A stretch of 64,000 nt of DNA from Odiellus spinosus (taxonomy: Eukaryota; Arthropoda; Arachnida; Opiliones; Phalangiidae), in assembly GCA_963920705.1 (NCBI GenBank), contig OY987232.1:16183726-16247725 (forward strand), given 5' to 3'. A program made the translations under genes and the position numbers. Below are positions 1 to 64,000 of this stretch, piece by piece; positions within the stretch are counted from its first letter, which is position 1, and the number at the start of each line of letters is the position of its first letter. The notes under the pieces were generated by a model. The model saw nothing but the letters and a program-made list of their open reading frames with translations. It was not told the origin of the DNA and searched no databases.

Positions 1-465
1 TCTTCATTGAAGCCAACCAGGGTCTATCAGGATTCTTTCCCTCATGTTGAAGTAGTTTCTGTATATCTTTGGGATCGTAGATCCAAATAAACTTGTTGAA
101 GGTCGTCAGATTGACCCTTACAATTGGACCATAGTCATCGTACATCTTCAACGAAGCCAGACTGAACCGACGCAGATCGTATTTACCTAATTTGGACACA
201 AAGCACGATGTTGTACGTTTAGCTTCAAAAGTCACTGTAAATTTATAATATTACCGACGAAGGGCATAAATGTCCATATATTTCCTATAATGGGGAAAGA
301 CATAGCGCCTGGAATTTTCTTCGCCGGTATAGCCTTGGAGTATTCGACTTCATGAAGAGTTGCGTTCGACTGATTCAACCCTGACGTAACTGCAGTTCTA
401 CAATTCGCTATCGTCAATGCCGATAGTGTTTTTCTTAAGGCACAAACGCTTAAAACTCGTTCCAT
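1..465 (-). CDS. Mitochondrial-clan cytochrome P450, 5' part (paralogue 1)
   Basis: Partial P450 cut by the left window edge. Exon 1 is 465 down to 255 (start codon at 463-465; donor GTAATA) and exon 2 begins at 186 after a TTAG acceptor. Both boundaries are phase 1, and they match the complete paralogue at 2948-7530. The N-terminus MERVLSVCALRKTL is basic and amphipathic, as in mitochondrial import presequences. It is followed by the proline hinge IPGAMSFPIIGNIW and, in exon 2, by the segment GKYDLRRF...YGPIVRVNL typical of the P450 N-terminal lobe. The heme and I-helix regions lie outside the window. It is very similar to the neighbouring gene and has the same strand and intron positions, so it is a tandem duplicate. 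The substrate cannot be told; mitochondrial-clan enzymes serve both ecdysteroid synthesis and detoxification. Confidence 0.85.
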
Positions 466-527
466 AGTGACGTCTACAAAATCAATATTTTTAAAAATGT
501 TTTAAATGTAATATACCATTCAATTTT

Positions 528-764
528 GGTTCGTGGGTCATCGACCAATCGAATGTTTTCGGAGTTTCATCATAATCTCGTCTGAACGACGGGCCTTTGT
601 TCATTGGTCGATGACCCTTCAATACGAAGAAATTCAGGATATCCATGAATCCAGCTAAGCCTATTTCTTAAGTTTAATATTTATTTGTAAAAACATTTTA
701 CTGGTGGATAGGATTAAGCCTAATTAAACGATAAAAATAATCTTTGTTAAGTTGCATTCTCCCT
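528..764. mobile_element. Family D (TTAA) MITE, truncated
   Basis: Only the right half of a family D element: the inner segment with GGTCATCGACCAATCG, then AGCTAAGCCTATTT, ending in GTTGCATTCTCCCT followed by TTAA. It sits in the upstream region of P450 paralogue 1. Confidence 0.75.
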
Positions 765-768
765 TTAA

Positions 769-1389
769 ATATATATACCATAAATATTTAATTAGTTAGA
801 GATTAGGATAAAATTAACGTAATTAAAACAAAATTTTAAAAGCCTACCGGTTATAGCAATTCCTTTAATATAATACTCAATTTTCTGTTCGGTAAGTATG
901 GGTAACTATTCAACGTATACTATCTAGACATATCTGACTTCGAACGTTTCCAAATCTATCTAATCTCAATGTTGTTATTTTAAAAATATCTTTATAATGC
1001 GTGCGGCTGTTTAGTAGCAGTAGATACGTCATCAAATAAAAGCGGCCTTCAATAATTTTATGGCCCTGACACCGGTTTGTTTAGTGAAGGTTGTATAACG
1101 TCAAGAGGGAGACAAGGTTTTTAGACCTTTACATTACGTTTTTATTATTGTTCTTAATATTACCTGTCAAAACTATAATTGAAGGTCGACAATTGCCATG
1201 ATAATATAATCTATAGTACAAAACTTAAAGATCATTTGGCCAAAGAAGCAATTTCCCCCCTTTTGAAGTGTGTAACTTTTATAATATTTCAAATCAACAC
1301 AAAATAGATGAGCAGACAAACTTTTAGCATGATTTTATTTATGATATCATGAATATATCATTATCATGTTTTTCATGAATGGGTAGTAC
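769..1389. promoter_or_regulatory. Upstream region of P450 paralogue 1, duplicated upstream of paralogue 2
   Basis: No coding potential seen. Several blocks here align by eye with the region upstream of paralogue 2 (7651-8211 and 8560-8640), for example GGTTATAGCAATTCC against AGTTATAGTAATCCC, and CAAAACTTAAAGATCATTTGG against CAAAACTTAAAGGTAATTTGG. The tandem duplication therefore included upstream DNA. The TATATAAAAG box of paralogue 2 is degenerate here (near 878-888). Regulatory function is inferred from position only. Confidence 0.45.
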
Positions 1390-1728
1390 TAGAAGTAGAT
1401 GAAACCCTCCTTTGAAGTCTACTACTCTAATGTTCCATATAGCCCTCCTCTCTGTATGGGTAAAATTCCCAACTTTACGAGATCGGAGGGGTCCTACTTC
1501 ATACCCCCCTGTCTACGGAAAATTGGAAATTCTCTCTCTCCACAAACGACGACGTTTTTTTTGACGAACTCCGAGGCTGCTAGAGATATTCGCTCGACGA
1601 ACTCCCGCTCCGAAAATATCTACCGTTAGGAGGCGTACGAATCGCGCTTTTTGAAACTAACCCATACAGAGAGGGGTAAACAAGACCTGGGAGTAATAGA
1701 CTTCAAAGGAGGGTTTCATCGGCTTCTG
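1390..1728. mobile_element. Family A MITE, copy 1
   Basis: Palindromic family A element (described at 5978-6315) with a diverged left terminus (TAGAAGTAGATGAAACCC). No matching target duplication is visible, so this is an older or rearranged copy. Confidence 0.85.
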
Positions 1729-2907
1729 ATATTATCTATTAATTAAATGCTCATTCATTAGGCCAATCTACAAAATACCGTTTTCATCCTTGTTTTATTT
1801 GCCTAGATTTACAAGCTGTGTTTAGTAAACTTACTTGGGATCGAGGGGCAAACCACTCTTGAAATCAGGTGTACAAACTAAATGGTTTCAATTCGGAATC
1901 TCTGAGAACCAAATGAATCTGGAATCATGTGTACAAATTTTTCTATATTGGTTTTCCCCTCGTTCTCAAGTTCAGTCCAACCTAGATTAAGCCTACATAT
2001 ACCTATATGTTAAGGCTATGGTCCTATTAGACAAGAAACTGCATAGGTCTGAGAAATGGTTTTATCATTTTGGTCGCAGCAGTCTGGCGGATAAAGTCGC
2101 CCGAGTCGGTCTTTTGTCGTTGCATGACTGGACCGTCTGGACGCGACTTGCTACTCTGTAAGTTTAATTCAAATTTAGAATAAATAAACCTCGTAATTAA
2201 GTCAATTAATCGGTTACGGAATATAGTTAAGACTCTAATCTATCCGAAATTGCTTAGTGTTGTGTGTACGGGAAGGTTTTTAGGGGCGGTTTGTTTTGTT
2301 GAATAATCAACCTTGTGTAAAGCGTGAAATCGTCTAAGCGATCGTGTTAGGCCTGTGAATTTTGGTCTAAATAGTGTTCGGTTTATTGTGATCTTGGAAT
2401 ACCATTGAAAACGCGAAATATCAACGTTTTCTTGTGACATAATGAAGAAAAGTGTTCTTCCGAGTGGAATTTAGTCATATCACGGATAGTTTTGGTGAGT
2501 ACCCTAACCACATTTGGCCTGTTTTCATTTATATCCTTGTGTGTTATACAATGATTGTACTGTATTTAAAAGCGTTATTAACTTTAACCATATTAATCAT
2601 TGGGTACCTAAGAATATACACATAAAGTGAATATGATAATGATAAGATAATGGATGAAAGGGTGTAGCTACCCTCAACTTTCAAATTATGCAACCAAACT
2701 GATAACGAAAATATTAAGTATGGACTCATTACAAAACCATGCATAATCTCTTAAAGAGAAACAGAAACAGACCGAAATTTGATTTATTTTAACAAATCTA
2801 CCCAAACCCATGGGGATGCTTGTCCATGATTATTTCATATCCATGATTGACCTGAGTATTCACTGTGATGCATGGTCTTCTTTTCGATTTTTACTCGGAG
2901 TCACAAA
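1729..2907. other. Intergenic, no confident feature
   Basis: Lies between the 3' end of P450 paralogue 2 and the upstream region of paralogue 1. Two donor-like sites on the plus strand (TCTGTAAGT near 2156-2164, TTTTGGTGAGTA near 2490-2501) follow short open stretches, but I see no acceptable gene structure. Confidence 0.3.
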
Positions 2908-2913
2908 TTTATT
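2908..2913 (-). terminator. Poly(A) signal of P450 paralogue 2
   Basis: AATAAA on the minus strand (TTTATT on plus), about 35 bp past the stop codon at 2948-2950. Its position fits a cleavage/polyadenylation signal. Confidence 0.6.
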
Positions 2914-2947
2914 TTCAATAAGCTCCAATTATTATGTTTGTTTTTCT

Positions 2948-5900
2948 TCAATTCACATCTCGATCGTGAAATTGGAATCTAAGCGGTTTATCCGGTACGT
3001 TGATTAGTCGCGAATAAATTCCAATATCTTCGTGGTGATACTCGATGCGATAACGTTGTATTAACTAGAAATACAGTTTGAAACCATTTTTAGGGTAAGG
3101 TTTACCTGTCGCAATCTAATTATGAATAGAGCTCGGAATTCGTATAACTTTTGTTAATTGAATAGGACCATCGTGAATGTCAATCAGATATTAAAATATC
3201 CATTTCTTATTCGAGTTAACGGATACCCGAATGTAACGGCAAACTTACAATTCGTACTCATTGTTATTTAGGAAATTGATACGAGTTATAAGAGTTATTC
3301 ATTCGCCGATTAGAAATATTTGAAACCTTTCGAGTTTCTTCGTCTATTTTAACCCAAATTGAGATCTTGTAGCTAGAATTGTTCCTTTCGATTTAGATGA
3401 AAAAATCGAATTATTATATTTCATTCTACACGGATTTCGAGAAACGTCGTATTTTTATCTCGGCGTTATCCGTTCGAATAAACGCGATTTGTTTATTAAT
3501 CGAGCTTAAAATTTTATCTCCGGGTCTAATTCGTATCCAGCATTTGATACGCGTCTTTTTATGTAATTCGTGGATTTATATTAACTTAAATTTACCCGAG
3601 ATTAAAATATCTAGTTATCAATGGATATCCAATGTTATTCATTATCCGATTCTGAGCTCTAATTATGAACTATTTATTTTACCCTGAGTATGCCGGTGTA
3701 CAATTCTTGTTCGGCTATCCGTCGACCAATACAAGACCGTGCCCCGATTCCGAATGGTAGGAAAGCGTAAGGATTAATTTTCTCATCATCTTCTAATTGG
3801 TCTTGTCGACTCTTCAACCATCTTTCAGGGATAAATTGCTTTGCGTTTTTAAAGTTGATGTCCAGGCGATCAGCAGCCATCATTACCACAAATATCCTAG
3901 TCTTTAATTGAACAAAAAAGGTTTAGTATCTGATTTAAACAAAACATGGGTCCCCCTATTGCTTAAAATTAAGAATGCAGCCTAAGAACAACTTACAGTT
4001 GATTTTTAATTGATTACTTATCGTTTAAATATGCCTAATCCATTAATTTAAAAAAACTACAAACAAATATTAAATCAAAAATAAAAACTTGTCCTGAAAT
4101 TAGGCTTAGCTGATTTCATGGAGATCCTGAATTCTTCTCATTGAAGTGTTTTTAACCAATGAACAAAAGCCCCTCGTTAAGGCGAGATCTCCATGCTACT
4201 TCAAATGACATTCGATTGGTTGCTGACCCTTCAATCCGTCACTTCGTTATTTGTAGTCCAATTTTTGGAGTTAATGGTCTTATTTTGTAGCTCTTAATGA
4301 GTTCTATTTGTCCTGTCCTTTTAAGAGATTTGCAAAAATTGGGTTAAACTAACATCTTTAGGTACTTGATATCCCGAAAGAACTATATTTTCATGGACCT
4401 TTCGAACCATGGCGCCAGCGACAGGAAGCAATCTCATGCTTTCTTTTAAGCACGCTTTAGTGTATCTGATATTGTTGAGAGTGTCTTGAGTGATTGGCGT
4501 ATCGGTTGTCGGCAACAGATTGATTATTTCTTGGTGAACTTTCTCTTGAATTTCAGGATTTTTTGCCATGAAGTACATGAAAAATCCAAGCGAATTTGAT
4601 GTCTGAAATTCAAATTGAAAGGGTCCTTTAAAGGGATTGTTTTAACAAAGATATTACCTTGATTTTAAATCGAAAAACATCCAAAAGATATCAAACTCTT
4701 CATGTATCCCAGTTAAGCCTACTTTCCGAGTGACTTATTAAAAGCATAATAGGCTTAATATTTGTTTCACTTTCTTTACTAGTGCGTTGTTGAGTTGAAT
4801 TCGCTTTAATTAACCGGTTCATCGTTTGTAGGCGTTAAATAATGACCTACTGTATCAATTCCGGCCAAGAACATGTCTCTAATCATGACTGATATCATCT
4901 TAGGAGGCGTTTTTTGCAGAAGTAAATTTTCCAGTAAAGTTAAATCCGCATCTTCATCTTGTTTTTTCAGTTCGAGTCGTTCTTCGGCTTGTTTCAGATA
5001 TTTCAGAGCCACACTGTTTCGCAAAGATAATCTTATTTAGTCAGGGCTTTAATCCGCTTTAACCTGTAAATTATAGACATGAGGTGGTTACCTGGTGAAG
5101 AATTTTACATTGTTTTGAAACTCTCTGAAACGACGCGTAGGAAAAAATCGCCAAAATGGAATAATGGCAAATTCTACATCGAACATTTGTTCGAAAACAT
5201 CTTGTGCCGATTTGATTAGTTTCAGTCCTTCGGAATCTTTGTCGGCATCTTTTCGTAGGCAACCCAAATGAGTGTCTAAAGCTACAACTCCGACGGCTAA
5301 AATAGAAATATTCAATGTCACTTGGCTATTTTCTGCTAGGATAGGTGAATCAAATTTTGAATCTCACATTCAAGAGCCCATTTGTTCAATTCCGTGTTCA
5401 AGTCATCAACTTCTTTGTCGTCTTTTCTCAAATATTGAATTCTTTCGGCAAATTCCTTGGCAACACTATCCATCGCTGGTAGAAAAGTAATGACAGTCTT
5501 GGGTTTCATCATGTGAGGTTGAACAAGTGTTCGCAAATCGTACCATTCTTGACCGTTCCTAATAAAGAATGAAAATAGAGCTTGAAACTCAATGGCAAAC
5601 AATTCTCTACTGGTCGCATTTTTTTTTGCTTAAACCAAAAGTCTATATCTTAATTCCATAAAAGTAAACAACGCCCCCGTAGCTTAATACTTTCAGCAAA
5701 GGTCCGGGTAAAGGTACCAGCAGATTCTGATTCGAGACACTCGCCGCAGTTGGGGTAAATAGTGAAATCGGAAGCGCCACTCTGCGGAGAAATTCTGGAG
5801 TTAGGAGGGAAGACCTTCCGTCCCTCTCTCCCGACTCAAAATATCGAGGAAGGGTCCAAATCACTCGAGGCAGACAGGGGTGATGACTTTTTTGACTATT

Positions 5901-7530
5901 TTGAAGTTGATGGACTATGACGCAAAACTGGACCTTTGCTGATAGTATTGGAATAAAGTGATAGGATTTGCTTAAACCAGAAGCCGATGAAACCCTCCTT
6001 TGAAGTCTATTACTCCCGGGTCTTGTCTACCCCTCTCTGTATGGGTTAGTTTCAAAAAGCGCGATTCGTACGCCTCCTAACGGTAGATATTTTCGGAGCG
6101 GGAGTTCGTCGAGCGAATATCTCTAGCAGCCTCGGAGTTCGTCAAAAAAACGTCGTCGTTTGTGGAGAGAGAGAATTTCCAATTTTCCGTAGACAGGGGG
6201 GTATGAAGTAGGACCCCTCCGATCTCGTAAAATTTGTAATTTTACCCATACAGAGAGGAGCGCTATATGGAACATTAGAGTAGTAGACTTCAAAGGAGGG
6301 TTTTATCGGCTTCTGCTTAAACTTATTGACTTGTGGGTCCAGTTTTTGTTTAAAAAGGAGCCACAAACATATTTTATTTACGTGTTAATTAATCCTTCGT
6401 GGGGAAGTTCATCCTTCAGATTTTGAGCCACTTTCTTCATGGACGCCAATAAGGGTCTTTCCGGCATCTTTCCATCTTGTTGGAGTACTTTCTGGAAATC
6501 TTTGATGTCGTAGATCCAAATGAACTTGTTGAAAGTTGTCAGATTGACTTTTATGATTGGACCATAGTCTTCGTACATTTTCAACGTCGTAAAATCGAAA
6601 CGACGCATATCGTATTTACCTAATCGTAAGGTCGATTAAACATAGTGCTTCTAAAGCTACGGTCACACTAACATTTCTTAAAGGGAGAATGCAACCTAAT
6701 TACAAGTGATTTTTTATCGATTCCTTATCGTTTAAATAGGCCTAATCCACCGATAAAAAGTTTACAAAACAAATATTAAACTAGAAATAAATTTAAAACT
6801 TACCCTGAAAATAGGCTTAGCGGGATTCATGGAGATCCTGAATCGCGTCCGTGTAAGGTCTAGCGACCAATGAGCAAAGGCCCGTCGTTCACGCGAGATC
6901 TCGACGAGACTTACGTCGCGCGCGATTGGTCGCTAGACCTTTCACGGGAAGAAATCAGGAGCTCCATGAATCCCACTAAGCCTATTTTCAGGGTAAGTTT
7001 TAAATTTATTTCTAGTTTAATATTTGTTTGTAAATATTTTCAGTAGTGGATTAGGCCTATTTAAACAATAAGGAATCGATAAAAAATCACTTGTTGTTAG
7101 GTTGCATTCTCCCTTTAATCGATTTGAAACGATAAAATCAAACCGATTTTCAAATTTCCACGCATTATCGTTATAAATCGATTTATCGTAGCTTCATCTA
7201 TCAGTTGTTGAAACCGAATCGGTATGAAACTGGTTCCCGAAGCAGTTTCGAGAAATCGAATCAAATCAAATCGATTTCAAGGCTTAGTATGAACGCGGCT
7301 AAAGTCACTGTATTACCGACGAAAGGCATGAATGACCATAAATTTCCTATTATGGGGAAAGACATTGCTCCTGGAATTTGATTCGTTGGTTTAGCCTTGG
7401 CGTATTCAATTTCATTATCACTCGTAGTGTTCGGTTGATTCAACGCTGACGTAACTGCAGTTCTGCAATTCGCCAACGTTAATTCTGGTAGCGTTTTTCT
7501 TAAGGCACAAAGGCTTAAAAGTCGCTCCAT
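2948..7530 (-). CDS. Mitochondrial-clan cytochrome P450, complete (paralogue 2)
   Basis: Heme-thiolate monooxygenase, 537 residues over 8 exons: 7530-7317, 6619-6382, 5558-5368, 5296-5092, 5031-4851, 4602-4354, 3901-3683, 3064-2948. All junctions are GT-AG and the reading phases join exactly (1614 nt in total). A basic presequence (MERLLSLCALRKTL) is followed by the proline hinge IPGAMSFPIIGN. The I-helix AGIDTTS (about residues 339-345) is split by intron 5. The K-helix ExxR is KESMR (E397, R400), then FIPERW, then the heme loop FGIGARSCIGRR with the ligand Cys near 483. GRRIAEQE is the mitochondrial-clan form, which is served by adrenodoxin. The last exon ends VPDKPLRFQF. Length is usual for the clan. 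Introns carry MITEs of families A, D, E, F and I. I cannot assign a CYP subfamily or substrate. Confidence 0.93.
3127..3661. mobile_element. Family E hAT-like MITE, copy 1 (reference)
   Basis: 535 bp in the last intron of P450 paralogue 2. Terminal inverted repeats TAGAGCTCGGAATTCG and ...GATTCTGAGCTCTA are flanked by an exact 8-bp duplication ATTATGAA (3119-3126 and 3662-3669). An 8-bp duplication with TAGAG ends is typical of the hAT superfamily. The interior is AT-rich and non-coding. The right copy of the duplication ends only 13 bp from the exon 7 donor. Confidence 0.85.
3964..4236. mobile_element. Family D MITE, diverged
   Basis: Intron 6 of P450 paralogue 2. Begins TTAAAATTAAGAATGCAGCC, a diverged form of the D terminus, continues through CGTTTAAATATGCCTAATCC and the AGCGACC/GGTTGCTGACC core, and lacks the right arm. 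Confidence 0.65.
5636..5970. mobile_element. Family F MITE, copy 1 (reference)
   Basis: 335 bp, inverted ends CAAAAGTCTATATCTTAA and ...AAAGTGATAGGATTTG, with a second inner inverted segment (GTAGCTTAATACTTTCAGC). Flanked on both sides by CTTAAAC (5629-5635, 5971-5977), a 7-bp target duplication. Lies in intron 2 of P450 paralogue 2, directly followed by a family A copy that reused the same heptamer. Confidence 0.8.
5978..6315. mobile_element. Family A MITE, copy 2 (reference)
   Basis: 338-bp near-perfect palindrome. Ends CAGAAGCCGATGAAACCC and ...CATCGGCTTCTG; 7-bp target duplication CTTAAAC (5971-5977, 6316-6322). Carries a conserved inner block with CAAACGACGACG and CTCTCTCTCCAC. The open frames in it are by-products of the palindrome, not genes. 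This is the most abundant family in the window (16 copies). CA...TG ends and a 7-bp duplication do not match the usual hAT (8), mariner (TA) or piggyBac (TTAA) signatures. Confidence 0.93.
6652..7303. mobile_element. Family I repeat, interrupted by family D
   Basis: Left part 6652-6677 (AGCTACGGTCACACTAACA) and right part 7119-7303 (...TTAGTATGAACGCGGCT) are inverted with respect to each other and are separated by a complete family D element. The same sequence recurs at 12306-12605 and 42842-42932 (shared ACTGGTTCCCGAAGCAGTTTC). Lies in intron 1 of P450 paralogue 2. Confidence 0.6.
6682..7114. mobile_element. Family D (TTAA) MITE, copy 4 (reference)
   Basis: 433-bp palindromic element flanked by TTAA on both sides (6678-6681, 7115-7118). 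Terminal inverted repeats AGGGAGAATGCAACCTAA and TTAGGTTGCATTCTCCCT. The TTAA target with AGGG ends suggests a Kolobok- or piggyBac-type transposase; AGGG fits Kolobok better. Inserted into a family I repeat. Confidence 0.88.
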
Positions 7531-7670
7531 AGTGACGTCTACAAAACCATTAATTTTAAAATTACAATATAATTTCTTAAAGACCTTATCTGCTCTAGAA
7601 TTTGCCCCTTTAAAATCATCTTTCCCCAGATAAACACAGATTAACTTTGACTTACCAGTTATAGTAATCC

Positions 7671-7680
7671 CTTTTATATA
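7671..7680 (-). promoter_or_regulatory. TATA box of P450 paralogue 2
   Basis: TATATAAAAG on the minus strand, about 140 bp upstream of the start codon at 7530, within a block shared with paralogue 1. Transcription start not seen; assignment from motif and position. Confidence 0.5.
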
Positions 7681-7736
7681 CTTCGCTGTTTTCTGATGGG
7701 TAATTGTCTATTATCTATATCTTTTCTTCGTCTAGG

Positions 7737-8017
7737 CAAGGAGGATCAGAGAAGGAGAGGAAATGTGGGGACGGCGCGGTTCCTACTGCGTCGGCCTAAA
7801 CTCCCACTCTGGGAGAACGGGGGTAGAGACGTTTCGTGGTAAAATGTTGTCGCGTGGGTAAAACGAATCCTTTATGAGACGCGCTAGCTAGCGACCACGT
7901 GACAACAGTTTACCTCGAGAATTTCCTATCCCCCCTTTCCACCCGAGTGGGAGATTGGCTCCTCTCTCTCTAACTCAACGCAGCCCCCTATTTCCTCTCC
8001 TTCTCTGATCCTCCTTG
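7737..8017. mobile_element. Family C MITE, copy 1 (reference)
   Basis: 281-bp palindrome with ends CAAGGAGGATCAGAGAAGG and ...CTTCTCTGATCCTCCTTG; 7-bp target duplication GTCTAGG (7730-7736, 8018-8024). GC-rich interior with CACGTGAC and a GCTAGCTAGC centre. Lies just upstream of the P450 paralogue 2 TATA box. Confidence 0.9.
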
Positions 8018-8211
8018 GTCTAGGCATATCTTATCTATTGTTATTTTAAAATCATGCTTATCTTTTAAATTGCTCGCAACTGTTTCGTAGCGGTAGTTAT
8101 TTCGTCAAATAAAACCCCGTACCTTCTCAAGTTTTATAACCTTGACATATTTATTTAGTAATTGATTATTTAAATCAGGATTGATACAAACTTTCGAGAT
8201 CTTTACAATAC

Positions 8212-8550
8212 CAGAAGCCGATGAAACCCTCCTTTGAAGTCTACTACTCTAATGTTCCATATAGCGCTATTCTCTGTATGGGTAAAATTCACAATTTTAC
8301 CGAGATCAGAAGGGTCCTACTTCATACCCCCCTGTCTACGGAAAATTGGAAATTCTCTCTCTCCACAAACGACGACGTTTTTTTGACGAACTCCAAGGCT
8401 GCTAGAGATATTCGCTCGACGAACTCCGGCTCCGAAAATATCTACCGTTAGGAGGCGTACGGATCGCGCCTTTTGAGAATAACCCATACAGAGAGGGGTA
8501 GACAAGACCCGGGAATTATAGACTTCAAAGGAGGGTTTCATCGGCTTCTG
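8212..8550. mobile_element. Family A MITE, copy 3
   Basis: Full-length palindrome with intact CAGAAGCCG...CGGCTTCTG ends; flanks ACAATAC and ATATGTG do not match, so the duplication has decayed. Inserted in the duplicated region upstream of P450 paralogue 2. Confidence 0.9.
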
Positions 8551-8696
8551 ATATGTGTCAAAACGATTATTGCATATCGACAATGGTAACTCTAGAGTTC
8601 ACAAAACTTAAAGGTAATTTGGCAAAAGATGTAGCTGTCCCTATCTCTAGAATTAAGTGTCAAAAATGTTTCAAATAACTGAAACCATACTCTTAA

Positions 8697-9160
8697 AGGG
8701 AGAATGCAACCTAGCAAATGATTTTTGATCGATTCCTTATCGTTTAAATACACCTAATCCACCAATAACCAGAGGTATCCAGACAGTCTGGATAAACGTG
8801 GAGTGATGGTCAATCGAGTACTCGGTAACCGCGTAAAAAATGTAAATGATTCTTACCCGCGCAAAAAAATTAAATCAAAAAATAAATAAATGGAAAAAAG
8901 AGTCTTCGCGCCAGATGGCGCCAGGGACTCCAGCCAGAGAGAGAGAGAAAACTCTCAACTGTCGACGAAAACATGGGTGTAACACGAAAAATTTGCCCTT
9001 TTTTAGGAGCGACTACATCTGTATTTCGAGTTATCTTTCTATAACGTGTAGTGATGACGTCATCACTCCAAGTAAAAGTATGCAAAACAAATATTAAACT
9101 AGAAATAAATTTAAAACTTATCCGGAAAATAGGCTTAGCGGGATTCATGGAGATCCTGAT
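8697..9160. mobile_element. Family D MITE, interrupted by family H
   Basis: Begins AGGGAGAATGCAACC after TTAA (8693-8696), is broken at about 8769 by a family H element, resumes at about 9080 with ACAAATATTAAACTAG, and stops at GGAGATCCTGATG without its right arm. Confidence 0.7.
8770..9072. mobile_element. Family H repeat, copy 1
   Basis: About 300 bp starting CAGAGGTATCCAGACAGTC and carrying ACGTGGAGTGATG near the left end and its near-inverse TGATGACGTCATCACTCC at the right end. A second copy is at 53211-53858. No coding content; superfamily not recognised. Confidence 0.6.
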
Positions 9161-9364
9161 GACATCACTCTCGATATTTCGAGTGAGTCCATAGATATAC
9201 AGGGTGTTTCGAAAATGGTGGTAGGACCGAGTTACATTGGGTGCCATGACTTGTTTTTCGTACGGGGCGCCGTTTAAGAGTTACGAAATGAATCATGTCT
9301 GGATGACCCCTTAACGTACATTAATAAACGTATACTTAATTAATCATACAAATATATTAATTTA

Positions 9365-12300
9365 TTATTCAATCGGTAATGGTAAATACGTATATATAAA
9401 GTACAGTTTTTCAAGTAGTACCACCGCTAGCGCTGAGACATAAGCCACCATTAAAGAAATAATTATATATTCTAAATCATTCATGTCAATGTAATTAACG
9501 TTGGATTGAGATCTTATCTTGGCCAAATCCAGTTCCAGTTTATATCTCTGTAAAGCTCCCCATTTATCCATAAAGCCGTAAGCGAATATTCGACGAATCC
9601 TAAACAGTGAACAAACAATTTTTGAAATCACTGTTATCAGAAGCTGATGAAACCCTCCTTTGAAGTCTATTACTCCCGGGTCTTGTCTACCCTTCTCTGT
9701 ATGGGTTATTCTCAAAAGGCGCGATCCGTACGCCTCCTAACGGTAAATATTTTCGGAGCGGGAGCTCGTCCAGCGAATATCTCTAGCAGCCTCGGAGCTC
9801 GTCCAAAAAACGTCGTCGTTTGTGGAGAGAGAATTTCCAATTTTCCGTAGACAGGGGGGATGAAGTAGGACCCCTCCGATCTCGTAAAATTGTGAATTTT
9901 ACCCATACAGAGAGGAGCGCTATATGGAACATTGGAGTAGTAGACTTCAAAGGAGGATTTCATCGGCTTCTGCTGTTATATTTGTTGGTTTAAAATATCT
10001 ACATTACTACCTAACGTTTGTTAGCTGAATTGTTAACTGTGTAAGCTCTATTGTTACACAGCCCGTTAATTAGGTTAGCTAAGTTATCATATAAGCTTAA
10101 CGCTATCAGCAAAATACCAGTATTACCAAGAATCCATTCAGGTTCCATAAGAATATAGGAGGGCCGCGATTCAATAACCATCCTCCCAAAGTTTGTAGCA
10201 AAAGTTCGTCCGCTTCGAATCGATTTTACAAGTAAATCGCTCCTGACATTATATTATTAACCCGCGCCACTAACGACCTTGACATAATATTTTGGTTAAT
10301 AAAAATGGAGCCGACCGAAAAAATATCTAAGCGTACAAATGTTGCGAAAATTGCGGACGAACTTTTGTTACAAAGTTTGGGAGGATGGTACCAGAGGCTA
10401 AAGCTATGCTCCCATATTCTTATGGAACCTGAATGGATTCTTGGTATTACGTCATTTTCCATCACTTAATACTACCAGCAAAGGCCCAGTTTTACGTCAA
10501 AGCCTATCACTTAAAAATAGACAAAAAAGTCATCACTCCTGTCTGGCTAAAGTGATTTGAATTCTTCCTCGATATTTTGAGTCAGGAGAGAGATAAACGG
10601 AATTTAGGCGGGCCGCGCTTGGTTATATTGTCTTCCCCCACAACTCGGCGGAATTTCTCCGCAGAGTGGCGCTTCCGATTTAAATATTTACTAGGCGACT
10701 GCGGCCGCTAGAGTGTCTCGAATCAGAATCTGCCGGTACATTTACCCGGACCTTTGCTGATAGTATTAAGCTACGGGGCGTTGTTTACTTTTATGGAGTA
10801 AAGTTATGGACTTTTGATAGGAATTATAGGATTTTATAGGATCAAACAACTTATTATAGTATTTTTTAGAAAACTCACACTTTGTTGAACAAAGACTTAT
10901 GAGGAAAATGGGTAGCGAGAACCATTGCTTTACTGTTTTTGAGTAAGGTCTCCTTGGGAACATGAACGTTTCTCATTGAATAATCATAGTCGTTCATTAA
11001 TTGGACGAAGGTATCTAGTCCGATGATGAGAGCGAAATTGGTATGCCACATGGCATTGATAGCGTCAGGAAATGTTAATAACCCGTCTTTCCCGCGGTTT
11101 TGTAAGTGTTTCGATAGCACTTGTAATTCCGCTCGCTTAGAATTCTGTGAAAAAATCCTAATTACATGGGCGCCTGCAGACAGTTTTCCAAGGGGGGGGG
11201 GGGCAAATGATAATTTGGTGAGCCTTATTAGTGTACCGAAAAGTAAAACCAGAAGCCGATGAAACCCTCCTTTGAAGTCTATTACTCCCGGGTCTTGTCT
11301 ACCCCTCTCTGTATGGGTTAGTTTCAAAAAGCGCGATTCGTACGCCTCCTAACGGTAGATATTTTCGGAGCGAGAGTTCGTTGAGCGAATATCTCTAGCA
11401 GCCTTGGAGTTCGTCAAAAAAACCTCGTCGTTTGTGGAGAGAGAGAATTTCCAATTTTCCGTAGACAGGGGGGGTATGAAGTAGGACCCCTCCGATCTCG
11501 TAAAATTGTGAATTTTACCCATACAGAGAGGAGCGCTATATGGAACATTAGAGTAGTAGACTTCAAAGGAGGGTTTCATCGGCTTCTGCTAAGGTATATC
11601 TCTTTCATATTTTAACAAAAACTGCATGTCTAATGAGAGTATGACAAAGAGATTGACCGTTCTCACGGTTTTTTTTTGACTCTCGTGCAAAAATAACCTT
11701 GAAAATTTAAAATTAATCAAAATCTAGCATTCCCAGGCTTGGACCAGCTACCTTAGCTTTGCAGTCTACTGTTGAAATGTCTCGGGACTGCCTCTAATAC
11801 TATTGTAATATTTTTTAACTAATTTAAATATATAAACCTAAAACTAGACGGGGCAATCTGTGATCCAAGATGGGGCATGGCCAGTACAAGGGGGGCAATT
11901 GCCCCGTACGAAATTGACATGAAAAGATTAACCTTTAGAATAATTTGTATAACGCTATGTTGTTTTAGTAATCCCAAGGATAGGTTTTTATTTTGTACCG
12001 CGTCAACCAAATCGGCGATGGTGTCGATCGGTCGCTCGGCGAGGTTATTGTTAACCGAAGACGCCAAAGTCGAACCGTAGATTTTTAGAACAACCCCTAG
12101 AATGACCAATAGTGTTCCTACAGCCAATCCGTGAAAATCCGTTTTAACCATAGACCGTGGATTAGCTGCCAAGATATGAAAGTTAATTAAAATTCAACAT
12201 AAATGTGAAATAGAGGAGCGATATCGTGCAGTTGGTTTTATCTCATAATTCCCTGTATTCTCAAGCGTCCTCTAAGGGAAAACAGTGGTGAAAGTAGGAA

Positions 12301-14592
12301 CATAAGCTACAATCACACCCGTTTTTGGGATCACCCGTGTAGACCTTTGATCAAGAAACCAAATTAATATCTAAAAAAGTCGATTTGACGACTCGAAACG
12401 GTTTGAAAACGGTTTCAAAGTGTCAAGTGTGAACGGAGCTTAACGGTTGTTGAAATCGAATCGGTATGAAACTGGTTCCCGAAGCAGTTTCGAGAAATCG
12501 AATGAAATAGATTCGAGAGAAGACGATTTCCCGTTCACACGACTCTAGCGAAACGTTTTCAAACGGTTTAAATCGTTTTCAAGGCCTAGTGTGACCGCGG
12601 CTTAACTGTTTTCCGTTAGAGGACCATTATGAATGCCAGATTTTATTATTCATCTTTTAAGATAATAGATTATCTATTAAAGGGAGGATGCAACCTAACA
12701 ACAAGTGATTTTTTATCGATTCCTTATTGTTTAAATAGGCCTAATCCACTATTTAAAAAAATTTACAAACAAATATTAAACTAGAAATAAATTTAAAACT
12801 TACCCGGAAAATAGGCTTAGCGGGATTCATGGAGCTCTGATTTCCTCGCGTGTAAGGTCTAGCGACCAATCGCGCGCGACGTAAGTCTCGTGGAGATCTC
12901 GCGTGAGCGACGGGCCTTTGCTCATTGGTCGCTAGACCTTACACGGACGCGATTCAGGATCTCCGTGAATCCCGCTAAGCCTATTTTCAGGGTAAGTTTT
13001 AAATTTATTTCTAGTTTAATATTTGCATTGTAAACTTTTTATCGGTGGATTAGGCCTATTTAAACGATAAGGAATCGATAAAAAATCACTTGTAATTAGG
13101 TTGCATTCTCCCTTTAAGATAGGTGTTACCTATGCCCATCATTAGACTTAGAATATGCCAAAAAGTGAAGGGTTTCAATAGGTGTTTGTATTTGGGCAAA
13201 ATTAAGCGAATTGAAGGTAGCAAGATCACTGAACACATCATGAACAAACCAACCAGTAGCCACACCTAACGAAACGTTACATTACAAAGATTATCGATGG
13301 GAAGGTAAAAGATTAATTTTAATTATACCTTTCGTTTGAAGGGTTTAGCGAAAAAATAGCTGTTTTTTGCGCTGTTTTCGATTAATTGTCTAGTGATATA
13401 AACGAACTTATCCTGATGACAAACATCGGAGTAATCTATGGCCGTTTCCCGATCATGCGACCATGCCATAGTTGTAGCCCCGAAATCCGCTTCCTACGAT
13501 CAAGGAGGATTAGACAAGGAGAGGAAATGTGGGGCTGCGTTGAGTTAGAGAAGAGCCAACCTCCCACTCGGGTGGAAAGGGGGGATAGGAAATTCTCGAG
13601 GTAAACTGTTGTCACGTGGTCGCTAGCTAGCGCGTCTCATAAAGGATTCGTTTTACCCACGCGACAACATTTTACCACGAAACGTCTCTACCCCCGTTCT
13701 CCCAGAGTGGGAGTTTAGGCCGACGCAGTAGGAACCGCGCCGTCCCCACATTTCCTCTCCTTCTCTGATCCTCCTTGGTTAAATATTTGTTTGTAATATT
13801 GTTTACTGGTAGATTAGGCCTATTTAAACGATAAGGAATCGATAACAAAAATCACTTGCCTATTATTATCAATATCAGAGGTATATAATAACCCCCTTCG
13901 GGGGGAAGTATGAAAGCCCCTATACTACCAATGCTAAAAATCACGAACAACAAGAGCCCGCTGCTGACTATCTAGGCCACTAGCTCGCGCTGGACTTCTC
14001 AATGTCGCTACTCTAGTAAATGGTCTTTGTATAAACAAGACGGCTCGATTTGTGTTTAGAACTTCCTGTCTCGGGAGTCAGGCTGTCTGTTAAATTGGAG
14101 TCGAAGGTTGACTTCGGCTCGCGAGTTCCGGAAGTGTGCGTAGGGAAATTTAGTGAGGTTCAAAATGGTTTAACTATTTTTTGGGAGTAAAGCGGTGTGT
14201 CGATCCGCCGCGATTTACGCCGGGCACTCGTTGTTCGTCGATTTTGCCTACCTTTCATACTTCCCCCCGAAGGGGGTTATTATATACCTCTGTCAATATT
14301 AAAGACTTACGTTTCGCATTATCATTCCAATTAATCCATTCCATTTTCCGTCTTTTAAAACTCCATATTGGTAATCATTTGGAATTAGCAACCTGTAACT
14401 AAAAAGATGAAAAATGGATCATTAATTATTTGTAAGAATTATTTTGGTTGAAGGTTCTCAATGAATTCAAATGGATTTTAAAGGTTACCTAAAACCTAGA
14501 AGTTGGGAAAGAGTCTCTAAAATATTGAAGTCAGGTCCGGAATGACCAACAACGGTACCATCATCCAATTTATGCACCACAGTAAATGTAGC
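9365..14592 (-). CDS. Ionotropic receptor (IR/iGluR family), N-terminus not found
   Basis: Ligand-gated ion channel subunit. Seven exons join in phase to 406 codons plus stop: 14592-14489, 14392-14311, 13493-13329, 13265-13130, 12165-11933, 11144-10879, 9599-9365. Order: S1 lobe with YGVLKDGKWNGLIGMIMRN and EADFGA...DRETAIDYSD; M1 VWLLVGLFMMC; pore helix FTFWHILSLMMGIG; M3 GTLLVILGVVLKIYGSTLAS followed by PIDTIADLVDA; S2 lobe; M4 near VAYVSALAVVLLEKLYF. This is the classic iGluR order. In insects, IRs serve smell, taste, temperature or humidity sensing. The first coding exon here starts in phase 0 at an acceptor, so an exon with start codon and signal peptide must lie upstream; none was found up to 17.8 kb. 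Introns hold MITEs of families A, B, C, D, F and G. Confidence 0.85.
9638..9972. mobile_element. Family A MITE, copy 4
   Basis: 335 bp with an exact 7-bp duplication CTGTTAT (9631-9637, 9973-9979). Sits in the last intron of the IR gene, its left end about 40 bp from the final acceptor. Confidence 0.92.
10127..10443. mobile_element. Family G MITE, copy 1 (reference)
   Basis: 317 bp, ends CAAGAATCCATTCAGGTTCC and ...GGAACCTGAATGGATTCTTG, with an exact 7-bp duplication GTATTAC (10120-10126, 10444-10450). Inner segments CCTCCCAAA and TTTGGGAGG are also inverted. Intronic in the IR gene. Same CA...TG/7-bp signature as families A, B, C and F. Confidence 0.88.
10459..10816. mobile_element. Family F MITE, copy 2
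   Basis: Contains the F core (CAGCAAAGGCCC, GGCGGGCCGCGC, GTAGCGGCCGC-type block) and the right end ...GGACTTTTG, but its left terminus is incomplete and no duplication is seen. In the last intron of the IR gene. Confidence 0.7.
11250..11588. mobile_element. Family A MITE, copy 5
   Basis: Full-length palindrome in the intron between the M3 and S2 exons of the IR gene. Terminal repeats intact; flanks do not show a clear 7-bp match. A 13-base G run lies just to its left (about 11190-11202). Confidence 0.9.
12306..12605. repeat. Family I repeat, copy 2
   Basis: Shares ACTGGTTCCCGAAGCAGTTTC and a terminal GTGACCGCGGCTTAAC with the family I sequence at 6652-7303. Contains several inverted GAAACGGTTT-type segments. 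Intronic in the IR gene. Confidence 0.5.
12681..13113. mobile_element. Family D MITE, copy 6
   Basis: Complete 433-bp palindrome between TTAA sites (12677-12680, 13114-13117). It ends 17 bp from the donor side of the M1/pore exon (13130) of the IR gene. Confidence 0.88.
13501..13777. mobile_element. Family C MITE, copy 2
   Basis: 277 bp, ends CAAGGAGGATTAGACAAGG and ...TCTGATCCTCCTTG. Flanks do not match. It lies 8 bp from an IR exon boundary (13493): read on the minus strand, its C/T-rich terminus immediately precedes the splice acceptor and so forms the pyrimidine tract. Confidence 0.88.
13778..13860. mobile_element. Family D fragment
   Basis: TTAAATATTTGTTTGTAATA through TAGGCCTATTTAAACGATAAG to AAATCACTTG: the right third of family D without its terminus, lying directly beside a family C copy. 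Confidence 0.6.
13876..14292. mobile_element. Family B MITE, copy 1 (reference)
   Basis: 417 bp. Inverted ends of about 40 bp starting CAGAGGTATATAATAACC, each holding a small CCCCCTTCGGGGGG hairpin, and a non-palindromic interior. Exact 7-bp duplication TCAATAT (13869-13875, 14293-14299). Lies in an IR intron 19 bp from the 14311 donor. Non-coding. Confidence 0.9.
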
Positions 14593-14656
14593 CTGCGATT
14601 AAATATCAGAAGTACATATGCATAAATTATATTTTTTAAGTATAGAATCACATTAA

Positions 14657-15092
14657 AGGGAGAATGCAACCTAATTACAAGTGATTTTTTTATCGATTCG
14701 TTATCGTTTAAATAGGCCTAATCCACCGATAAAAAGTTTACAATAAAAATATTAAACTAGAAATAAATTTAAAACTTACACTGAAAATAGGCTTAGCGGG
14801 ATTCATGGAGATCCTGAATCGCGTCCGTGTAAGGTCTAGCGACCAATGAGCAAAAGCCCGTCGTTCACGCGAGATCTCCACGAGACTTACAGTCGCGCGC
14901 GATTGGTCGCTAGACCTTATACGCGAGGAAATCAGGACCTCCATAAATCCCGCTAAGCCTATTTTTCGGGTAAGTTTTAAATTTATTTCTAGTCTAATAT
15001 TTGTTTGTAAATTTTTTAAATAGTGGATTAGGCCTATTTAAACAATAAGGAATCGATAAAAAAATCACTTGTTGTTAGGTTGCATTCTCCCT
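14657..15092. mobile_element. Family D MITE, copy 7
   Basis: Complete palindrome between TTAA sites (14653-14656, 15093-15096), just upstream of the first recognisable IR exon. Confidence 0.88.
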
Positions 15093-15297
15093 TTAAGCAT
15101 ACGATAAGACTATTTATCTATAAGGGTAATACTGACGTTTATAATCCCAACTGAAAACGTATGATTATCCAACGGAGGCATCGTCTGTTACAAATTATTT
15201 TAACTCAAGTACTTGAATGTCCCTACAAAAGTCGTGATGGGATAATAATTATTTTAAAATGTTTAAAAACATGATTTACCTTTAGAATTTCAGTTAA

Positions 15298-15681
15298 ATT
15301 CGTACTCATTGTTATTTAGGAAATTGATACGAGTTATAAAGTTATTCATTCGCCGATAACAACAATTTGAAATTTGAGTTTCTTCGTCTATTTTAACCCA
15401 AATTGAGATCTCGAAGCTAGAATTGTTCCTTTCGATTTAGATGAAAAAATCGAATTATTATATTTCATTCTACACGGATTTCGAGAAACGTCGTATTTTT
15501 ATCTTCGCGTTATCCGTTCGAATAAACGCGATTTGTTTATTAATCGAGCTTGAAATTTTATCTCCGGGTCTAATTCGTATCCAGCATTTGAATACGATTC
15601 TGTTTATATAATTTGTGGATTTATATTAACTTAAATTTATCCGAGATTAAAATATCTGAAAAAAAGCCGATTCCGAGCTCT
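15298..15681. mobile_element. Family E hAT-like MITE, truncated
   Basis: Matches the interior and right end of the 3127-3661 element (AATTCGTACTCATTGTTATT through CCGATTCCGAGCTCT); the left quarter is missing. Confidence 0.75.
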
Positions 15682-15974
15682 TCAAAGAATGGACTAAATT
15701 TTCGCTCTGAATTAAGGAATTCTTATTTTTCGTACTTACCCCACAAAATATGAAGTATTTATGTCGTTTTGATAGGGCGTATTTTTTTTTTATTCTTGAC
15801 GCATTAATGTATAAGCTAGCGGTATGTATTCTCACTCAAGTCACGTCTTATAAAAGTTAAGTAAGAATATTGAATTTCGATCACAATACTTTTGCACTTA
15901 ATCGATTTTTTAAAGCGACCCTAACTTCGATTCCTCGTAAAAATCAAATGGAATTTAGAATGTCAATGATTTTT

Positions 15975-16372
15975 CACAAATGGATACGAATTAGACCCGG
16001 AGATAAAATTTTAAGCTCGATTAATAAACAAATCGCGTTTATTCGAACGGATAAGGCGAAGATAAAAATACGACGTTTCTCGAAATCCGTGTAGAATGAA
16101 ATATAATAATTCGATTTTTTTCATCTAAATCGAAAAGGAACAATTCTAGCTTCGAGATCTCAATTTGGGTTAAAATAGACGAAGAAACTCAAGTTTCGTT
16201 ATCGGCGAATGAATAACTCGTATCAATTTCCTAAATAACAATGAGTACGAATTGTAAGTTTGCCGTTACATTCGGGTATCCGTTAACTCGAATAAGAAAT
16301 GGATATTTTAATATCTGATTGACATTCACGATGGCCTTATTCAATTAATAAAAGTTATACGAATTCCGAGCT
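15975..16372. mobile_element. Family E hAT-like MITE, opposite orientation
   Basis: Reverse complement of the 3127-3661 type, ending GTTATACGAATTCCGAGCT; its other end is missing. With the previous copy it forms a large imperfect inverted repeat about 300 bp apart. Confidence 0.75.
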
Positions 16373-16710
16373 GTAAATATTTAAATTTATGAAAATGAGG
16401 ACAAGATCACTTTAACTTTATACTTTCTTGTTGCGTGTGGGAATCACGTAAGCTAATAGAAAGTTTATAGTAGAAATTTATTTTTATTCTTGTAATAAGC
16501 TCTCTCAAACATAACTGAAACATTGAAGTATTTGTTTTATTAATCTCTCTAGCGAAGTCATTTTTCGAAAACAAGGATTATACTTTTCCTATTAGAAAAA
16601 AACCTCAAGTATCAATCCGCCCTAGTTTTATTCATTATGTAAACTTCTCTTGAACTATAGCCAAGAAATATTTCTCTCTAAGTTCAAGTAATTATTGATA
16701 TATATTTAAT

Positions 16711-17048
16711 CAGAAGCCGATGAAACCCTCCTTTGAAGTCTACTACTCCAATGTTCCATATAGCGCTCCTCTCTGTATGGGTAAAATTCACAATTTTACG
16801 AGATCGGAGGGGTCCTACTTCATACCCCCCTGTCTACGGAAAATTGGAAATTCTCTCTCTCCACAAACGACGACGTTTTTTTGACGAACTCCAAGACTGC
16901 TAGAGATATTCGCTCGACGAACTCCCGCTCCGAAAATATCTACCGTTAGGAGGCGTACGAATCGCGATTTTTGAAACTAACCCATACAGAGAGGGGTAGA
17001 CAAGATCCTGGAGTAGTAGACTTCAAAGGAGGGTTTCATCGGCTTCTG
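16711..17048. mobile_element. Family A MITE, copy 6
   Basis: Full palindrome flanked by ATTTAAT (16704-16710) and ATATAAT (17049-17055), a 7-bp duplication with one mismatch. Intergenic. Confidence 0.9.
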
Positions 17049-17095
17049 ATATAATTAAGGATGAATTTATGAAACGCTAAATCATAATTTTTTAT

Positions 17096-17462
17096 TTAAA
17101 ATATCGATTCTTTATCGTTTAAATCGACCTAATCCACCAGAAAAAAAAAATTACAAACAAATTTTAAACTAGAAATAAATTTAAAACTGAAAATAGGCTT
17201 AGCTGTATTCATGGAGATTTTGAATTTCTTCACGTTGAAAGGTCAGCGACCAATCAACACAGGCTTGTCGTTAAGGCGAGATCTTAAGGTTAAACGTTCA
17301 ATAACATTCGATTGGTTGCTGACTTTTGAATTTAAAGAAATTCAGGATCTCCATGAATCCAGCTAAGCCTATTTTTCAGGCGAAGTTTTAAATTTATTTC
17401 TAGTTTAATATTGGTTTGTAATTTTTGTTACTAGTAGATTAGGCCTATTTAAACTTAATTAA
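17096..17462. mobile_element. Family D MITE lacking both termini
   Basis: Interior of D from ATCGATTCTTTATCGTTTAA to TAGGCCTATTTAAAC, of the TTCTTCACGTTGAAAGGTCAGC subtype; terminal AGGGAGAATGC arms are absent. Confidence 0.7.
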
Positions 17463-17790
17463 TTGATTTAAAATCTTACCTTACCTTACCTTTAATCTCA
17501 CTTAATTCATTTGAAAGCCTATCTGGATCTATACCAGAAATTAGACCTCGCGCAAGTTAGCAGACGATTTCTCGTTTGATGAACTTACTAACTGGGTTAA
17601 CTTCGATTCTGTTTCAAAATAACTAAACATGATTCTGTACTATAAACTCGATCGAAAACAACTTGAAATAGAAAATATATTTTGCCCAATAAGTAAATAA
17701 AATGAAATGCGTTTTACGTGTCGTACGCAGCTAACATCGTTAATGCCATGTTAAAGAACACTTTATCAATTCTCAGAAAAAAAGCTTTAA

Positions 17791-17815
17791 AGGGAGAATG
17801 CAACCTTACAACAAG
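17791..17815. mobile_element. Family D terminal fragment
   Basis: TTAA followed by AGGGAGAATGCAACC and a few more bases, then unrelated sequence. Confidence 0.5.
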
Positions 17816-17860
17816 TGGCTTAAATGACGTTTAAAATTAATTTTAATCGACGTTTGAAAT

Positions 17861-18143
17861 AGTCCTGGTCGATTTCCAAAACCGGAGGTCTAGAGAACCT
17901 CGCGAAAATTTTGGCGGGGAAAACTTTTTGTCACGTGATCGTCCGCCATCTTTTTGTAGTGTGAAAATAGCTACAGACTAACCAACGCCTCCTATGCTTT
18001 ATCATATAGGAAGCGTTGGACTAACAACTTGAATTTGGTTTGTGGGAAATAAAATTAGAAATAGTCTGGCAGCCTGTTACTACAAAAAAGATGGCGGCGC
18101 GGCTATGAGACAAGGGCCCATTTCCGGCAAATCGACCAGGACT
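17861..18143. mobile_element. Unclassified inverted-repeat element (family K)
   Basis: 283 bp bounded by AGTCCTGGTCGATTT and AAATCGACCAGGACT, with inner inverted segments AAAAAGATGGCGG and, at 17978-18017, a small hairpin around CCAACGCCTCCTATG. Outside it, TTTAAAATTAA...AATCGACG appears on both sides as imperfect direct repeats. Single copy here. Confidence 0.6.
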
Positions 18144-18444
18144 TTAGGCTTAAACGGCGTTTAAAATTAAGCCTAATCGACGATGGAAATTAGGCTTAAT
18201 TGGTGTTTGCAACTTTGCTTGTTCATTTTAGCGTTCTCCACAAACCGACTGACAGACAGTAACGTAGGATATTAATATTTTAAATGAGACTATCTCTTTA
18301 ATGTAACAATTATAGTTTCAATAATCGATTTTTGGGAAAGTAAAACAACTGGTTAAACCTCTCTGGTTAAACACTCTAATGACTAAGTTCTGTATGATTT
18401 ATATTGAAAATTACATCATCGGCGTGTTGTTATTCTATCAAATA

Positions 18445-18767
18445 GTAAGAAAAATATTTCAAATTGACTTTTAATTCGAAGAATATAAATAAAACAACGA
18501 AACTAAGATTTTAAATCATCTTTTTATTCGTTATTTTTCACGAGAATAAATTTAGAATTTTTTTATCCGAACGTATAACGTCTATAATATTCTAAGATAA
18601 GGCCATTTTTGGATAAAAACGGATATGGATTATGTTTTTTTTTTTTACTTTATCTTCGAATAAGTTAACTCGAATGAAAAATAGTCTATTTTTAATCAAA
18701 CAGATAATATACAACAGAATTTAGTTGATTTTATCCAATTAATAAAAATTATACGAATTCCGAGCTT
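18445..18767. mobile_element. Family E (subtype b) MITE, right part
   Basis: From ATTTCAAATTGACTTTTAAT to ATTATACGAATTCCGAGCT. It begins 18 bp past the stop codon of the minus-strand cysteine-rich gene and may supply its poly(A) signal (AATAAA on minus near 18527). Confidence 0.75.
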
Positions 18768-18785
18768 TACCAAGAAAACCTACTA

Positions 18786-21700
18786 CTACGCATGAGTAGT
18801 CACGACTCTGCATGCGCAATAAGTTCCATCGAGTGAACAAGAAACGTCATTATATCCAAAAGTCTCCAAACAAATTGTTTCACATATTCTGAAACTTGGT
18901 GAACCACGATTCGAACACAGATTCTTTCCCAAACCGTAATAAATTTCGCAATTCCTTCTGGGCAGATGACAAAGCAGATAGGTATTGAATCTCAAGTGTT
19001 TACTCTGGCAGAAACAATCTTCGTTGGTGCTGATGAAGGAACGCGTCATGTTTAATGAGTTGAAAACTTGATTGCACTCTTTGGAGCAATTCCTGGAGCT
19101 CGAACGAAACCCTGGACCCGGAATGACTTTAACGGGATCGGGAACACATTTTAATCTTGTAGAAACACTCTCTGGAAGTACTGAAATGATTATGGCTACG
19201 TTAGGGATGGTTTAGAGACCAAACGTTTATATGATGACATACTTGTGAATGACTTATAACAATAGCAGATTCCACTGGTCTCACAACCGACGTCTTTAGT
19301 TCCTGTAGCCTTTTCGCAAAGGAATTTACATTCTTGGCGGGTTTCTGCCATTGAATTGCATTTCATTTTAGGAGGAATTGGTATTTTGAATTGGCACTGG
19401 TCCCGCGAGCAATTACTTTGTCCACGGTTTTCAAACTGCTTCGAAACGCAATAGCATTTTGCATAGGTGTCGCATTCGGACATTTCAAAGTTGTTTTTCA
19501 TTAACTTGCGGCATTGTCTTTCGCAAAGATCTTTCGAAGGACACAAGCATTTTAATATAATGACATCTTTGTCCGAAACCTTTTTTTCATCTACAAAATA
19601 TAAGTAATAACAGAAGCCGATGAAACCCTCCTTTGAAGTATACTACTCCAATGTTCGATATAGCGCTCCTCTCTGTATGGGTAAAATTCACAATTTTACG
19701 AGTTAGAAGGGGTCCTACTTCATCCACCCTGTCTACGGAAAATTGGAAATTCTCTCTCTCCACAAACGACGACGTTTTTTGGACGAACTCCAAGGCTGCT
19801 AGAGATATTCGCTCGACGAGCTCCCGCTCCGAAAACATCTACCGTTAGGAGGCGTACGAATCGCGCCTTTTGAGAATAACCCATACAGAGAGGGGTAGAC
19901 AAGACCCGGGAGTAATAGACTTCAAAGGAGGGTTTCGTCGGCTTTTGGTAATAACCCAAGTTAGAGGACGTTTATCTTATTTATCTTTATTTCAATCAAA
20001 TTAAAAGATATCTTACCTTCGATATTGACGTCACAAGTGTATTCTCCGGATTTGAAGCGACTGATAATGTCAGATTTAAGGAAAATGGAGCATATTTGAG
20101 TACAAGCAAACATTTGCGAGTCTTTGCAATGTACTTCAGGTCCAAAAGGGTGTCTGGCGACGCAGTTCTGGTTTCCGTTGGTGCAATCGATTTTCGTCTG
20201 ATGCATAAACGTTTTCATGACGCAATAACAGTCCTTGTTGACGCAAATAGCGTCGTGTAGAAACTCACCGCCGACATTCCTGCATTTGACTCCACAAGAA
20301 TCGAATATTCCTTTAAAATATATGATCGGTGGTAGAATCGGGTTCATCGGCTTATACGCTGATATAATGAAATTAAATATGAAAGTGGCTCAGCTAAGAG
20401 TAAAATGTCTAAGGCATTGAACTTAATTGATTGAATCACTTACATCTCTCTTTGGAACATCTGCATTCTCTGTTTAGATCGCAAAAGTAATCGGTGTATC
20501 CACCAATTTTTCCACAGACGAACAAGCAGGCTTGTCCCCTTTCTATGCTCGACATGCAATTTGGGTTCTTGCCCATGGGTGCGTAATCGATGCAGGTATG
20601 TCTTAGCACGGAACATGTCGTGGTCGCTTCAAGTTTCACTCGATAGCTTACGCATATGCAGAAAGACCCCGTTTCAGGCGAGCACAGATATGATTCCAAA
20701 TACCGCTCACCACCCAATTCCTTGATACACAAATCTCTGCAACCAGCCAGGGTGCCGCCACAACCGTTTTCGATGAATACAACTAACGGTGGTATAAATT
20801 GACTGGGTGGATTCGTTGGAATTACTGGTGTTTCAGTCGTTATTCTCGGTGTCGTTGAAATAATTGGTCTTCGATACGTTGTTGTAATTTGTCTTTCAGT
20901 CGTTGGTATAATAGGTCTTTCAGTAGTTGGGAAAACGGGTCCGGGTTCGGTACTTGTTGGTGGGAAAACTGGTCCTGGACCAATTGGTGGGAAAACGGTT
21001 CCTGCTCCGGGATCAATTGGTGGGAAAACGGGTCCTGGTCCGGGATTAATTGGTGGGAAAACGGGTCCTCGCCCGGGGTCAATTGGTGGAGAAACGGTTC
21101 CTGGTCCGGGATCAATTGGTGGGAAAACGGGTCCGTGACCAAAAGGTGGAAAAACGGTTCCTGCTCCGGGATCAATTGGTGGGAAAACGGGTCCTGGTCC
21201 GGGATTAATTGGTGGGAAAACGGGTCCTCGCCCGGGGTCAATTGGTGGAGAAACGGTTCCTGGTCCGGGATCAATTGGTGGGAAAACGGGTCCGTGACCA
21301 ATAGGTGGAAAAACGGGTCCAGGACCAATAGGTGGGAAAACGGATCCAGGATTAATTGGTGGGAAAACGGTTCCTGGTCCGGGATCAATTGGTGGGAAAA
21401 CTGGTCCTGGTCCGGGATCAATTGGTGGGAAAACTGGTCCGGGACTAAAAGGTGGAAAAACGGGTCCAGGACCAGTAGGTGGGAACACGGTTCCTGGTCC
21501 GGGATCAACTGGTGGGAAAACGGGTCCTGACCCGGGATCAATTGGTGGGAAAACTGGTCCGGGACCAATAGCTGGGAAAACGGGTCCTGGACCAATAGGT
21601 GGAAAAACAGGTCTATGATCAATAGGTGGAAAAACGGGTCCTGGATCAATAGGTGGGAAAACGGGTCCGGAATCAAAAGGTGGGAAAACGGGTCCAGGAC

Positions 21701-24700
21701 TAATAGGTGGAAAAACGGGTGTGGGATCCGTAGGTGGAATTAAACCTTTCTGTTCAACCGTACACCAAAACTGCCGTAACAAATCCATCACTATCATCTG
21801 TCCACCGATTCTTAAACAGATATCGGTGCATATCTTCAACGTGGCGGGTTCTGGTCCGCAAAGGGTGTTTCGTCCCATATGTGTCGACTTGTAACAGATT
21901 TCGTTGGTCAAATCACATCGCGTTGTTACCTTATTTTTCTTATCAAAGCACGCGCATATTCCATCTCCAACGCAGAACCACTTCTCTAACTCGCCTCCCA
22001 TTTCGTATTCGCAATGGTAATTGCAAGAATCATCTCCAACACATCTAGCGCGTACTAAGAGCGCGTTATTATCATATTCTTGCCATTTTTGGGGAGTTTC
22101 CTTGTTGTTCACATAGCAAAAGCAATCACCGTTCTTTTGGCATCGTACCCCGAAAGTGAACAAACGCTTGAAGCACAGAAACTGACAGTTTTGCATGTAG
22201 TCTTTGGATTCCTGACATTTCATCTCCTGGCCAAGTGGGGCTGTAAAGTAACAACCTAAGTTAGCAGCGTTGCAAACCTCTTTAATTTCCTGGTTAAATC
22301 TCTCGTTAACGCAGTAGCAATTGTTCGACGTGTCGCAGACGTAACTGTCCAATTTCTCTCCCAAAATATTGACGCAGTATGAGTAACAACTTTCAGTCGA
22401 ACTCAAGCATCCCTTTTCGTTTCTGATGACGGGTTGCTGAACTGCTCCACCTAGATTGATTGTAAATATCGTTTTTAAGTTTTCAAGTGGTCCAAAATCT
22501 CTCTGGACGTGAGGTTATGACTGTGACAACAGTGGTATGTTGGGGTAGAAGGAAATATATTTGGTCGCAGGGATATCTTTGTCTAATTTAAAGGCATATC
22601 TTTCTTGCTACATATCGTAGTCTTGAAAAATTTAACTTTTTTATTGCAGCAAATCGTTTTTTTACAATGTATCTATCTACTTTTTGCGTCGAATTTAGCC
22701 TTTTTCAGAGTTCTAACCATTTGCCAAAATGGGGCAAACTTTTGAAAGCAGTTGGTTTGCTAAGGTTGGATTTTGTTAGTTTAGTTTTATGAGAACTAGT
22801 TGGTTGTATATTTTGGTTTTCCCAACTTGTTAACCTCACCTCCGTTAGATTTTATCTATGCCTACATACCATTTTCTAGAACGTCGTTGGATAACATTCT
22901 CTCTAGCTGGGTCTGATCCATGTCGTTAAATATCATATTATTGATACTTCTCTTCGAATGCCTTGTAATGAATGTCGAAGTATCTGACGTCACTAGTCGT
23001 GGTCTTTCAATATACGAACTGGAATTAATCTCCCTTTTACCATTTCTGTCCATAATCTGTATGTTGGAACTTGGATTTAATTTATAATCAATGTTTTTCG
23101 TGACCATGTCAATCACTGACGACATTTGAGCGACTGAAGATTGAGTGTTTTCTACTCTGGGACTGTTTTCAGAAGGTTGAGGATAATGATCACGTGGTCT
23201 CTTACGATTGTGATGTCTTCTTCTGGCCGGTTTGGCCACTGATTCGTATTCCTGATTCATTTTATTCAACGGCTGGAAACTTATTTCTTTAACATCTTTA
23301 CCATCTTTGCCGAGTAAATGTTTTAGTTGCATCGCACGTTCTTCGTTAATTGTTTTAACAAAATCAATGTCCGATTTTGCTCTGCCTACCTTTTCCACGA
23401 TATCTTGGTACATCGGACTTAAGTTTGAACCACTGGATGATAGTTCCGAACTGTTGTAGCTAATTACCTTCAGACCAGGACCGTAATCAGGTGGGGGAAG
23501 ATAGATCACTAAAGGTTCGTCCGTTTTCGATGAGTTACCATCTTTGCTGGCTGCAATTCCACTTTTGAAAGACGGTTGCGATCTTGCATGAGACGTTGGT
23601 TTTACTTTCGTCTGTGATTCGCTGTTATTTATAAATCCTCTATACCTTTGAGGATGATTGGTCGGATCGAGATCTGTAGTTTGAAACGGGCTACTCTGAA
23701 TTGGAAGGGATTTCGATGAATCTTCAAACGGTGCAACCGTACTGCTCATATTATCGGGTACGCTGATGGTACAAATACAATTTCCGTCCATGTGGCAGGT
23801 GTCTTTGATGGCGGCGTATTTTTGGTAGCACATGAGTGAGCAGGCGCGGTCCGAATTGGCGCACAACCCAGCACCCAATGATATCTCTTCCGTACAAATC
23901 AAGTTGGTACAGTTTAGAACTGGGGATGGTGCGTCTTTACTTTTTTTCTTTAAGCAGTAGCAAGCCTTAGATAAAATAGATTAGTCTGGTTTAAAATATA
24001 GTTTGGAGAATGCAACATAAAAACAAGTGATTTATTTATCGATTTTTGTTTAAATTCTCACTTTAAAGAGAGATTACCATGATCCAATCAAAAATTGAAT
24101 TTTAACTATATTAAATAAAACCAGAAGCCGATGAAACCCTCCTTTGAAGTCTACTACTCTAATGTTCCATATAGCGCTCCTCTCTGTATGGGTAAAATTC
24201 CCAATTTTACGAGATCGGAGGGGTCCTACTTCATACCCCCCTGTCTACGGAAAATTGGAAATTCTCTCTCTGCACAAACGACGACGTTTTTTTGACGAAC
24301 TCCAAGGCTGCTAGAGATATTCGCTCGACGAACTCCCGCTCCGAAAATATCAGTCGTTAGGAGGCGTACGAATCGCGCTTTTTGAAACTAACCCATACAG
24401 AGAGGGGTAGACAAGACCCGGGAGTAATAGACTTCAAAGGAGGGTTTCATCAGCTTCTGATAAAACTTACATCCTGAAACGTGCATAATGAATGATCAAA
24501 ATCTTTCCCCAATCGTTGTTTGCAAATGACTTCGCACGAATCATCCTCACAATTTCCTGGGTATCTTACTGTTCGATCAACTAAAACAAGACCCTGACTA
24601 AGTAACTCTTCACAAGAATAGAATACGTTACTTCAGAGGTATATAATAACCCCCTTCGGGGGGAAGTATGAAAGCCCCTATACTACCAATGCTAAAAATC

Positions 24701-26723
24701 ACGAACAACAAGAGCCCGCTGCTGACTATCTAGGCCACTAGCTCGCGCTGGACTTCTCAATGTCGCTACTCTAGTAAATGGTCTTTGTATAAACAAGACG
24801 GCTTGATTTGTGTTTAGAACTTCCTGTCTCGGGAGTCAGGCTGTCTGTTAAATTGGAGTCGAAGGTTGACTTCAGCTCGCGAGTTCCGGAAGCGCGCGTA
24901 GGGAAAATTAAGTGAGGTTCAAAATGGTGTAACTATTTTTTGGGAGTAAAGCGGTGTGTCGATCCGCCGCGATTTACGCCGGGCACTTGTTCGTCGATTT
25001 TGCCTACCTTTCATACTTCCTACCGAAGGGGTTATTATATACCTATGGTTACTTACATAAGCTCTTGAAGGTGAATTGTCCTGGTATTGTTTGGTTCGTG
25101 ACCTTGCCATCAACAATCCATTTCAAATTACCAACCATTTCGTTTTTGGAATGTAATCCCTTGCGGATACTCGTCACTGTATCCAGGATGGTGACGCAAT
25201 AACACTTTTCTTTGTGACAAACGGACAGTCTCGTTTCATATTCGAGATTACACATTTGCTCACAAGCTCCCTCGAAATGACATAAAATCGAACCAATGGA
25301 ATTCGCTTCCCAACATAATCTAAATCCCAGACAATAGTAATCGACGTATTTTAAGGTTCGTTTAAAAAACATAACAGTAGTATGTTAAAAATACTTTGCA
25401 AATGATTGATCAAGCAGCTAGGGTTTCTAGAAACGACATAATTACTAGCAGAAGCCGATGAAACCCTCCTTTGAAGTCTATTACTCCCGGGTCTTGTCTA
25501 CCCCTCTCTGTATGGGTTATTCTCAAAAGGCGCGATTCGTACGCCTCCTAACGGTAGATATTTTCGGAGCTGGAGTTCGTCGAGCGAATATCTCTAGCAG
25601 CTTTGGAGTTCGTCCAAAAAACGTCGTCGTTTGTGGAGAGAGAGAATTTCCAATTTTCCGTAGACAGGGGGTATGAAGTAGGACCCCTCCGATCTCGTAA
25701 AATTGTGAATTTTACCCATACAGAGAGGAGCACTATATGGAACATTAGAGTAGTAGACTTCAAAGGAGGATTTCATCTACTTCTGTTACTAGGTAACTTA
25801 CCTGGAAGCACATTCATCGAATGGTGGTTCAATGTAGCCGGTTCTTTTCAAGCAAAAGCAATCTTTGTTGTTGACGCAAACTGCTCGCTTGAAATCGGCG
25901 GCGAATTTGTCAAGGCACAATTTAAGACAAGCCCCGGAACTGTATACGCAAGCGTAAGGGAAAACGAATGACCTCTCACCTGGTCCTTCACTTTTGTTTC
26001 TTGTTGACAGTACTGAATTAAACAACGACATGGATACCAATCACCAGCAAATAACATACAATCACTGTTCTTTGAAATTGATCCCTCCAACCAATCGCGT
26101 AACGCCTTGCCTTCCAGCGAACAAAATACTCGTGACACGCGCTATGTCAAGCGCAATTACAGCGCGAGATTTGATAGCCACGAGCATTTTGTTCGCTGGA
26201 AGGCAAGGCGTTACGCGATTGGTTGGAGCTGCACAATTTTAAAGAACAATGAAATAATATTTTGGCCTTTAATTAGAATATTATCCGCGTTATACGTTCG
26301 GATAAAAAAATTTAAAATTTATTTTCGAGAAAAATTATGAGTAAAAAGATGATTTAAAATCTTAGTTTCGTTGTTTTATTTATATTCTTCGAATTAAAAG
26401 TCAATTTGAAATGTTTTTCTTATATTTTAGACTAATTCTGGAAACGCGAATGTTTCTTATCCATCGTTATACGTTTGAATACGAGTAATTTGTAGATAGA
26501 TAAAGCGCCAAACGCTTATCTTCGGGTAAACCTTTTAACAATTATACGAATATACAAATTTTATTTTTAGTTACAATTTATCCGAAAATAAAATATCTGA
26601 AAATATACGAATAACAGAAGGTAATGGATCGATCCGATTCCGAGCTATAATTATTTAATTTAATGGAATTTTACCTATTGTTTGAAGCGCAAATATAACT
26701 AATGTTACTTTTAAGCTGTTCAT
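18786..26723 (-). CDS. Secreted multi-module six-cysteine (CS-alpha-beta-like) protein, minus-strand paralogue
   Basis: Predicted 1606-residue secreted protein from nine exons: 26723-26675, 26012-25802, 25319-25057, 24580-24471, 23965-22870, 22450-20444, 20358-20017, 19590-19243, 19180-18786. All junctions are GT-AG; 4821 nt close in one frame. Exon 1 encodes a signal peptide, MNSLKVTLVIFALQTIG. About 16 modules follow, in pairs, each with C-x(n)-C-x3-C-x(n)-C-x(n)-C-x-C, the spacing of defensin-type CS-alpha-beta folds, with a C...C...G linker inside each pair. Exon 5 adds a Ser/Asn/basic region with LPPPDYGPG; exon 6 holds three module pairs split by PVFPPIDPGPG repeats. Modules match the second half of the plus gene in order. 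Two modules have an incomplete cysteine set. It ends soon after the last module and lacks the Ser/Gly tail of its paralogue. Fold and role are inferred; no named family recognised. Confidence 0.85.
19611..19947. mobile_element. Family A MITE, copy 7
   Basis: 337 bp with an exact 7-bp duplication GTAATAA (19604-19610, 19948-19954). In an intron of the minus gene, its left end 20 bp from the acceptor of exon 19590-19243. Confidence 0.92.
20940..21738 (-). repeat. Coding Pro-rich repeat array (PVFPPIDPGPG)
   Basis: About 25-30 tandem variants of an 11-17 residue unit around PVFPPI-(D/G)-PG-P, encoded inside exon 22450-20444 of the minus gene. A higher-order duplication is visible: the block near 20991-21140 is repeated almost identically near 21165-21300. 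The plus paralogue has a Thr/Pro/Lys-rich stretch at the same position instead. Open frames on the other strand here are by-products of the repeat. Confidence 0.85.
24002..24056. mobile_element. Family D terminal fragment
   Basis: GGAGAATGCAACATAAAAAC followed by AAGTGATTTATTTATCG: left end of D only, in an intron of the minus gene close to the 23965 acceptor. Confidence 0.55.
24122..24459. mobile_element. Family A MITE, copy 8
   Basis: 338 bp with an exact 7-bp duplication ATAAAAC (24115-24121, 24460-24466). Lies 12 bp from exon 24580-24471 of the minus gene, immediately past its donor. Confidence 0.92.
24634..25047. mobile_element. Family B MITE, copy 2
   Basis: 414 bp with an exact 7-bp duplication GTTACTT (24627-24633, 25048-25054). 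The right copy of the duplication overlaps the splice donor (GTAAGT on minus, 25051-25056) of exon 25319-25057, so the element entered the first bases of that intron. Confidence 0.9.
25449..25785. mobile_element. Family A MITE, copy 9
   Basis: 337 bp with an exact 7-bp duplication TTACTAG (25442-25448, 25786-25792). Ends 17 bp from exon 26012-25802, just inside the intron behind its donor. Confidence 0.92.
26058..26253. mobile_element. Short palindromic element (family J)
   Basis: About 196 bp. Arms of about 50 bp (CCAACCAATCGCGTAACGCC / GGCGTTACGCGATTGGTTGG) extend outward to GTTCTTTGAAATTG and CAATTTTAAAGAAC. Single copy in the window, in intron 1 of the minus gene. Confidence 0.65.
26272..26648. 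mobile_element. Family E (subtype b) MITE, truncated
   Basis: From TTAGAATATTATCCGCGTTA to CGATTCCGAGCTATA, matching the right two thirds of the 47818-48369 copy. In intron 1 of the minus gene. Confidence 0.75.
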
Positions 26724-27855
26724 TTCGTGGCGTTGCAGATTTTTAACTTGTCATGCTAAATAATACGAAACATTATAATTGTTGTTGAAAAAAAAACGTT
26801 TTTTTTTTTACTCAAGATTAGTTTTATCTAGAGAAACGTCAATGCCTAAGAATGTTTGATGAAATTAAATACTTAATTTAATATTTGTGATAATTAAAAT
26901 AAATTAAGGTAATCAGCACGTTTCCATTGAAACTAATATAAGATCGAGTAAAGTCACGAAAATACAATAATAATATAATTCCAAAACAAAACCCTATCAT
27001 ATTCAGAATAAATTATAAAATATCATTAGAAAATGATGAAAATTAAAGGGAAACTTGGAGCTGAAAACTGACTAGAGCTCGAAATCGGATCGATCCATTA
27101 TCTTCCGTTATTCGTATATTTTCAGATATTTTATTTTTGGATTAAATTGTTTGTAACTAAAAAATGAAATTTAAATATTCGTATAATTGTTAAAAGGTTT
27201 ACCCGAAGATAAGAAATTTGCCGCTTTATCTATCTACAAATTACTCGTATTCAAACGTATAACGATGGATAAGAAACATTCGCGTTTCCAGAATTAGTCT
27301 AAAATATAAGAAACAATATTTCAAATTGACTTTTAATTCGAAGAATATAAATAAAACGACGAAACTAAGATTTTAAATCATCTTTTTATTCGTTATTTTT
27401 CACGAAAATAAATTTAAATTTGTTTTATCCGAACGTATAACGTCTATAATATTCTAAGATAAGTTGCCATTTTTGGATAAAAACGGATATGGATTATGTT
27501 TTTTAATTTATCTTCGAATAAGTTAACTCGATTGAAAATTAGTCTATTTTTAATGATACATATAATATACATCAGAATTTAGTAGATTTTATCCAATTAA
27601 TAAATATTATACCGATTCCGAGCTCTATTCCTAACGAAACACGATCTTAAATTATTTTCGAGAACGTGCTGATTATCGTAATTTATATTAATTATCGTGA
27701 ATATTAATTAAACCGTTAGTGTTTAATTTCATTATATATTTTTTCGCATTGACCATTAAAATAAAAAGCAATCTCTAGTCCAAAAATAGGGTTATTTTTC
27801 TTGTATTATTCAGATGTTTCGGACTAAAAAAAAGTTGAAAATAAAATAGAACGCC
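26724..27855. promoter_or_regulatory. Divergent intergenic region between the two giant genes
   Basis: 1132 bp separate the two facing start codons (26723 on minus, 27856 on plus). Both promoters must lie here or in shared flanks, unless further non-coding first exons exist. About half of it is a family E MITE (27073-27627). TATATATTTTTT near 27731-27742 is the only TATA-like element I can point to for the plus gene. Bidirectional control is an inference from geometry. Confidence 0.6.
27073..27627. mobile_element. Family E (subtype b) MITE, full length
   Basis: 555 bp, TAGAGCTCGAAATCGG to CCGATTCCGAGCTCTA. Flanks do not give a clear 8-bp match. Lies midway between the two divergent genes. 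Confidence 0.8.
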
Positions 27856-30800
27856 ATGAAAATGAATCGTTTAAAAGTTATATTTATTTTATTTGGACTT
27901 CAAGAAATAGGTATTGTATTATAATTAATATAATATCATGTTTAAAAATATTAATAATTATTTCAAATTGACTTGAATTTAAAAAATGTTAAAGTTCACG
28001 AAATTATTTTCACCTCAGGCCCAATTAACAGGCTTTAACATAGCAAAAAAAAATGTGTACAACCCTAGACGAACCTTTTTTACTTGTAAATTAGAGGATT
28101 GTCTGGATGTTGTCTAAAATTGTGTTTAGTTGTCTAAAATTGTGTTTTGTTGTCTAAAATTGTCTTGAAGCTGCCTAAAATTATCTTGAAGTTGCCTAAA
28201 AGTTGTTTTGAAGTTGCCTAACTACATTAAATAATTCTTTGTAACGTGATACTTAGGAATAAGGAAGGATTTTAAATATACCCTTATAATTCTATTTTAA
28301 TCCCAACAGAAGCCGATGAAACCCTCCTTTGAAGTCTACTACTCCAATGTTCCATATAGCGCTCCTCTCTGTATGGGTAAAATTCCCAATTTTAGGAGTT
28401 AGAAGGGGTCCTACTTCATCCCCCCTGTCTACGGAAAATTGGAAATTCTCTCTCTCCACAAACGACGACGTTTTTGGACGAACTCCAAGGCTGCTAGAGA
28501 TATTCGCTCGACGAACTCCCGCTCCGAAAACATCTACCGTTAGGAGGCGTACTAATCGCGCCTTTTGAGAATAACCCATACAGAGAGGGGTAGACAAGAC
28601 CAGGGAGTAACAGACTTCAAAGGAGGGTTTCATCGGCTTCTGGTCCCAAGTAAAGCATCTGATTGAAAAATATATCCTGAACTAATTTTTAGGAATAGCG
28701 GATTTGGTGTATGATCGCTCAGGGATTATCCAAGGAGGATGCCAAGACGAGGAAACGGACAAAGATTCTAGATGCGAACGATCATGTCAGATGCAACGAG
28801 GTATGTTGCACGGCCATTGCTTCAAGAGCCAGGACTGTTATTGCGTTCGAAGCACCCTTGATCATAAATACACCGAGAGAAAATGCCTAGTTAAACGGGA
28901 TTGCTACTTCGTCTACAATGTTGGACGCGCTCTTTGCTCCAAATCGGATCCAGAGGCATGCGAATTTGTTTGCAAAAAATGGTACCAAACCAGGAAATAC
29001 GAATGTAATAGCGACGGGTGGTGTACTTGCTGGCAATTCGACTATGAACCACAAAATCTTGCCCGTAAGTAAGCTTAATACTATCAGCAAAGCTCGAGGT
29101 AAATGTACCGACTTTTTTGTTTCATTGTTTCAGTTGGAAATCCTAATGAGCACAGTATGATGGTTGGAGATTCAAAGTGCCAGAAGAGCGAAGATTGCTC
29201 ATTGGCGTGTCCTTCTTTCTACCACTTACAAATGTGTCTTTACGAGCAGTGTTTCTGTCTGAAAATCAACAGTAATTACAAACCGCAGCTGCTGTGTAAT
29301 ATCTTCAAGGAAAAGGAACAGTGCGACATCGTCTACAATCTGGGAAATCAACTGTGCACCATCGAAAAAAAAGGCCCTTGCAAGACCATTTGCAAAAACG
29401 TCATGGGGGCCGACCATTACGAATGTCATCGATTGGACAACGTTTGTAGATGTTTCCTGCCACATCCCAGTAAGTAAAATGTATTTACTCTATCGTTGCC
29501 TACGACATAACTTAGTTGATGCGCCAGTGTTATGAGCTGATCTGAATTCAGTAGACGCGTTAGTGTGTAGTGTTATGGGACGCTCGTTAGTTGTAATGTA
29601 AATACAATAGGTCTATGGTTACATAAGAACTATGTATTATCGTGTGAAGGCATTTCATATTGTACCTATTATGTTTAGAATTGCTATCGACCGATAGAGG
29701 TTCGGTATTTCCAAAAATGTGTTACTTGGCCATTGAACATTGCTACAATCTGTGCAAGGTTTTATTTGGCGAAGATTACGATTCCAATTGGTGCGTTGAA
29801 GACGCTTGCTATTGCTTAACGAAAAAGGGTCGAAAAGAACCCCAATTCAGTAATTGCGACAACAAAGATTGCGTCGATAATCTTAGTTTGGGTCAATTCC
29901 TTTGCGGAACCAATGACGATGGCGCTTGTCCCGAAATGTGTTACAAAGAATACAAAACAAAGATGTATAAATGTAACAGACGAACTCGCGAATGCGTTTG
30001 CTTAGTTAAAAAGAAAAATACCGAGCCAAAGCGTGTTGTCAAAATGAAGGAGATAAGTTTAAATAAATCTGACATACCTGAGGATAAAAATAACACTAAC
30101 GAAATTATCATAAAATTGGAAACGAGCGAAAAATCGGAACGAAGCCCAAAGAATTCTGGTAACAGAGCAGACCATAACGTTGTTCAGACTGAGAGAACTA
30201 ATACTTTTACAACATTAACGAAGAATTACATGACCAATTATGACCAGGACGACCTTAATTTTGAGAAAAAACAAGGTAAGTTGAAATTTTTATGCTAAAC
30301 GTGAAACATTAACTATATTAGTAACTAACAAAACCAGGCGCAAATCTGCCGAGGCTTAGTTGCCAAGGCTTAGCAGTTTTTGTTAAGAAAGACATTGACA
30401 GAAATAATTCAAATCGATGTCTGTTGTTAATAGGCCTATATCAGAAGCCGATGAAACCCTCCTTTGAAGTCTACTACTCCAATGTTCCATATAGCGCTCC
30501 TCTCTGTATGGGTAAAATTCCCAATTTTACGAGTTAGAAGGGATCCTACTTCATCCCCCCTGTCTACGGAAAATTGGAAATTCTCTCTCTCCACAAACGA
30601 CGACGTTTTTTGGACGAACTCCAAGGCTGCTAGAGATATTCGCTCGACGAGCTCCCGCTCCGAAAACATCTACCGTTAGGAGGCGTACGAATCGCGCCTT
30701 TTGAGAATAACCCATACAGAGAGGGGTAGACAAGACCCGGGAGTAATAGACTTCAAAGGAGGGTTTCATCGGCTTCTGCCTATATGAAATAGATATACAA

Positions 30801-33800
30801 GGTTAAAGTTTTTGATTAAGTTAAGATTTATGTACTTGTTGATGGCCTACAGCAAATATTTAATTTTGAACTTGCCTTAGAATTATCGAAAATAGACGAG
30901 ATGAAGGAAATGCAAATAGATTTACCAGATAATACAGAGACCAAGAAAGCGTCGAATAATTTCAGAAACAACAACATGGAACGCGATCAAAGAGGTAATT
31001 TTGATTATTATTCTATTTCAATTGTTGTAAGGTTGCATTCTCCCTTTAAACCTTCGAAACATTTATGAGAGCATTTCTTTTATCATCAGTTATACCAAAA
31101 ATTGTGTTAATCACACTAATTCTTGATATTTGAAGTATCTCCTTTGTATATACGTTAAAATATATAGTTATATTCATTTAATTTTATTTTCGTTGACTTA
31201 GATATTAATTTAAGTGACAACAGCGCCAAACCTGGTAAGTTTATAGATCTATGTAGATTAAGAAATGGTATTTGGAACAGGTACTTGCAAAAAATAAAAT
31301 AAAATAAAATAAAAAACACTTTCGGAAAGAAGACACGTGGTATAACCAGCCAATAAAAGATAATCTTGCAAGGTTAATCTATCCCCGGTAATATCTCGAG
31401 TCTCAAGATTCAGGGTATGGTTTAGGCAGAGCGAAAGTAAACTATATCTCTTCTCTCCGCGCCCGTAGACGCGAACTATTGGATAGCTCGCGTGAAAAGG
31501 CAAAGGGATGGAATGAATTTTCCCCCCAGAGAAGCCCTTTTTCTCCTTAATCTCTTAATCTCTAAGATTGTAATCAGTGACACCAAGGTCCAATTGACCT
31601 TGAAACTTGACGTACTTGTTCCAAGCACATATGTATCATTTGTCCATATCTGAAACGGCCTAAAATATAAATACTTAAAACCCGGGGATAATTAAGATTC
31701 AACACCAGTCTTGTACGACGCCATTGAAATATGGGGTCCATGCCAAGAAGGGCAGAACTCCAAATGTTACCATTCTTGCAAAGTGAGACTCGATTCCAAC
31801 CTTCGTCAACAGGTTTGCGTCGACGTCGATGTCTGCGTTTGTTTAGCGAAATTCGGGAATCGAAAGCCCGCTTATGAACTTTGCAAAGCAGACAATTGTA
31901 TCGAAGTCATCTCTATCGGTTACGCGCTCTGCCGGAGTAGACAAAGCCACGCCTGCGAACGCGTCTGTTATCTTGAGTTTGATACTCTCATGTCTGGTCA
32001 GTACTTTAACTTAACCTAACAAGTTTCAAACCTAGATTTGACGAGCCAGGGTTGTAGGTTTGAAGAGCCAGGGTTGTTTGTTTGAGGAGCCTTGGTTGTT
32101 TGTCAGAGGAGCCTTGGTTGTAGGTTTGACGAGCCAGGGCTTGAGGTTTGACTAACCAGGTTGTAGATTTGACGAGCAAGGGTTGTAGATTTGACGACCC
32201 ATGGTTGTTGGTTTGACGAGCCAAGGCTGTAAGTTTGACTAGCCAGGTTGTAGATTTGACGAGCCAGGGCTGTAGGTTTGCCGAACCAGGGTTTTAGGTT
32301 TGACTATTGACTAGCCACGGTTGTAGATTTGACGAGCCAGGGTTGTAGGTTTGACGAGCCAGGGTTGTGGGTTTGAAAAGCCAGGACTCTAAGTTTGACA
32401 AGCCATATGGTCATGGTCGCGATCGTGACAAATACGTTTAGACACAAAATCATACATGATAGGTTGTTCGGATGACGGTCATTGTTTATGCGGCATGTTC
32501 ATCGATCCCGAATCCAACCTCGAAAAGCCAGTTACGATTCCAGTCAGTTCCGACATTCCCAGCATCACTCGTGCTCATCTAGGTCCAGACCAATTAAAAG
32601 CCTTGAAGTTCATGCCAGCGAGTATGTATTCAGTTGTTCAGTCCTTTACTTACAACTGAAAAAGAGTCAGGCTCGAAACGTCTGTTTAATATTAATTTTA
32701 CTCCTAAAAAATACTTGTTCAAATTGAGTGCACATCATCAACTTATATTGAAACATATAAAATCACTGTTACAGAATCTTTCAACAAAAGTAACGAAGCA
32801 ACGACAATTGCGAATTTCAGAAGTAACAAATTAACTACACCTACAAAGAAAACGACGACAATCACGAGAAAAACGCCAACAACGACGAAAACGCCGACAA
32901 CAGAAACGCCCTCAACGACGACAACGCCCTCAACGACGACAATGCCTACAACGACAACGACGACAGCGCCCACAACGACGACAACAACTATGCCTACAAC
33001 ACCAACAACGTCAACAGCGACCTCAACGACGACAATGCCTACAACGACAACGACGACAGCGCCGACAACGACGACAACAACTATGCCTACAACACCAACA
33101 GCGTCAACAACGACAACTACGCAAACAATGCCAAGATCAACAACGCCAAAAACAAGCATCAGTTCCATGAACAACGTAATCATAACGGCATCAAAAACAA
33201 CCTCTAGTAAGCTTCGTATTTCATTTTTTTTTTAGAATGGGAGTGAACCATGTTGGTACATGGAACTCATCTCAATTTAGCTTCAAATATTGGAAAAAAA
33301 AAACAATCCCGTGCATGTATGCTAGAAAGTAACCAAGGTTCGAGGTATTTTTGGTAGAGATGAGGGAGATTTTGTTAGCTACATCATAAAGTCGCCAAAA
33401 TAGTTGTTTCTTTCTCTTTCTTTTGTACTCTCCGTCCTATGAAAAGACGAATTCTATCAAAATGTTCGTGATATGATGATGTTTTTCGTGATTTATTTAG
33501 TCATAGTTCGGTATCGTGATGTGGGGTTTTTCTTGATATAGTTCCGTCATCAATTAGTAAAACTAAAGGTCCTGGGGAAAGGTCCTACGTTTTCCAAAAC
33601 GCTTGCGTTTACAGTCCAGGTGCTTGTCTTAAACTGTGTCTCGACAAATTCGCCGCCGATTTCAAACGGGCTATTTGTGTCGACAATCTTAATTGCTTTT
33701 GTTTGAAGAAAACCGGTTTCCTAGAACCACCGTTTGATAAATGCAGCTCCAGGTAAGATAGGTTTGGAAACATACCTTTTGCAAACTGACCTCCAAATAT

Positions 33801-36800
33801 GTTACTTCGAATTAGATTTTGTTGGGAGGCGAATTCTATGGGTTCGACCTTGTGTCGTTTCGAAGGAGCTTGCAATCAAATGTGTACCCGCGAATATGAG
33901 ACGAAACTATCCGTTTGTCACAAAAACAAATGCTTCTGTGCCACCACGCTGGACACGGCCACGAAAATTCGCAAGGGACTCTATTCCAAAAACGAAATGG
34001 TTGGAAATTTGCAATGGATTGTTGACGGCAAGGCTACGGACCAAACAATACCAGGACTCTTCACTTTCAAGAGTTTATGTAAGTAACTTATTAAGTATCT
34101 GATTGCAAGGTTAGTGTCCGTATTGGCGGAGTTAGGATTGAAATTGAATCTATGATCTTACTTGATAAAGGAATATTACTGTGATTCTTAATGGGCTAAT
34201 GTGTTTAAATGCACTATTGTACTTATTACATATGCACATTTGTATCTGTTCCTAACTGTACTTGTTATTAATGGGCTAACTGTACTTATCCCTAATGGAC
34301 TAATTGTACTTGTTCCTAATGGACTAATTGTACTTATTCCTAATAGACTAAAGGTACTTGTCCCAAATCGAATAATTACATGTATTTGGTTCCCAAGAGT
34401 CTATTTAAAAGATTTTTTATGCAGATTGAGTGTGTAGAGCTTCCAAAATGTTATAGATTTATTCTTTTCCGTGTCCGCGATTATTGTTTTAGTTGATCGA
34501 ACTGTAAGATACCCAGGTCCTTGCGAGGATGATTCGTGCGAAGCCATTTGCAAAAAACGACTCACTGTCGATTTTGACCATTCATTGTGCACATTTCAAG
34601 ATGTAAGATCAGTTTTTCGATAAAAAATCACTTGTTGTCGAACTTACCATTAAATTGTCAACATAGGCTTGCTATTGCTTGAAGAAGAAAAATAAACACG
34701 CCCCTCATCCGGTTCAAACTTGTTCCAACGAAATTTGTACGAAACAGATATCGTTGGGTGCTGGCTTATGCGTCAATTCGGAGCGAGCATGCTCTCTCAT
34801 GTGCTATCAAAAATACGCAGCCGTCAAAGACACCTGCCATATGGACGGAACTTGCATTTGTACCATGAATGTACCTGGTACACTCGTGATTTCTCCTCAG
34901 AGTGGCTCGCTGGAAAATCCACCTTCAATTAGTCCACTTAGCTCAATAGACCTTCAGTTTGAAAGTATTCCAGATAACAAATCACTGACAGTTTCACCTA
35001 TGTCCGATAAAGACCCTAACGTAAGATTAAGGCCAATGTTTGGTGCAATTGCAACGAACAAAGATGATAACCCTTCGATAGCGGATAAACCTCTTGTGAT
35101 CTATGTTCCACCACCGGATTATGGTCCTGGTCTCGAAGTTAGATATAAAGGTTCATTATCTTCTTCAAGTGGTTCAAACTTAAGTCCACTTTACCAAGAT
35201 ATCGTGAGAAAGGTCGGCAGAGAAGAGTCGAACATTGATTTTGTTAAAGCAATTAACGAAGAACGAGTGAAACAGTTAAAAAATCTACTTGGCAAAGAAG
35301 GCAAAGATGTTAAAGAAATCATCTTCCAACCTTTGAATAAAAGTAACTCGGAATCTGAACTCTTAGACAATCGCGAGAGAAAACATGATCATCACAATTC
35401 CCGCTCAAATAAACGAGTCAAAACTCCTCAACTTTCAGTTGCTCGAAACGGTCAAGAAATGGTACACCATCAATCTTCTATCGTCGAAAATCGTAACGGA
35501 ATAAGAAATCCTGAACCTTCAGTTGTCCAGAACAGTGAAGGACGGGAATACCCTCAACCTTCACTTGTCCAGAACAGTCAATCTTCAGTTGTCCAGAACA
35601 GTCAACCTTCAGTTGTCCAGAACAGTCAACCTTCAGTTGTCCAGAACAGTCAACCTTCAGTTGTCCAGAACAGTCACGGAAGTGAATACCCTAAACCTTC
35701 AGTTGTCCTGAACAGTGACGGAAATGAATATCCTCAACCGTCTGTAGTCCAGAACAGTCAACCTTCAGTTGTTCCCATATATGACAATCCTTCTAAAGCG
35801 AACGAAAATGAAGTAATCTATGTCCCCCCACCGGATTACGGTCCTGGTATCAAAGTAAACTACGATAGCTTGGTACCTCGTTCAGTTGTCCAAAATAGTC
35901 CCAAAATTCAACACCCTCGATCTTCAGTTGTCCAAAACGGTCCCAGAATTGAATATTCTCAACCATTAAATGCCCAAAATAGTCCCAGAATAGTATATCC
36001 TCAACCATCTGTCCAAAACGGTCCCAGAATTGAATATTCTCAACCATCAAATGTCGAAAATAGTCCCAGAATAGTATATCCTCAACCATCTGTCCAAAAC
36101 GGTCCCACAATTGAATATTCTCAACCATCAAATGCCCAAAATAGTGCCAGAATAGTATATCCTCAACCATCTGTCCAAACCAGTCCTGGTCTAGAATACC
36201 CTCCACCTTCAGTTGTTCAAAACAGTCCCACAATAGAATATCCTCAACCTTCGGAGGTACCAATCTCGCTAGTGGCCAACGAAAATGGGTCCGCGCAACG
36301 TATTGATTACGAACTAAAGCCGATTAGCATCCAGATTAAAGATACAAATGGTAATTTCGTACCTTACAAGAACGCTGATTCGGAATTGAACGCAAATCAA
36401 CAGGATGTTAAGGCAACCAAACCCTTAGAATTTGTAATCGAACCAGAACAATCAGTCTTGGTTGATGTAAACTCGATGGAATCGACAGGACAATCTAGAA
36501 GAATGAAAATGATACATAGCACACCTCATAAACACTCTCACTCATCGGTCCAAAGGTCCAAAAATTTAACCGAAAACGTCAAAAACGGTAAATATAGTTA
36601 CCACCAATCCCATGGCTTCGGTGCCCGGAATAAGAATCACCCTGTAAACATGGCCAATCTACCGTCTTTGGATGTAGTTGAGGTACGTTCGGTAGAATCT
36701 ATCAACGATCCTGAAATTAGACACGCTTTCCTAGCTAAACGTCATGTAGAGCGTACAAACAAAGTTTCCGATAACGCAATTAAAAACATAAACCCTCAAA

Positions 36801-39800
36801 TTATAAGCCATTCTGGGCAAAGTGAAGCTGTGTCTAAGAACCAAGTTGGAACTACTGAATCTATGTCTAAAAACAATCCTAGACAAAATGGATCTATGGC
36901 TGAGAAATATTCAAGACAATCTGGATCTATTAGTGAAAACTATTCTGGTCTAGGTGAGACTATGCTTAAGAATAATCCTAGACTTGCAGAAACTATCCCT
37001 AAGAACAATTTGGAACTAAGTGAAACATTTGCTAAGAACGAAGACGAAACTGAAGATACAATGGTTAAAAGCAATTTTGGGCAAGGTCAAGCCATGGTTG
37101 TAGACAGTACAGGACCCAGTCAAACTATGGCTGTAGACAGTTCAGGACCAGGTGAAACGCAGTCTATGAACACTATGGAAAAGATTGTTGTACAAGGTCA
37201 AACTATGGTAGTCAACCACCGACTCCGGTTAGCCAGAAGCGCCCAATTAATTCCCAACACACCAATAGGGAGTGGATACTACGATCAATCAATAGACAGT
37301 CATCCTGGCCATTCGCATTCGCTCGATAATCGAAGGAAATTAATTAAAAGTAATCGAGGCAAAATTAAAGTTGAAGTTGCCCCCAGTTACGTCGTTGAAT
37401 CGATAGATGTACCACTTGGAAAAATGGCTAATAAACCTGCAGGGCCGAACTTCGCAAATATTGAAAAACTGATGAAAAAATCAGCTCTAATGGACATAGA
37501 TCCTAGCGCATCTCGAAAGGATGTTGTAAATTCCCACGAATCAGATACTGAGGTCGAAAATCCCTACGAATCAGAGACTGCTTTCATAACACGCCGCATA
37601 CTAGAAAGAAAGGTCTTAAATCCCAACGAATCAGAGAATGCGGCCTTAAATACCAACGAATCAGACACTGCGACCGTAAATGCCCGTGAATCAGAAACTG
37701 CGGTCGTAAATGCCAGTAAATCAGAAACTGCGGTCGTAAATTCCCGCGAATCAGAAACTGCGGTCGGAAATACCCGCGAATCAGTAACTACGGTCGTAAA
37801 TCCCAGTGAATCAGGAAATGCGGTTTTAAATCCCAACGAATCAGAAACTGCTGTCGTAAATCCCAGTGAATCAGAGAACTTGTCTGCCGCTAAATCGGAC
37901 CCAGAATTTAGAAAAATAAATCTAAAAAATGGGACCAAAGCAATTGATTTGAAATATAATTTTAAAAGAAACACGAATGAAATGATGAGTATGGTGCCGG
38001 TTCAGCCCCCAAAATGTGTGATATGCAACGAAGTCCCGTGTCCACATGAAGGTCTAAAAACGAACGAAGGTGAGGTCGAAAGCTTCTACACCTTTGACCA
38101 CTTTCCAAATTAGGAGCGGCTAAAAACAAAAGCTTCTGCTGTTTTCAGGAAATTGCCATCAGGAAATACTTCCACCACCTGCGGAAATTATTCAATTGGA
38201 TACTATAGAAGGTAAAATCAAAAGGTTAAAGGAATACTAGTCTAGGAAAACAACTTAAAGAAATATTTTTCGCATTGCTAATGATATATTAAATATGCTT
38301 TTTGAACAGCCCCGCCAAGATTACTTCCATTAGACGAAAAACAACCCTTTATACTCCCGCCCTTATTACCTCCAATTAATGAAAATCCATCCAGGTGGAT
38401 AGATTTTGTACCGAATATAAATAGGGCCTTCATACTCCCACCAGAGATTCCGAAAAACTATCCTCCAATCATCCCAGATATTCCGAAAACAGATGGTCCT
38501 ATGGAAAAGCACAGTAAGTTTTGAATCAGATTCCTATAGGAAGAGGTATATAATAACCCCCTTCGGGGTGAAGTATGAAAAGTAGGCAAAATCGACGAAC
38601 AACAAGTGCCCGGCGTAAATCGCGGCGGATCGACACACCGCTTTACTCCCAAAAAATAGTTACACCATTTTGAACCTCACTAAATTTTCCCTACGCGCAC
38701 TTCCGGAACTCGCGAGCTGAAGTCAACCTTCGACTCCATTTTAACAGACAGCCTGACTCCCGAGACAGGAAGTTCTAAACACAAATCGAGCCGTCTTGTT
38801 TATACAAAGACCATTTACTAGAGTAGCGACATTGAGAAGTCCAGCGCGAGCTAGTGGCCTAGATAGTCAGCAGCGGGCTCTTGTTGTTCGTGATTTTTAG
38901 CATTGGTAGTATAGGGGCTTTCATACTTCCCCCCGAAGGGGGTTATTATATACCTCTGCTATAGGCTTGAAAGGGAGATTATTAGCTGAAATTGTAATAC
39001 AAAAATTAATAATGTAATTATATTTTCAACTTTAAAAAGGTAGCTATATCGATAATTATATCATCGTGATTACTAATGGTTGTCAAGGCAACGGTAATCG
39101 ATCAGCTTGTCGGAACAAGTGTGTGTGTCAATTCGGAACAGAACAATTGGACTCTTTTTACTGTCGAATGGGCAGAGATTGTATTTGCGTCAGCCGTTTA
39201 TTGAAAAAACATCAAACTAACACCTGCAAAGGTGGAGCATGCGGGATCTTTTACCCAATGGGAAGAAACGTTAATTGCCAACGCGATGTCATCCGCAAAA
39301 AAACATGCAGCGGACTTTGCGAACTTGTTGTCAATGTACCAACGTACTATTGCGATCGAAATGGTCTTTGTTTCTGCGTTCGATACGATGAAGATAACTT
39401 AGGTAAGTGAAAACAATGTTGTCTACAAGTGGTTAATTCCATTTGATCGACTGACAAATGATCAAAGATAAAGTTAAGTCAGGTTAGGTTAGTTTCTTAT
39501 CTCGATCACTTGAACCCAATTGAATAGTCAAATGTAGTGACAAGCGAAAAAATTGGAGCTATTGGATTGCTATTTTCGTTTTTCTTCAGCTCTATAATTA
39601 GAAATGTCAACGCCCCGTAGCTTAATACTATCCGAAAAGGCCCTGGTAAATGTCCCATCAGATTCTGATTCGAGACACTCTAGCGGCCGCAGTTGGTTTA
39701 AATAATGAAATCGGAAGGGCCACTCTTTGGGGAAATTCAGGAGTTGGGGGGGGGGCAATATAGCCAAGCGCGGCCCGCCTGAATTCCGTCCCTCTCTCCC

Positions 39801-42800
39801 GAATCAAAATATCGAGGAAGAGTCCAAGTTACTCGAGCCAGACAGGGATGTGGACTTTTTTGACTATTTTTAAGTGATGGGCTATGACATGAAATTGGTC
39901 CTTTGCTGATAGCGTTATTTACTTTTATGTAATAAAGTGATAGACTTTTGTTCATGTCAAGAGGTTGTTGAAGCCCATAAGTACCTTGAGAAATATAGCT
40001 AGTCCTTTGGTTGGTTCAAGAAGGATCAGATAAGGAGAGGAAAAGTGGGGCTGCGTTGAGTTAGAGAGAGAAGAGCCAACCTCCCACTCGGGTGGAAAGG
40101 GGGGATAGGAAATTCTCGAGGTAAACTGTTGTCACGTGGTCGCTAGCTAGCGCGTCTCATAAAGGATTCGTTTTACCCACGTGACAACAATTTACCACGA
40201 AGCATCTCTACCCCCGTCTGTCCCCCGTTCTCCCAGAGTGGGAGTTTAGGCCGACGCAGTAGGAGCCGCGCCGTTCCCACTTTTCCTCTCCTTATCTGAT
40301 CCTTCTTGGTTGGTTACACGAACTTCCCTTCAACCATTCGCGTCTTTAATTATAATTTAAAGGTACTACGAAGCAACCTTTGGTTCCTAAACCCGAAATT
40401 TTGGATGCCGTAATAAAGATACCGAGTAATTGTAAAGAAAGCATAGAATGCTTCGAGTTGTGCCAAAATTTGGTAGGCAGGGTCAATCTCTTCAAGTGGA
40501 TGTGCTTGCCTTCTGAGAACTGCTTTTGCTTTACCAACAATTTCTTAAATCGCGTGACGACTCATTGTGATAAAACAGGTCAAACGTGTTCTAGAAGATA
40601 TCCATTAGGTCCTCAAGTATTCTGCGGTCCGTCTCACAAAGAAATGGTGTTTTGTCGACACGTGTGTTTGTCCACGGTTAAAACCGTTCAAGTAACGTGC
40701 TTCAACGGATATAAACTATGCTCCTGTTTTGTTCGTAAGTCAAACCAATTGTTCAACTTTGGCACGTTTCACAATAACGTACTTATTGAATTCCGTGTGC
40801 ATCCGTGATTAAAGGGAAAATGCAACCTAACAAGTGTTTTTTATCTATTCCTTATCGTTTAAATAGGCCTAATCCACAAGTAAACCAAAAATACAAATAA
40901 ATATTAAACTAGAAATGCATTTAAAACTTACCATCAAAATAGGCTTAGCTGGATTCATGGAGATATCCTGAATTTCTTCGCATTAAAGGGTCAGCGACCA
41001 ATCGAATGTTATTAAAAGTATCATGGAGATCTCGTCTTAAAGGCGGACCTTCGCTCATTGGTCGGTGACCCTTCAATGTGAAGAAATTCAGGATCTCCAT
41101 GAATCCAGCCTATTTTCCGGGTTTCATATTTAGGCCTATATAAACGATAAGGAATGGATTAAAAATCAGTTGTTTTTAGGTTGCTCGTTAATGAAATGTA
41201 ACCAGTTCGATGGTTATTATTATATAGATGAGCCTCAACAACCCAAGTTGACAACTCAAGGTAAACCACCTACAATAATGTCAACTACTAAATCACCGGC
41301 AACAATACCCACGACTGTTAAACCACCGACTACAACGCAAATACCTTTTACACCACCGTTGACTCTATTCTTCGAAAACGGTTGTTCCGGTGGCAAAGAT
41401 TCATGCAGAGAACTTTGCGTCAAAGAGTTGGGTGGTTGGAAGAATTTGGCATCGCATATGTGCCCGCCCGCGGATCAATCTTTATGCATCTGCGTCAGTA
41501 ATCGCGTGAAACGTCAAACTACCACGTCCTGCTCTCCACTGAAACTTATCTGCAACGACCACGCCCCTATCGGCAAGAACGCCAACTGCATGTCAAGCAC
41601 CAAAAGAGGACAAGCCTGCTTGTTCTTGTGTCAAAGTTTGGGCCTATACACTGATTACAGTTGCGATGCCAACGGAGAATGCGAATGCTCCAAAGACAGA
41701 CGTAAGTGTGTTAACTATTTAAAGTTTTCATCTAAGTAAAAGCAGACGTGAAAAAATGTGTAGATTTGTTAGAAGGTTAACCATTTCGTTGCACTTTTAT
41801 ATTTCCCTTAAAGGGAGAATGCAACCTAACAACAAGTGATTTTTTTTATCGATTCCTTATTGTTTAAATAGGCCTAATCCACTACTGAAAATATTTACAA
41901 ACAAATATTAAACTAGAAATAAATTTAAAACTTACCCTGAAAATAGGCTTAGCGGGATTCATGGACGTCCTGATTTCCTCGCGTGTAAGGTCTAGCGACC
42001 TACCGCGCGCGACTGTATGTCTCGTGGAGATCTCGCGTGAACGACGGGCCTTTGCTCATTGGTCGCTAGACCTTACACGGACGCGATTCAGGATCTCCAT
42101 GAATCCCGCTAAGCCTATTTTCAGGGTAAGTTTTAAATTTATTTCTAGTTTAATATTTGTATTGTAAACTTTTTATCGGTGGATTAGGCCTATTTAAACG
42201 ATAAGGAATCGATAAAAAATCACTTGTAATTAGGTTGCATTCTCCCTTGAAAGCTTTATTGACATACCTTTGTTTTTGAATTTATTGTTACTACAGACTA
42301 GAGATTTAGACCTCGGAATTAAAATATCCGAAAAAAAAGCCTAGTTATATCCTAAGTTATTCATTATCCGATTCGATCTCTAAGTACACCAAAATTAATT
42401 TAACCCTCAGCCCGGTTGCCTGTAGATAATTAGGAATAGATAATAACGCTAGTGGTTTATGTCCTAACAGCGTATAAGCCGGACTACCCTGTTCTGCCTA
42501 CGATCATGCACTTTAAAGGAATGTGTTCCATTTGCGACATTAAATGCAGAAGTATCGGTCTTGGATTTTTACTTGATTCTGTTTGCGTCAACGAAGACTG
42601 TTATTGCGTCACGAAAAAGTTTAAACAAGATCCTAAAGTAGAATGTACTAATGGCAACGACACTTGCGTCGCCAGATACCCGTTCGGACCAGAATTCGAT
42701 TGCCAAGGCTCGCAAAAATGTGACTGCGCGTTAATTTGCAAAACTTTCCTCAAATCGGATCATGTCAGTTGTAAAAAATCTGGAGTGTGTAGTTGCGATG

Positions 42801-44983
42801 TCAAGTACGAAACGCCTGGTAAGTTCGACATTTTACAATAGCTACGGTCACACTAGCATTTCTACGAAACTGGTTCCCGAAGCAGTTTCGAGAAGTCGAA
42901 TCAAATCGATTCGAGAAAAGACGGTTTCTCTTATAGCCCTCTTACTTTTATTTGTAGAAGAAAAAGAGAAACGGCTTAAGGGTTCGAACGATGACGTCAT
43001 TGTATTGCAAGGTGTCTGCGCCACGAAAGTACTTTGCGAGGTTGAATGCCGTAAGAAAATGAAGTATAATTTTGGAAATGCCGATTGCGACACCAATGGC
43101 AAATGCTTTTGCGTTTCGAAACATTTTGAATTAAAGGGTCAAAGTATTTGCTCTCCGAATGGCAAAGGCCTATTTAAAATTCCAATTCCTTCCAAAATGA
43201 AATGCGGTTCGACTGCCATTAGCCGCCAAGACTGCAAATTCTTTTGCAACATGGCTGCCATTACGACAGACGTCGGCTGCGAAACTAGTGGAATCTGCTA
43301 TTGTTATAAGTCATTCAGAGGTATGTGTAGTTTCGATAATATTTGTTTAATGTCAGCAAGGTATGTGCCAAATTTAATGGGTCAAATTAAATGTAGAAGA
43401 ATCAGAAGCTGCAATCGAACGTTTAGAATAGTTTCGTCGTAAATTCTGGGAATTTTCACAGAAGGGGTTACGGTAGTCTTCAAGCGAAGATTGCAATGAG
43501 TTAGTCAAACTCTCATTTTGCAAACTTCTCTTGAACTTTGAGAAAGGTGGGTGGTGAGAACCAGCTGCCGTTTATTTACTGATAAAAACGTCTTTAAATT
43601 CCCTTTAGTTTTAACTTACTAACTGCTATTTCTATTTTGGAAGCTGTTTATTAATTCATGGCAAAGAAATAAACCTCCGACTTTTCAAAAGATGCGTTAG
43701 ATTCCCCCTATTTTTAATTAGATTTAGTTTAAATATTCGTAATTTTTTCAGTGCTTCCTTATCAAGTTTGGTCGAAACTCATATCAGTTCCCGACCCTGT
43801 AAAAGTCGTTCCAGGTCCAGGTTTCTTCTCAGGTAACAAAAAATGCCCAATTGCCTGCGCCCGGGTTTTCAACGCATCAACTATCGCGAATTACTTCGCC
43901 AGTTCTGACGAAGATTGTTTTTGCGAAAGTAAACTGTTATCGCGAAATTCGAAAAACGTGTCTTATTTTCCCCCGGGAAATTGCGAAACATACTTTGGTT
44001 TGGGAAGACATTTGTGCTTAAGTCGTGGTTCCGCTAGTTTCAAAATATGCGAAACAATTTGTTTGGGGACATTTAGATTTCCTGATGTCTCTTGTTCACC
44101 CGATGGAACTTATTGCGCTTGTAGAGTCGAAATGGGTATTACAAATACAGCTGGCTCTTGTGAATCTCCATTGATAAATCACGATAAGCCTACAAAACCT
44201 ACTACCGTTAAACCTCCAAAAGCTACTACCGTTAAAACTCCAAAAACTACTACCGTTAAACCTCCAAAACCTACTACAGTTAAACCTCCAAAAACTACTA
44301 CCAATAAACCTCCAAATCAATCAACTAATTCCGCTCCGGGTGGTTTGCAAGCTGGTGCTTCTGGGTCAGTTAGTTCGGGGGCTGACGGCTTAAAGTTAAG
44401 ACGTTCTATATTTGGCTATTTAGGTGGTTCTACGTCGGACGGTTTAGGGTTAAGTGGTTCTATGTCAAGACATTCTACGTCTGATGGTTTAGGGTTAAGT
44501 GATTCTTTGTCAAGACATTCTACCCTTGGCGGTTTAGGGTTAAGTGATTCTATATCAAAACGTTCTATGTCTGACAGTTTAGGGTTAGGTGGTTATATTT
44601 CAAGACGTTCTACGTCTGGCGGTTTAGGATTAAGTGGTTCTTTGTCAAAACGTTCTAGGTCTGGGGGTTTAGGGTTAAGTGGTTCCACGTCAAATAGATT
44701 TAGGTCTCCTTCCTCGGGTAGCAATATTCGTTCACCGTATGTTAGTGGTAAGCATTCCTCGTCAGTTGATTTAAGTAATCACCATTTATCTGGTTTAAAT
44801 TCACCTAATGGTGATGGAAGTCGAAAGTCTCTTTGCGGAGAAACCTCATGGTCATTTGGAAGAAAAGCGCCATTGATATTTAACGGTATTGCCCCAATGT
44901 CGATCAGTCTTAGAGCGAGATCATCCTCAATTCGCCATGGAATGTCCAGGCCTTTTAGTCGAAGTGGGTCATTATTATTTTAA
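27856..44983 (+). CDS. Giant secreted multi-module six-cysteine (CS-alpha-beta-like) protein, plus-strand paralogue
   Basis: Predicted 3263-residue secreted protein, 21 exons: 27856-27910, 28693-29064, 29134-29469, 29679-30275, 30881-30994, 31202-31234, 31709-31996, 32463-32621, 32775-33206, 33542-33752, 33816-34078, 34493-34602, 34667-38069, 38149-38211, 38310-38513, 39040-39402, 40363-40734, 41228-41701, 42471-42818, 42958-43320, 43752-44983. All GT-AG; 9792 nt close exactly in frame, and most introns are phase 1. Exon 1 is a signal peptide (MKMNRLKVIFILFGLQEIG). About 24 modules with C..CxxxC..C..CxC spacing follow as 12 pairs joined by C...C...G linkers. Thr-rich (exon 9), Ser/Asn/Gln/Pro repeats (exon 13) and a Ser/Gly C-terminal tail (exon 21) separate or follow them. 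Modules 9-24 match the minus gene in order. Exon 39040 has the weakest acceptor. Fold inferred from spacing; structural, immune or toxin-binding roles are all possible. Confidence 0.85.
28085..28220. repeat. Short tandem repeat in intron 1
   Basis: About six degenerate units of TTGTCTAAAATTGTGTT / TTGAAGTTGCCTAAAA type, roughly 20 bp each, in the first intron of the plus gene. Confidence 0.6.
28307..28642. mobile_element. Family A MITE, copy 10
   Basis: 336 bp, flanks ATCCCAA and GTCCCAA (one mismatch in 7). Ends 50 bp before the exon 2 acceptor of the plus gene. Confidence 0.9.
29073..29110. mobile_element. Family F fragment
   Basis: GCTTAATACTATCAGCAAAG plus GGTAAATGTACCG: a 38-bp remnant of family F in the 69-bp intron between exons 2 and 3 of the plus gene. 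Confidence 0.55.
30442..30778. mobile_element. Family A MITE, copy 11
   Basis: 337 bp with an exact 7-bp duplication CCTATAT (30435-30441, 30779-30785), in intron 4 of the plus gene. Confidence 0.92.
31017..31047. mobile_element. Family D terminal fragment
   Basis: TTGTAAGGTTGCATTCTCCC followed by TTTAA: right end of D only, in an intron of the plus gene. An AAAAT microsatellite lies further on, near 31287-31316. Confidence 0.55.
32030..32406. repeat. Minisatellite in intron 7
   Basis: About 17 imperfect copies of a 21-bp unit GGTTTGACGAGCCAGGGTTGT. The intron it fills splits one cysteine module of the plus gene between its third and fourth cysteines. Confidence 0.8.
32870..33140 (+). repeat. 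Coding Thr-rich repeat (exon 9)
   Basis: ACA/ACG codons encode runs such as TPTTTKTPTTETPSTTTT and TTTMPTTPTTS, a mucin-like linker likely to be O-glycosylated. A unit of about 105 bp is repeated (from about 32939 and 33026). The long Val-rich frame on the other strand is a by-product. Confidence 0.8.
34205..34370. repeat. Minisatellite in intron 11
   Basis: Six or so imperfect copies of TAATGGACTAATTGTACTTG-type units (about 24 bp). Confidence 0.65.
35500..36250 (+). repeat. Coding Ser/Asn/Gln/Pro repeats (exon 13)
   Basis: Two nested arrays: five near-identical 8-residue units VVQNSQPS (about 35567-35690), then several 26-27 residue units built on IVYPQPSVQNGP and IEYSQPSN (about 35880-36250). 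Low complexity, hydrophilic, no cysteine. Between them lies the second copy of VPPPDYGPG. Confidence 0.8.
37530..37885 (+). repeat. Coding ESETAVVN repeats (exon 13)
   Basis: About ten tandem 10-12 residue units around NPSESETAVV (acidic Ser/Glu/Asn-rich), encoded near the 3' end of the 3.4-kb exon of the plus gene. Absent from the minus paralogue. Confidence 0.75.
38541..38958. mobile_element. Family B MITE, copy 3
   Basis: 418 bp, first base of the left terminus changed (AAGAGGTATATAATAACC), exact 7-bp duplication CTATAGG (38534-38540, 38959-38965). In intron 15 of the plus gene, 27 bp past the donor. Confidence 0.9.
39608..39950. mobile_element. Family F MITE, copy 3
   Basis: CAACGCCCCGTAGCTTAATA to AAAGTGATAGACTTTTG; the left terminus is shortened. 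In intron 16 of the plus gene together with a family C copy. Confidence 0.8.
40017..40308. mobile_element. Family C MITE, copy 3
   Basis: 292 bp, CAAGAAGGATCAGATAAGG to CTTATCTGATCCTTCTTG, exact 7-bp duplication GTTGGTT (40010-40016, 40309-40315). Both termini carry the same substitutions, consistent with a sub-line of the family. Confidence 0.9.
40814..41187. mobile_element. Family D MITE, diverged
   Basis: TTAA then AGGGAAAATGCAACC; the right arm ends TTTTTAGGTTGC and is then followed by CGTTAA. It makes up most of the 493-bp intron between exons 17 and 18 of the plus gene. Confidence 0.8.
41812..42247. mobile_element. Family D MITE, copy 11
   Basis: Complete palindrome in intron 18 of the plus gene. 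Left flank TTAA (41808-41811), right flank TTGA, so one base has changed since insertion. Confidence 0.87.
42308..42386. mobile_element. Family E fragment
   Basis: CGGAATTAAAATATCCGAAA to CATTATCCGATTCGATCTCT: an internally deleted family E remnant, 85 bp before an exon of the plus gene. Confidence 0.55.
42842..42932. repeat. Family I fragment
   Basis: GCTACGGTCACACTAGCATT followed by ACTGGTTCCCGAAGCAGTTTC: same sequence as 6652-6677 joined to 7222-7270. It shows the uninterrupted form of the family I site that family D split. In intron 19 of the plus gene. Confidence 0.55.
44395..44710 (+). repeat. Coding Ser/Gly/Leu repeats (C-terminal tail)
   Basis: About seven 20-residue units of the form S(D/G)GLGLSGS(L/M)S(K/R)(R/H)S in exon 21 of the plus gene, after a KPPKTTTV-repeat linker (44190-44320). 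The tail has no cysteines and no counterpart in the minus gene. It resembles low-complexity parts of structural secretions such as silk or cuticle proteins, without identity to any I recognise. Confidence 0.75.
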
Positions 44984-45053
44984 TAGTCGATGCTAAAATA
45001 ACCGAATTATTATTTCTGACAACAATTTCTTGTATTTTTAATTAAACTAGTTT

Positions 45054-45059
45054 AATAAA
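45054..45059 (+). terminator. Poly(A) signal of the plus giant gene
   Basis: AATAAA 71 bp after the stop codon at 44981-44983; position fits. Confidence 0.6.
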
Positions 45060-47057
45060 ATAATCCAATATTTAATAATAGTCTTTTAACATTAGAAACA
45101 TTGCAATTTATTGTACAAAGATTTTGTTCAAAAAACCAAGACTACTATCTCTTCAACAGTCTTAACTTGACAAGCAAATTGGTCTCTTCTTCGCCCCAAA
45201 TTTTCGATACTTGCTACAAATAACAGTCTTACGAGAGTAGGGGAGTCCCCGTTTCACCCTAAACCCCCTATCCTATTATCTCCTTCAGACGTGTCTCCTC
45301 TAGACTATAAGGTGAAAGATGTCTTAGACTTCCCATATACACGATCCTAAAAACATTATTGGCCAACATTACTTAAGTTTCCAATATTTTCCCATGGTTT
45401 TATACGTTGAAGGCAACTTCCCATTGCGTTATCGGAATTTTGTTACAGTACGTTTATAGACAGTTGGAAATTAACTGGGTTTGTCATGGGAAATGTCTGG
45501 GATTGATTTAAAGAGACTCAGGAAACCTGTTTTTCAAAATATATAATTAATTATTCTTAATTTCGTTAGACCAGATCATCTGAAAGAAATCCGCAAATAT
45601 ATGTTGGTTAAAATTATCCATATTTAATCATCAAAATCTATAAATTCTCAGAACTATTTAAGTTTCAAAACAACTCAATGACCAATCACAATTAAAATTG
45701 AGGTTGAAGCCAATGAAAGAGTCTCGCGCGCTTTAGGTGCATGATACATCAGAGTGTAACCATAGCAACGCTCGCGCCAAAATCAAACGGAATTAGTTCC
45801 AAATTAGGCTTAGCGGAAAATAAACCAGATAAGTAGAGTCAAAGCTATTTAATAATACCTAAAAAACAATAACTCTTCGATTTTGAACCATTTGATAACG
45901 TTTAGCATTGTCACTAGTAATAAAGGCCTGGTTGAGTTTTTTGGGATGTTTTCACTTCTATAGAGTCTGAGTCTAATTCCCTTCGATTTTAAAGTATTTA
46001 TTAAAATATTACATCTAAATAAGACCGAATATCAATCTAAAGTAGCTTCTTGCAGACGACGCATCAATATTTGGCCGGATCTACCAGTTATGTATTTTTT
46101 CCAAATTTACATGAATCTGCAATTAAACCATAGTTAGTGCTCCGTCGCGGAGCTTGCGTCAAAATTGCCGCAATGCGGCAGTTTAGCTTCTATGTGGAGC
46201 GGGATGATGTAACGGTCCCATGCAAGTTTAATTTCAATGAATATGTCGAAATTTTTCAAGTTAAGTATCTAATTATATCATTATAAGTTAGTTTATGTAA
46301 CCAAGTTACTGACTTCAGCCATAAAAACTGTTAACTACGCGTAATTACAACGGAATACGTTTAGCCATTGAGTTCAATACAACCTTAAGCCTAAAACGTG
46401 TACGGCCGGATAGTGCAAGCGGTGTGATTCAGATGAATTAAATATGGTACCTTCAAGAGCCCTGCCAACTTTGGTGAGTAGGCTTCTTAAGCCTGATATT
46501 ATTTATTACATTTTTGGAAATAATTATTACCGCCCAGTTAATATTAGCTAATATGTATGATATCGTAGAAAATATACTAGGAATGGTCGTGGTAATTTAA
46601 GGGTGTGGTTTTAAACTCGCCATTCATACGTTTTTAATGAAGTATATCCCCTTTATGCTTGTGGAATGCCTTAAATCTAAGCGTGTTCCTTGATAATAAA
46701 GGCTTTTAGTAGAAATGGTAGTTCCTAGTGTAATTTTATAAACATACTGTAATTATAAATGCGCTCCAGTTTCGACTGTCAATTGTTCGGATTTCACTGT
46801 ACAATTTTTGATTTAAAACTTATTGGAATATCTTTTCCATCACGATTTTGGTTCACTTCACCTTCAACTTTCGGAGTAAAGTTGAAGTGTCAAGATTAGT
46901 TATCGTAATTGTTAAAACTGAGGCGTATTTATATATAACATTAAACGAGAATACACAATAAAGTAGTTCGTATCAATTCCAATTGAACATCCGCGATATC
47001 GGGTTTGAAAGAATACCTTGAGTAAATTGGAAAATGTCAGAAGCACCTGTTATTAGT
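45060..47057. other. Intergenic, no gene seen
   Basis: No exon chain found. ATGGTACCTTCAAGAGCCCT...GGTGAGTA at 46446-46482 could be a short 5' exon on plus but nothing joins to it. Two hairpins lie at 46139-46180. Confidence 0.4.
46139..46180. other. Pair of perfect short hairpins
   Basis: GCTCCG-TCG-CGGAGC (46139-46153) and TGCCGC-AAT-GCGGCA (46166-46180), both with 6-bp GC-rich stems and 3-base loops, 12 bases apart, in otherwise AT-rich DNA. Confidence 0.5.
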
Positions 47058-47064
47058 GTAACCA

Positions 47065-47479
47065 GAGGTATATAATAACCCCCTTCGGGGGAAGTATGAA
47101 AGGTAGGCAAAATCGACGAACAACGAGTGCCCGGCGTAAATCGCGGCGGATCGACACACCGCTTTACTCCCAAAAAATAGTTACACCATTTTGAACCTCA
47201 CTAAAATTTCCCTACGCGCACTTCCGGAACTCGCGAGCTGAAGTCAACCTTCGACTCCATTTTAACAGACAGCCTGACTCCCGAGGCAGGAAGTTCTAAA
47301 CACAAATCGAGCCGTCTTGTTTATACAAAGACCATTTACTAGAGTAGCGACATTGAGAAGTCCAGCGCGAGCTAGTGGCCTAGATAGTCAGCAGCGGGCT
47401 CTTGTTGTTCGTGATTTTTAGCATTGGTAGTATAGGGGCTTTCATACTTCCCCCCGAAGGGGGTTATTATATACCTCTG
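47065..47479. mobile_element. Family B MITE, copy 4
   Basis: 415 bp with an exact 7-bp duplication GTGTAAC (47058-47064, 47480-47486). Intergenic. Confidence 0.92.
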
Positions 47480-47632
47480 GTGTAACACTCCGATAAAGCT
47501 AATATAACACCAATGTTGGAAGAAGATTGTACCTTTTCTAAGCACCTTAAAGATAAATAGTAATGTACAAGGTGACCCGGTACCATGTGAAAAAACGAAA
47601 ACTTTGATTTTAAATCTTTTGGATTTAGGTTT

Positions 47633-47800
47633 GTAACCTAATTAAAAGTGATTTTTTATCGATTCCTTATCGTTTAAATAAGCCTAATCCACCAGTAATA
47701 AAAAATTACAAGCCCATATTAAACTAGAAATAAATTAAAAACTTACCCGGAAATTAGGCTTAGCTGGATTCACGAAGATCCTGAATTTATTCGCATTGAT
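47633..47800. mobile_element. Family D MITE, left part
   Basis: GTTTGTAACCTAATTAAAAG through TTAGGCTTAGCTGGATTC; only the left half, terminal bases altered. Confidence 0.65.
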
Positions 47801-47817
47801 GTATTATATAAAATAAT

Positions 47818-48369
47818 TAGAGCTCGGAATTCGTATAATTTTTATTAATTGGAATAAAATCTACTAAATTCTGATGTATATTATCTGTTTGATTAAAAAT
47901 AGACTATTTTTCATTCGAGTTAACTTATTCGAAGATAAAGTAAAAATCATAATCCATATCCGTTTTTATCCAAAAATGGCAACTTATCTTAGAATATTAT
48001 CCGCGTTATACGTTCGGATAAAAAAATTCAAAATTTATTTTCGTGAAAAATAACGAATAAAAAGATGATTTAAAATCTTAGTTTCGTTGTTTTATTTATA
48101 TTCTTCGAATTAAAAGTCAATTTGAAATATTTTTCTTATATTTTAGACTAATTCTGGAAACGTGAATTTTCTTATCCATCGTTATACGTTTGAATACGAG
48201 TAATTTGTAGATAGATAAAGGGCCAAACGCTTATCTTCGGGTAAACCTTTTAACAATTATACGAATATAGAAATTTCATTGTTTTAGTTCCAAACAATTT
48301 ATCCGAAAATAAATATCTGAAAATATACGAATAACGGAAGATAATGGATCGATCCGATTCCGAGCTCTA
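47818..48369. mobile_element. Family E (subtype b) MITE, full length
   Basis: 552 bp, TAGAGCTCGGAATTCGTATA to GATTCCGAGCTCTA. Flanks AAAATAAT and AAATAAAA match only partly. Confidence 0.82.
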
Positions 48370-49008
48370 AAATAAAAACAAAAAAACTCTAAAATCCACT
48401 ACACCTGCCCTTTAAAATAGCATATTTCTTTTTCTTGGACATGTTCTATACAATATAATTTAAGTTTCCTTACGTGAGATCTTTGGCTTGCTAGTAACTT
48501 TTACTCTTTAATCATTAGTTTGATCGGATTTCGGCGATGGATTAAGTGGGTGGACTTTTTTTTTCGAGGGCTTACTTTTAATCTTCTTATGAGCTTAAGC
48601 TTCTCTTTCAGGTCGCGGATCTGTAAGCCGGATTAGTTATATCTAGCCATATTCTTGTGCCCCGCGGTTTTAGAAATTAAATAGAAAGTAATAAGGTTTT
48701 TTGTTTTGTAAAAAAAATACCAGATGGCGTGGAAACGTGTCTCTTTAAAAATATTTATATTTTTAATCGCTAAACAAATACAACTAGTTACTTAGTATTA
48801 AAACCCGCGAGATTATTTAAATTAGCCTAAATCCGGCCTAATTCTTTGCATTTTAAGCTAAGCCTAATTCGGGCCTAATTACGTTTGAAAGCCAAGAAAG
48901 TTTAAAACACATATTTATGTTTTACTTAGTTCAAAATTTGATTTAGAACAACTTCGCCTTCAAGTAGTTTAAAAAGTCATTATTTTAAATTTTTTTTAGG
49001 TAAGCTAT
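48370..49008. other. AT-rich intergenic sequence, nothing seen
   Basis: No open frame, repeat or RNA gene that I can support. Confidence 0.4.
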
Positions 49009-49512
49009 CGTTGAAATAATGATGAGTCATCCAGCCCGCTAATGGCCGACGCCGATGGACCAAGACCATTTGTCTAAAATAATTCAACCTCTAAACTGAT
49101 CTGAAACTAAGGCAAAGGTTACCAATGAGCTCTAATACTTTCCAAGGCCCAACGAGTGTGTCGCGTTTGTGAATTTTTCGCGTTGAAATAATGATGAGTC
49201 ATCCAGCCCGCTAATGGCCGACGCCGATGGACCAAGACCATTTGCCTAAAATAATTCAACCTCTAAACTGATCTGAAACTAAGGCAAAGGTTACCAACGA
49301 GCTCTAATACTTTCCAAGGCCCAACGAGTGTGTCGCGTTTGTGAATTTTTCGCGTTGAAATAATGATGAGTCATCCAGCCCGCTAATGGCCGACGCCGAT
49401 GGACCAAGACCATTTGTCTAAAATAATTCAACCTCTAAACTGATCTGAAAGTAGGGCAAAGGTTACCAATGATCTCCAATACCTTCCAAGGCCCAACGAG
49501 TGTGTCGCGTTT
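49009..49512. repeat. 172-bp tandem repeat, three copies
   Basis: Units begin at 49011, 49183 and 49355 (GTTGAAATAATGATGAGTC), almost identical except for a few substitutions, mainly in the third copy, so recently amplified. No coding sense. A GTGTGTTTTTGCGTTGTGCG tract follows. Confidence 0.9.
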
Positions 49513-49919
49513 GTGCGCGTGTGTTTTTGCGTTGTGCGCGTGTGATCTCTATTGATTGGATATAAACTCAAGCAGCATTCATCATAGACCTTCAAATTGG
49601 TAAGTTTTTTAATAATTTCCATCTTTGTGTTTGTGTAAAAAGTGGGATATAAGTTTTGTGGTGATGATTTACAATATTGCAATTTAATTATTGGCTAATA
49701 CCCACGATTAAGAATTGGATGTAATATGAAGTAATTTGGGGGGTTAACTTCTAGCACATGTGTCTACTTCGTAATTAATCCGAAGATATAATATTTACCA
49801 AGTTAGGCAACTTTAATTTGAATCTGAATTTTCTTATGATAATCTAATATCCCAGTTTTATGCCTAACTGCCAATTACCATGAGACTTTTGGTGAGTTGT
49901 CTACCGCCTTAAGTGTGGC

Positions 49920-50338
49920 CAGAGGTATATAATAAACCCCCTTCGGGGGGAAGTATGAAAGGTAGGCAAAATCGACGAACAACGAGTGCCCGGCGTAAAT
50001 CGCGGCGGATCGACACACCGCTTTACTCCCAAAAAATAGTTACACCATTTTGAACCTCACTAAATTTTCCCTACGCGCACTCCCGGAACTCGCGAGCTGA
50101 AGTCAACCTTCGACTCCATTTTAACAGACAGCCTGACTCCCGAGACAGGAAGTTCTAAACATAAATCGAGCCGTCTTGTTTATACAAAGACCATTTACTA
50201 GAGTAGCGACATTGAGAAGTCCAGCGCGAGCTAGTGGCCTAGATAGTCAGCAGCGGGCTCTTGTTGTTCGTGATTTTTAGCATTGGTAGTATAGGGGCTT
50301 TCATACTTCCCCCCGAAGGGGGTTATTATATACCTCTG
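49920..50338. mobile_element. Family B MITE, copy 5
   Basis: 419 bp with an exact 7-bp duplication GTGTGGC (49913-49919, 50339-50345). Its target resembles that of copy 4 (GTGTAAC). Confidence 0.92.
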
Positions 50339-50576
50339 GTGTGGCATATTTTTGTTCCACTTTGAAATATATCCGAGTTAAACGGATTCGCCCAGTCCAA
50401 TCAGTCGGAAATAACTCGGTAAAGCCTACTTCGTTTAACTTGTCGATGTCATAAAAGCGACGAACCAAAAATTGCCTGGTACTCTATTCTACCATCTATT
50501 ATAGTAGTATTCTTCAAGTTCCATTTTCACGCCTCGATCCGTACATTTCTTAGATTATTTTAACAAATAAAATTCT

Positions 50577-51950
50577 GCTTCGCCACTAATAGAAAACGAG
50601 CAAAAATGACCATATCTGAAAATGGCCGTAACTTTTCTCTACTATAACCTAGGCATAAACCGATTGCACCATTAGAAAGAAGACATTCCCTAGATTAATT
50701 TAAAATAATAAAATTGACATGAGCCACTCGTTAAAGATTATTCCGCCACTGATAGAAATCGAGCAAAATTCCCAAAAATGACCCCTATCTTAAAATGGCC
50801 GTAACTTTTCTCTACTGTAACCTAGACATGAACCGATTGCACCATTATAAAGAAGACATTCCCTAGATTAATTTAAAATAATCAAATTGACATGAGCCAC
50901 TCGTTAAAGATTATTTCGCCACTGATAGAAATTGAGCAAAATTCCTAAAAATGACCCCTATCTTAAAATGGCCGTAACTTTTCTCTACTGTAACCTAGAC
51001 ATAAACCGATTGCACCATTATAAAGAAGATATTCCCTAGATTAATTTAAAATAATAAAATTGAAATGAGCCACTCGTTAAAGATTATTCTTCCATTGATA
51101 GAAATCGAGCAAAATTCCTAAATTTACCCCTATCTTGAAATGGCCGTAACTTTTTTATTTTAACACCTATGCTTAAACCGATTGCACCATTAGAAAGAAG
51201 ACATTCCCTAGATTAATTTAAAATAATAAAATTGACATGAGCCACTCGTTAAAGATTATTCCGCCACTGATAGAAATCGAGCAAAATCCCCAAAAATGAT
51301 CCCTATCTTAAAATGTCCGTAACTTTTCTCTACTGTAGCCTAGGCATAAACCGATTGCAGCATTATAAAGAAGATATTCCCTAGATTAATTTAAAATAAT
51401 AAATTTGACATGAGCCACTCGTTAAAGATTATTCCGGCACTGATAGAAATCGAGCAAAATTTCCAAAAATGACCCCTATCTTGAAATGGCCGTAACTTTT
51501 TTATTTTAACACCTAGGCATAAACCGATTGCACCAATTGAAAGAAGACATTCCCTAGATTAATTTAAAATAATAAAATTGACATGAGCCACTCGTTAAAG
51601 ATTATTCCGCCACTGATAGAAATCGAGCAAAATTCCAAAAATGACCCCTATCTTAAAATGGCCGTAACTTTTCTCTACTATAACCTAGGCATAAACCGAT
51701 TGCAGCATTATAAAGAAGACATTCCATAGATTAATTTAAAATAATAAAATTGACATGAGCCACTCGTTAAAGATTATTCCGCCACTGATAGAAATCGAGC
51801 AAAATCCACAAAAATGACCCCTATCTTAAAATGGCCGTAACTTTTCTCTACTGTAACCTAGACATGAACTAATTGCACCATTAGAAAGAAGACATTCCCT
51901 AGATTAATTTAAAATAATAAAATTGACACGAGCCACTCGTTAAAGATTAT
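50577..51950. repeat. 173-bp satellite-like array, about eight copies
   Basis: The marker GGCCGTAACTTTTCTCTAC (some units vary) recurs at 172-173-bp steps (50628, 50801, 50974, 51146, 51319, 51492, 51664, 51837). Units share AAACCGATTGCACCATTA and GACATGAGCCACTCGTTAAA and differ by a few percent. An isolated unit is at 60390-60568. Confidence 0.92.
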
Positions 51951-52784
51951 TCCTATTAATTCCTATAAATTGATGATGGCTTTCCTAAATTCCTACAACA
52001 TGAGATTTTAAGATATTTTGTGATTTAAAATTATTTGGCAAACAATTTATTATTTTATATTTTTAATAGAACATGTTTGATTTCAAACAAATTTTTCTGT
52101 GAAAACGCGCCTTTAAAAAATCTCTTACGCTCTCTGAAACTCTAAATTTCGCTAGAAAATATACAATAGGAGAAGGCAAGGAAAAAGTCCTGGTTACTTT
52201 GGTGGGAAAAAAGTGAAAAATAGTTTGGTTGGGAATAAAAATGACCAAAAAATGTTTAGGTCAGCCATATTTAGTCGCGCTACGATCTCCCGTTATTTCA
52301 TTTATTTTTCGTCTCGCCTTGAAAATTGATGTATTTTGGTACAGCCAAAAAATAGTCTATATATTTTGTGTTGTTGCAATGATACACAATGTTAAATCTC
52401 ATAGGGAAGAAGTGGTCTGCTTCAAGTCTCAAAAAAGATATATACGCATCAATTTGGTTTGAAGCCTGAAGGGGTGGACTCTACAATCAGAGACTAACCA
52501 CTCCTGAATCACAAACTCCTTGATTTCTAGCAAATTTCAGTGTGCAAAATGCTAAAATTAGCGAAGGACAAGCTCCACCTAGCGGAATTTTGAGACAAAG
52601 CAAATTGCGCATGCGTATTAAAAGCGTTACAGATTTGATCAAGACGTTTTGAATATAAAGAGACTGGAGGCTATCCCCCCTATCTTAATGATGCAAAACA
52701 TGGCGCTCATAATGTTACTCTAACGGAAAACAGTGGGATTTAGAAAATATCAGTTATTACCTTTGCAAGCCCTTAGAGCTTGGA
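51951..52784. other. Intergenic, no confident feature
   Basis: A few short open frames without splice context or recognisable motif. Nothing else seen. Confidence 0.35.
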
Positions 52785-53172
52785 TTCAGATAATGAATAT
52801 CCATTGATAACTAGGCTTTTTTCAGATATTTTAATCACGGATAAATTTAAGTTAATATAAATCCACAAATTATATAAACAGAATCGTATTCAAATGCTGG
52901 ATACGAATTAGACCCGGAGATAAAATTTTAAGCTCGATTAATAAACAAATCGCGTTTATTCGAACGGATAACGCGAAGATAAAAATACGACGTTTCTCGA
53001 AATCCGTGTAGAATGAAATATAATAATTCGATTTTTTTCATCTAAATCGAAAGGAACAATTCTAGCTTCGAGATCTCAATTTTGGGTTAAAATAGACGAA
53101 GAAACTCGAAAGGTTTCAAATTAAATAACTCTTATAATTCGTATCAATTTCCTATAACAATGAGTACGAAAA
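52785..53172. mobile_element. Family E MITE, truncated, reverse orientation
   Basis: Reverse complement of the interior of the 3127-3661 type, from GATAATGAATATCCATTGAT to CAATGAGTACGAA; left terminus of the family absent. Confidence 0.75.
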
Positions 53173-53210
53173 ATAAGCTGTAATAAATTATCCCCTAGGC
53201 CTACTTAAAA

Positions 53211-53858
53211 CAAGAGGTATCCAGACAGTCTGGATAAACGTGGAGTGATGATCAATCGAGTACTCGGTAACCGCGTAAAAATGTAAATGATTCTTACCCG
53301 CGCAAAAAAAATTAAATCAAAAAATAAATAAATGGAGAAAGGGGTCTTCGCGCCAGATGGCGCCAGGGGCTCCAGCCAGAGAGAGAGAAAACTCTCAACT
53401 GTCGACGAAAACATGGAGCGACGCGAAGGGGAGTAAACGTTCCTTCCCCCAACTACATCTGTATTTAGAGCTATCTTTCTATAACCAGAAGCCGATGAAA
53501 CCCTCCTTTGAAGTCTATTACTCCCGGGTCTTGTCTACCCCTCTCTGTATGGGTTAGTTTCAAAAAGCGCTATTCGTACGCCTCCTAACGGTAGATATTT
53601 TCGGAGCGGGAGTTCGTCGAGCGAATATCTCTAGCAGCCTCGGAGTTCGTCAAAAAAACGTCGTCGTTTGTGGAGAGAGAGAATTTCCAATTTTCCGTAG
53701 ACAGGGGGTATGAAGTAGGACCCCTCCGATCTCGTAAAATTGTGAATTTTACCCATACAGAGAGGAGCGCTATATGGAACATTAGAGTAGTAGACTTCGA
53801 AGGAGGGTTTCATCGGCTTCTGCTATAACGTGTAGTGATGACGTCAACACTCCACGTA
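53211..53858. mobile_element. Family H repeat, copy 2, carrying a family A insertion
   Basis: Parts 53211-53485 and 53823-53858 together match the 8770-9072 copy; a family A element splits them with duplication CTATAAC. It therefore shows the empty and filled states of the same site. Confidence 0.75.
53486..53822. mobile_element. Family A MITE, copy 12
   Basis: 337 bp with an exact 7-bp duplication CTATAAC (53479-53485, 53823-53829). In the unfilled family H copy the heptamer occurs once (CTATAACGTGTAGTG near 9030), confirming the duplication length. Confidence 0.93.
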
Positions 53859-54348
53859 AAAAAGGTGCTGGCTAGTCTGCGGTGCAACTCTAGGGTTCAT
53901 ATGAGCGTCTCAAATAGGGACGACGTTTATTGGTGCTTGACAAAAATCTCTACCACGCGTAGTTGGCTTGTTTCGTAACTGTCATTCATTTTGACCGATT
54001 TGACAAGTATTATCTCGGTCGGCAGCTCAGCTTCAATATCGATTACAGCACATTCTTTCAAAGCAATTTCATTCCAAGAATTTATATCTAGGCAGACCCG
54101 CCAAATAGCGTTTTTATTTTATTTTTTTTTTTTTTCAAATTGAGATTGATTTTGACTTTTTAATTTTGTCGGCACAATGATATGTCGATATTATGGGTTT
54201 CGAGGATACGATTATACCATTGTAGAGGTATTCTAACCATTTTAATTGGGTAATTGGGTAACTTTTACGCGGGTCGCTCTAAGGTTATAATTATGTATTG
54301 AATTTGATTGTGGATCATTGGTCTGGGGTTTCAACGCTGCTAAGCAAA
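53859..54348. other. Intergenic, nothing supported
   Basis: AT-rich, a T-run near 54118-54135, no open frame or repeat family recognised. Confidence 0.35.
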
Positions 54349-54352
54349 TTAA

Positions 54353-54533
54353 AGGGAGAATGCAACCTAATAAATGATTTTTAATCGATTCTTTATCGTT
54401 TAATTAAACTAGAAATCAATTTAAAACTTAACATCAAAATAGGCTTAGCAGGATTCATGAATTTCTTCGCATTTAAGAGTCTGCAACCAATTAGAAAGGG
54501 CCCGTTGTTAAGGCGAGATCTCCATGATACTAC
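54353..54533. mobile_element. Family D MITE, left part
   Basis: TTAA then AGGGAGAATGCAACCTAA, internally shortened, running into a family A copy at 54534; the right arm is missing. Confidence 0.7.
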
Positions 54534-54861
54534 CAGAAGCCGATGAAACCATCCTTTGAAGTCTATTACTCCCGGGTCTTGTCTACCCCTCTCTGTATGG
54601 TTAAGCGCGATTCGTACGCCTCCTAACGGTAGATATTTTCGGAGCGGGAGTTCGTCGAGCGAATATCTCTAGCAGCCTCGGAGTTCGTCAAAAAAACGTC
54701 GTCGTTTGTGGAGAGAGAGAGTTTCCAATTTTCCGTAGACAGGGGGGGATGAAATAGGACCCCTCCGATCTCGTAAAATTGGGAATTTTACCCATACAGA
54801 GAGGAGCGCTATGTGGAACATTAGAGTAGTAGACTTCAAAGGAGGGTTTCATCGACTTCTG
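54534..54861. mobile_element. Family A MITE, copy 13
   Basis: 328 bp; a short internal deletion in the left half; no matching flanks, so probably older. Confidence 0.88.
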
Positions 54862-54954
54862 ATTGAGAGCATAGAAATTCATTTATTTTTAAATTTAAAA
54901 GTTATTGTTAGGCTGTTAAATTTCTTAGTTTATGCTGTTTGAATCAAATTTTAC

Positions 54955-55265
54955 TTTAAAATACGTCGATTTATACGCGATACACTTGGGGATATAATTT
55001 ACCTCGAAACGATAGAGTAATATCACTCCATATTACATTCTCATAGACTCTTGTATAGTTAAAGGCAGGAGGCTGATATTACTCCACACAAAGTCAACCA
55101 ATTTACGACACCCTATAGAGAGACATACAGTATTGTTAGACGCTTTAAGTTTAGGCTTACACCATCGGTTGTGATGCACCTCTTAGCCATATAGAAGCAG
55201 AGACCCGAACTGTCAGTGGCACTGCATCGAGCGTAAATTCTCTACACTAGAAATTAAAGGTCAGA
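54955..55265. repeat. Dispersed repeat L, copy 1
   Basis: About 300 bp shared with 60090-60372: ATTTACCTCGAAA, then CCCTATAGA(G/A)AGA, then CATATAGAAGCAGAGAC, then CGAACTGTCAGTGGCAC. Non-coding; family unknown. Confidence 0.65.
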
Positions 55266-55364
55266 TCTCAGGTTTTTATCGAAGCTCCATCGAAATTTGA
55301 TTTTACCCAATCTGTAGGACATTTTTTTCTTCTGAAAAACATGTACAGGGTTCGTAAACGACCT

Positions 55365-56130
55365 GGAAATCCTGGAAAAGTCAAGGAATTTGAAAATGGA
55401 CCGAAAAGATCAGGGAATTTGGAAATTGGCCCAAAAGGTCAGGGATAAATCAGGGAATTTGGAAATTGACCCAAAAGGTCAGGGATAAATCAGGGAATTT
55501 GGAAATTGGCCCAAAAGGTCAGGGATAAATCAGGGTATTTGAAAATTGACCCAAAAGGTCAGGGATAAATCAGGGAATTTGGAAATTGGCCCAAAATTTC
55601 AGGGAAAGTCATTGAATTTTGAAATTGGCTCAAAAGATCAGGAAAAAGTCAGGGAATTTGGAAATTGGCCCAAAAGGTCTGGGAAATTGAAAATTGGTCC
55701 GAATTAAAGGTCAGGGAAATTGAAAATTGGCCCGAAAGGTCAGGGATAAATCTGGGAATTTGGAAATTGGCCCAAAAGGTCAGGGAAAGTCATTGAATTT
55801 TGAAATTGGCTCAAAAGATCAGGGAATTTGGAAATTGGCCCAAAAGGTCTGGGAAATTGAAAATTGGTCCGAATTAAAGATCAGGGAAATTGAAAATTGG
55901 TCCGAAAGGTCAGGGAAATTGAAAATTGGCTAGAAAGGTCAGGGAAATTGAAAATTGGTCCGAATTAAAGGTCAGGGAAATTGAAAATTTTCCCAAAAGG
56001 TCAGGGAAATTGAAAATTTCCCAAAAGGTCAGGGAAATTGAAAATTGACCCAAAAAACCAGGAAAAAGTCAGGGAAATTGGCTCAAAAGGTTAGGGAACT
56101 TGAAAATGGGTTCATCAGGTCATGGAATAT
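55365..56130. repeat. Minisatellite, about 27-40-bp units
   Basis: Over 20 imperfect units of AGGTCAGGGAAATTGAAAAT / TTGGCCCAAAAGGTCAGGG type. A higher-order unit of about 150-180 bp is repeated within it (CAGGGAAAGTCATTGAATTT at about 55600 and 55782). Open frames across it are by-products. Confidence 0.88.
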
Positions 56131-56735
56131 GATTGGTTGATTTAAATATTAACTTAAACCTGGCCAGAGGTATCAAATTTTAAATAGCACATCAATGTGC
56201 TATGAATTAGAATTAAATTAACTCTTGATAATAAGAACTAAAGTACTTAAATCGTGAAGTTAATTGAGGTTTTCCCTTTAAATTCACTGCCTTTAGAATT
56301 AGATCAATGTTGAAGCATTTATAGAATAGCCCCCTATCACGAAATTATAAGGTTGATGTATTGGCTTCCAAAAGCCTATACCGGATCAGGTTGAGAACTT
56401 GGGATATCCCTCGTGTCTCGTTCGTTGTCTTAGGGTGAGGGGCTTTCCCCTCGAACCGTGCGAGACGTCTTCTAAAAAAAAAAAAAAAAAAAAAAAAAAT
56501 CAAGAAATGGGCTCAGGGTGAAATTACTTCCAACAGGAGGTTGCACAAACTACTTTCTTTTCTATTCGAATTTAACATTATGTATCAATCCACCTCAGTG
56601 TAGAATCAATACTCCCAATTCTTAATACAACTCAGTATAAAGTAACCCTACAACCAAATTTTAGTTTTCGTTTTTCTAAGGATAATTTTTAAGCTTCTTC
56701 ATTGTAATCTGTATTAAAAATCATCAAAGAAAAAT
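56131..56735. other. Intergenic with a 26-base A tract
   Basis: A run of 26 A at 56474-56499 follows GAACCGTGCGAGACGTCTTC. It could be the tail of a retroposed sequence, but I find neither a promoter-like box nor a flanking duplication, so this stays unproven. Confidence 0.35.
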
Positions 56736-56737
56736 GA

Positions 56738-57090
56738 GTAGATTTTGTTAATTGAATAAGAGCATCGTGAATGTCAATCAGATATTAAAATATCCATTTC
56801 ATATTCGAGTTAACGGATACCCGAATGTAACGGCAAACTTACAATTCGTACTCATTGTTATTTAGGAAATTGATACGAGTTATTCATTCGCCGATAACGA
56901 ACAATTTGAAACCAAAGAGTTTCTTCGTCTATTTTAACCCAAAATTGAGATCTCGAATCTAGAATTGTTCCTTTCGATTTAGATGAAAAAATATAATTAT
57001 TATATTTCATTCTACACGGATTTCGAGAAACGTCGTGTTATCCGTTCGAATAAACGCGATTTGTTTATTAATCGAGCTTAAAATTTTATG
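56738..57090. mobile_element. Family E MITE, truncated
   Basis: TTTTGTTAATTGAATAAGAG through TTAATCGAGCTTAAAATTTT, the left two thirds of the 3127-3661 type without its outer terminus. Confidence 0.75.
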
Positions 57091-57600
57091 AGAAAACTGT
57101 TTCAGAGTTACTTTAAGTCTCTAGAGGGAGATTGCACCCCAAGAGGTGCTTGAGGGTCGGTAGCAGACTGTCTTGGATGGCAGGTGGAGTACCGAGATAA
57201 GCGTGTAAAAACCCTCTTTTGCTATATGCCAATATTACGAGTTAAAACTATATTTTTTCACGCCTTGATGCTCCTTGTTCCGGCAGAGAAAATCTATTTT
57301 TTATATCATTCCTTCTTTCTTTATAAGATCCCATACTCAAAACAATCATTACAATCTTAAAAGAGACCTAGTTCCCTTTAGAAACCTTTAGTTTACAACA
57401 AATATTAGGTTATTTCAAGGTTAAAACCATGTCAATTCAAACTCTTATATCTTAATATTATTAAATTAATAAAAATATTCAGGTTTCTAAGTTGGATAAG
57501 AAACGTAATGTGGTTGTTGTTCGCCGAGTTACGAGCGTTTGCATCGTTAGTCTTCTTTACCAACTGACCAAATTGATCTCAAGTTAACTTGCACCGCATC
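57091..57600. other. Intergenic, nothing supported
   Basis: No open frame chain, repeat family or RNA gene recognised. Confidence 0.35.
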
Positions 57601-57977
57601 CAAAGTCTATCACTTTAATCCATAAATTAAACAACTATCAGCAAAGGTCCTGCTGGTAAATGTACCGGCAGATTTTGATTCGAGACACTCTAGCGGCCGC
57701 AGTCGCCATGTAAATAGTGAAAACAGAAGCGCCACCTGCGGAGAAATTCCGAAGTTATTACGGAAGACAATATAGCCAAGCACGGCCCGCCTAAATTCCG
57801 TCTCTCTCTCCCGACTCAAAATATCGAGGAAGAGTCCAAACCACTTGAGCCAGAGAGGGGTGATGATTTTTTTTTTCTATTTTTAAGTGATGGCTGTGAC
57901 GTAAAACTGGTCCTTTAGTGATAGTATTAAGCTACAGGGCGTTGTTTATTTTTATGGAATAAAGTGATACACATTTG
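57601..57977. mobile_element. Family F MITE, copy 4
   Basis: CAAAGTCTATCACTTTAATC to GAATAAAGTGATACACATTTG with the full F interior. No clear duplication; termini diverged. Confidence 0.82.
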
Positions 57978-57988
57978 ATAACACTAAG

Positions 57989-58536
57989 ATATGAAATATT
58001 AAACCACCATGGGGTCAGCTTATTGGTGAATTGAAACGTCATTGCTATTTATATTAAAATTTAAAATATTAACCCTATCTAACGTGATGTATTCTACAAT
58101 ATGGCTGAAAAAATTTATGTTATTTATTGATAATCAATGTAAAGTTTTTGACGTTTCTCTCTAGCTATTGATATTAGTTTCAAAGTACGTGATACTATAT
58201 CTTTAAGAATATTATTTTCTCAATCTTTGGTCTATACGAAAGAATATCAAAGCCTAAAATATGATATGAGATATTAAACCACCATGGGGTCAGCTTATTG
58301 GTGAATTGAAACGTCATTGTTATTTATATTAAAATTTAAAATATTAGCTCTACCTAACGTGATGTATTCTACAATATGGCTGAAAAAAGTTATGTTATTT
58401 ATTGATAATCAACGTTAATTGCTGTATCTCTAGCTATTGATATTAGTTTCAAAGTACGTGATACTATATCTTTAATAATATTCTTCTTCTCTCAATATCG
58501 TTTTCTATACGAAAGAATATCAAAGCCTAAAATATG
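57989..58536. repeat. 275-bp tandem duplication, two copies
   Basis: 57989-58263 and 58264-58536 are nearly identical (ATTAAACCACCATGGGGTC ... CAAAGCCTAAAATATG). Non-coding. A recent duplication. Confidence 0.88.
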
Positions 58537-58777
58537 GTCGTGCCATGATAATAGTTCCGGTAGTCCCAATCTCCCATTGGCGTCCCAGCCTTATAGAATA
58601 GTTGAAGCCCCGGGCCCTAGGTGCTTAATATCATTAGTCACTTGTCTGACACCCTTCAAGAATATTATGGTCTCAGACGTCGAGACGGGCCCAATCTTTT
58701 AAAGATGCGTTCAGACTTTAGAGATTTTTTTAAAATTTTTGAATCGAATGAAAAAGTTGTTAAAGATTCATTTTTTT

Positions 58778-59210
58778 TATTTACCCGAAGATAAGCGATT
58801 GGCGCTTTATCTATCTACAAATTACTCGTATTCAAACGTATAACGATGGATAAGAAACATTCGCGTTTCCAGAATTAGTCTAAAATATAAGAAAAATATT
58901 TCAAATTGACTTTTAATTCGAAGAATATAAATAAAACGACGAAACTAAGATTTTAAATCATCTTTTTATTCGTTATTTTTCACGAAAATAAATATTGAAT
59001 TTTTTTATCCGAACGTATAACGTCTATAATATTCTAAGATAAGTTGCCATTTTTGGATAAAAACGGATATGGATTATGTTTTTTTACTTTATCTTGGAAT
59101 AAGTTAATTCGAATGAAAAATAGTCTATTTTTAATCAAACAGATAATATCATAATCAGAATTTAGTAGATTTTATCCAATTAATAAAAATTATACGAATT
59201 CCGAGCTCTA
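58778..59210. mobile_element. Family E (subtype b) MITE, right part
   Basis: TTTACCCGAAGATAAGCG to ACGAATTCCGAGCTCTA; left quarter missing. Confidence 0.78.
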
Positions 59211-59498
59211 AGTGTGAACACCATATAGAGTGGATGTCTATGATCTCGGACACACTCTGTCTTGTTGGTTGTTTGACAATCAATGGAGCGAGGAGGGAGA
59301 AAGGTGGAAAAGGGGTCCAATGTTCGGTATAATATATTAACCCTAAATAACTTAATAATCAGATATTGGGAAATACGGCTCTTCATCAACGTAGACTTTA
59401 AAATAGAATTTGACGTCCAAATAATATCTTTATTTTCATACTACGTAATATATTCATAATCATTCCTTGTCACTGTTATGTATTTTATTCAACTTTAA

Positions 59499-60055
59499 AG
59501 GGATAATGTAACCTAATACCAGAGGTATATAATAACCCCTTTCGGGGGGAAGTATGAAAGGTAGGCAAAATCGACGAACAACAAGTGCCCGGCGTAAATC
59601 GCGGCGGATCGACACACCGCTTTACTCCCAAAAAATAGTTAAACCCTTTTGAACCTCACTAAATTTTCCCTACGCGCACTTCCGGAACTCGCGAGCTGAA
59701 GTCAACCTTCGACTCCATTTTAACAGACAGCCTGACTCCCGAGACAGGAAGTTCTAAACACAAATCGAGCCGTCTTGTTTATACAAAGACCATTTACTAG
59801 AGTCGCGACATTGAGAAGTCCAGCGCGAGCTAGTGGCCTAGATAGTCAGCAGCGGGCTCTTGTTGTTCGTGATTTTTAGCATTGGTAGTATAGGGGCTTT
59901 CATACTTCCCCCCCGAAGGGGGCTATTATATACCTCTGCTAATACTAAGTGTTTTTTATCGACTCCATATCGTTTAAATAGTCCTAATCCACCAGTAAAA
60001 AAAAAATTAAAAACAAATATTAAATTAGAAATAAATTTAAAACTTTTGCAGATTA
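59499..60055. mobile_element. Family D MITE carrying a family B insertion
   Basis: TTAA then AGGGATAATGTAACCTAA (59499 on), split by family B at 59520, resuming GTGTTTTTTATCGACTCC to about 60055; right half missing. Confidence 0.75.
59520..59938. mobile_element. Family B MITE, copy 6
   Basis: 419 bp with an exact 7-bp duplication CTAATAC (59513-59519, 59939-59945), nested in family D, so it inserted later. Confidence 0.92.
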
Positions 60056-60089
60056 TTTTTCTTACTTTATGTTGAAATAATTTTAAGTC

Positions 60090-60372
60090 GAATTGAAATT
60101 TCCTGTAAAATAAGTCGGTTTAAAGGCAATTTACCTCGAAAAATATATATTAATATATCACCCTATATTATATTCTCACCAACCCTCTAGAGTAGTCTAA
60201 AACAGGGACCTATATTTACTCGAAATCAATCAATTTATGACTCCCTATAGAAAGACCAGTCTTGCTGGAACGCTTATAGGTTTCCACCATTGGCAGTGAT
60301 CTACTGCTTCGCCATATAGAAGCAGAGACTCGAACTGTCAGTGGCACAGTTTGAAACGTAAATTCTCAACAC
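60090..60372. repeat. Dispersed repeat L, copy 2
   Basis: Diverged copy of 54955-55265; shares CATATAGAAGCAGAGACTCG and AACTGTCAGTGGCAC. Immediately followed by a satellite unit. Confidence 0.65.
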
Positions 60373-60389
60373 TCGACAGATTTTGAATT

Positions 60390-60568
60390 ATATGGCATTT
60401 TACCTGATCTTAAAATGGCCGTAACTTTACTCTCCTATAACCTAGACATAAACCGATTGTAGCATTATAAAGAAGACATTCCCTAGATTAATTTAAAATA
60501 ATAAAATTGACATGAGCCACTCGTTAAAGATTATTCCGCCACTGATAGAGATCGAGCAAAATCCCATT
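60390..60568. repeat. Isolated 173-bp satellite unit
   Basis: One copy of the 50577-51950 repeat (AAATGGCCGTAACTTTACTC ... GAGATCGAGCAAAATCCC), about 8.4 kb from the array. Confidence 0.85.
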
Positions 60569-60691
60569 TTATTTTCGTGTGGGTACATGATACGTCTTAT
60601 AAGTGTAGGATACATGTGGTTTTATAACAGAATTTAGTTGCACATTTGAAAGAATATGAGCAATGGTTGAAATTTTTAAAATAATTACTAA

Positions 60692-63199
60692 TCAATCTTC
60701 AACTTGAATGTCACGTGTTGGCGAGCCCTTCGAGAAATAAACTCCCAATTGATTGGCGAGAATCTCGAAGAATAGAGAGAGACAAGCGACTGTGATTCCG
60801 GACAACCAAATATGGAACATGATGGACAGTTCGTCGACGGTCATGGCGGTGGCTGCGTTCATCTCAGTACCGGCCTCCGTTGCTAATAAATGTCTAGTTT
60901 TAACATTAACAACTGAAGTAACTGAAACGTATTGTCCAGTTTCCAAGTATCTTAGAGTCCTATGAAAGAATTTGCAATCGATATTAAGACAGTATGTTTA
61001 TTTTCTTAATCTGTCCCTTGGTTTGGATCGAGGAGCGAAACCCGCAACGAGGGACAGACACTCTTTCCGTTCAAAGGCTAGAGCGGGTCAAGTAGGAGTC
61101 GGCTGGGAACTCGTCAACCACTCTTACAGAACCCACATCCGTGGTCAGACAAAGCTCCCTCCTGAATATTAAAGGCCCTATCTGCTCTGAAACTTGCCCC
61201 TTTAAAATGCTCTTCACTTACGCACGCAGCCTAGCTTTGACTGTACAATTTATTTTGTACAACGTCGTCTACTAAGTTAGAAAAGAAGGCGACTTTAAAG
61301 GGGCTTATAAAATCGCAGATAGTCCCTTTAAAGAGTTTGAAAAGCAAAAAATATAGCAAGAATCCATTCAGGTTCCATAAGAATATGGGAGCATAGCTTT
61401 AGCCTCTGGTACCATCCTCCCAAACTTTGTAACAAAAGTTCGTCCGCAATTTTCGCAACGTTTGTACGCTTAGACCTTTTTTCGGTCGGCTCCATTTTTA
61501 TTACCCAAAATGTTATGTCAAGGTCGTTAGTGGCGCGGGTTAATAATATAATGTCAGGAGCGATTTACTTGAAAAATCGATTCGAAGCGGACGAACTTTT
61601 GCTACAAAGTTTGGGAGGATGGTTATTGAATCGCGGCCCTCCCATATTCTTATGGAACCTGAATGGATTCTTAATATAGCCAATGAGCGCGCGAAAAGAG
61701 GTTTCCGTGTTTCCATAGTTAGGAGTCTTAGGGAAGTAGGAAAGTTTTCCATTTATTTATTGGTTGTTTTACGGAAGTGTCTCTTGTCTAGCACTCGTGA
61801 CAATTGAAGGATTTAAAATCTCTTACAAATAATCAACTTGTTGCAAGATTCTTTTGGGTAGCTTCGAATTAAACATTAATGATAAATAAATGGTGAAATA
61901 CGTCTTTTTTCCAAAATACAATTTTCGCCCCGTTTTTTCCAATTTCTTCTGGATATCAGTTTTCTTAAGAATTTTACCCTTTAAATATCCTTCGTCACCT
62001 ATTATGGCGTATTTTCCGTAGCCGTTTGGGAAAGAATCAAATAAATCGTAATTGTAATCTTGAAAGGCTGCTGCTTCTTTGTAGAGTTGATCCATAATTG
62101 GGGAGATTTTACGAGAACGATTAACGAACTTAATAAAAGCGCCCGAACCTAAACTAATTGCGGGTCTCATTCCGGGATATTTCTTAATATCTTCGAGAGT
62201 GTTGACTCGAACCGCGTTGGACACCGTCATTTCGCTCTTCAAGATGCCTAAGTAGGCTTTGATCAAGACATGCGTCCCCAGTAACCAACCGCTCAACATC
62301 AATTTCTCCGAAATTCGCTTCGGTAAAACATCCGCCGCTATGGATTCAAGATTAAATTTCATTCGTTAGATTATTTATCCTAGTTTTTCCTCGTAATGAT
62401 CGTGGACAGAAGCCGATGAAACCCTCCTTTGAAGTCTACTACTCTAATGTTCCATATAGCGCTCCTCTCTGTATGGGTAAAATTCACAATTTTACGAGAT
62501 CGGAGGGGTCCTGTCTACGGAAAATTGGAAATTCTCTCTCTCCACAAACGACGACGTTTTTTTGACGAACTCCGAGGCTGCTAGAGATATTCGCTCGACG
62601 AACTCCCGCTCCGAAAATATCTACCGTACGAATCGCGCTTTTTGAAACTAACCCATACAGAGAGGGGTAGACAAGACCCGGGAGTAATAGACTTCAAAGG
62701 AGGGTTTCATCGACTTCTGGCGTGGATTAATTAATTAATACGTGGTCTAAGGATAGACAGCGCGGAAACATCTCTAATCTAAAACTATTCAATGTGACAA
62801 AGTTCCTAAATCCGGTTTAACAATTGAACAACTGTGGCTTTTTCTGTCAATCCTTTGGGCATCACCTATTAAATAACCCAAGCAATGAGGCACTCAACGA
62901 TTCTGTAGCAGATTTGAAGCGTAAAACCAGACAAATTGCAAATAAGGGAAACGTTTCCCGATGGCCGAGCGAATGAATCTCATTTTAAGTAGCCAGCAGA
63001 CGATGGACAAGAGAAGTAGACTGGCTATCAGGGAAAACCAAATTGAGGAGTCGATGCCTTCCAACGAAAGTCTTTTGCCAGCGTGTTTCCTAACATTATT
63101 GACTGTCAGAATTTTTAACGTTGTTACAGTGTAAAGAGGAGTAACGTGACTACTCTTAGACGGGCTGGTTTTTCTAAAACCCATAAACGTGTCGCATAA
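60692..63199 (-). CDS. Ionotropic receptor (IR/iGluR family), 3' part
   Basis: Second IR-type channel gene. Three exons join in phase to 359 codons plus stop: 63199-62899, 62337-61827, 60959-60692. The first ends S1 and carries M1 (SSIWFSLIASLLLLSIVCWL, about residues 52-72) and the pore helix (FVWFYASNLLQN). The second starts with M3 (GWLLGTHVLIKAYLGILKSE), followed by TLEDIKKYPGMRPAISLGSG and the S2 lobe. The third has M4 (IWLSGITVACLSLFFEI) and a short acidic tail. The first exon opens in phase 0 at TTCATCGCAG, so S1 and the N-terminus lie to the right; a phase-compatible open exon at about 63720-63609 is a weak candidate. Divergent from the 9365-14592 gene. Ligand unknown. Introns hold families A and G. 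Confidence 0.82.
61357..61672. mobile_element. Family G MITE, copy 2
   Basis: 316 bp, CAAGAATCCATTCAGGTTCC to GGAACCTGAATGGATTCTT (last base lost), duplication AATATAG (61350-61356, 61673-61679). In the last intron of the IR gene. Confidence 0.87.
62407..62719. mobile_element. Family A MITE, copy 14
   Basis: 313 bp with short internal deletions; flanks TCGTGGA and GCGTGGA (one mismatch in 7). In the intron between the pore and M3 exons of the IR gene. Confidence 0.9.
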
Positions 63200-63240
63200 C
63201 TGCGATGAACGAAAACAATTAATTAATTCATAACTATAAT

Positions 63241-63578
63241 CAGAAGCCGATGAAACCCTCCTTTGAAGTCTATTACTCCCGGGTGTTGTCTACCCCTCAC
63301 TGTATGGGTTAGTTTCAAAAAGCGCGATTCGTACGCCTCCTAACGGTAAATATTTTCGGAGCGGGAGTTCGTCGAGCGAATATCTCTAGCAGCCTCGGAG
63401 TTCGTCAAAAAAACGTCGTCGTTTGTGGAGAGAGAGAATTTCCCATTTTCCGTAGTAAGGGGGGTATGAAGTCGGACCCCTCCGATCTCGTAAAATTGGG
63501 AATTTTACCCATACAGAGAGGAGCGCTATATGGAACATTGGAGTAGTAGACTTCAAAGGAGGGTTTCATCGGCTTCTG
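63241..63578. mobile_element. Family A MITE, copy 15
   Basis: 338 bp with an exact 7-bp duplication CTATAAT (63234-63240, 63579-63585), 41 bp upstream of an IR exon acceptor. Confidence 0.92.
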
Positions 63579-63980
63579 CTATAATGAAAATTAATTGTTG
63601 AAACTTACACTAAACATAACGCAATATCTTGAATATATATTTTTATCTGTAGATATTTTCAAATTTTGGTTCCTCGCGTAATTACGCACCATGACCTTGA
63701 CATCAGTCCATGGCACGATTGTGAGACTTAAGTGAAATACTCATTTAGTTACGCTCTCTCGAATATGGATTTAAGGCGGTAGTAAAGGGATATTCGAACG
63801 CGAGATAAATAGGTACGGAAATGATCAAATTTCGATTAAGTTACTTTTTAAACGCGATTCGCTAATCTCTCGCGTTATAATTATCAAAATTACATCATGA
63901 GCTAAAGAAGATTTAAATTTAAATTTAAATGAAAGCCACAAACTGATAGTGTTTGTGGTTCGCTTGATAATAGGTACGGA

Positions 63981-64000
63981 CAGAAGCCGATGAAACCCTC
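63981..64000. mobile_element. Family A MITE, copy 16, cut by window end
   Basis: CAGAAGCCGATGAAACCCTC, the left terminus of family A, running off the window. Confidence 0.85.

Follow-up and report, generated by a model that had tools for sequence, protein, structure and literature searches.

Two divergent, paralogous genes of Odiellus spinosus appear to encode giant secreted proteins built like beads on a string, and we put the probability that they act as an intact multivalent extracellular scaffold or coat at roughly 45%. The genes lie in the analysed stretch of 64,000 nucleotides, called the window here (C8:16183726-16247725 of the 443-Mb assembly). Each bead would be a double CS-alpha-beta unit, rich in disulfides and with 14 cysteines in about 110 amino acids; the string would consist of long Pro-, Thr-, Ser- or Asn-rich linkers, in part mucin-like. 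According to the proposed course of events, a single CS-alpha-beta module would have been doubled to a pair, duplication of exons bordered by phase 1 introns would have multiplied the pair, and the whole gene, including signal exon and upstream sequence, would then have been copied in inverted orientation. Once secreted, the protein would stay whole and serve as a multivalent scaffold or coat of matrix, cuticle, egg or secretion, with small stable domains binding partners and linkers spacing them. We infer the lack of processing, the location and the partners of these giant proteins.

Exon structure of the two genes

Splice modelling yielded for the minus strand a chain of nine exons and eight GT-AG introns (26723-18786), which encodes 1603 amino acids and ends with a stop codon at 18788-18786, and for the plus strand a best model of 21 exons and 20 GT-AG introns (27862-44983) encoding 3213 amino acids. 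The genes are divergent with an ATG-to-ATG distance of 1138 bases, both chains close in frame, and each opens with a predicted signal-peptide exon. An earlier reading made from the letters alone, referred to as the sequence-only reading, had described two GT-AG exon chains (9 and 21 exons) closing in frame at 1606 and 3263 codons and opened by matching signal-peptide exons. Exon numbers and in-frame closing were reproduced, the lengths were corrected to 1603 and 3213 amino acids, and the signal exons indeed match, both ending in phase 1 and being alike in sequence, including about 200 bases upstream. GT-AG was imposed as a condition in the gene-model search, so these borders are not independent proof of the models; independent support for the splicing comes from a donor (25057/34078) and an acceptor (24580/34493) conserved between the minus and plus chains. 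Introns are in phase 1 in six of eight cases in the minus gene and in 18 of 20 in the plus gene.

The minus gene starts with the signal-peptide exon (26675-26723; MNSLKVTLVIFALQTI), which ends in phase 1 and is similar to the plus signal exon together with its upstream sequence. All further exons follow on the same strand: exon 2 (25802-26012) encodes the first half of unit M1 (CS-alpha-beta module A), exon 3 (25057-25319), with the donor conserved with plus 34078, the second half (module B) and a linker, exon 4 (24471-24580), with the acceptor conserved with plus 34493, the first part of unit M2, and exon 5 (22870-23965) the remainder of M2 and a linker of about 295 amino acids. Exon 6 (20444-22450) carries units M3 and M4, a 316-amino-acid Pro-rich linker (35% Pro, VFPP-type repeats) and unit M5. 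Exon 7 (20017-20358) encodes unit M6, in which three cysteines are lost, exon 8 (19243-19590) unit M7, and exon 9 (18786-19171) unit M8 and the stop codon, with a polyadenylation-like signal at 18696.

On the plus strand, the signal-peptide exon (27862-27910; MNRLKVIFILFGLQEI) also ends in phase 1 and has a weak donor (score -0.3). It is followed by exons with unit P1 (28693-29064), unit P2 (29134-29469) and unit P3 plus linker (29679-30275; P3 is the unit of the first structure model), two possible small linker exons from the splice scan only (30938-30994 and 31202-31234), an exon with most of unit P4 (31709-31996), one with the end of P4 (CxC strand) and a linker (32463-32621), whose 25-residue unit piece taken alone gives a weak profile match (iE 2.8), and a probable Thr-rich mucin-like linker exon (32775-33206). 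The exons with the first half of unit P5 (33542-33752), its second half plus linker (33816-34078) and the first part of unit P6 (34493-34602) are counterparts of minus 26012-25802, 25319-25057 and 24580-24471, respectively. The remainder of P6 shares an exon (34667-38069) with a linker of about 1100 amino acids made of in-frame minisatellites. After two further possible small linker exons, again from the splice scan only (38149-38211 and 38445-38513), exons follow with unit P7 (39040-39402), unit P8 (40363-40734), a Thr/Pro-rich linker and unit P9 (41180-41701), unit P10 (42471-42818), unit P11 (42958-43320), and unit P12 with a tail of KPPKTTTV-type and Ser/Gly-rich repeats and the stop (43752-44983), with polyadenylation-like signals at 45041 and 45054. 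The firm core of this chain comprises 16 exons (2995 amino acids), and the five linker exons given above as possible or probable, which are allowed by the splice scan and extend it to 21, are less certain.

The gene models were read from the DNA sequence, and each chain is presumably transcribed as a single unit. That the chains instead represent several shorter genes, the giant frames being an artefact of joining, we regard as quite improbable, although the minus gene has no counterparts of units P1-P4 and a stop shortly behind P4 is equally open to the plus strand, with an open frame ending at 32659. Against such a division, phases close throughout, and the minus gene, with nine exons none of which is uncertain, already joins eight units. 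Also, neither a further signal-exon candidate in the plus strand from 29103 to 34000 nor AATAAA or ATTAAA within the gap 32621-33542 was found, while both gene ends have such polyadenylation-like signals; the plus chain is therefore read as one gene. As far as can be established at the DNA level, both chains are open, spliced and selected reading frames.

The repeat unit and its predicted fold

The repeat unit comprises about 110 amino acids with 14 cysteines in the order C..CxxxC..C..CxC, a C..C linker, and then G..C..CxxxC..C..CxC. Eight of these two-half units were found in the minus and 12 in the plus protein, i.e. 16 and 24 halves and 20 units in the window. A strict six-cysteine pattern is present in 12 halves of the minus and 22 of the plus protein, compared with 0.12 and 0.08 on average, and never more than 2, in the shuffled control (500 shuffles each). 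The approximately 16 and 24 six-cysteine modules counted before are thus right as numbers of halves and include halves with lost cysteines or unusual spacing, which the strict pattern leaves out. The defensin-like pair itself stands, with 14 instead of 12 cysteines per unit due to the extra C..C pair between the halves. Profile comparison shows the two halves of the unit to be related (probability 91%, E 9.7e-7), and together with the predicted signal peptides and fold this agrees with the earlier description as a secreted, multi-module protein with a serially duplicated defensin-like pair.

AlphaFold models were obtained for unit P3 (pLDDT 86.9) and unit M3 (pLDDT 91.9), with residue positions checked against DSSP. 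In both models, each half has the order beta-alpha-beta-beta, the helix containing CxxxC and the last strand CxC, which is the strand-helix-strand-strand arrangement of the CS-alpha-beta fold. The disulfide pairing would follow this fold. Units M8 and P12 both lack C1 and C4 (one shared loss), fitting a C1-C4 disulfide, while the losses of C1 alone in M6 and of C1 and C2 in unit 3 of a related gene on contig C15 do not fit the CS-alpha-beta pairing C1-C4, C2-C5 and C3-C6.

Foldseek searches of PDB and BFVD with the unit models gave nothing at E 0.001, and the listed matches were mostly unrelated folds. Defensins or scorpion peptides, judged by their titles, made up 18 of the 50 listed matches in one structure comparison and 10 of 50 in another, each spanning one half of the unit model; termicin and plant defensins (1MM0, 1N4N, 4UJ0, 6DMZ) do so at 1.8-2.5 A. 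Like the arthropod defensins (PF01097), the units have a predicted CS-alpha-beta arrangement with CxxxC and CxC. Unlike them, none of the 20 units matches the PF01097 profile in Pfam, and the proteins (1603 and 3213 amino acids; 8 and 12 units) are not short single-domain peptides. The defensins of the same genome are short and located elsewhere, with four PF01097 matches above the cut-off (C5:20864276, C5:20867475, C7:20085607 and C8:15198588), one of them about 1 Mb from the window and none in it. Profile comparison of the unit halves with these defensins gave a probability of about 1% for each half, a weak test in which two of the four defensin places were parsed. What the models show the units to share with defensins is the fold pattern.

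The CS-alpha-beta fold is known mostly from small free peptides, i.e. antimicrobials and venom peptides. Here, duplication of exons flanked by phase 1 introns appears to have turned a fixed double unit into chains of 8 and 12 copies with long linkers. At somewhat short of even odds, the unit may represent a novel type of extracellular domain, in which two CS-alpha-beta modules always occur as a pair locked by seven disulfides (one between the halves); giant matrix or coat proteins of a single arthropod lineage would use it as their bead. If so, large structural proteins would have taken up the defensin scaffold as a building block, comparable to EGF or fibronectin modules. Provided that the chains are expressed as one protein each, giant extracellular proteins can have the CS-alpha-beta scaffold as their module, and the series from single module to pair, array and inverted gene copy would offer material for studying the growth of such proteins.

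Paralogy, relatives and known systems

Between the chains, six pairs of units (M1-P5, M2-P6, M5-P9, M6-P10, M7-P11 and M8-P12) share 53-79% identity compared with 16-38% among the units of one chain, from which it follows that the array predates the gene duplication and that its order was mostly kept. Neither M3-P7 (26%) nor M4-P8 (28%) stands out, and at these identities orthology of M3 and M4 with P7 and P8 is unsupported. The unit tree is poorly resolved, with five of 21 inner branches well supported and many long branches. Nucleotide matches between the chains are colinear over the exons and extend beyond them: the minus signal exon with its upstream sequence (26650-26949) and the corresponding region of the plus gene (27639-27934) form the two arms of an inverted duplicate with 69% identity. 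This comparison makes the two genes paralogues, down to the signal exon and the sequence upstream of it. The serial duplication of the pair suggested by the sequence-only reading was supported, and the two genes represent one family that was duplicated, not separate inventions. Units P1-P4 would either be additions to the plus gene or have disappeared from the minus gene.

Ratios of dN/dS were 0.10, 0.25, 0.15, 0.18, 0.39, 0.17, 0.27 and 0.23 in eight stretches (six units and two linkers), these being point estimates from a simple counting script with dS high in places, up to 1.63; a ninth stretch, M3 versus P7, was saturated. The range of 0.10-0.39 in eight of nine stretches points to purifying selection on most paired units.

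Several repeats were seen around and within the genes. An inverted repeat between the two genes (26273-26649 and 27073-27457, 92% identity) is probably a dispersed element, as part of it is found again at 18430-18605 (90%). Another dispersed repeat, about 340 bases long, is present at 25449-25793, 28305-28642 and 30435-30779 (95% alike) and at other places, with many more copies as open reading frames across the window. Also, 415 bases in introns of both genes (24634-25044 and 38544-38958) are 97% identical in inverted orientation, which may reflect gene conversion or a mobile copy inserted recently.

A profile built from the 20 units of the window detected four unseen units on contig C15 (iE 1.5e-22 to 1.4e-12), and their recovery indicates that the unit pattern is not due to chance. 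They belong to a third gene on the minus strand (C15:16680625-16683088) with phase 1 unit exons and one unit with lost cysteines; an automatic gene model contained three of the four unit exons whole, and no signal exon was found in this model. Apart from the window's own units, no others were detected at E <1 in the surroundings of the window (144 kb) and of the C15 gene (60 kb). Whole-genome protein searches with different units pointed to at least two places, the window and C15, with no others among the matches.

Outside this genome, Pfam searches with nine frames revealed no relative, and with the 20 units six families were matched by one member each (best E 0.021, Toxin_3 E 4.2), which is chance-like. 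The unit profile gave no match to PDB sequences at E 10. Among 5.8 billion proteins, the minus protein (first splice model of 1621 amino acids, words from the first 500 residues) yielded 3506 candidates with none at E 1, covering proteins of about 892-2837 amino acids, and the unit alignment yielded 78 candidates with none at E 10, covering about 60-205 amino acids; fragments or genes of lengths between these two ranges fall into a blind spot. The profile search proposed along with the sequence-only reading therefore returned no relative within the lengths covered. As a control, a cytochrome P450 from the window pieced together from its exons retrieved 316 proteins at 1e-10, many of them from named arthropods, so the database does contain this phylum.

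This P450 belongs to the mitochondrial clan (exons at 3674-7707, minus strand), with 38% identity to the best named match (spider) and 42% to the best overall. A further P450 first exon (501-232) points to another copy. In a P450 tree (46 rows, midpoint root, open fork), the sequence pairs with one other sequence on a side that also contains crustaceans, spiders, scorpions, a mite and an oyster, apart from insects, which gives a hint of the lineage. Frames resembling pieces of ionotropic receptors by eye are located at 61823-63289 and at 10875-12193 (both minus); Pfam Lig_chan matched two pieces at 61.8-63.3 kb (E 0.035 and 0.076) and neither of two frames at 10.9-12.2 kb.

The closest layout found among known systems is that of nasonin-2 and nasonin-6 of the wasp Nasonia vitripennis, which according to the available text have 4-5 defensin repeats in one secreted protein and phase 1 introns with no protease processing signals noted, and for which exon duplication was proposed (PMC2853521). 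The genes described here likewise combine a signal exon with repeat exons bordered by phase 1 introns. They are set apart, by description, by a repeat which is a fused 14-cysteine pair instead of a single module, by 8 and 12 copies, and by linkers of up to about 1100 amino acids. Hence, the earlier statement that no described family has this layout does not hold for multi-repeat defensins as such and stands for the rest: the pair as repeat unit, the unit number and the long linkers are new, while the fold was already familiar. The giant proteins would also fit the SCREPs (secreted cysteine-rich repeat proteins), a wide grouping defined by description, whose members are secreted and repeat cysteine-rich domains; the main text of that paper, as far as available, contains neither the word 'defensin' nor a specific relative of these proteins (PMC6262176). 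The nematode CS-alpha-beta groups and multi-domain saposin genes treated in the accessible part of PMC10506718 are not relevant to the layout.

Linkers, charge and possible function

The linkers include stretches of 316 (35% Pro), 191 (39% Thr) and 1107 amino acids and a Ser-rich tail of 280 amino acids, and in many places they are in-frame minisatellites with periods of, e.g., 24, 27, 30, 33, 42, 45 and 81 bases; several inter-unit linkers have just 1 to 14 residues. For cysteine-rich peptides, multi-peptide precursors are common, and a polyprotein cut into many double-domain peptides would be in line with the dibasic sites in long linkers and in the plus tail. A scan for KR and RR, the site types covered, detected them in five of 18 inter-unit linkers (two of seven in the minus, three of 11 in the plus protein); as the other 13 have none and several linkers are so short, we consider such a precursor hardly probable. 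Neither protein has a hydrophobic 19-residue stretch >1.6 after residue 25. The units are not cationic as a rule and near neutral overall, with net charges of -5 to +6 for the 20 window units; one of the third gene's units reaches +12. The few KR/RR sites, the lack of a membrane-like stretch after the signal and the charge together led us to read the products as intact, soluble or matrix-bound extracellular proteins.

A multivalent immune effector or recognition protein, whose units would attach to microbes or to molecules on their surface with avidity provided by the length of the chain, is unlikely but to be weighed. The fold of antimicrobial peptides occurs among the structure matches of the models, nasonins were proposed to be antimicrobial-like in the available text (PMC2853521), and some units are positive, up to +6 in the window and +12 in the third gene. 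This function is opposed by the near-neutral charge overall, by the apparent purifying selection on order and sequence of most paired units with no sign of effector-type fast change, and by the ordinary arthropod defensin family having its four matches elsewhere in the genome. A component of a secretory gland or venom acting on other animals is very improbable. Although CS-alpha-beta folds and multivalent cysteine-rich repeats are found among venom peptides, according to the part of PMC6262176 available, the size, the long low-complexity linkers, the near-neutral units and the strong constraint are unlike venom peptides, and the unit profile matched no solved toxin among PDB sequences.

As a detail of the long linkers, the motif PPPDYGPG occurs once in the minus protein (23260-23562) and twice in the plus protein (35043-35342 and 35792-35858).
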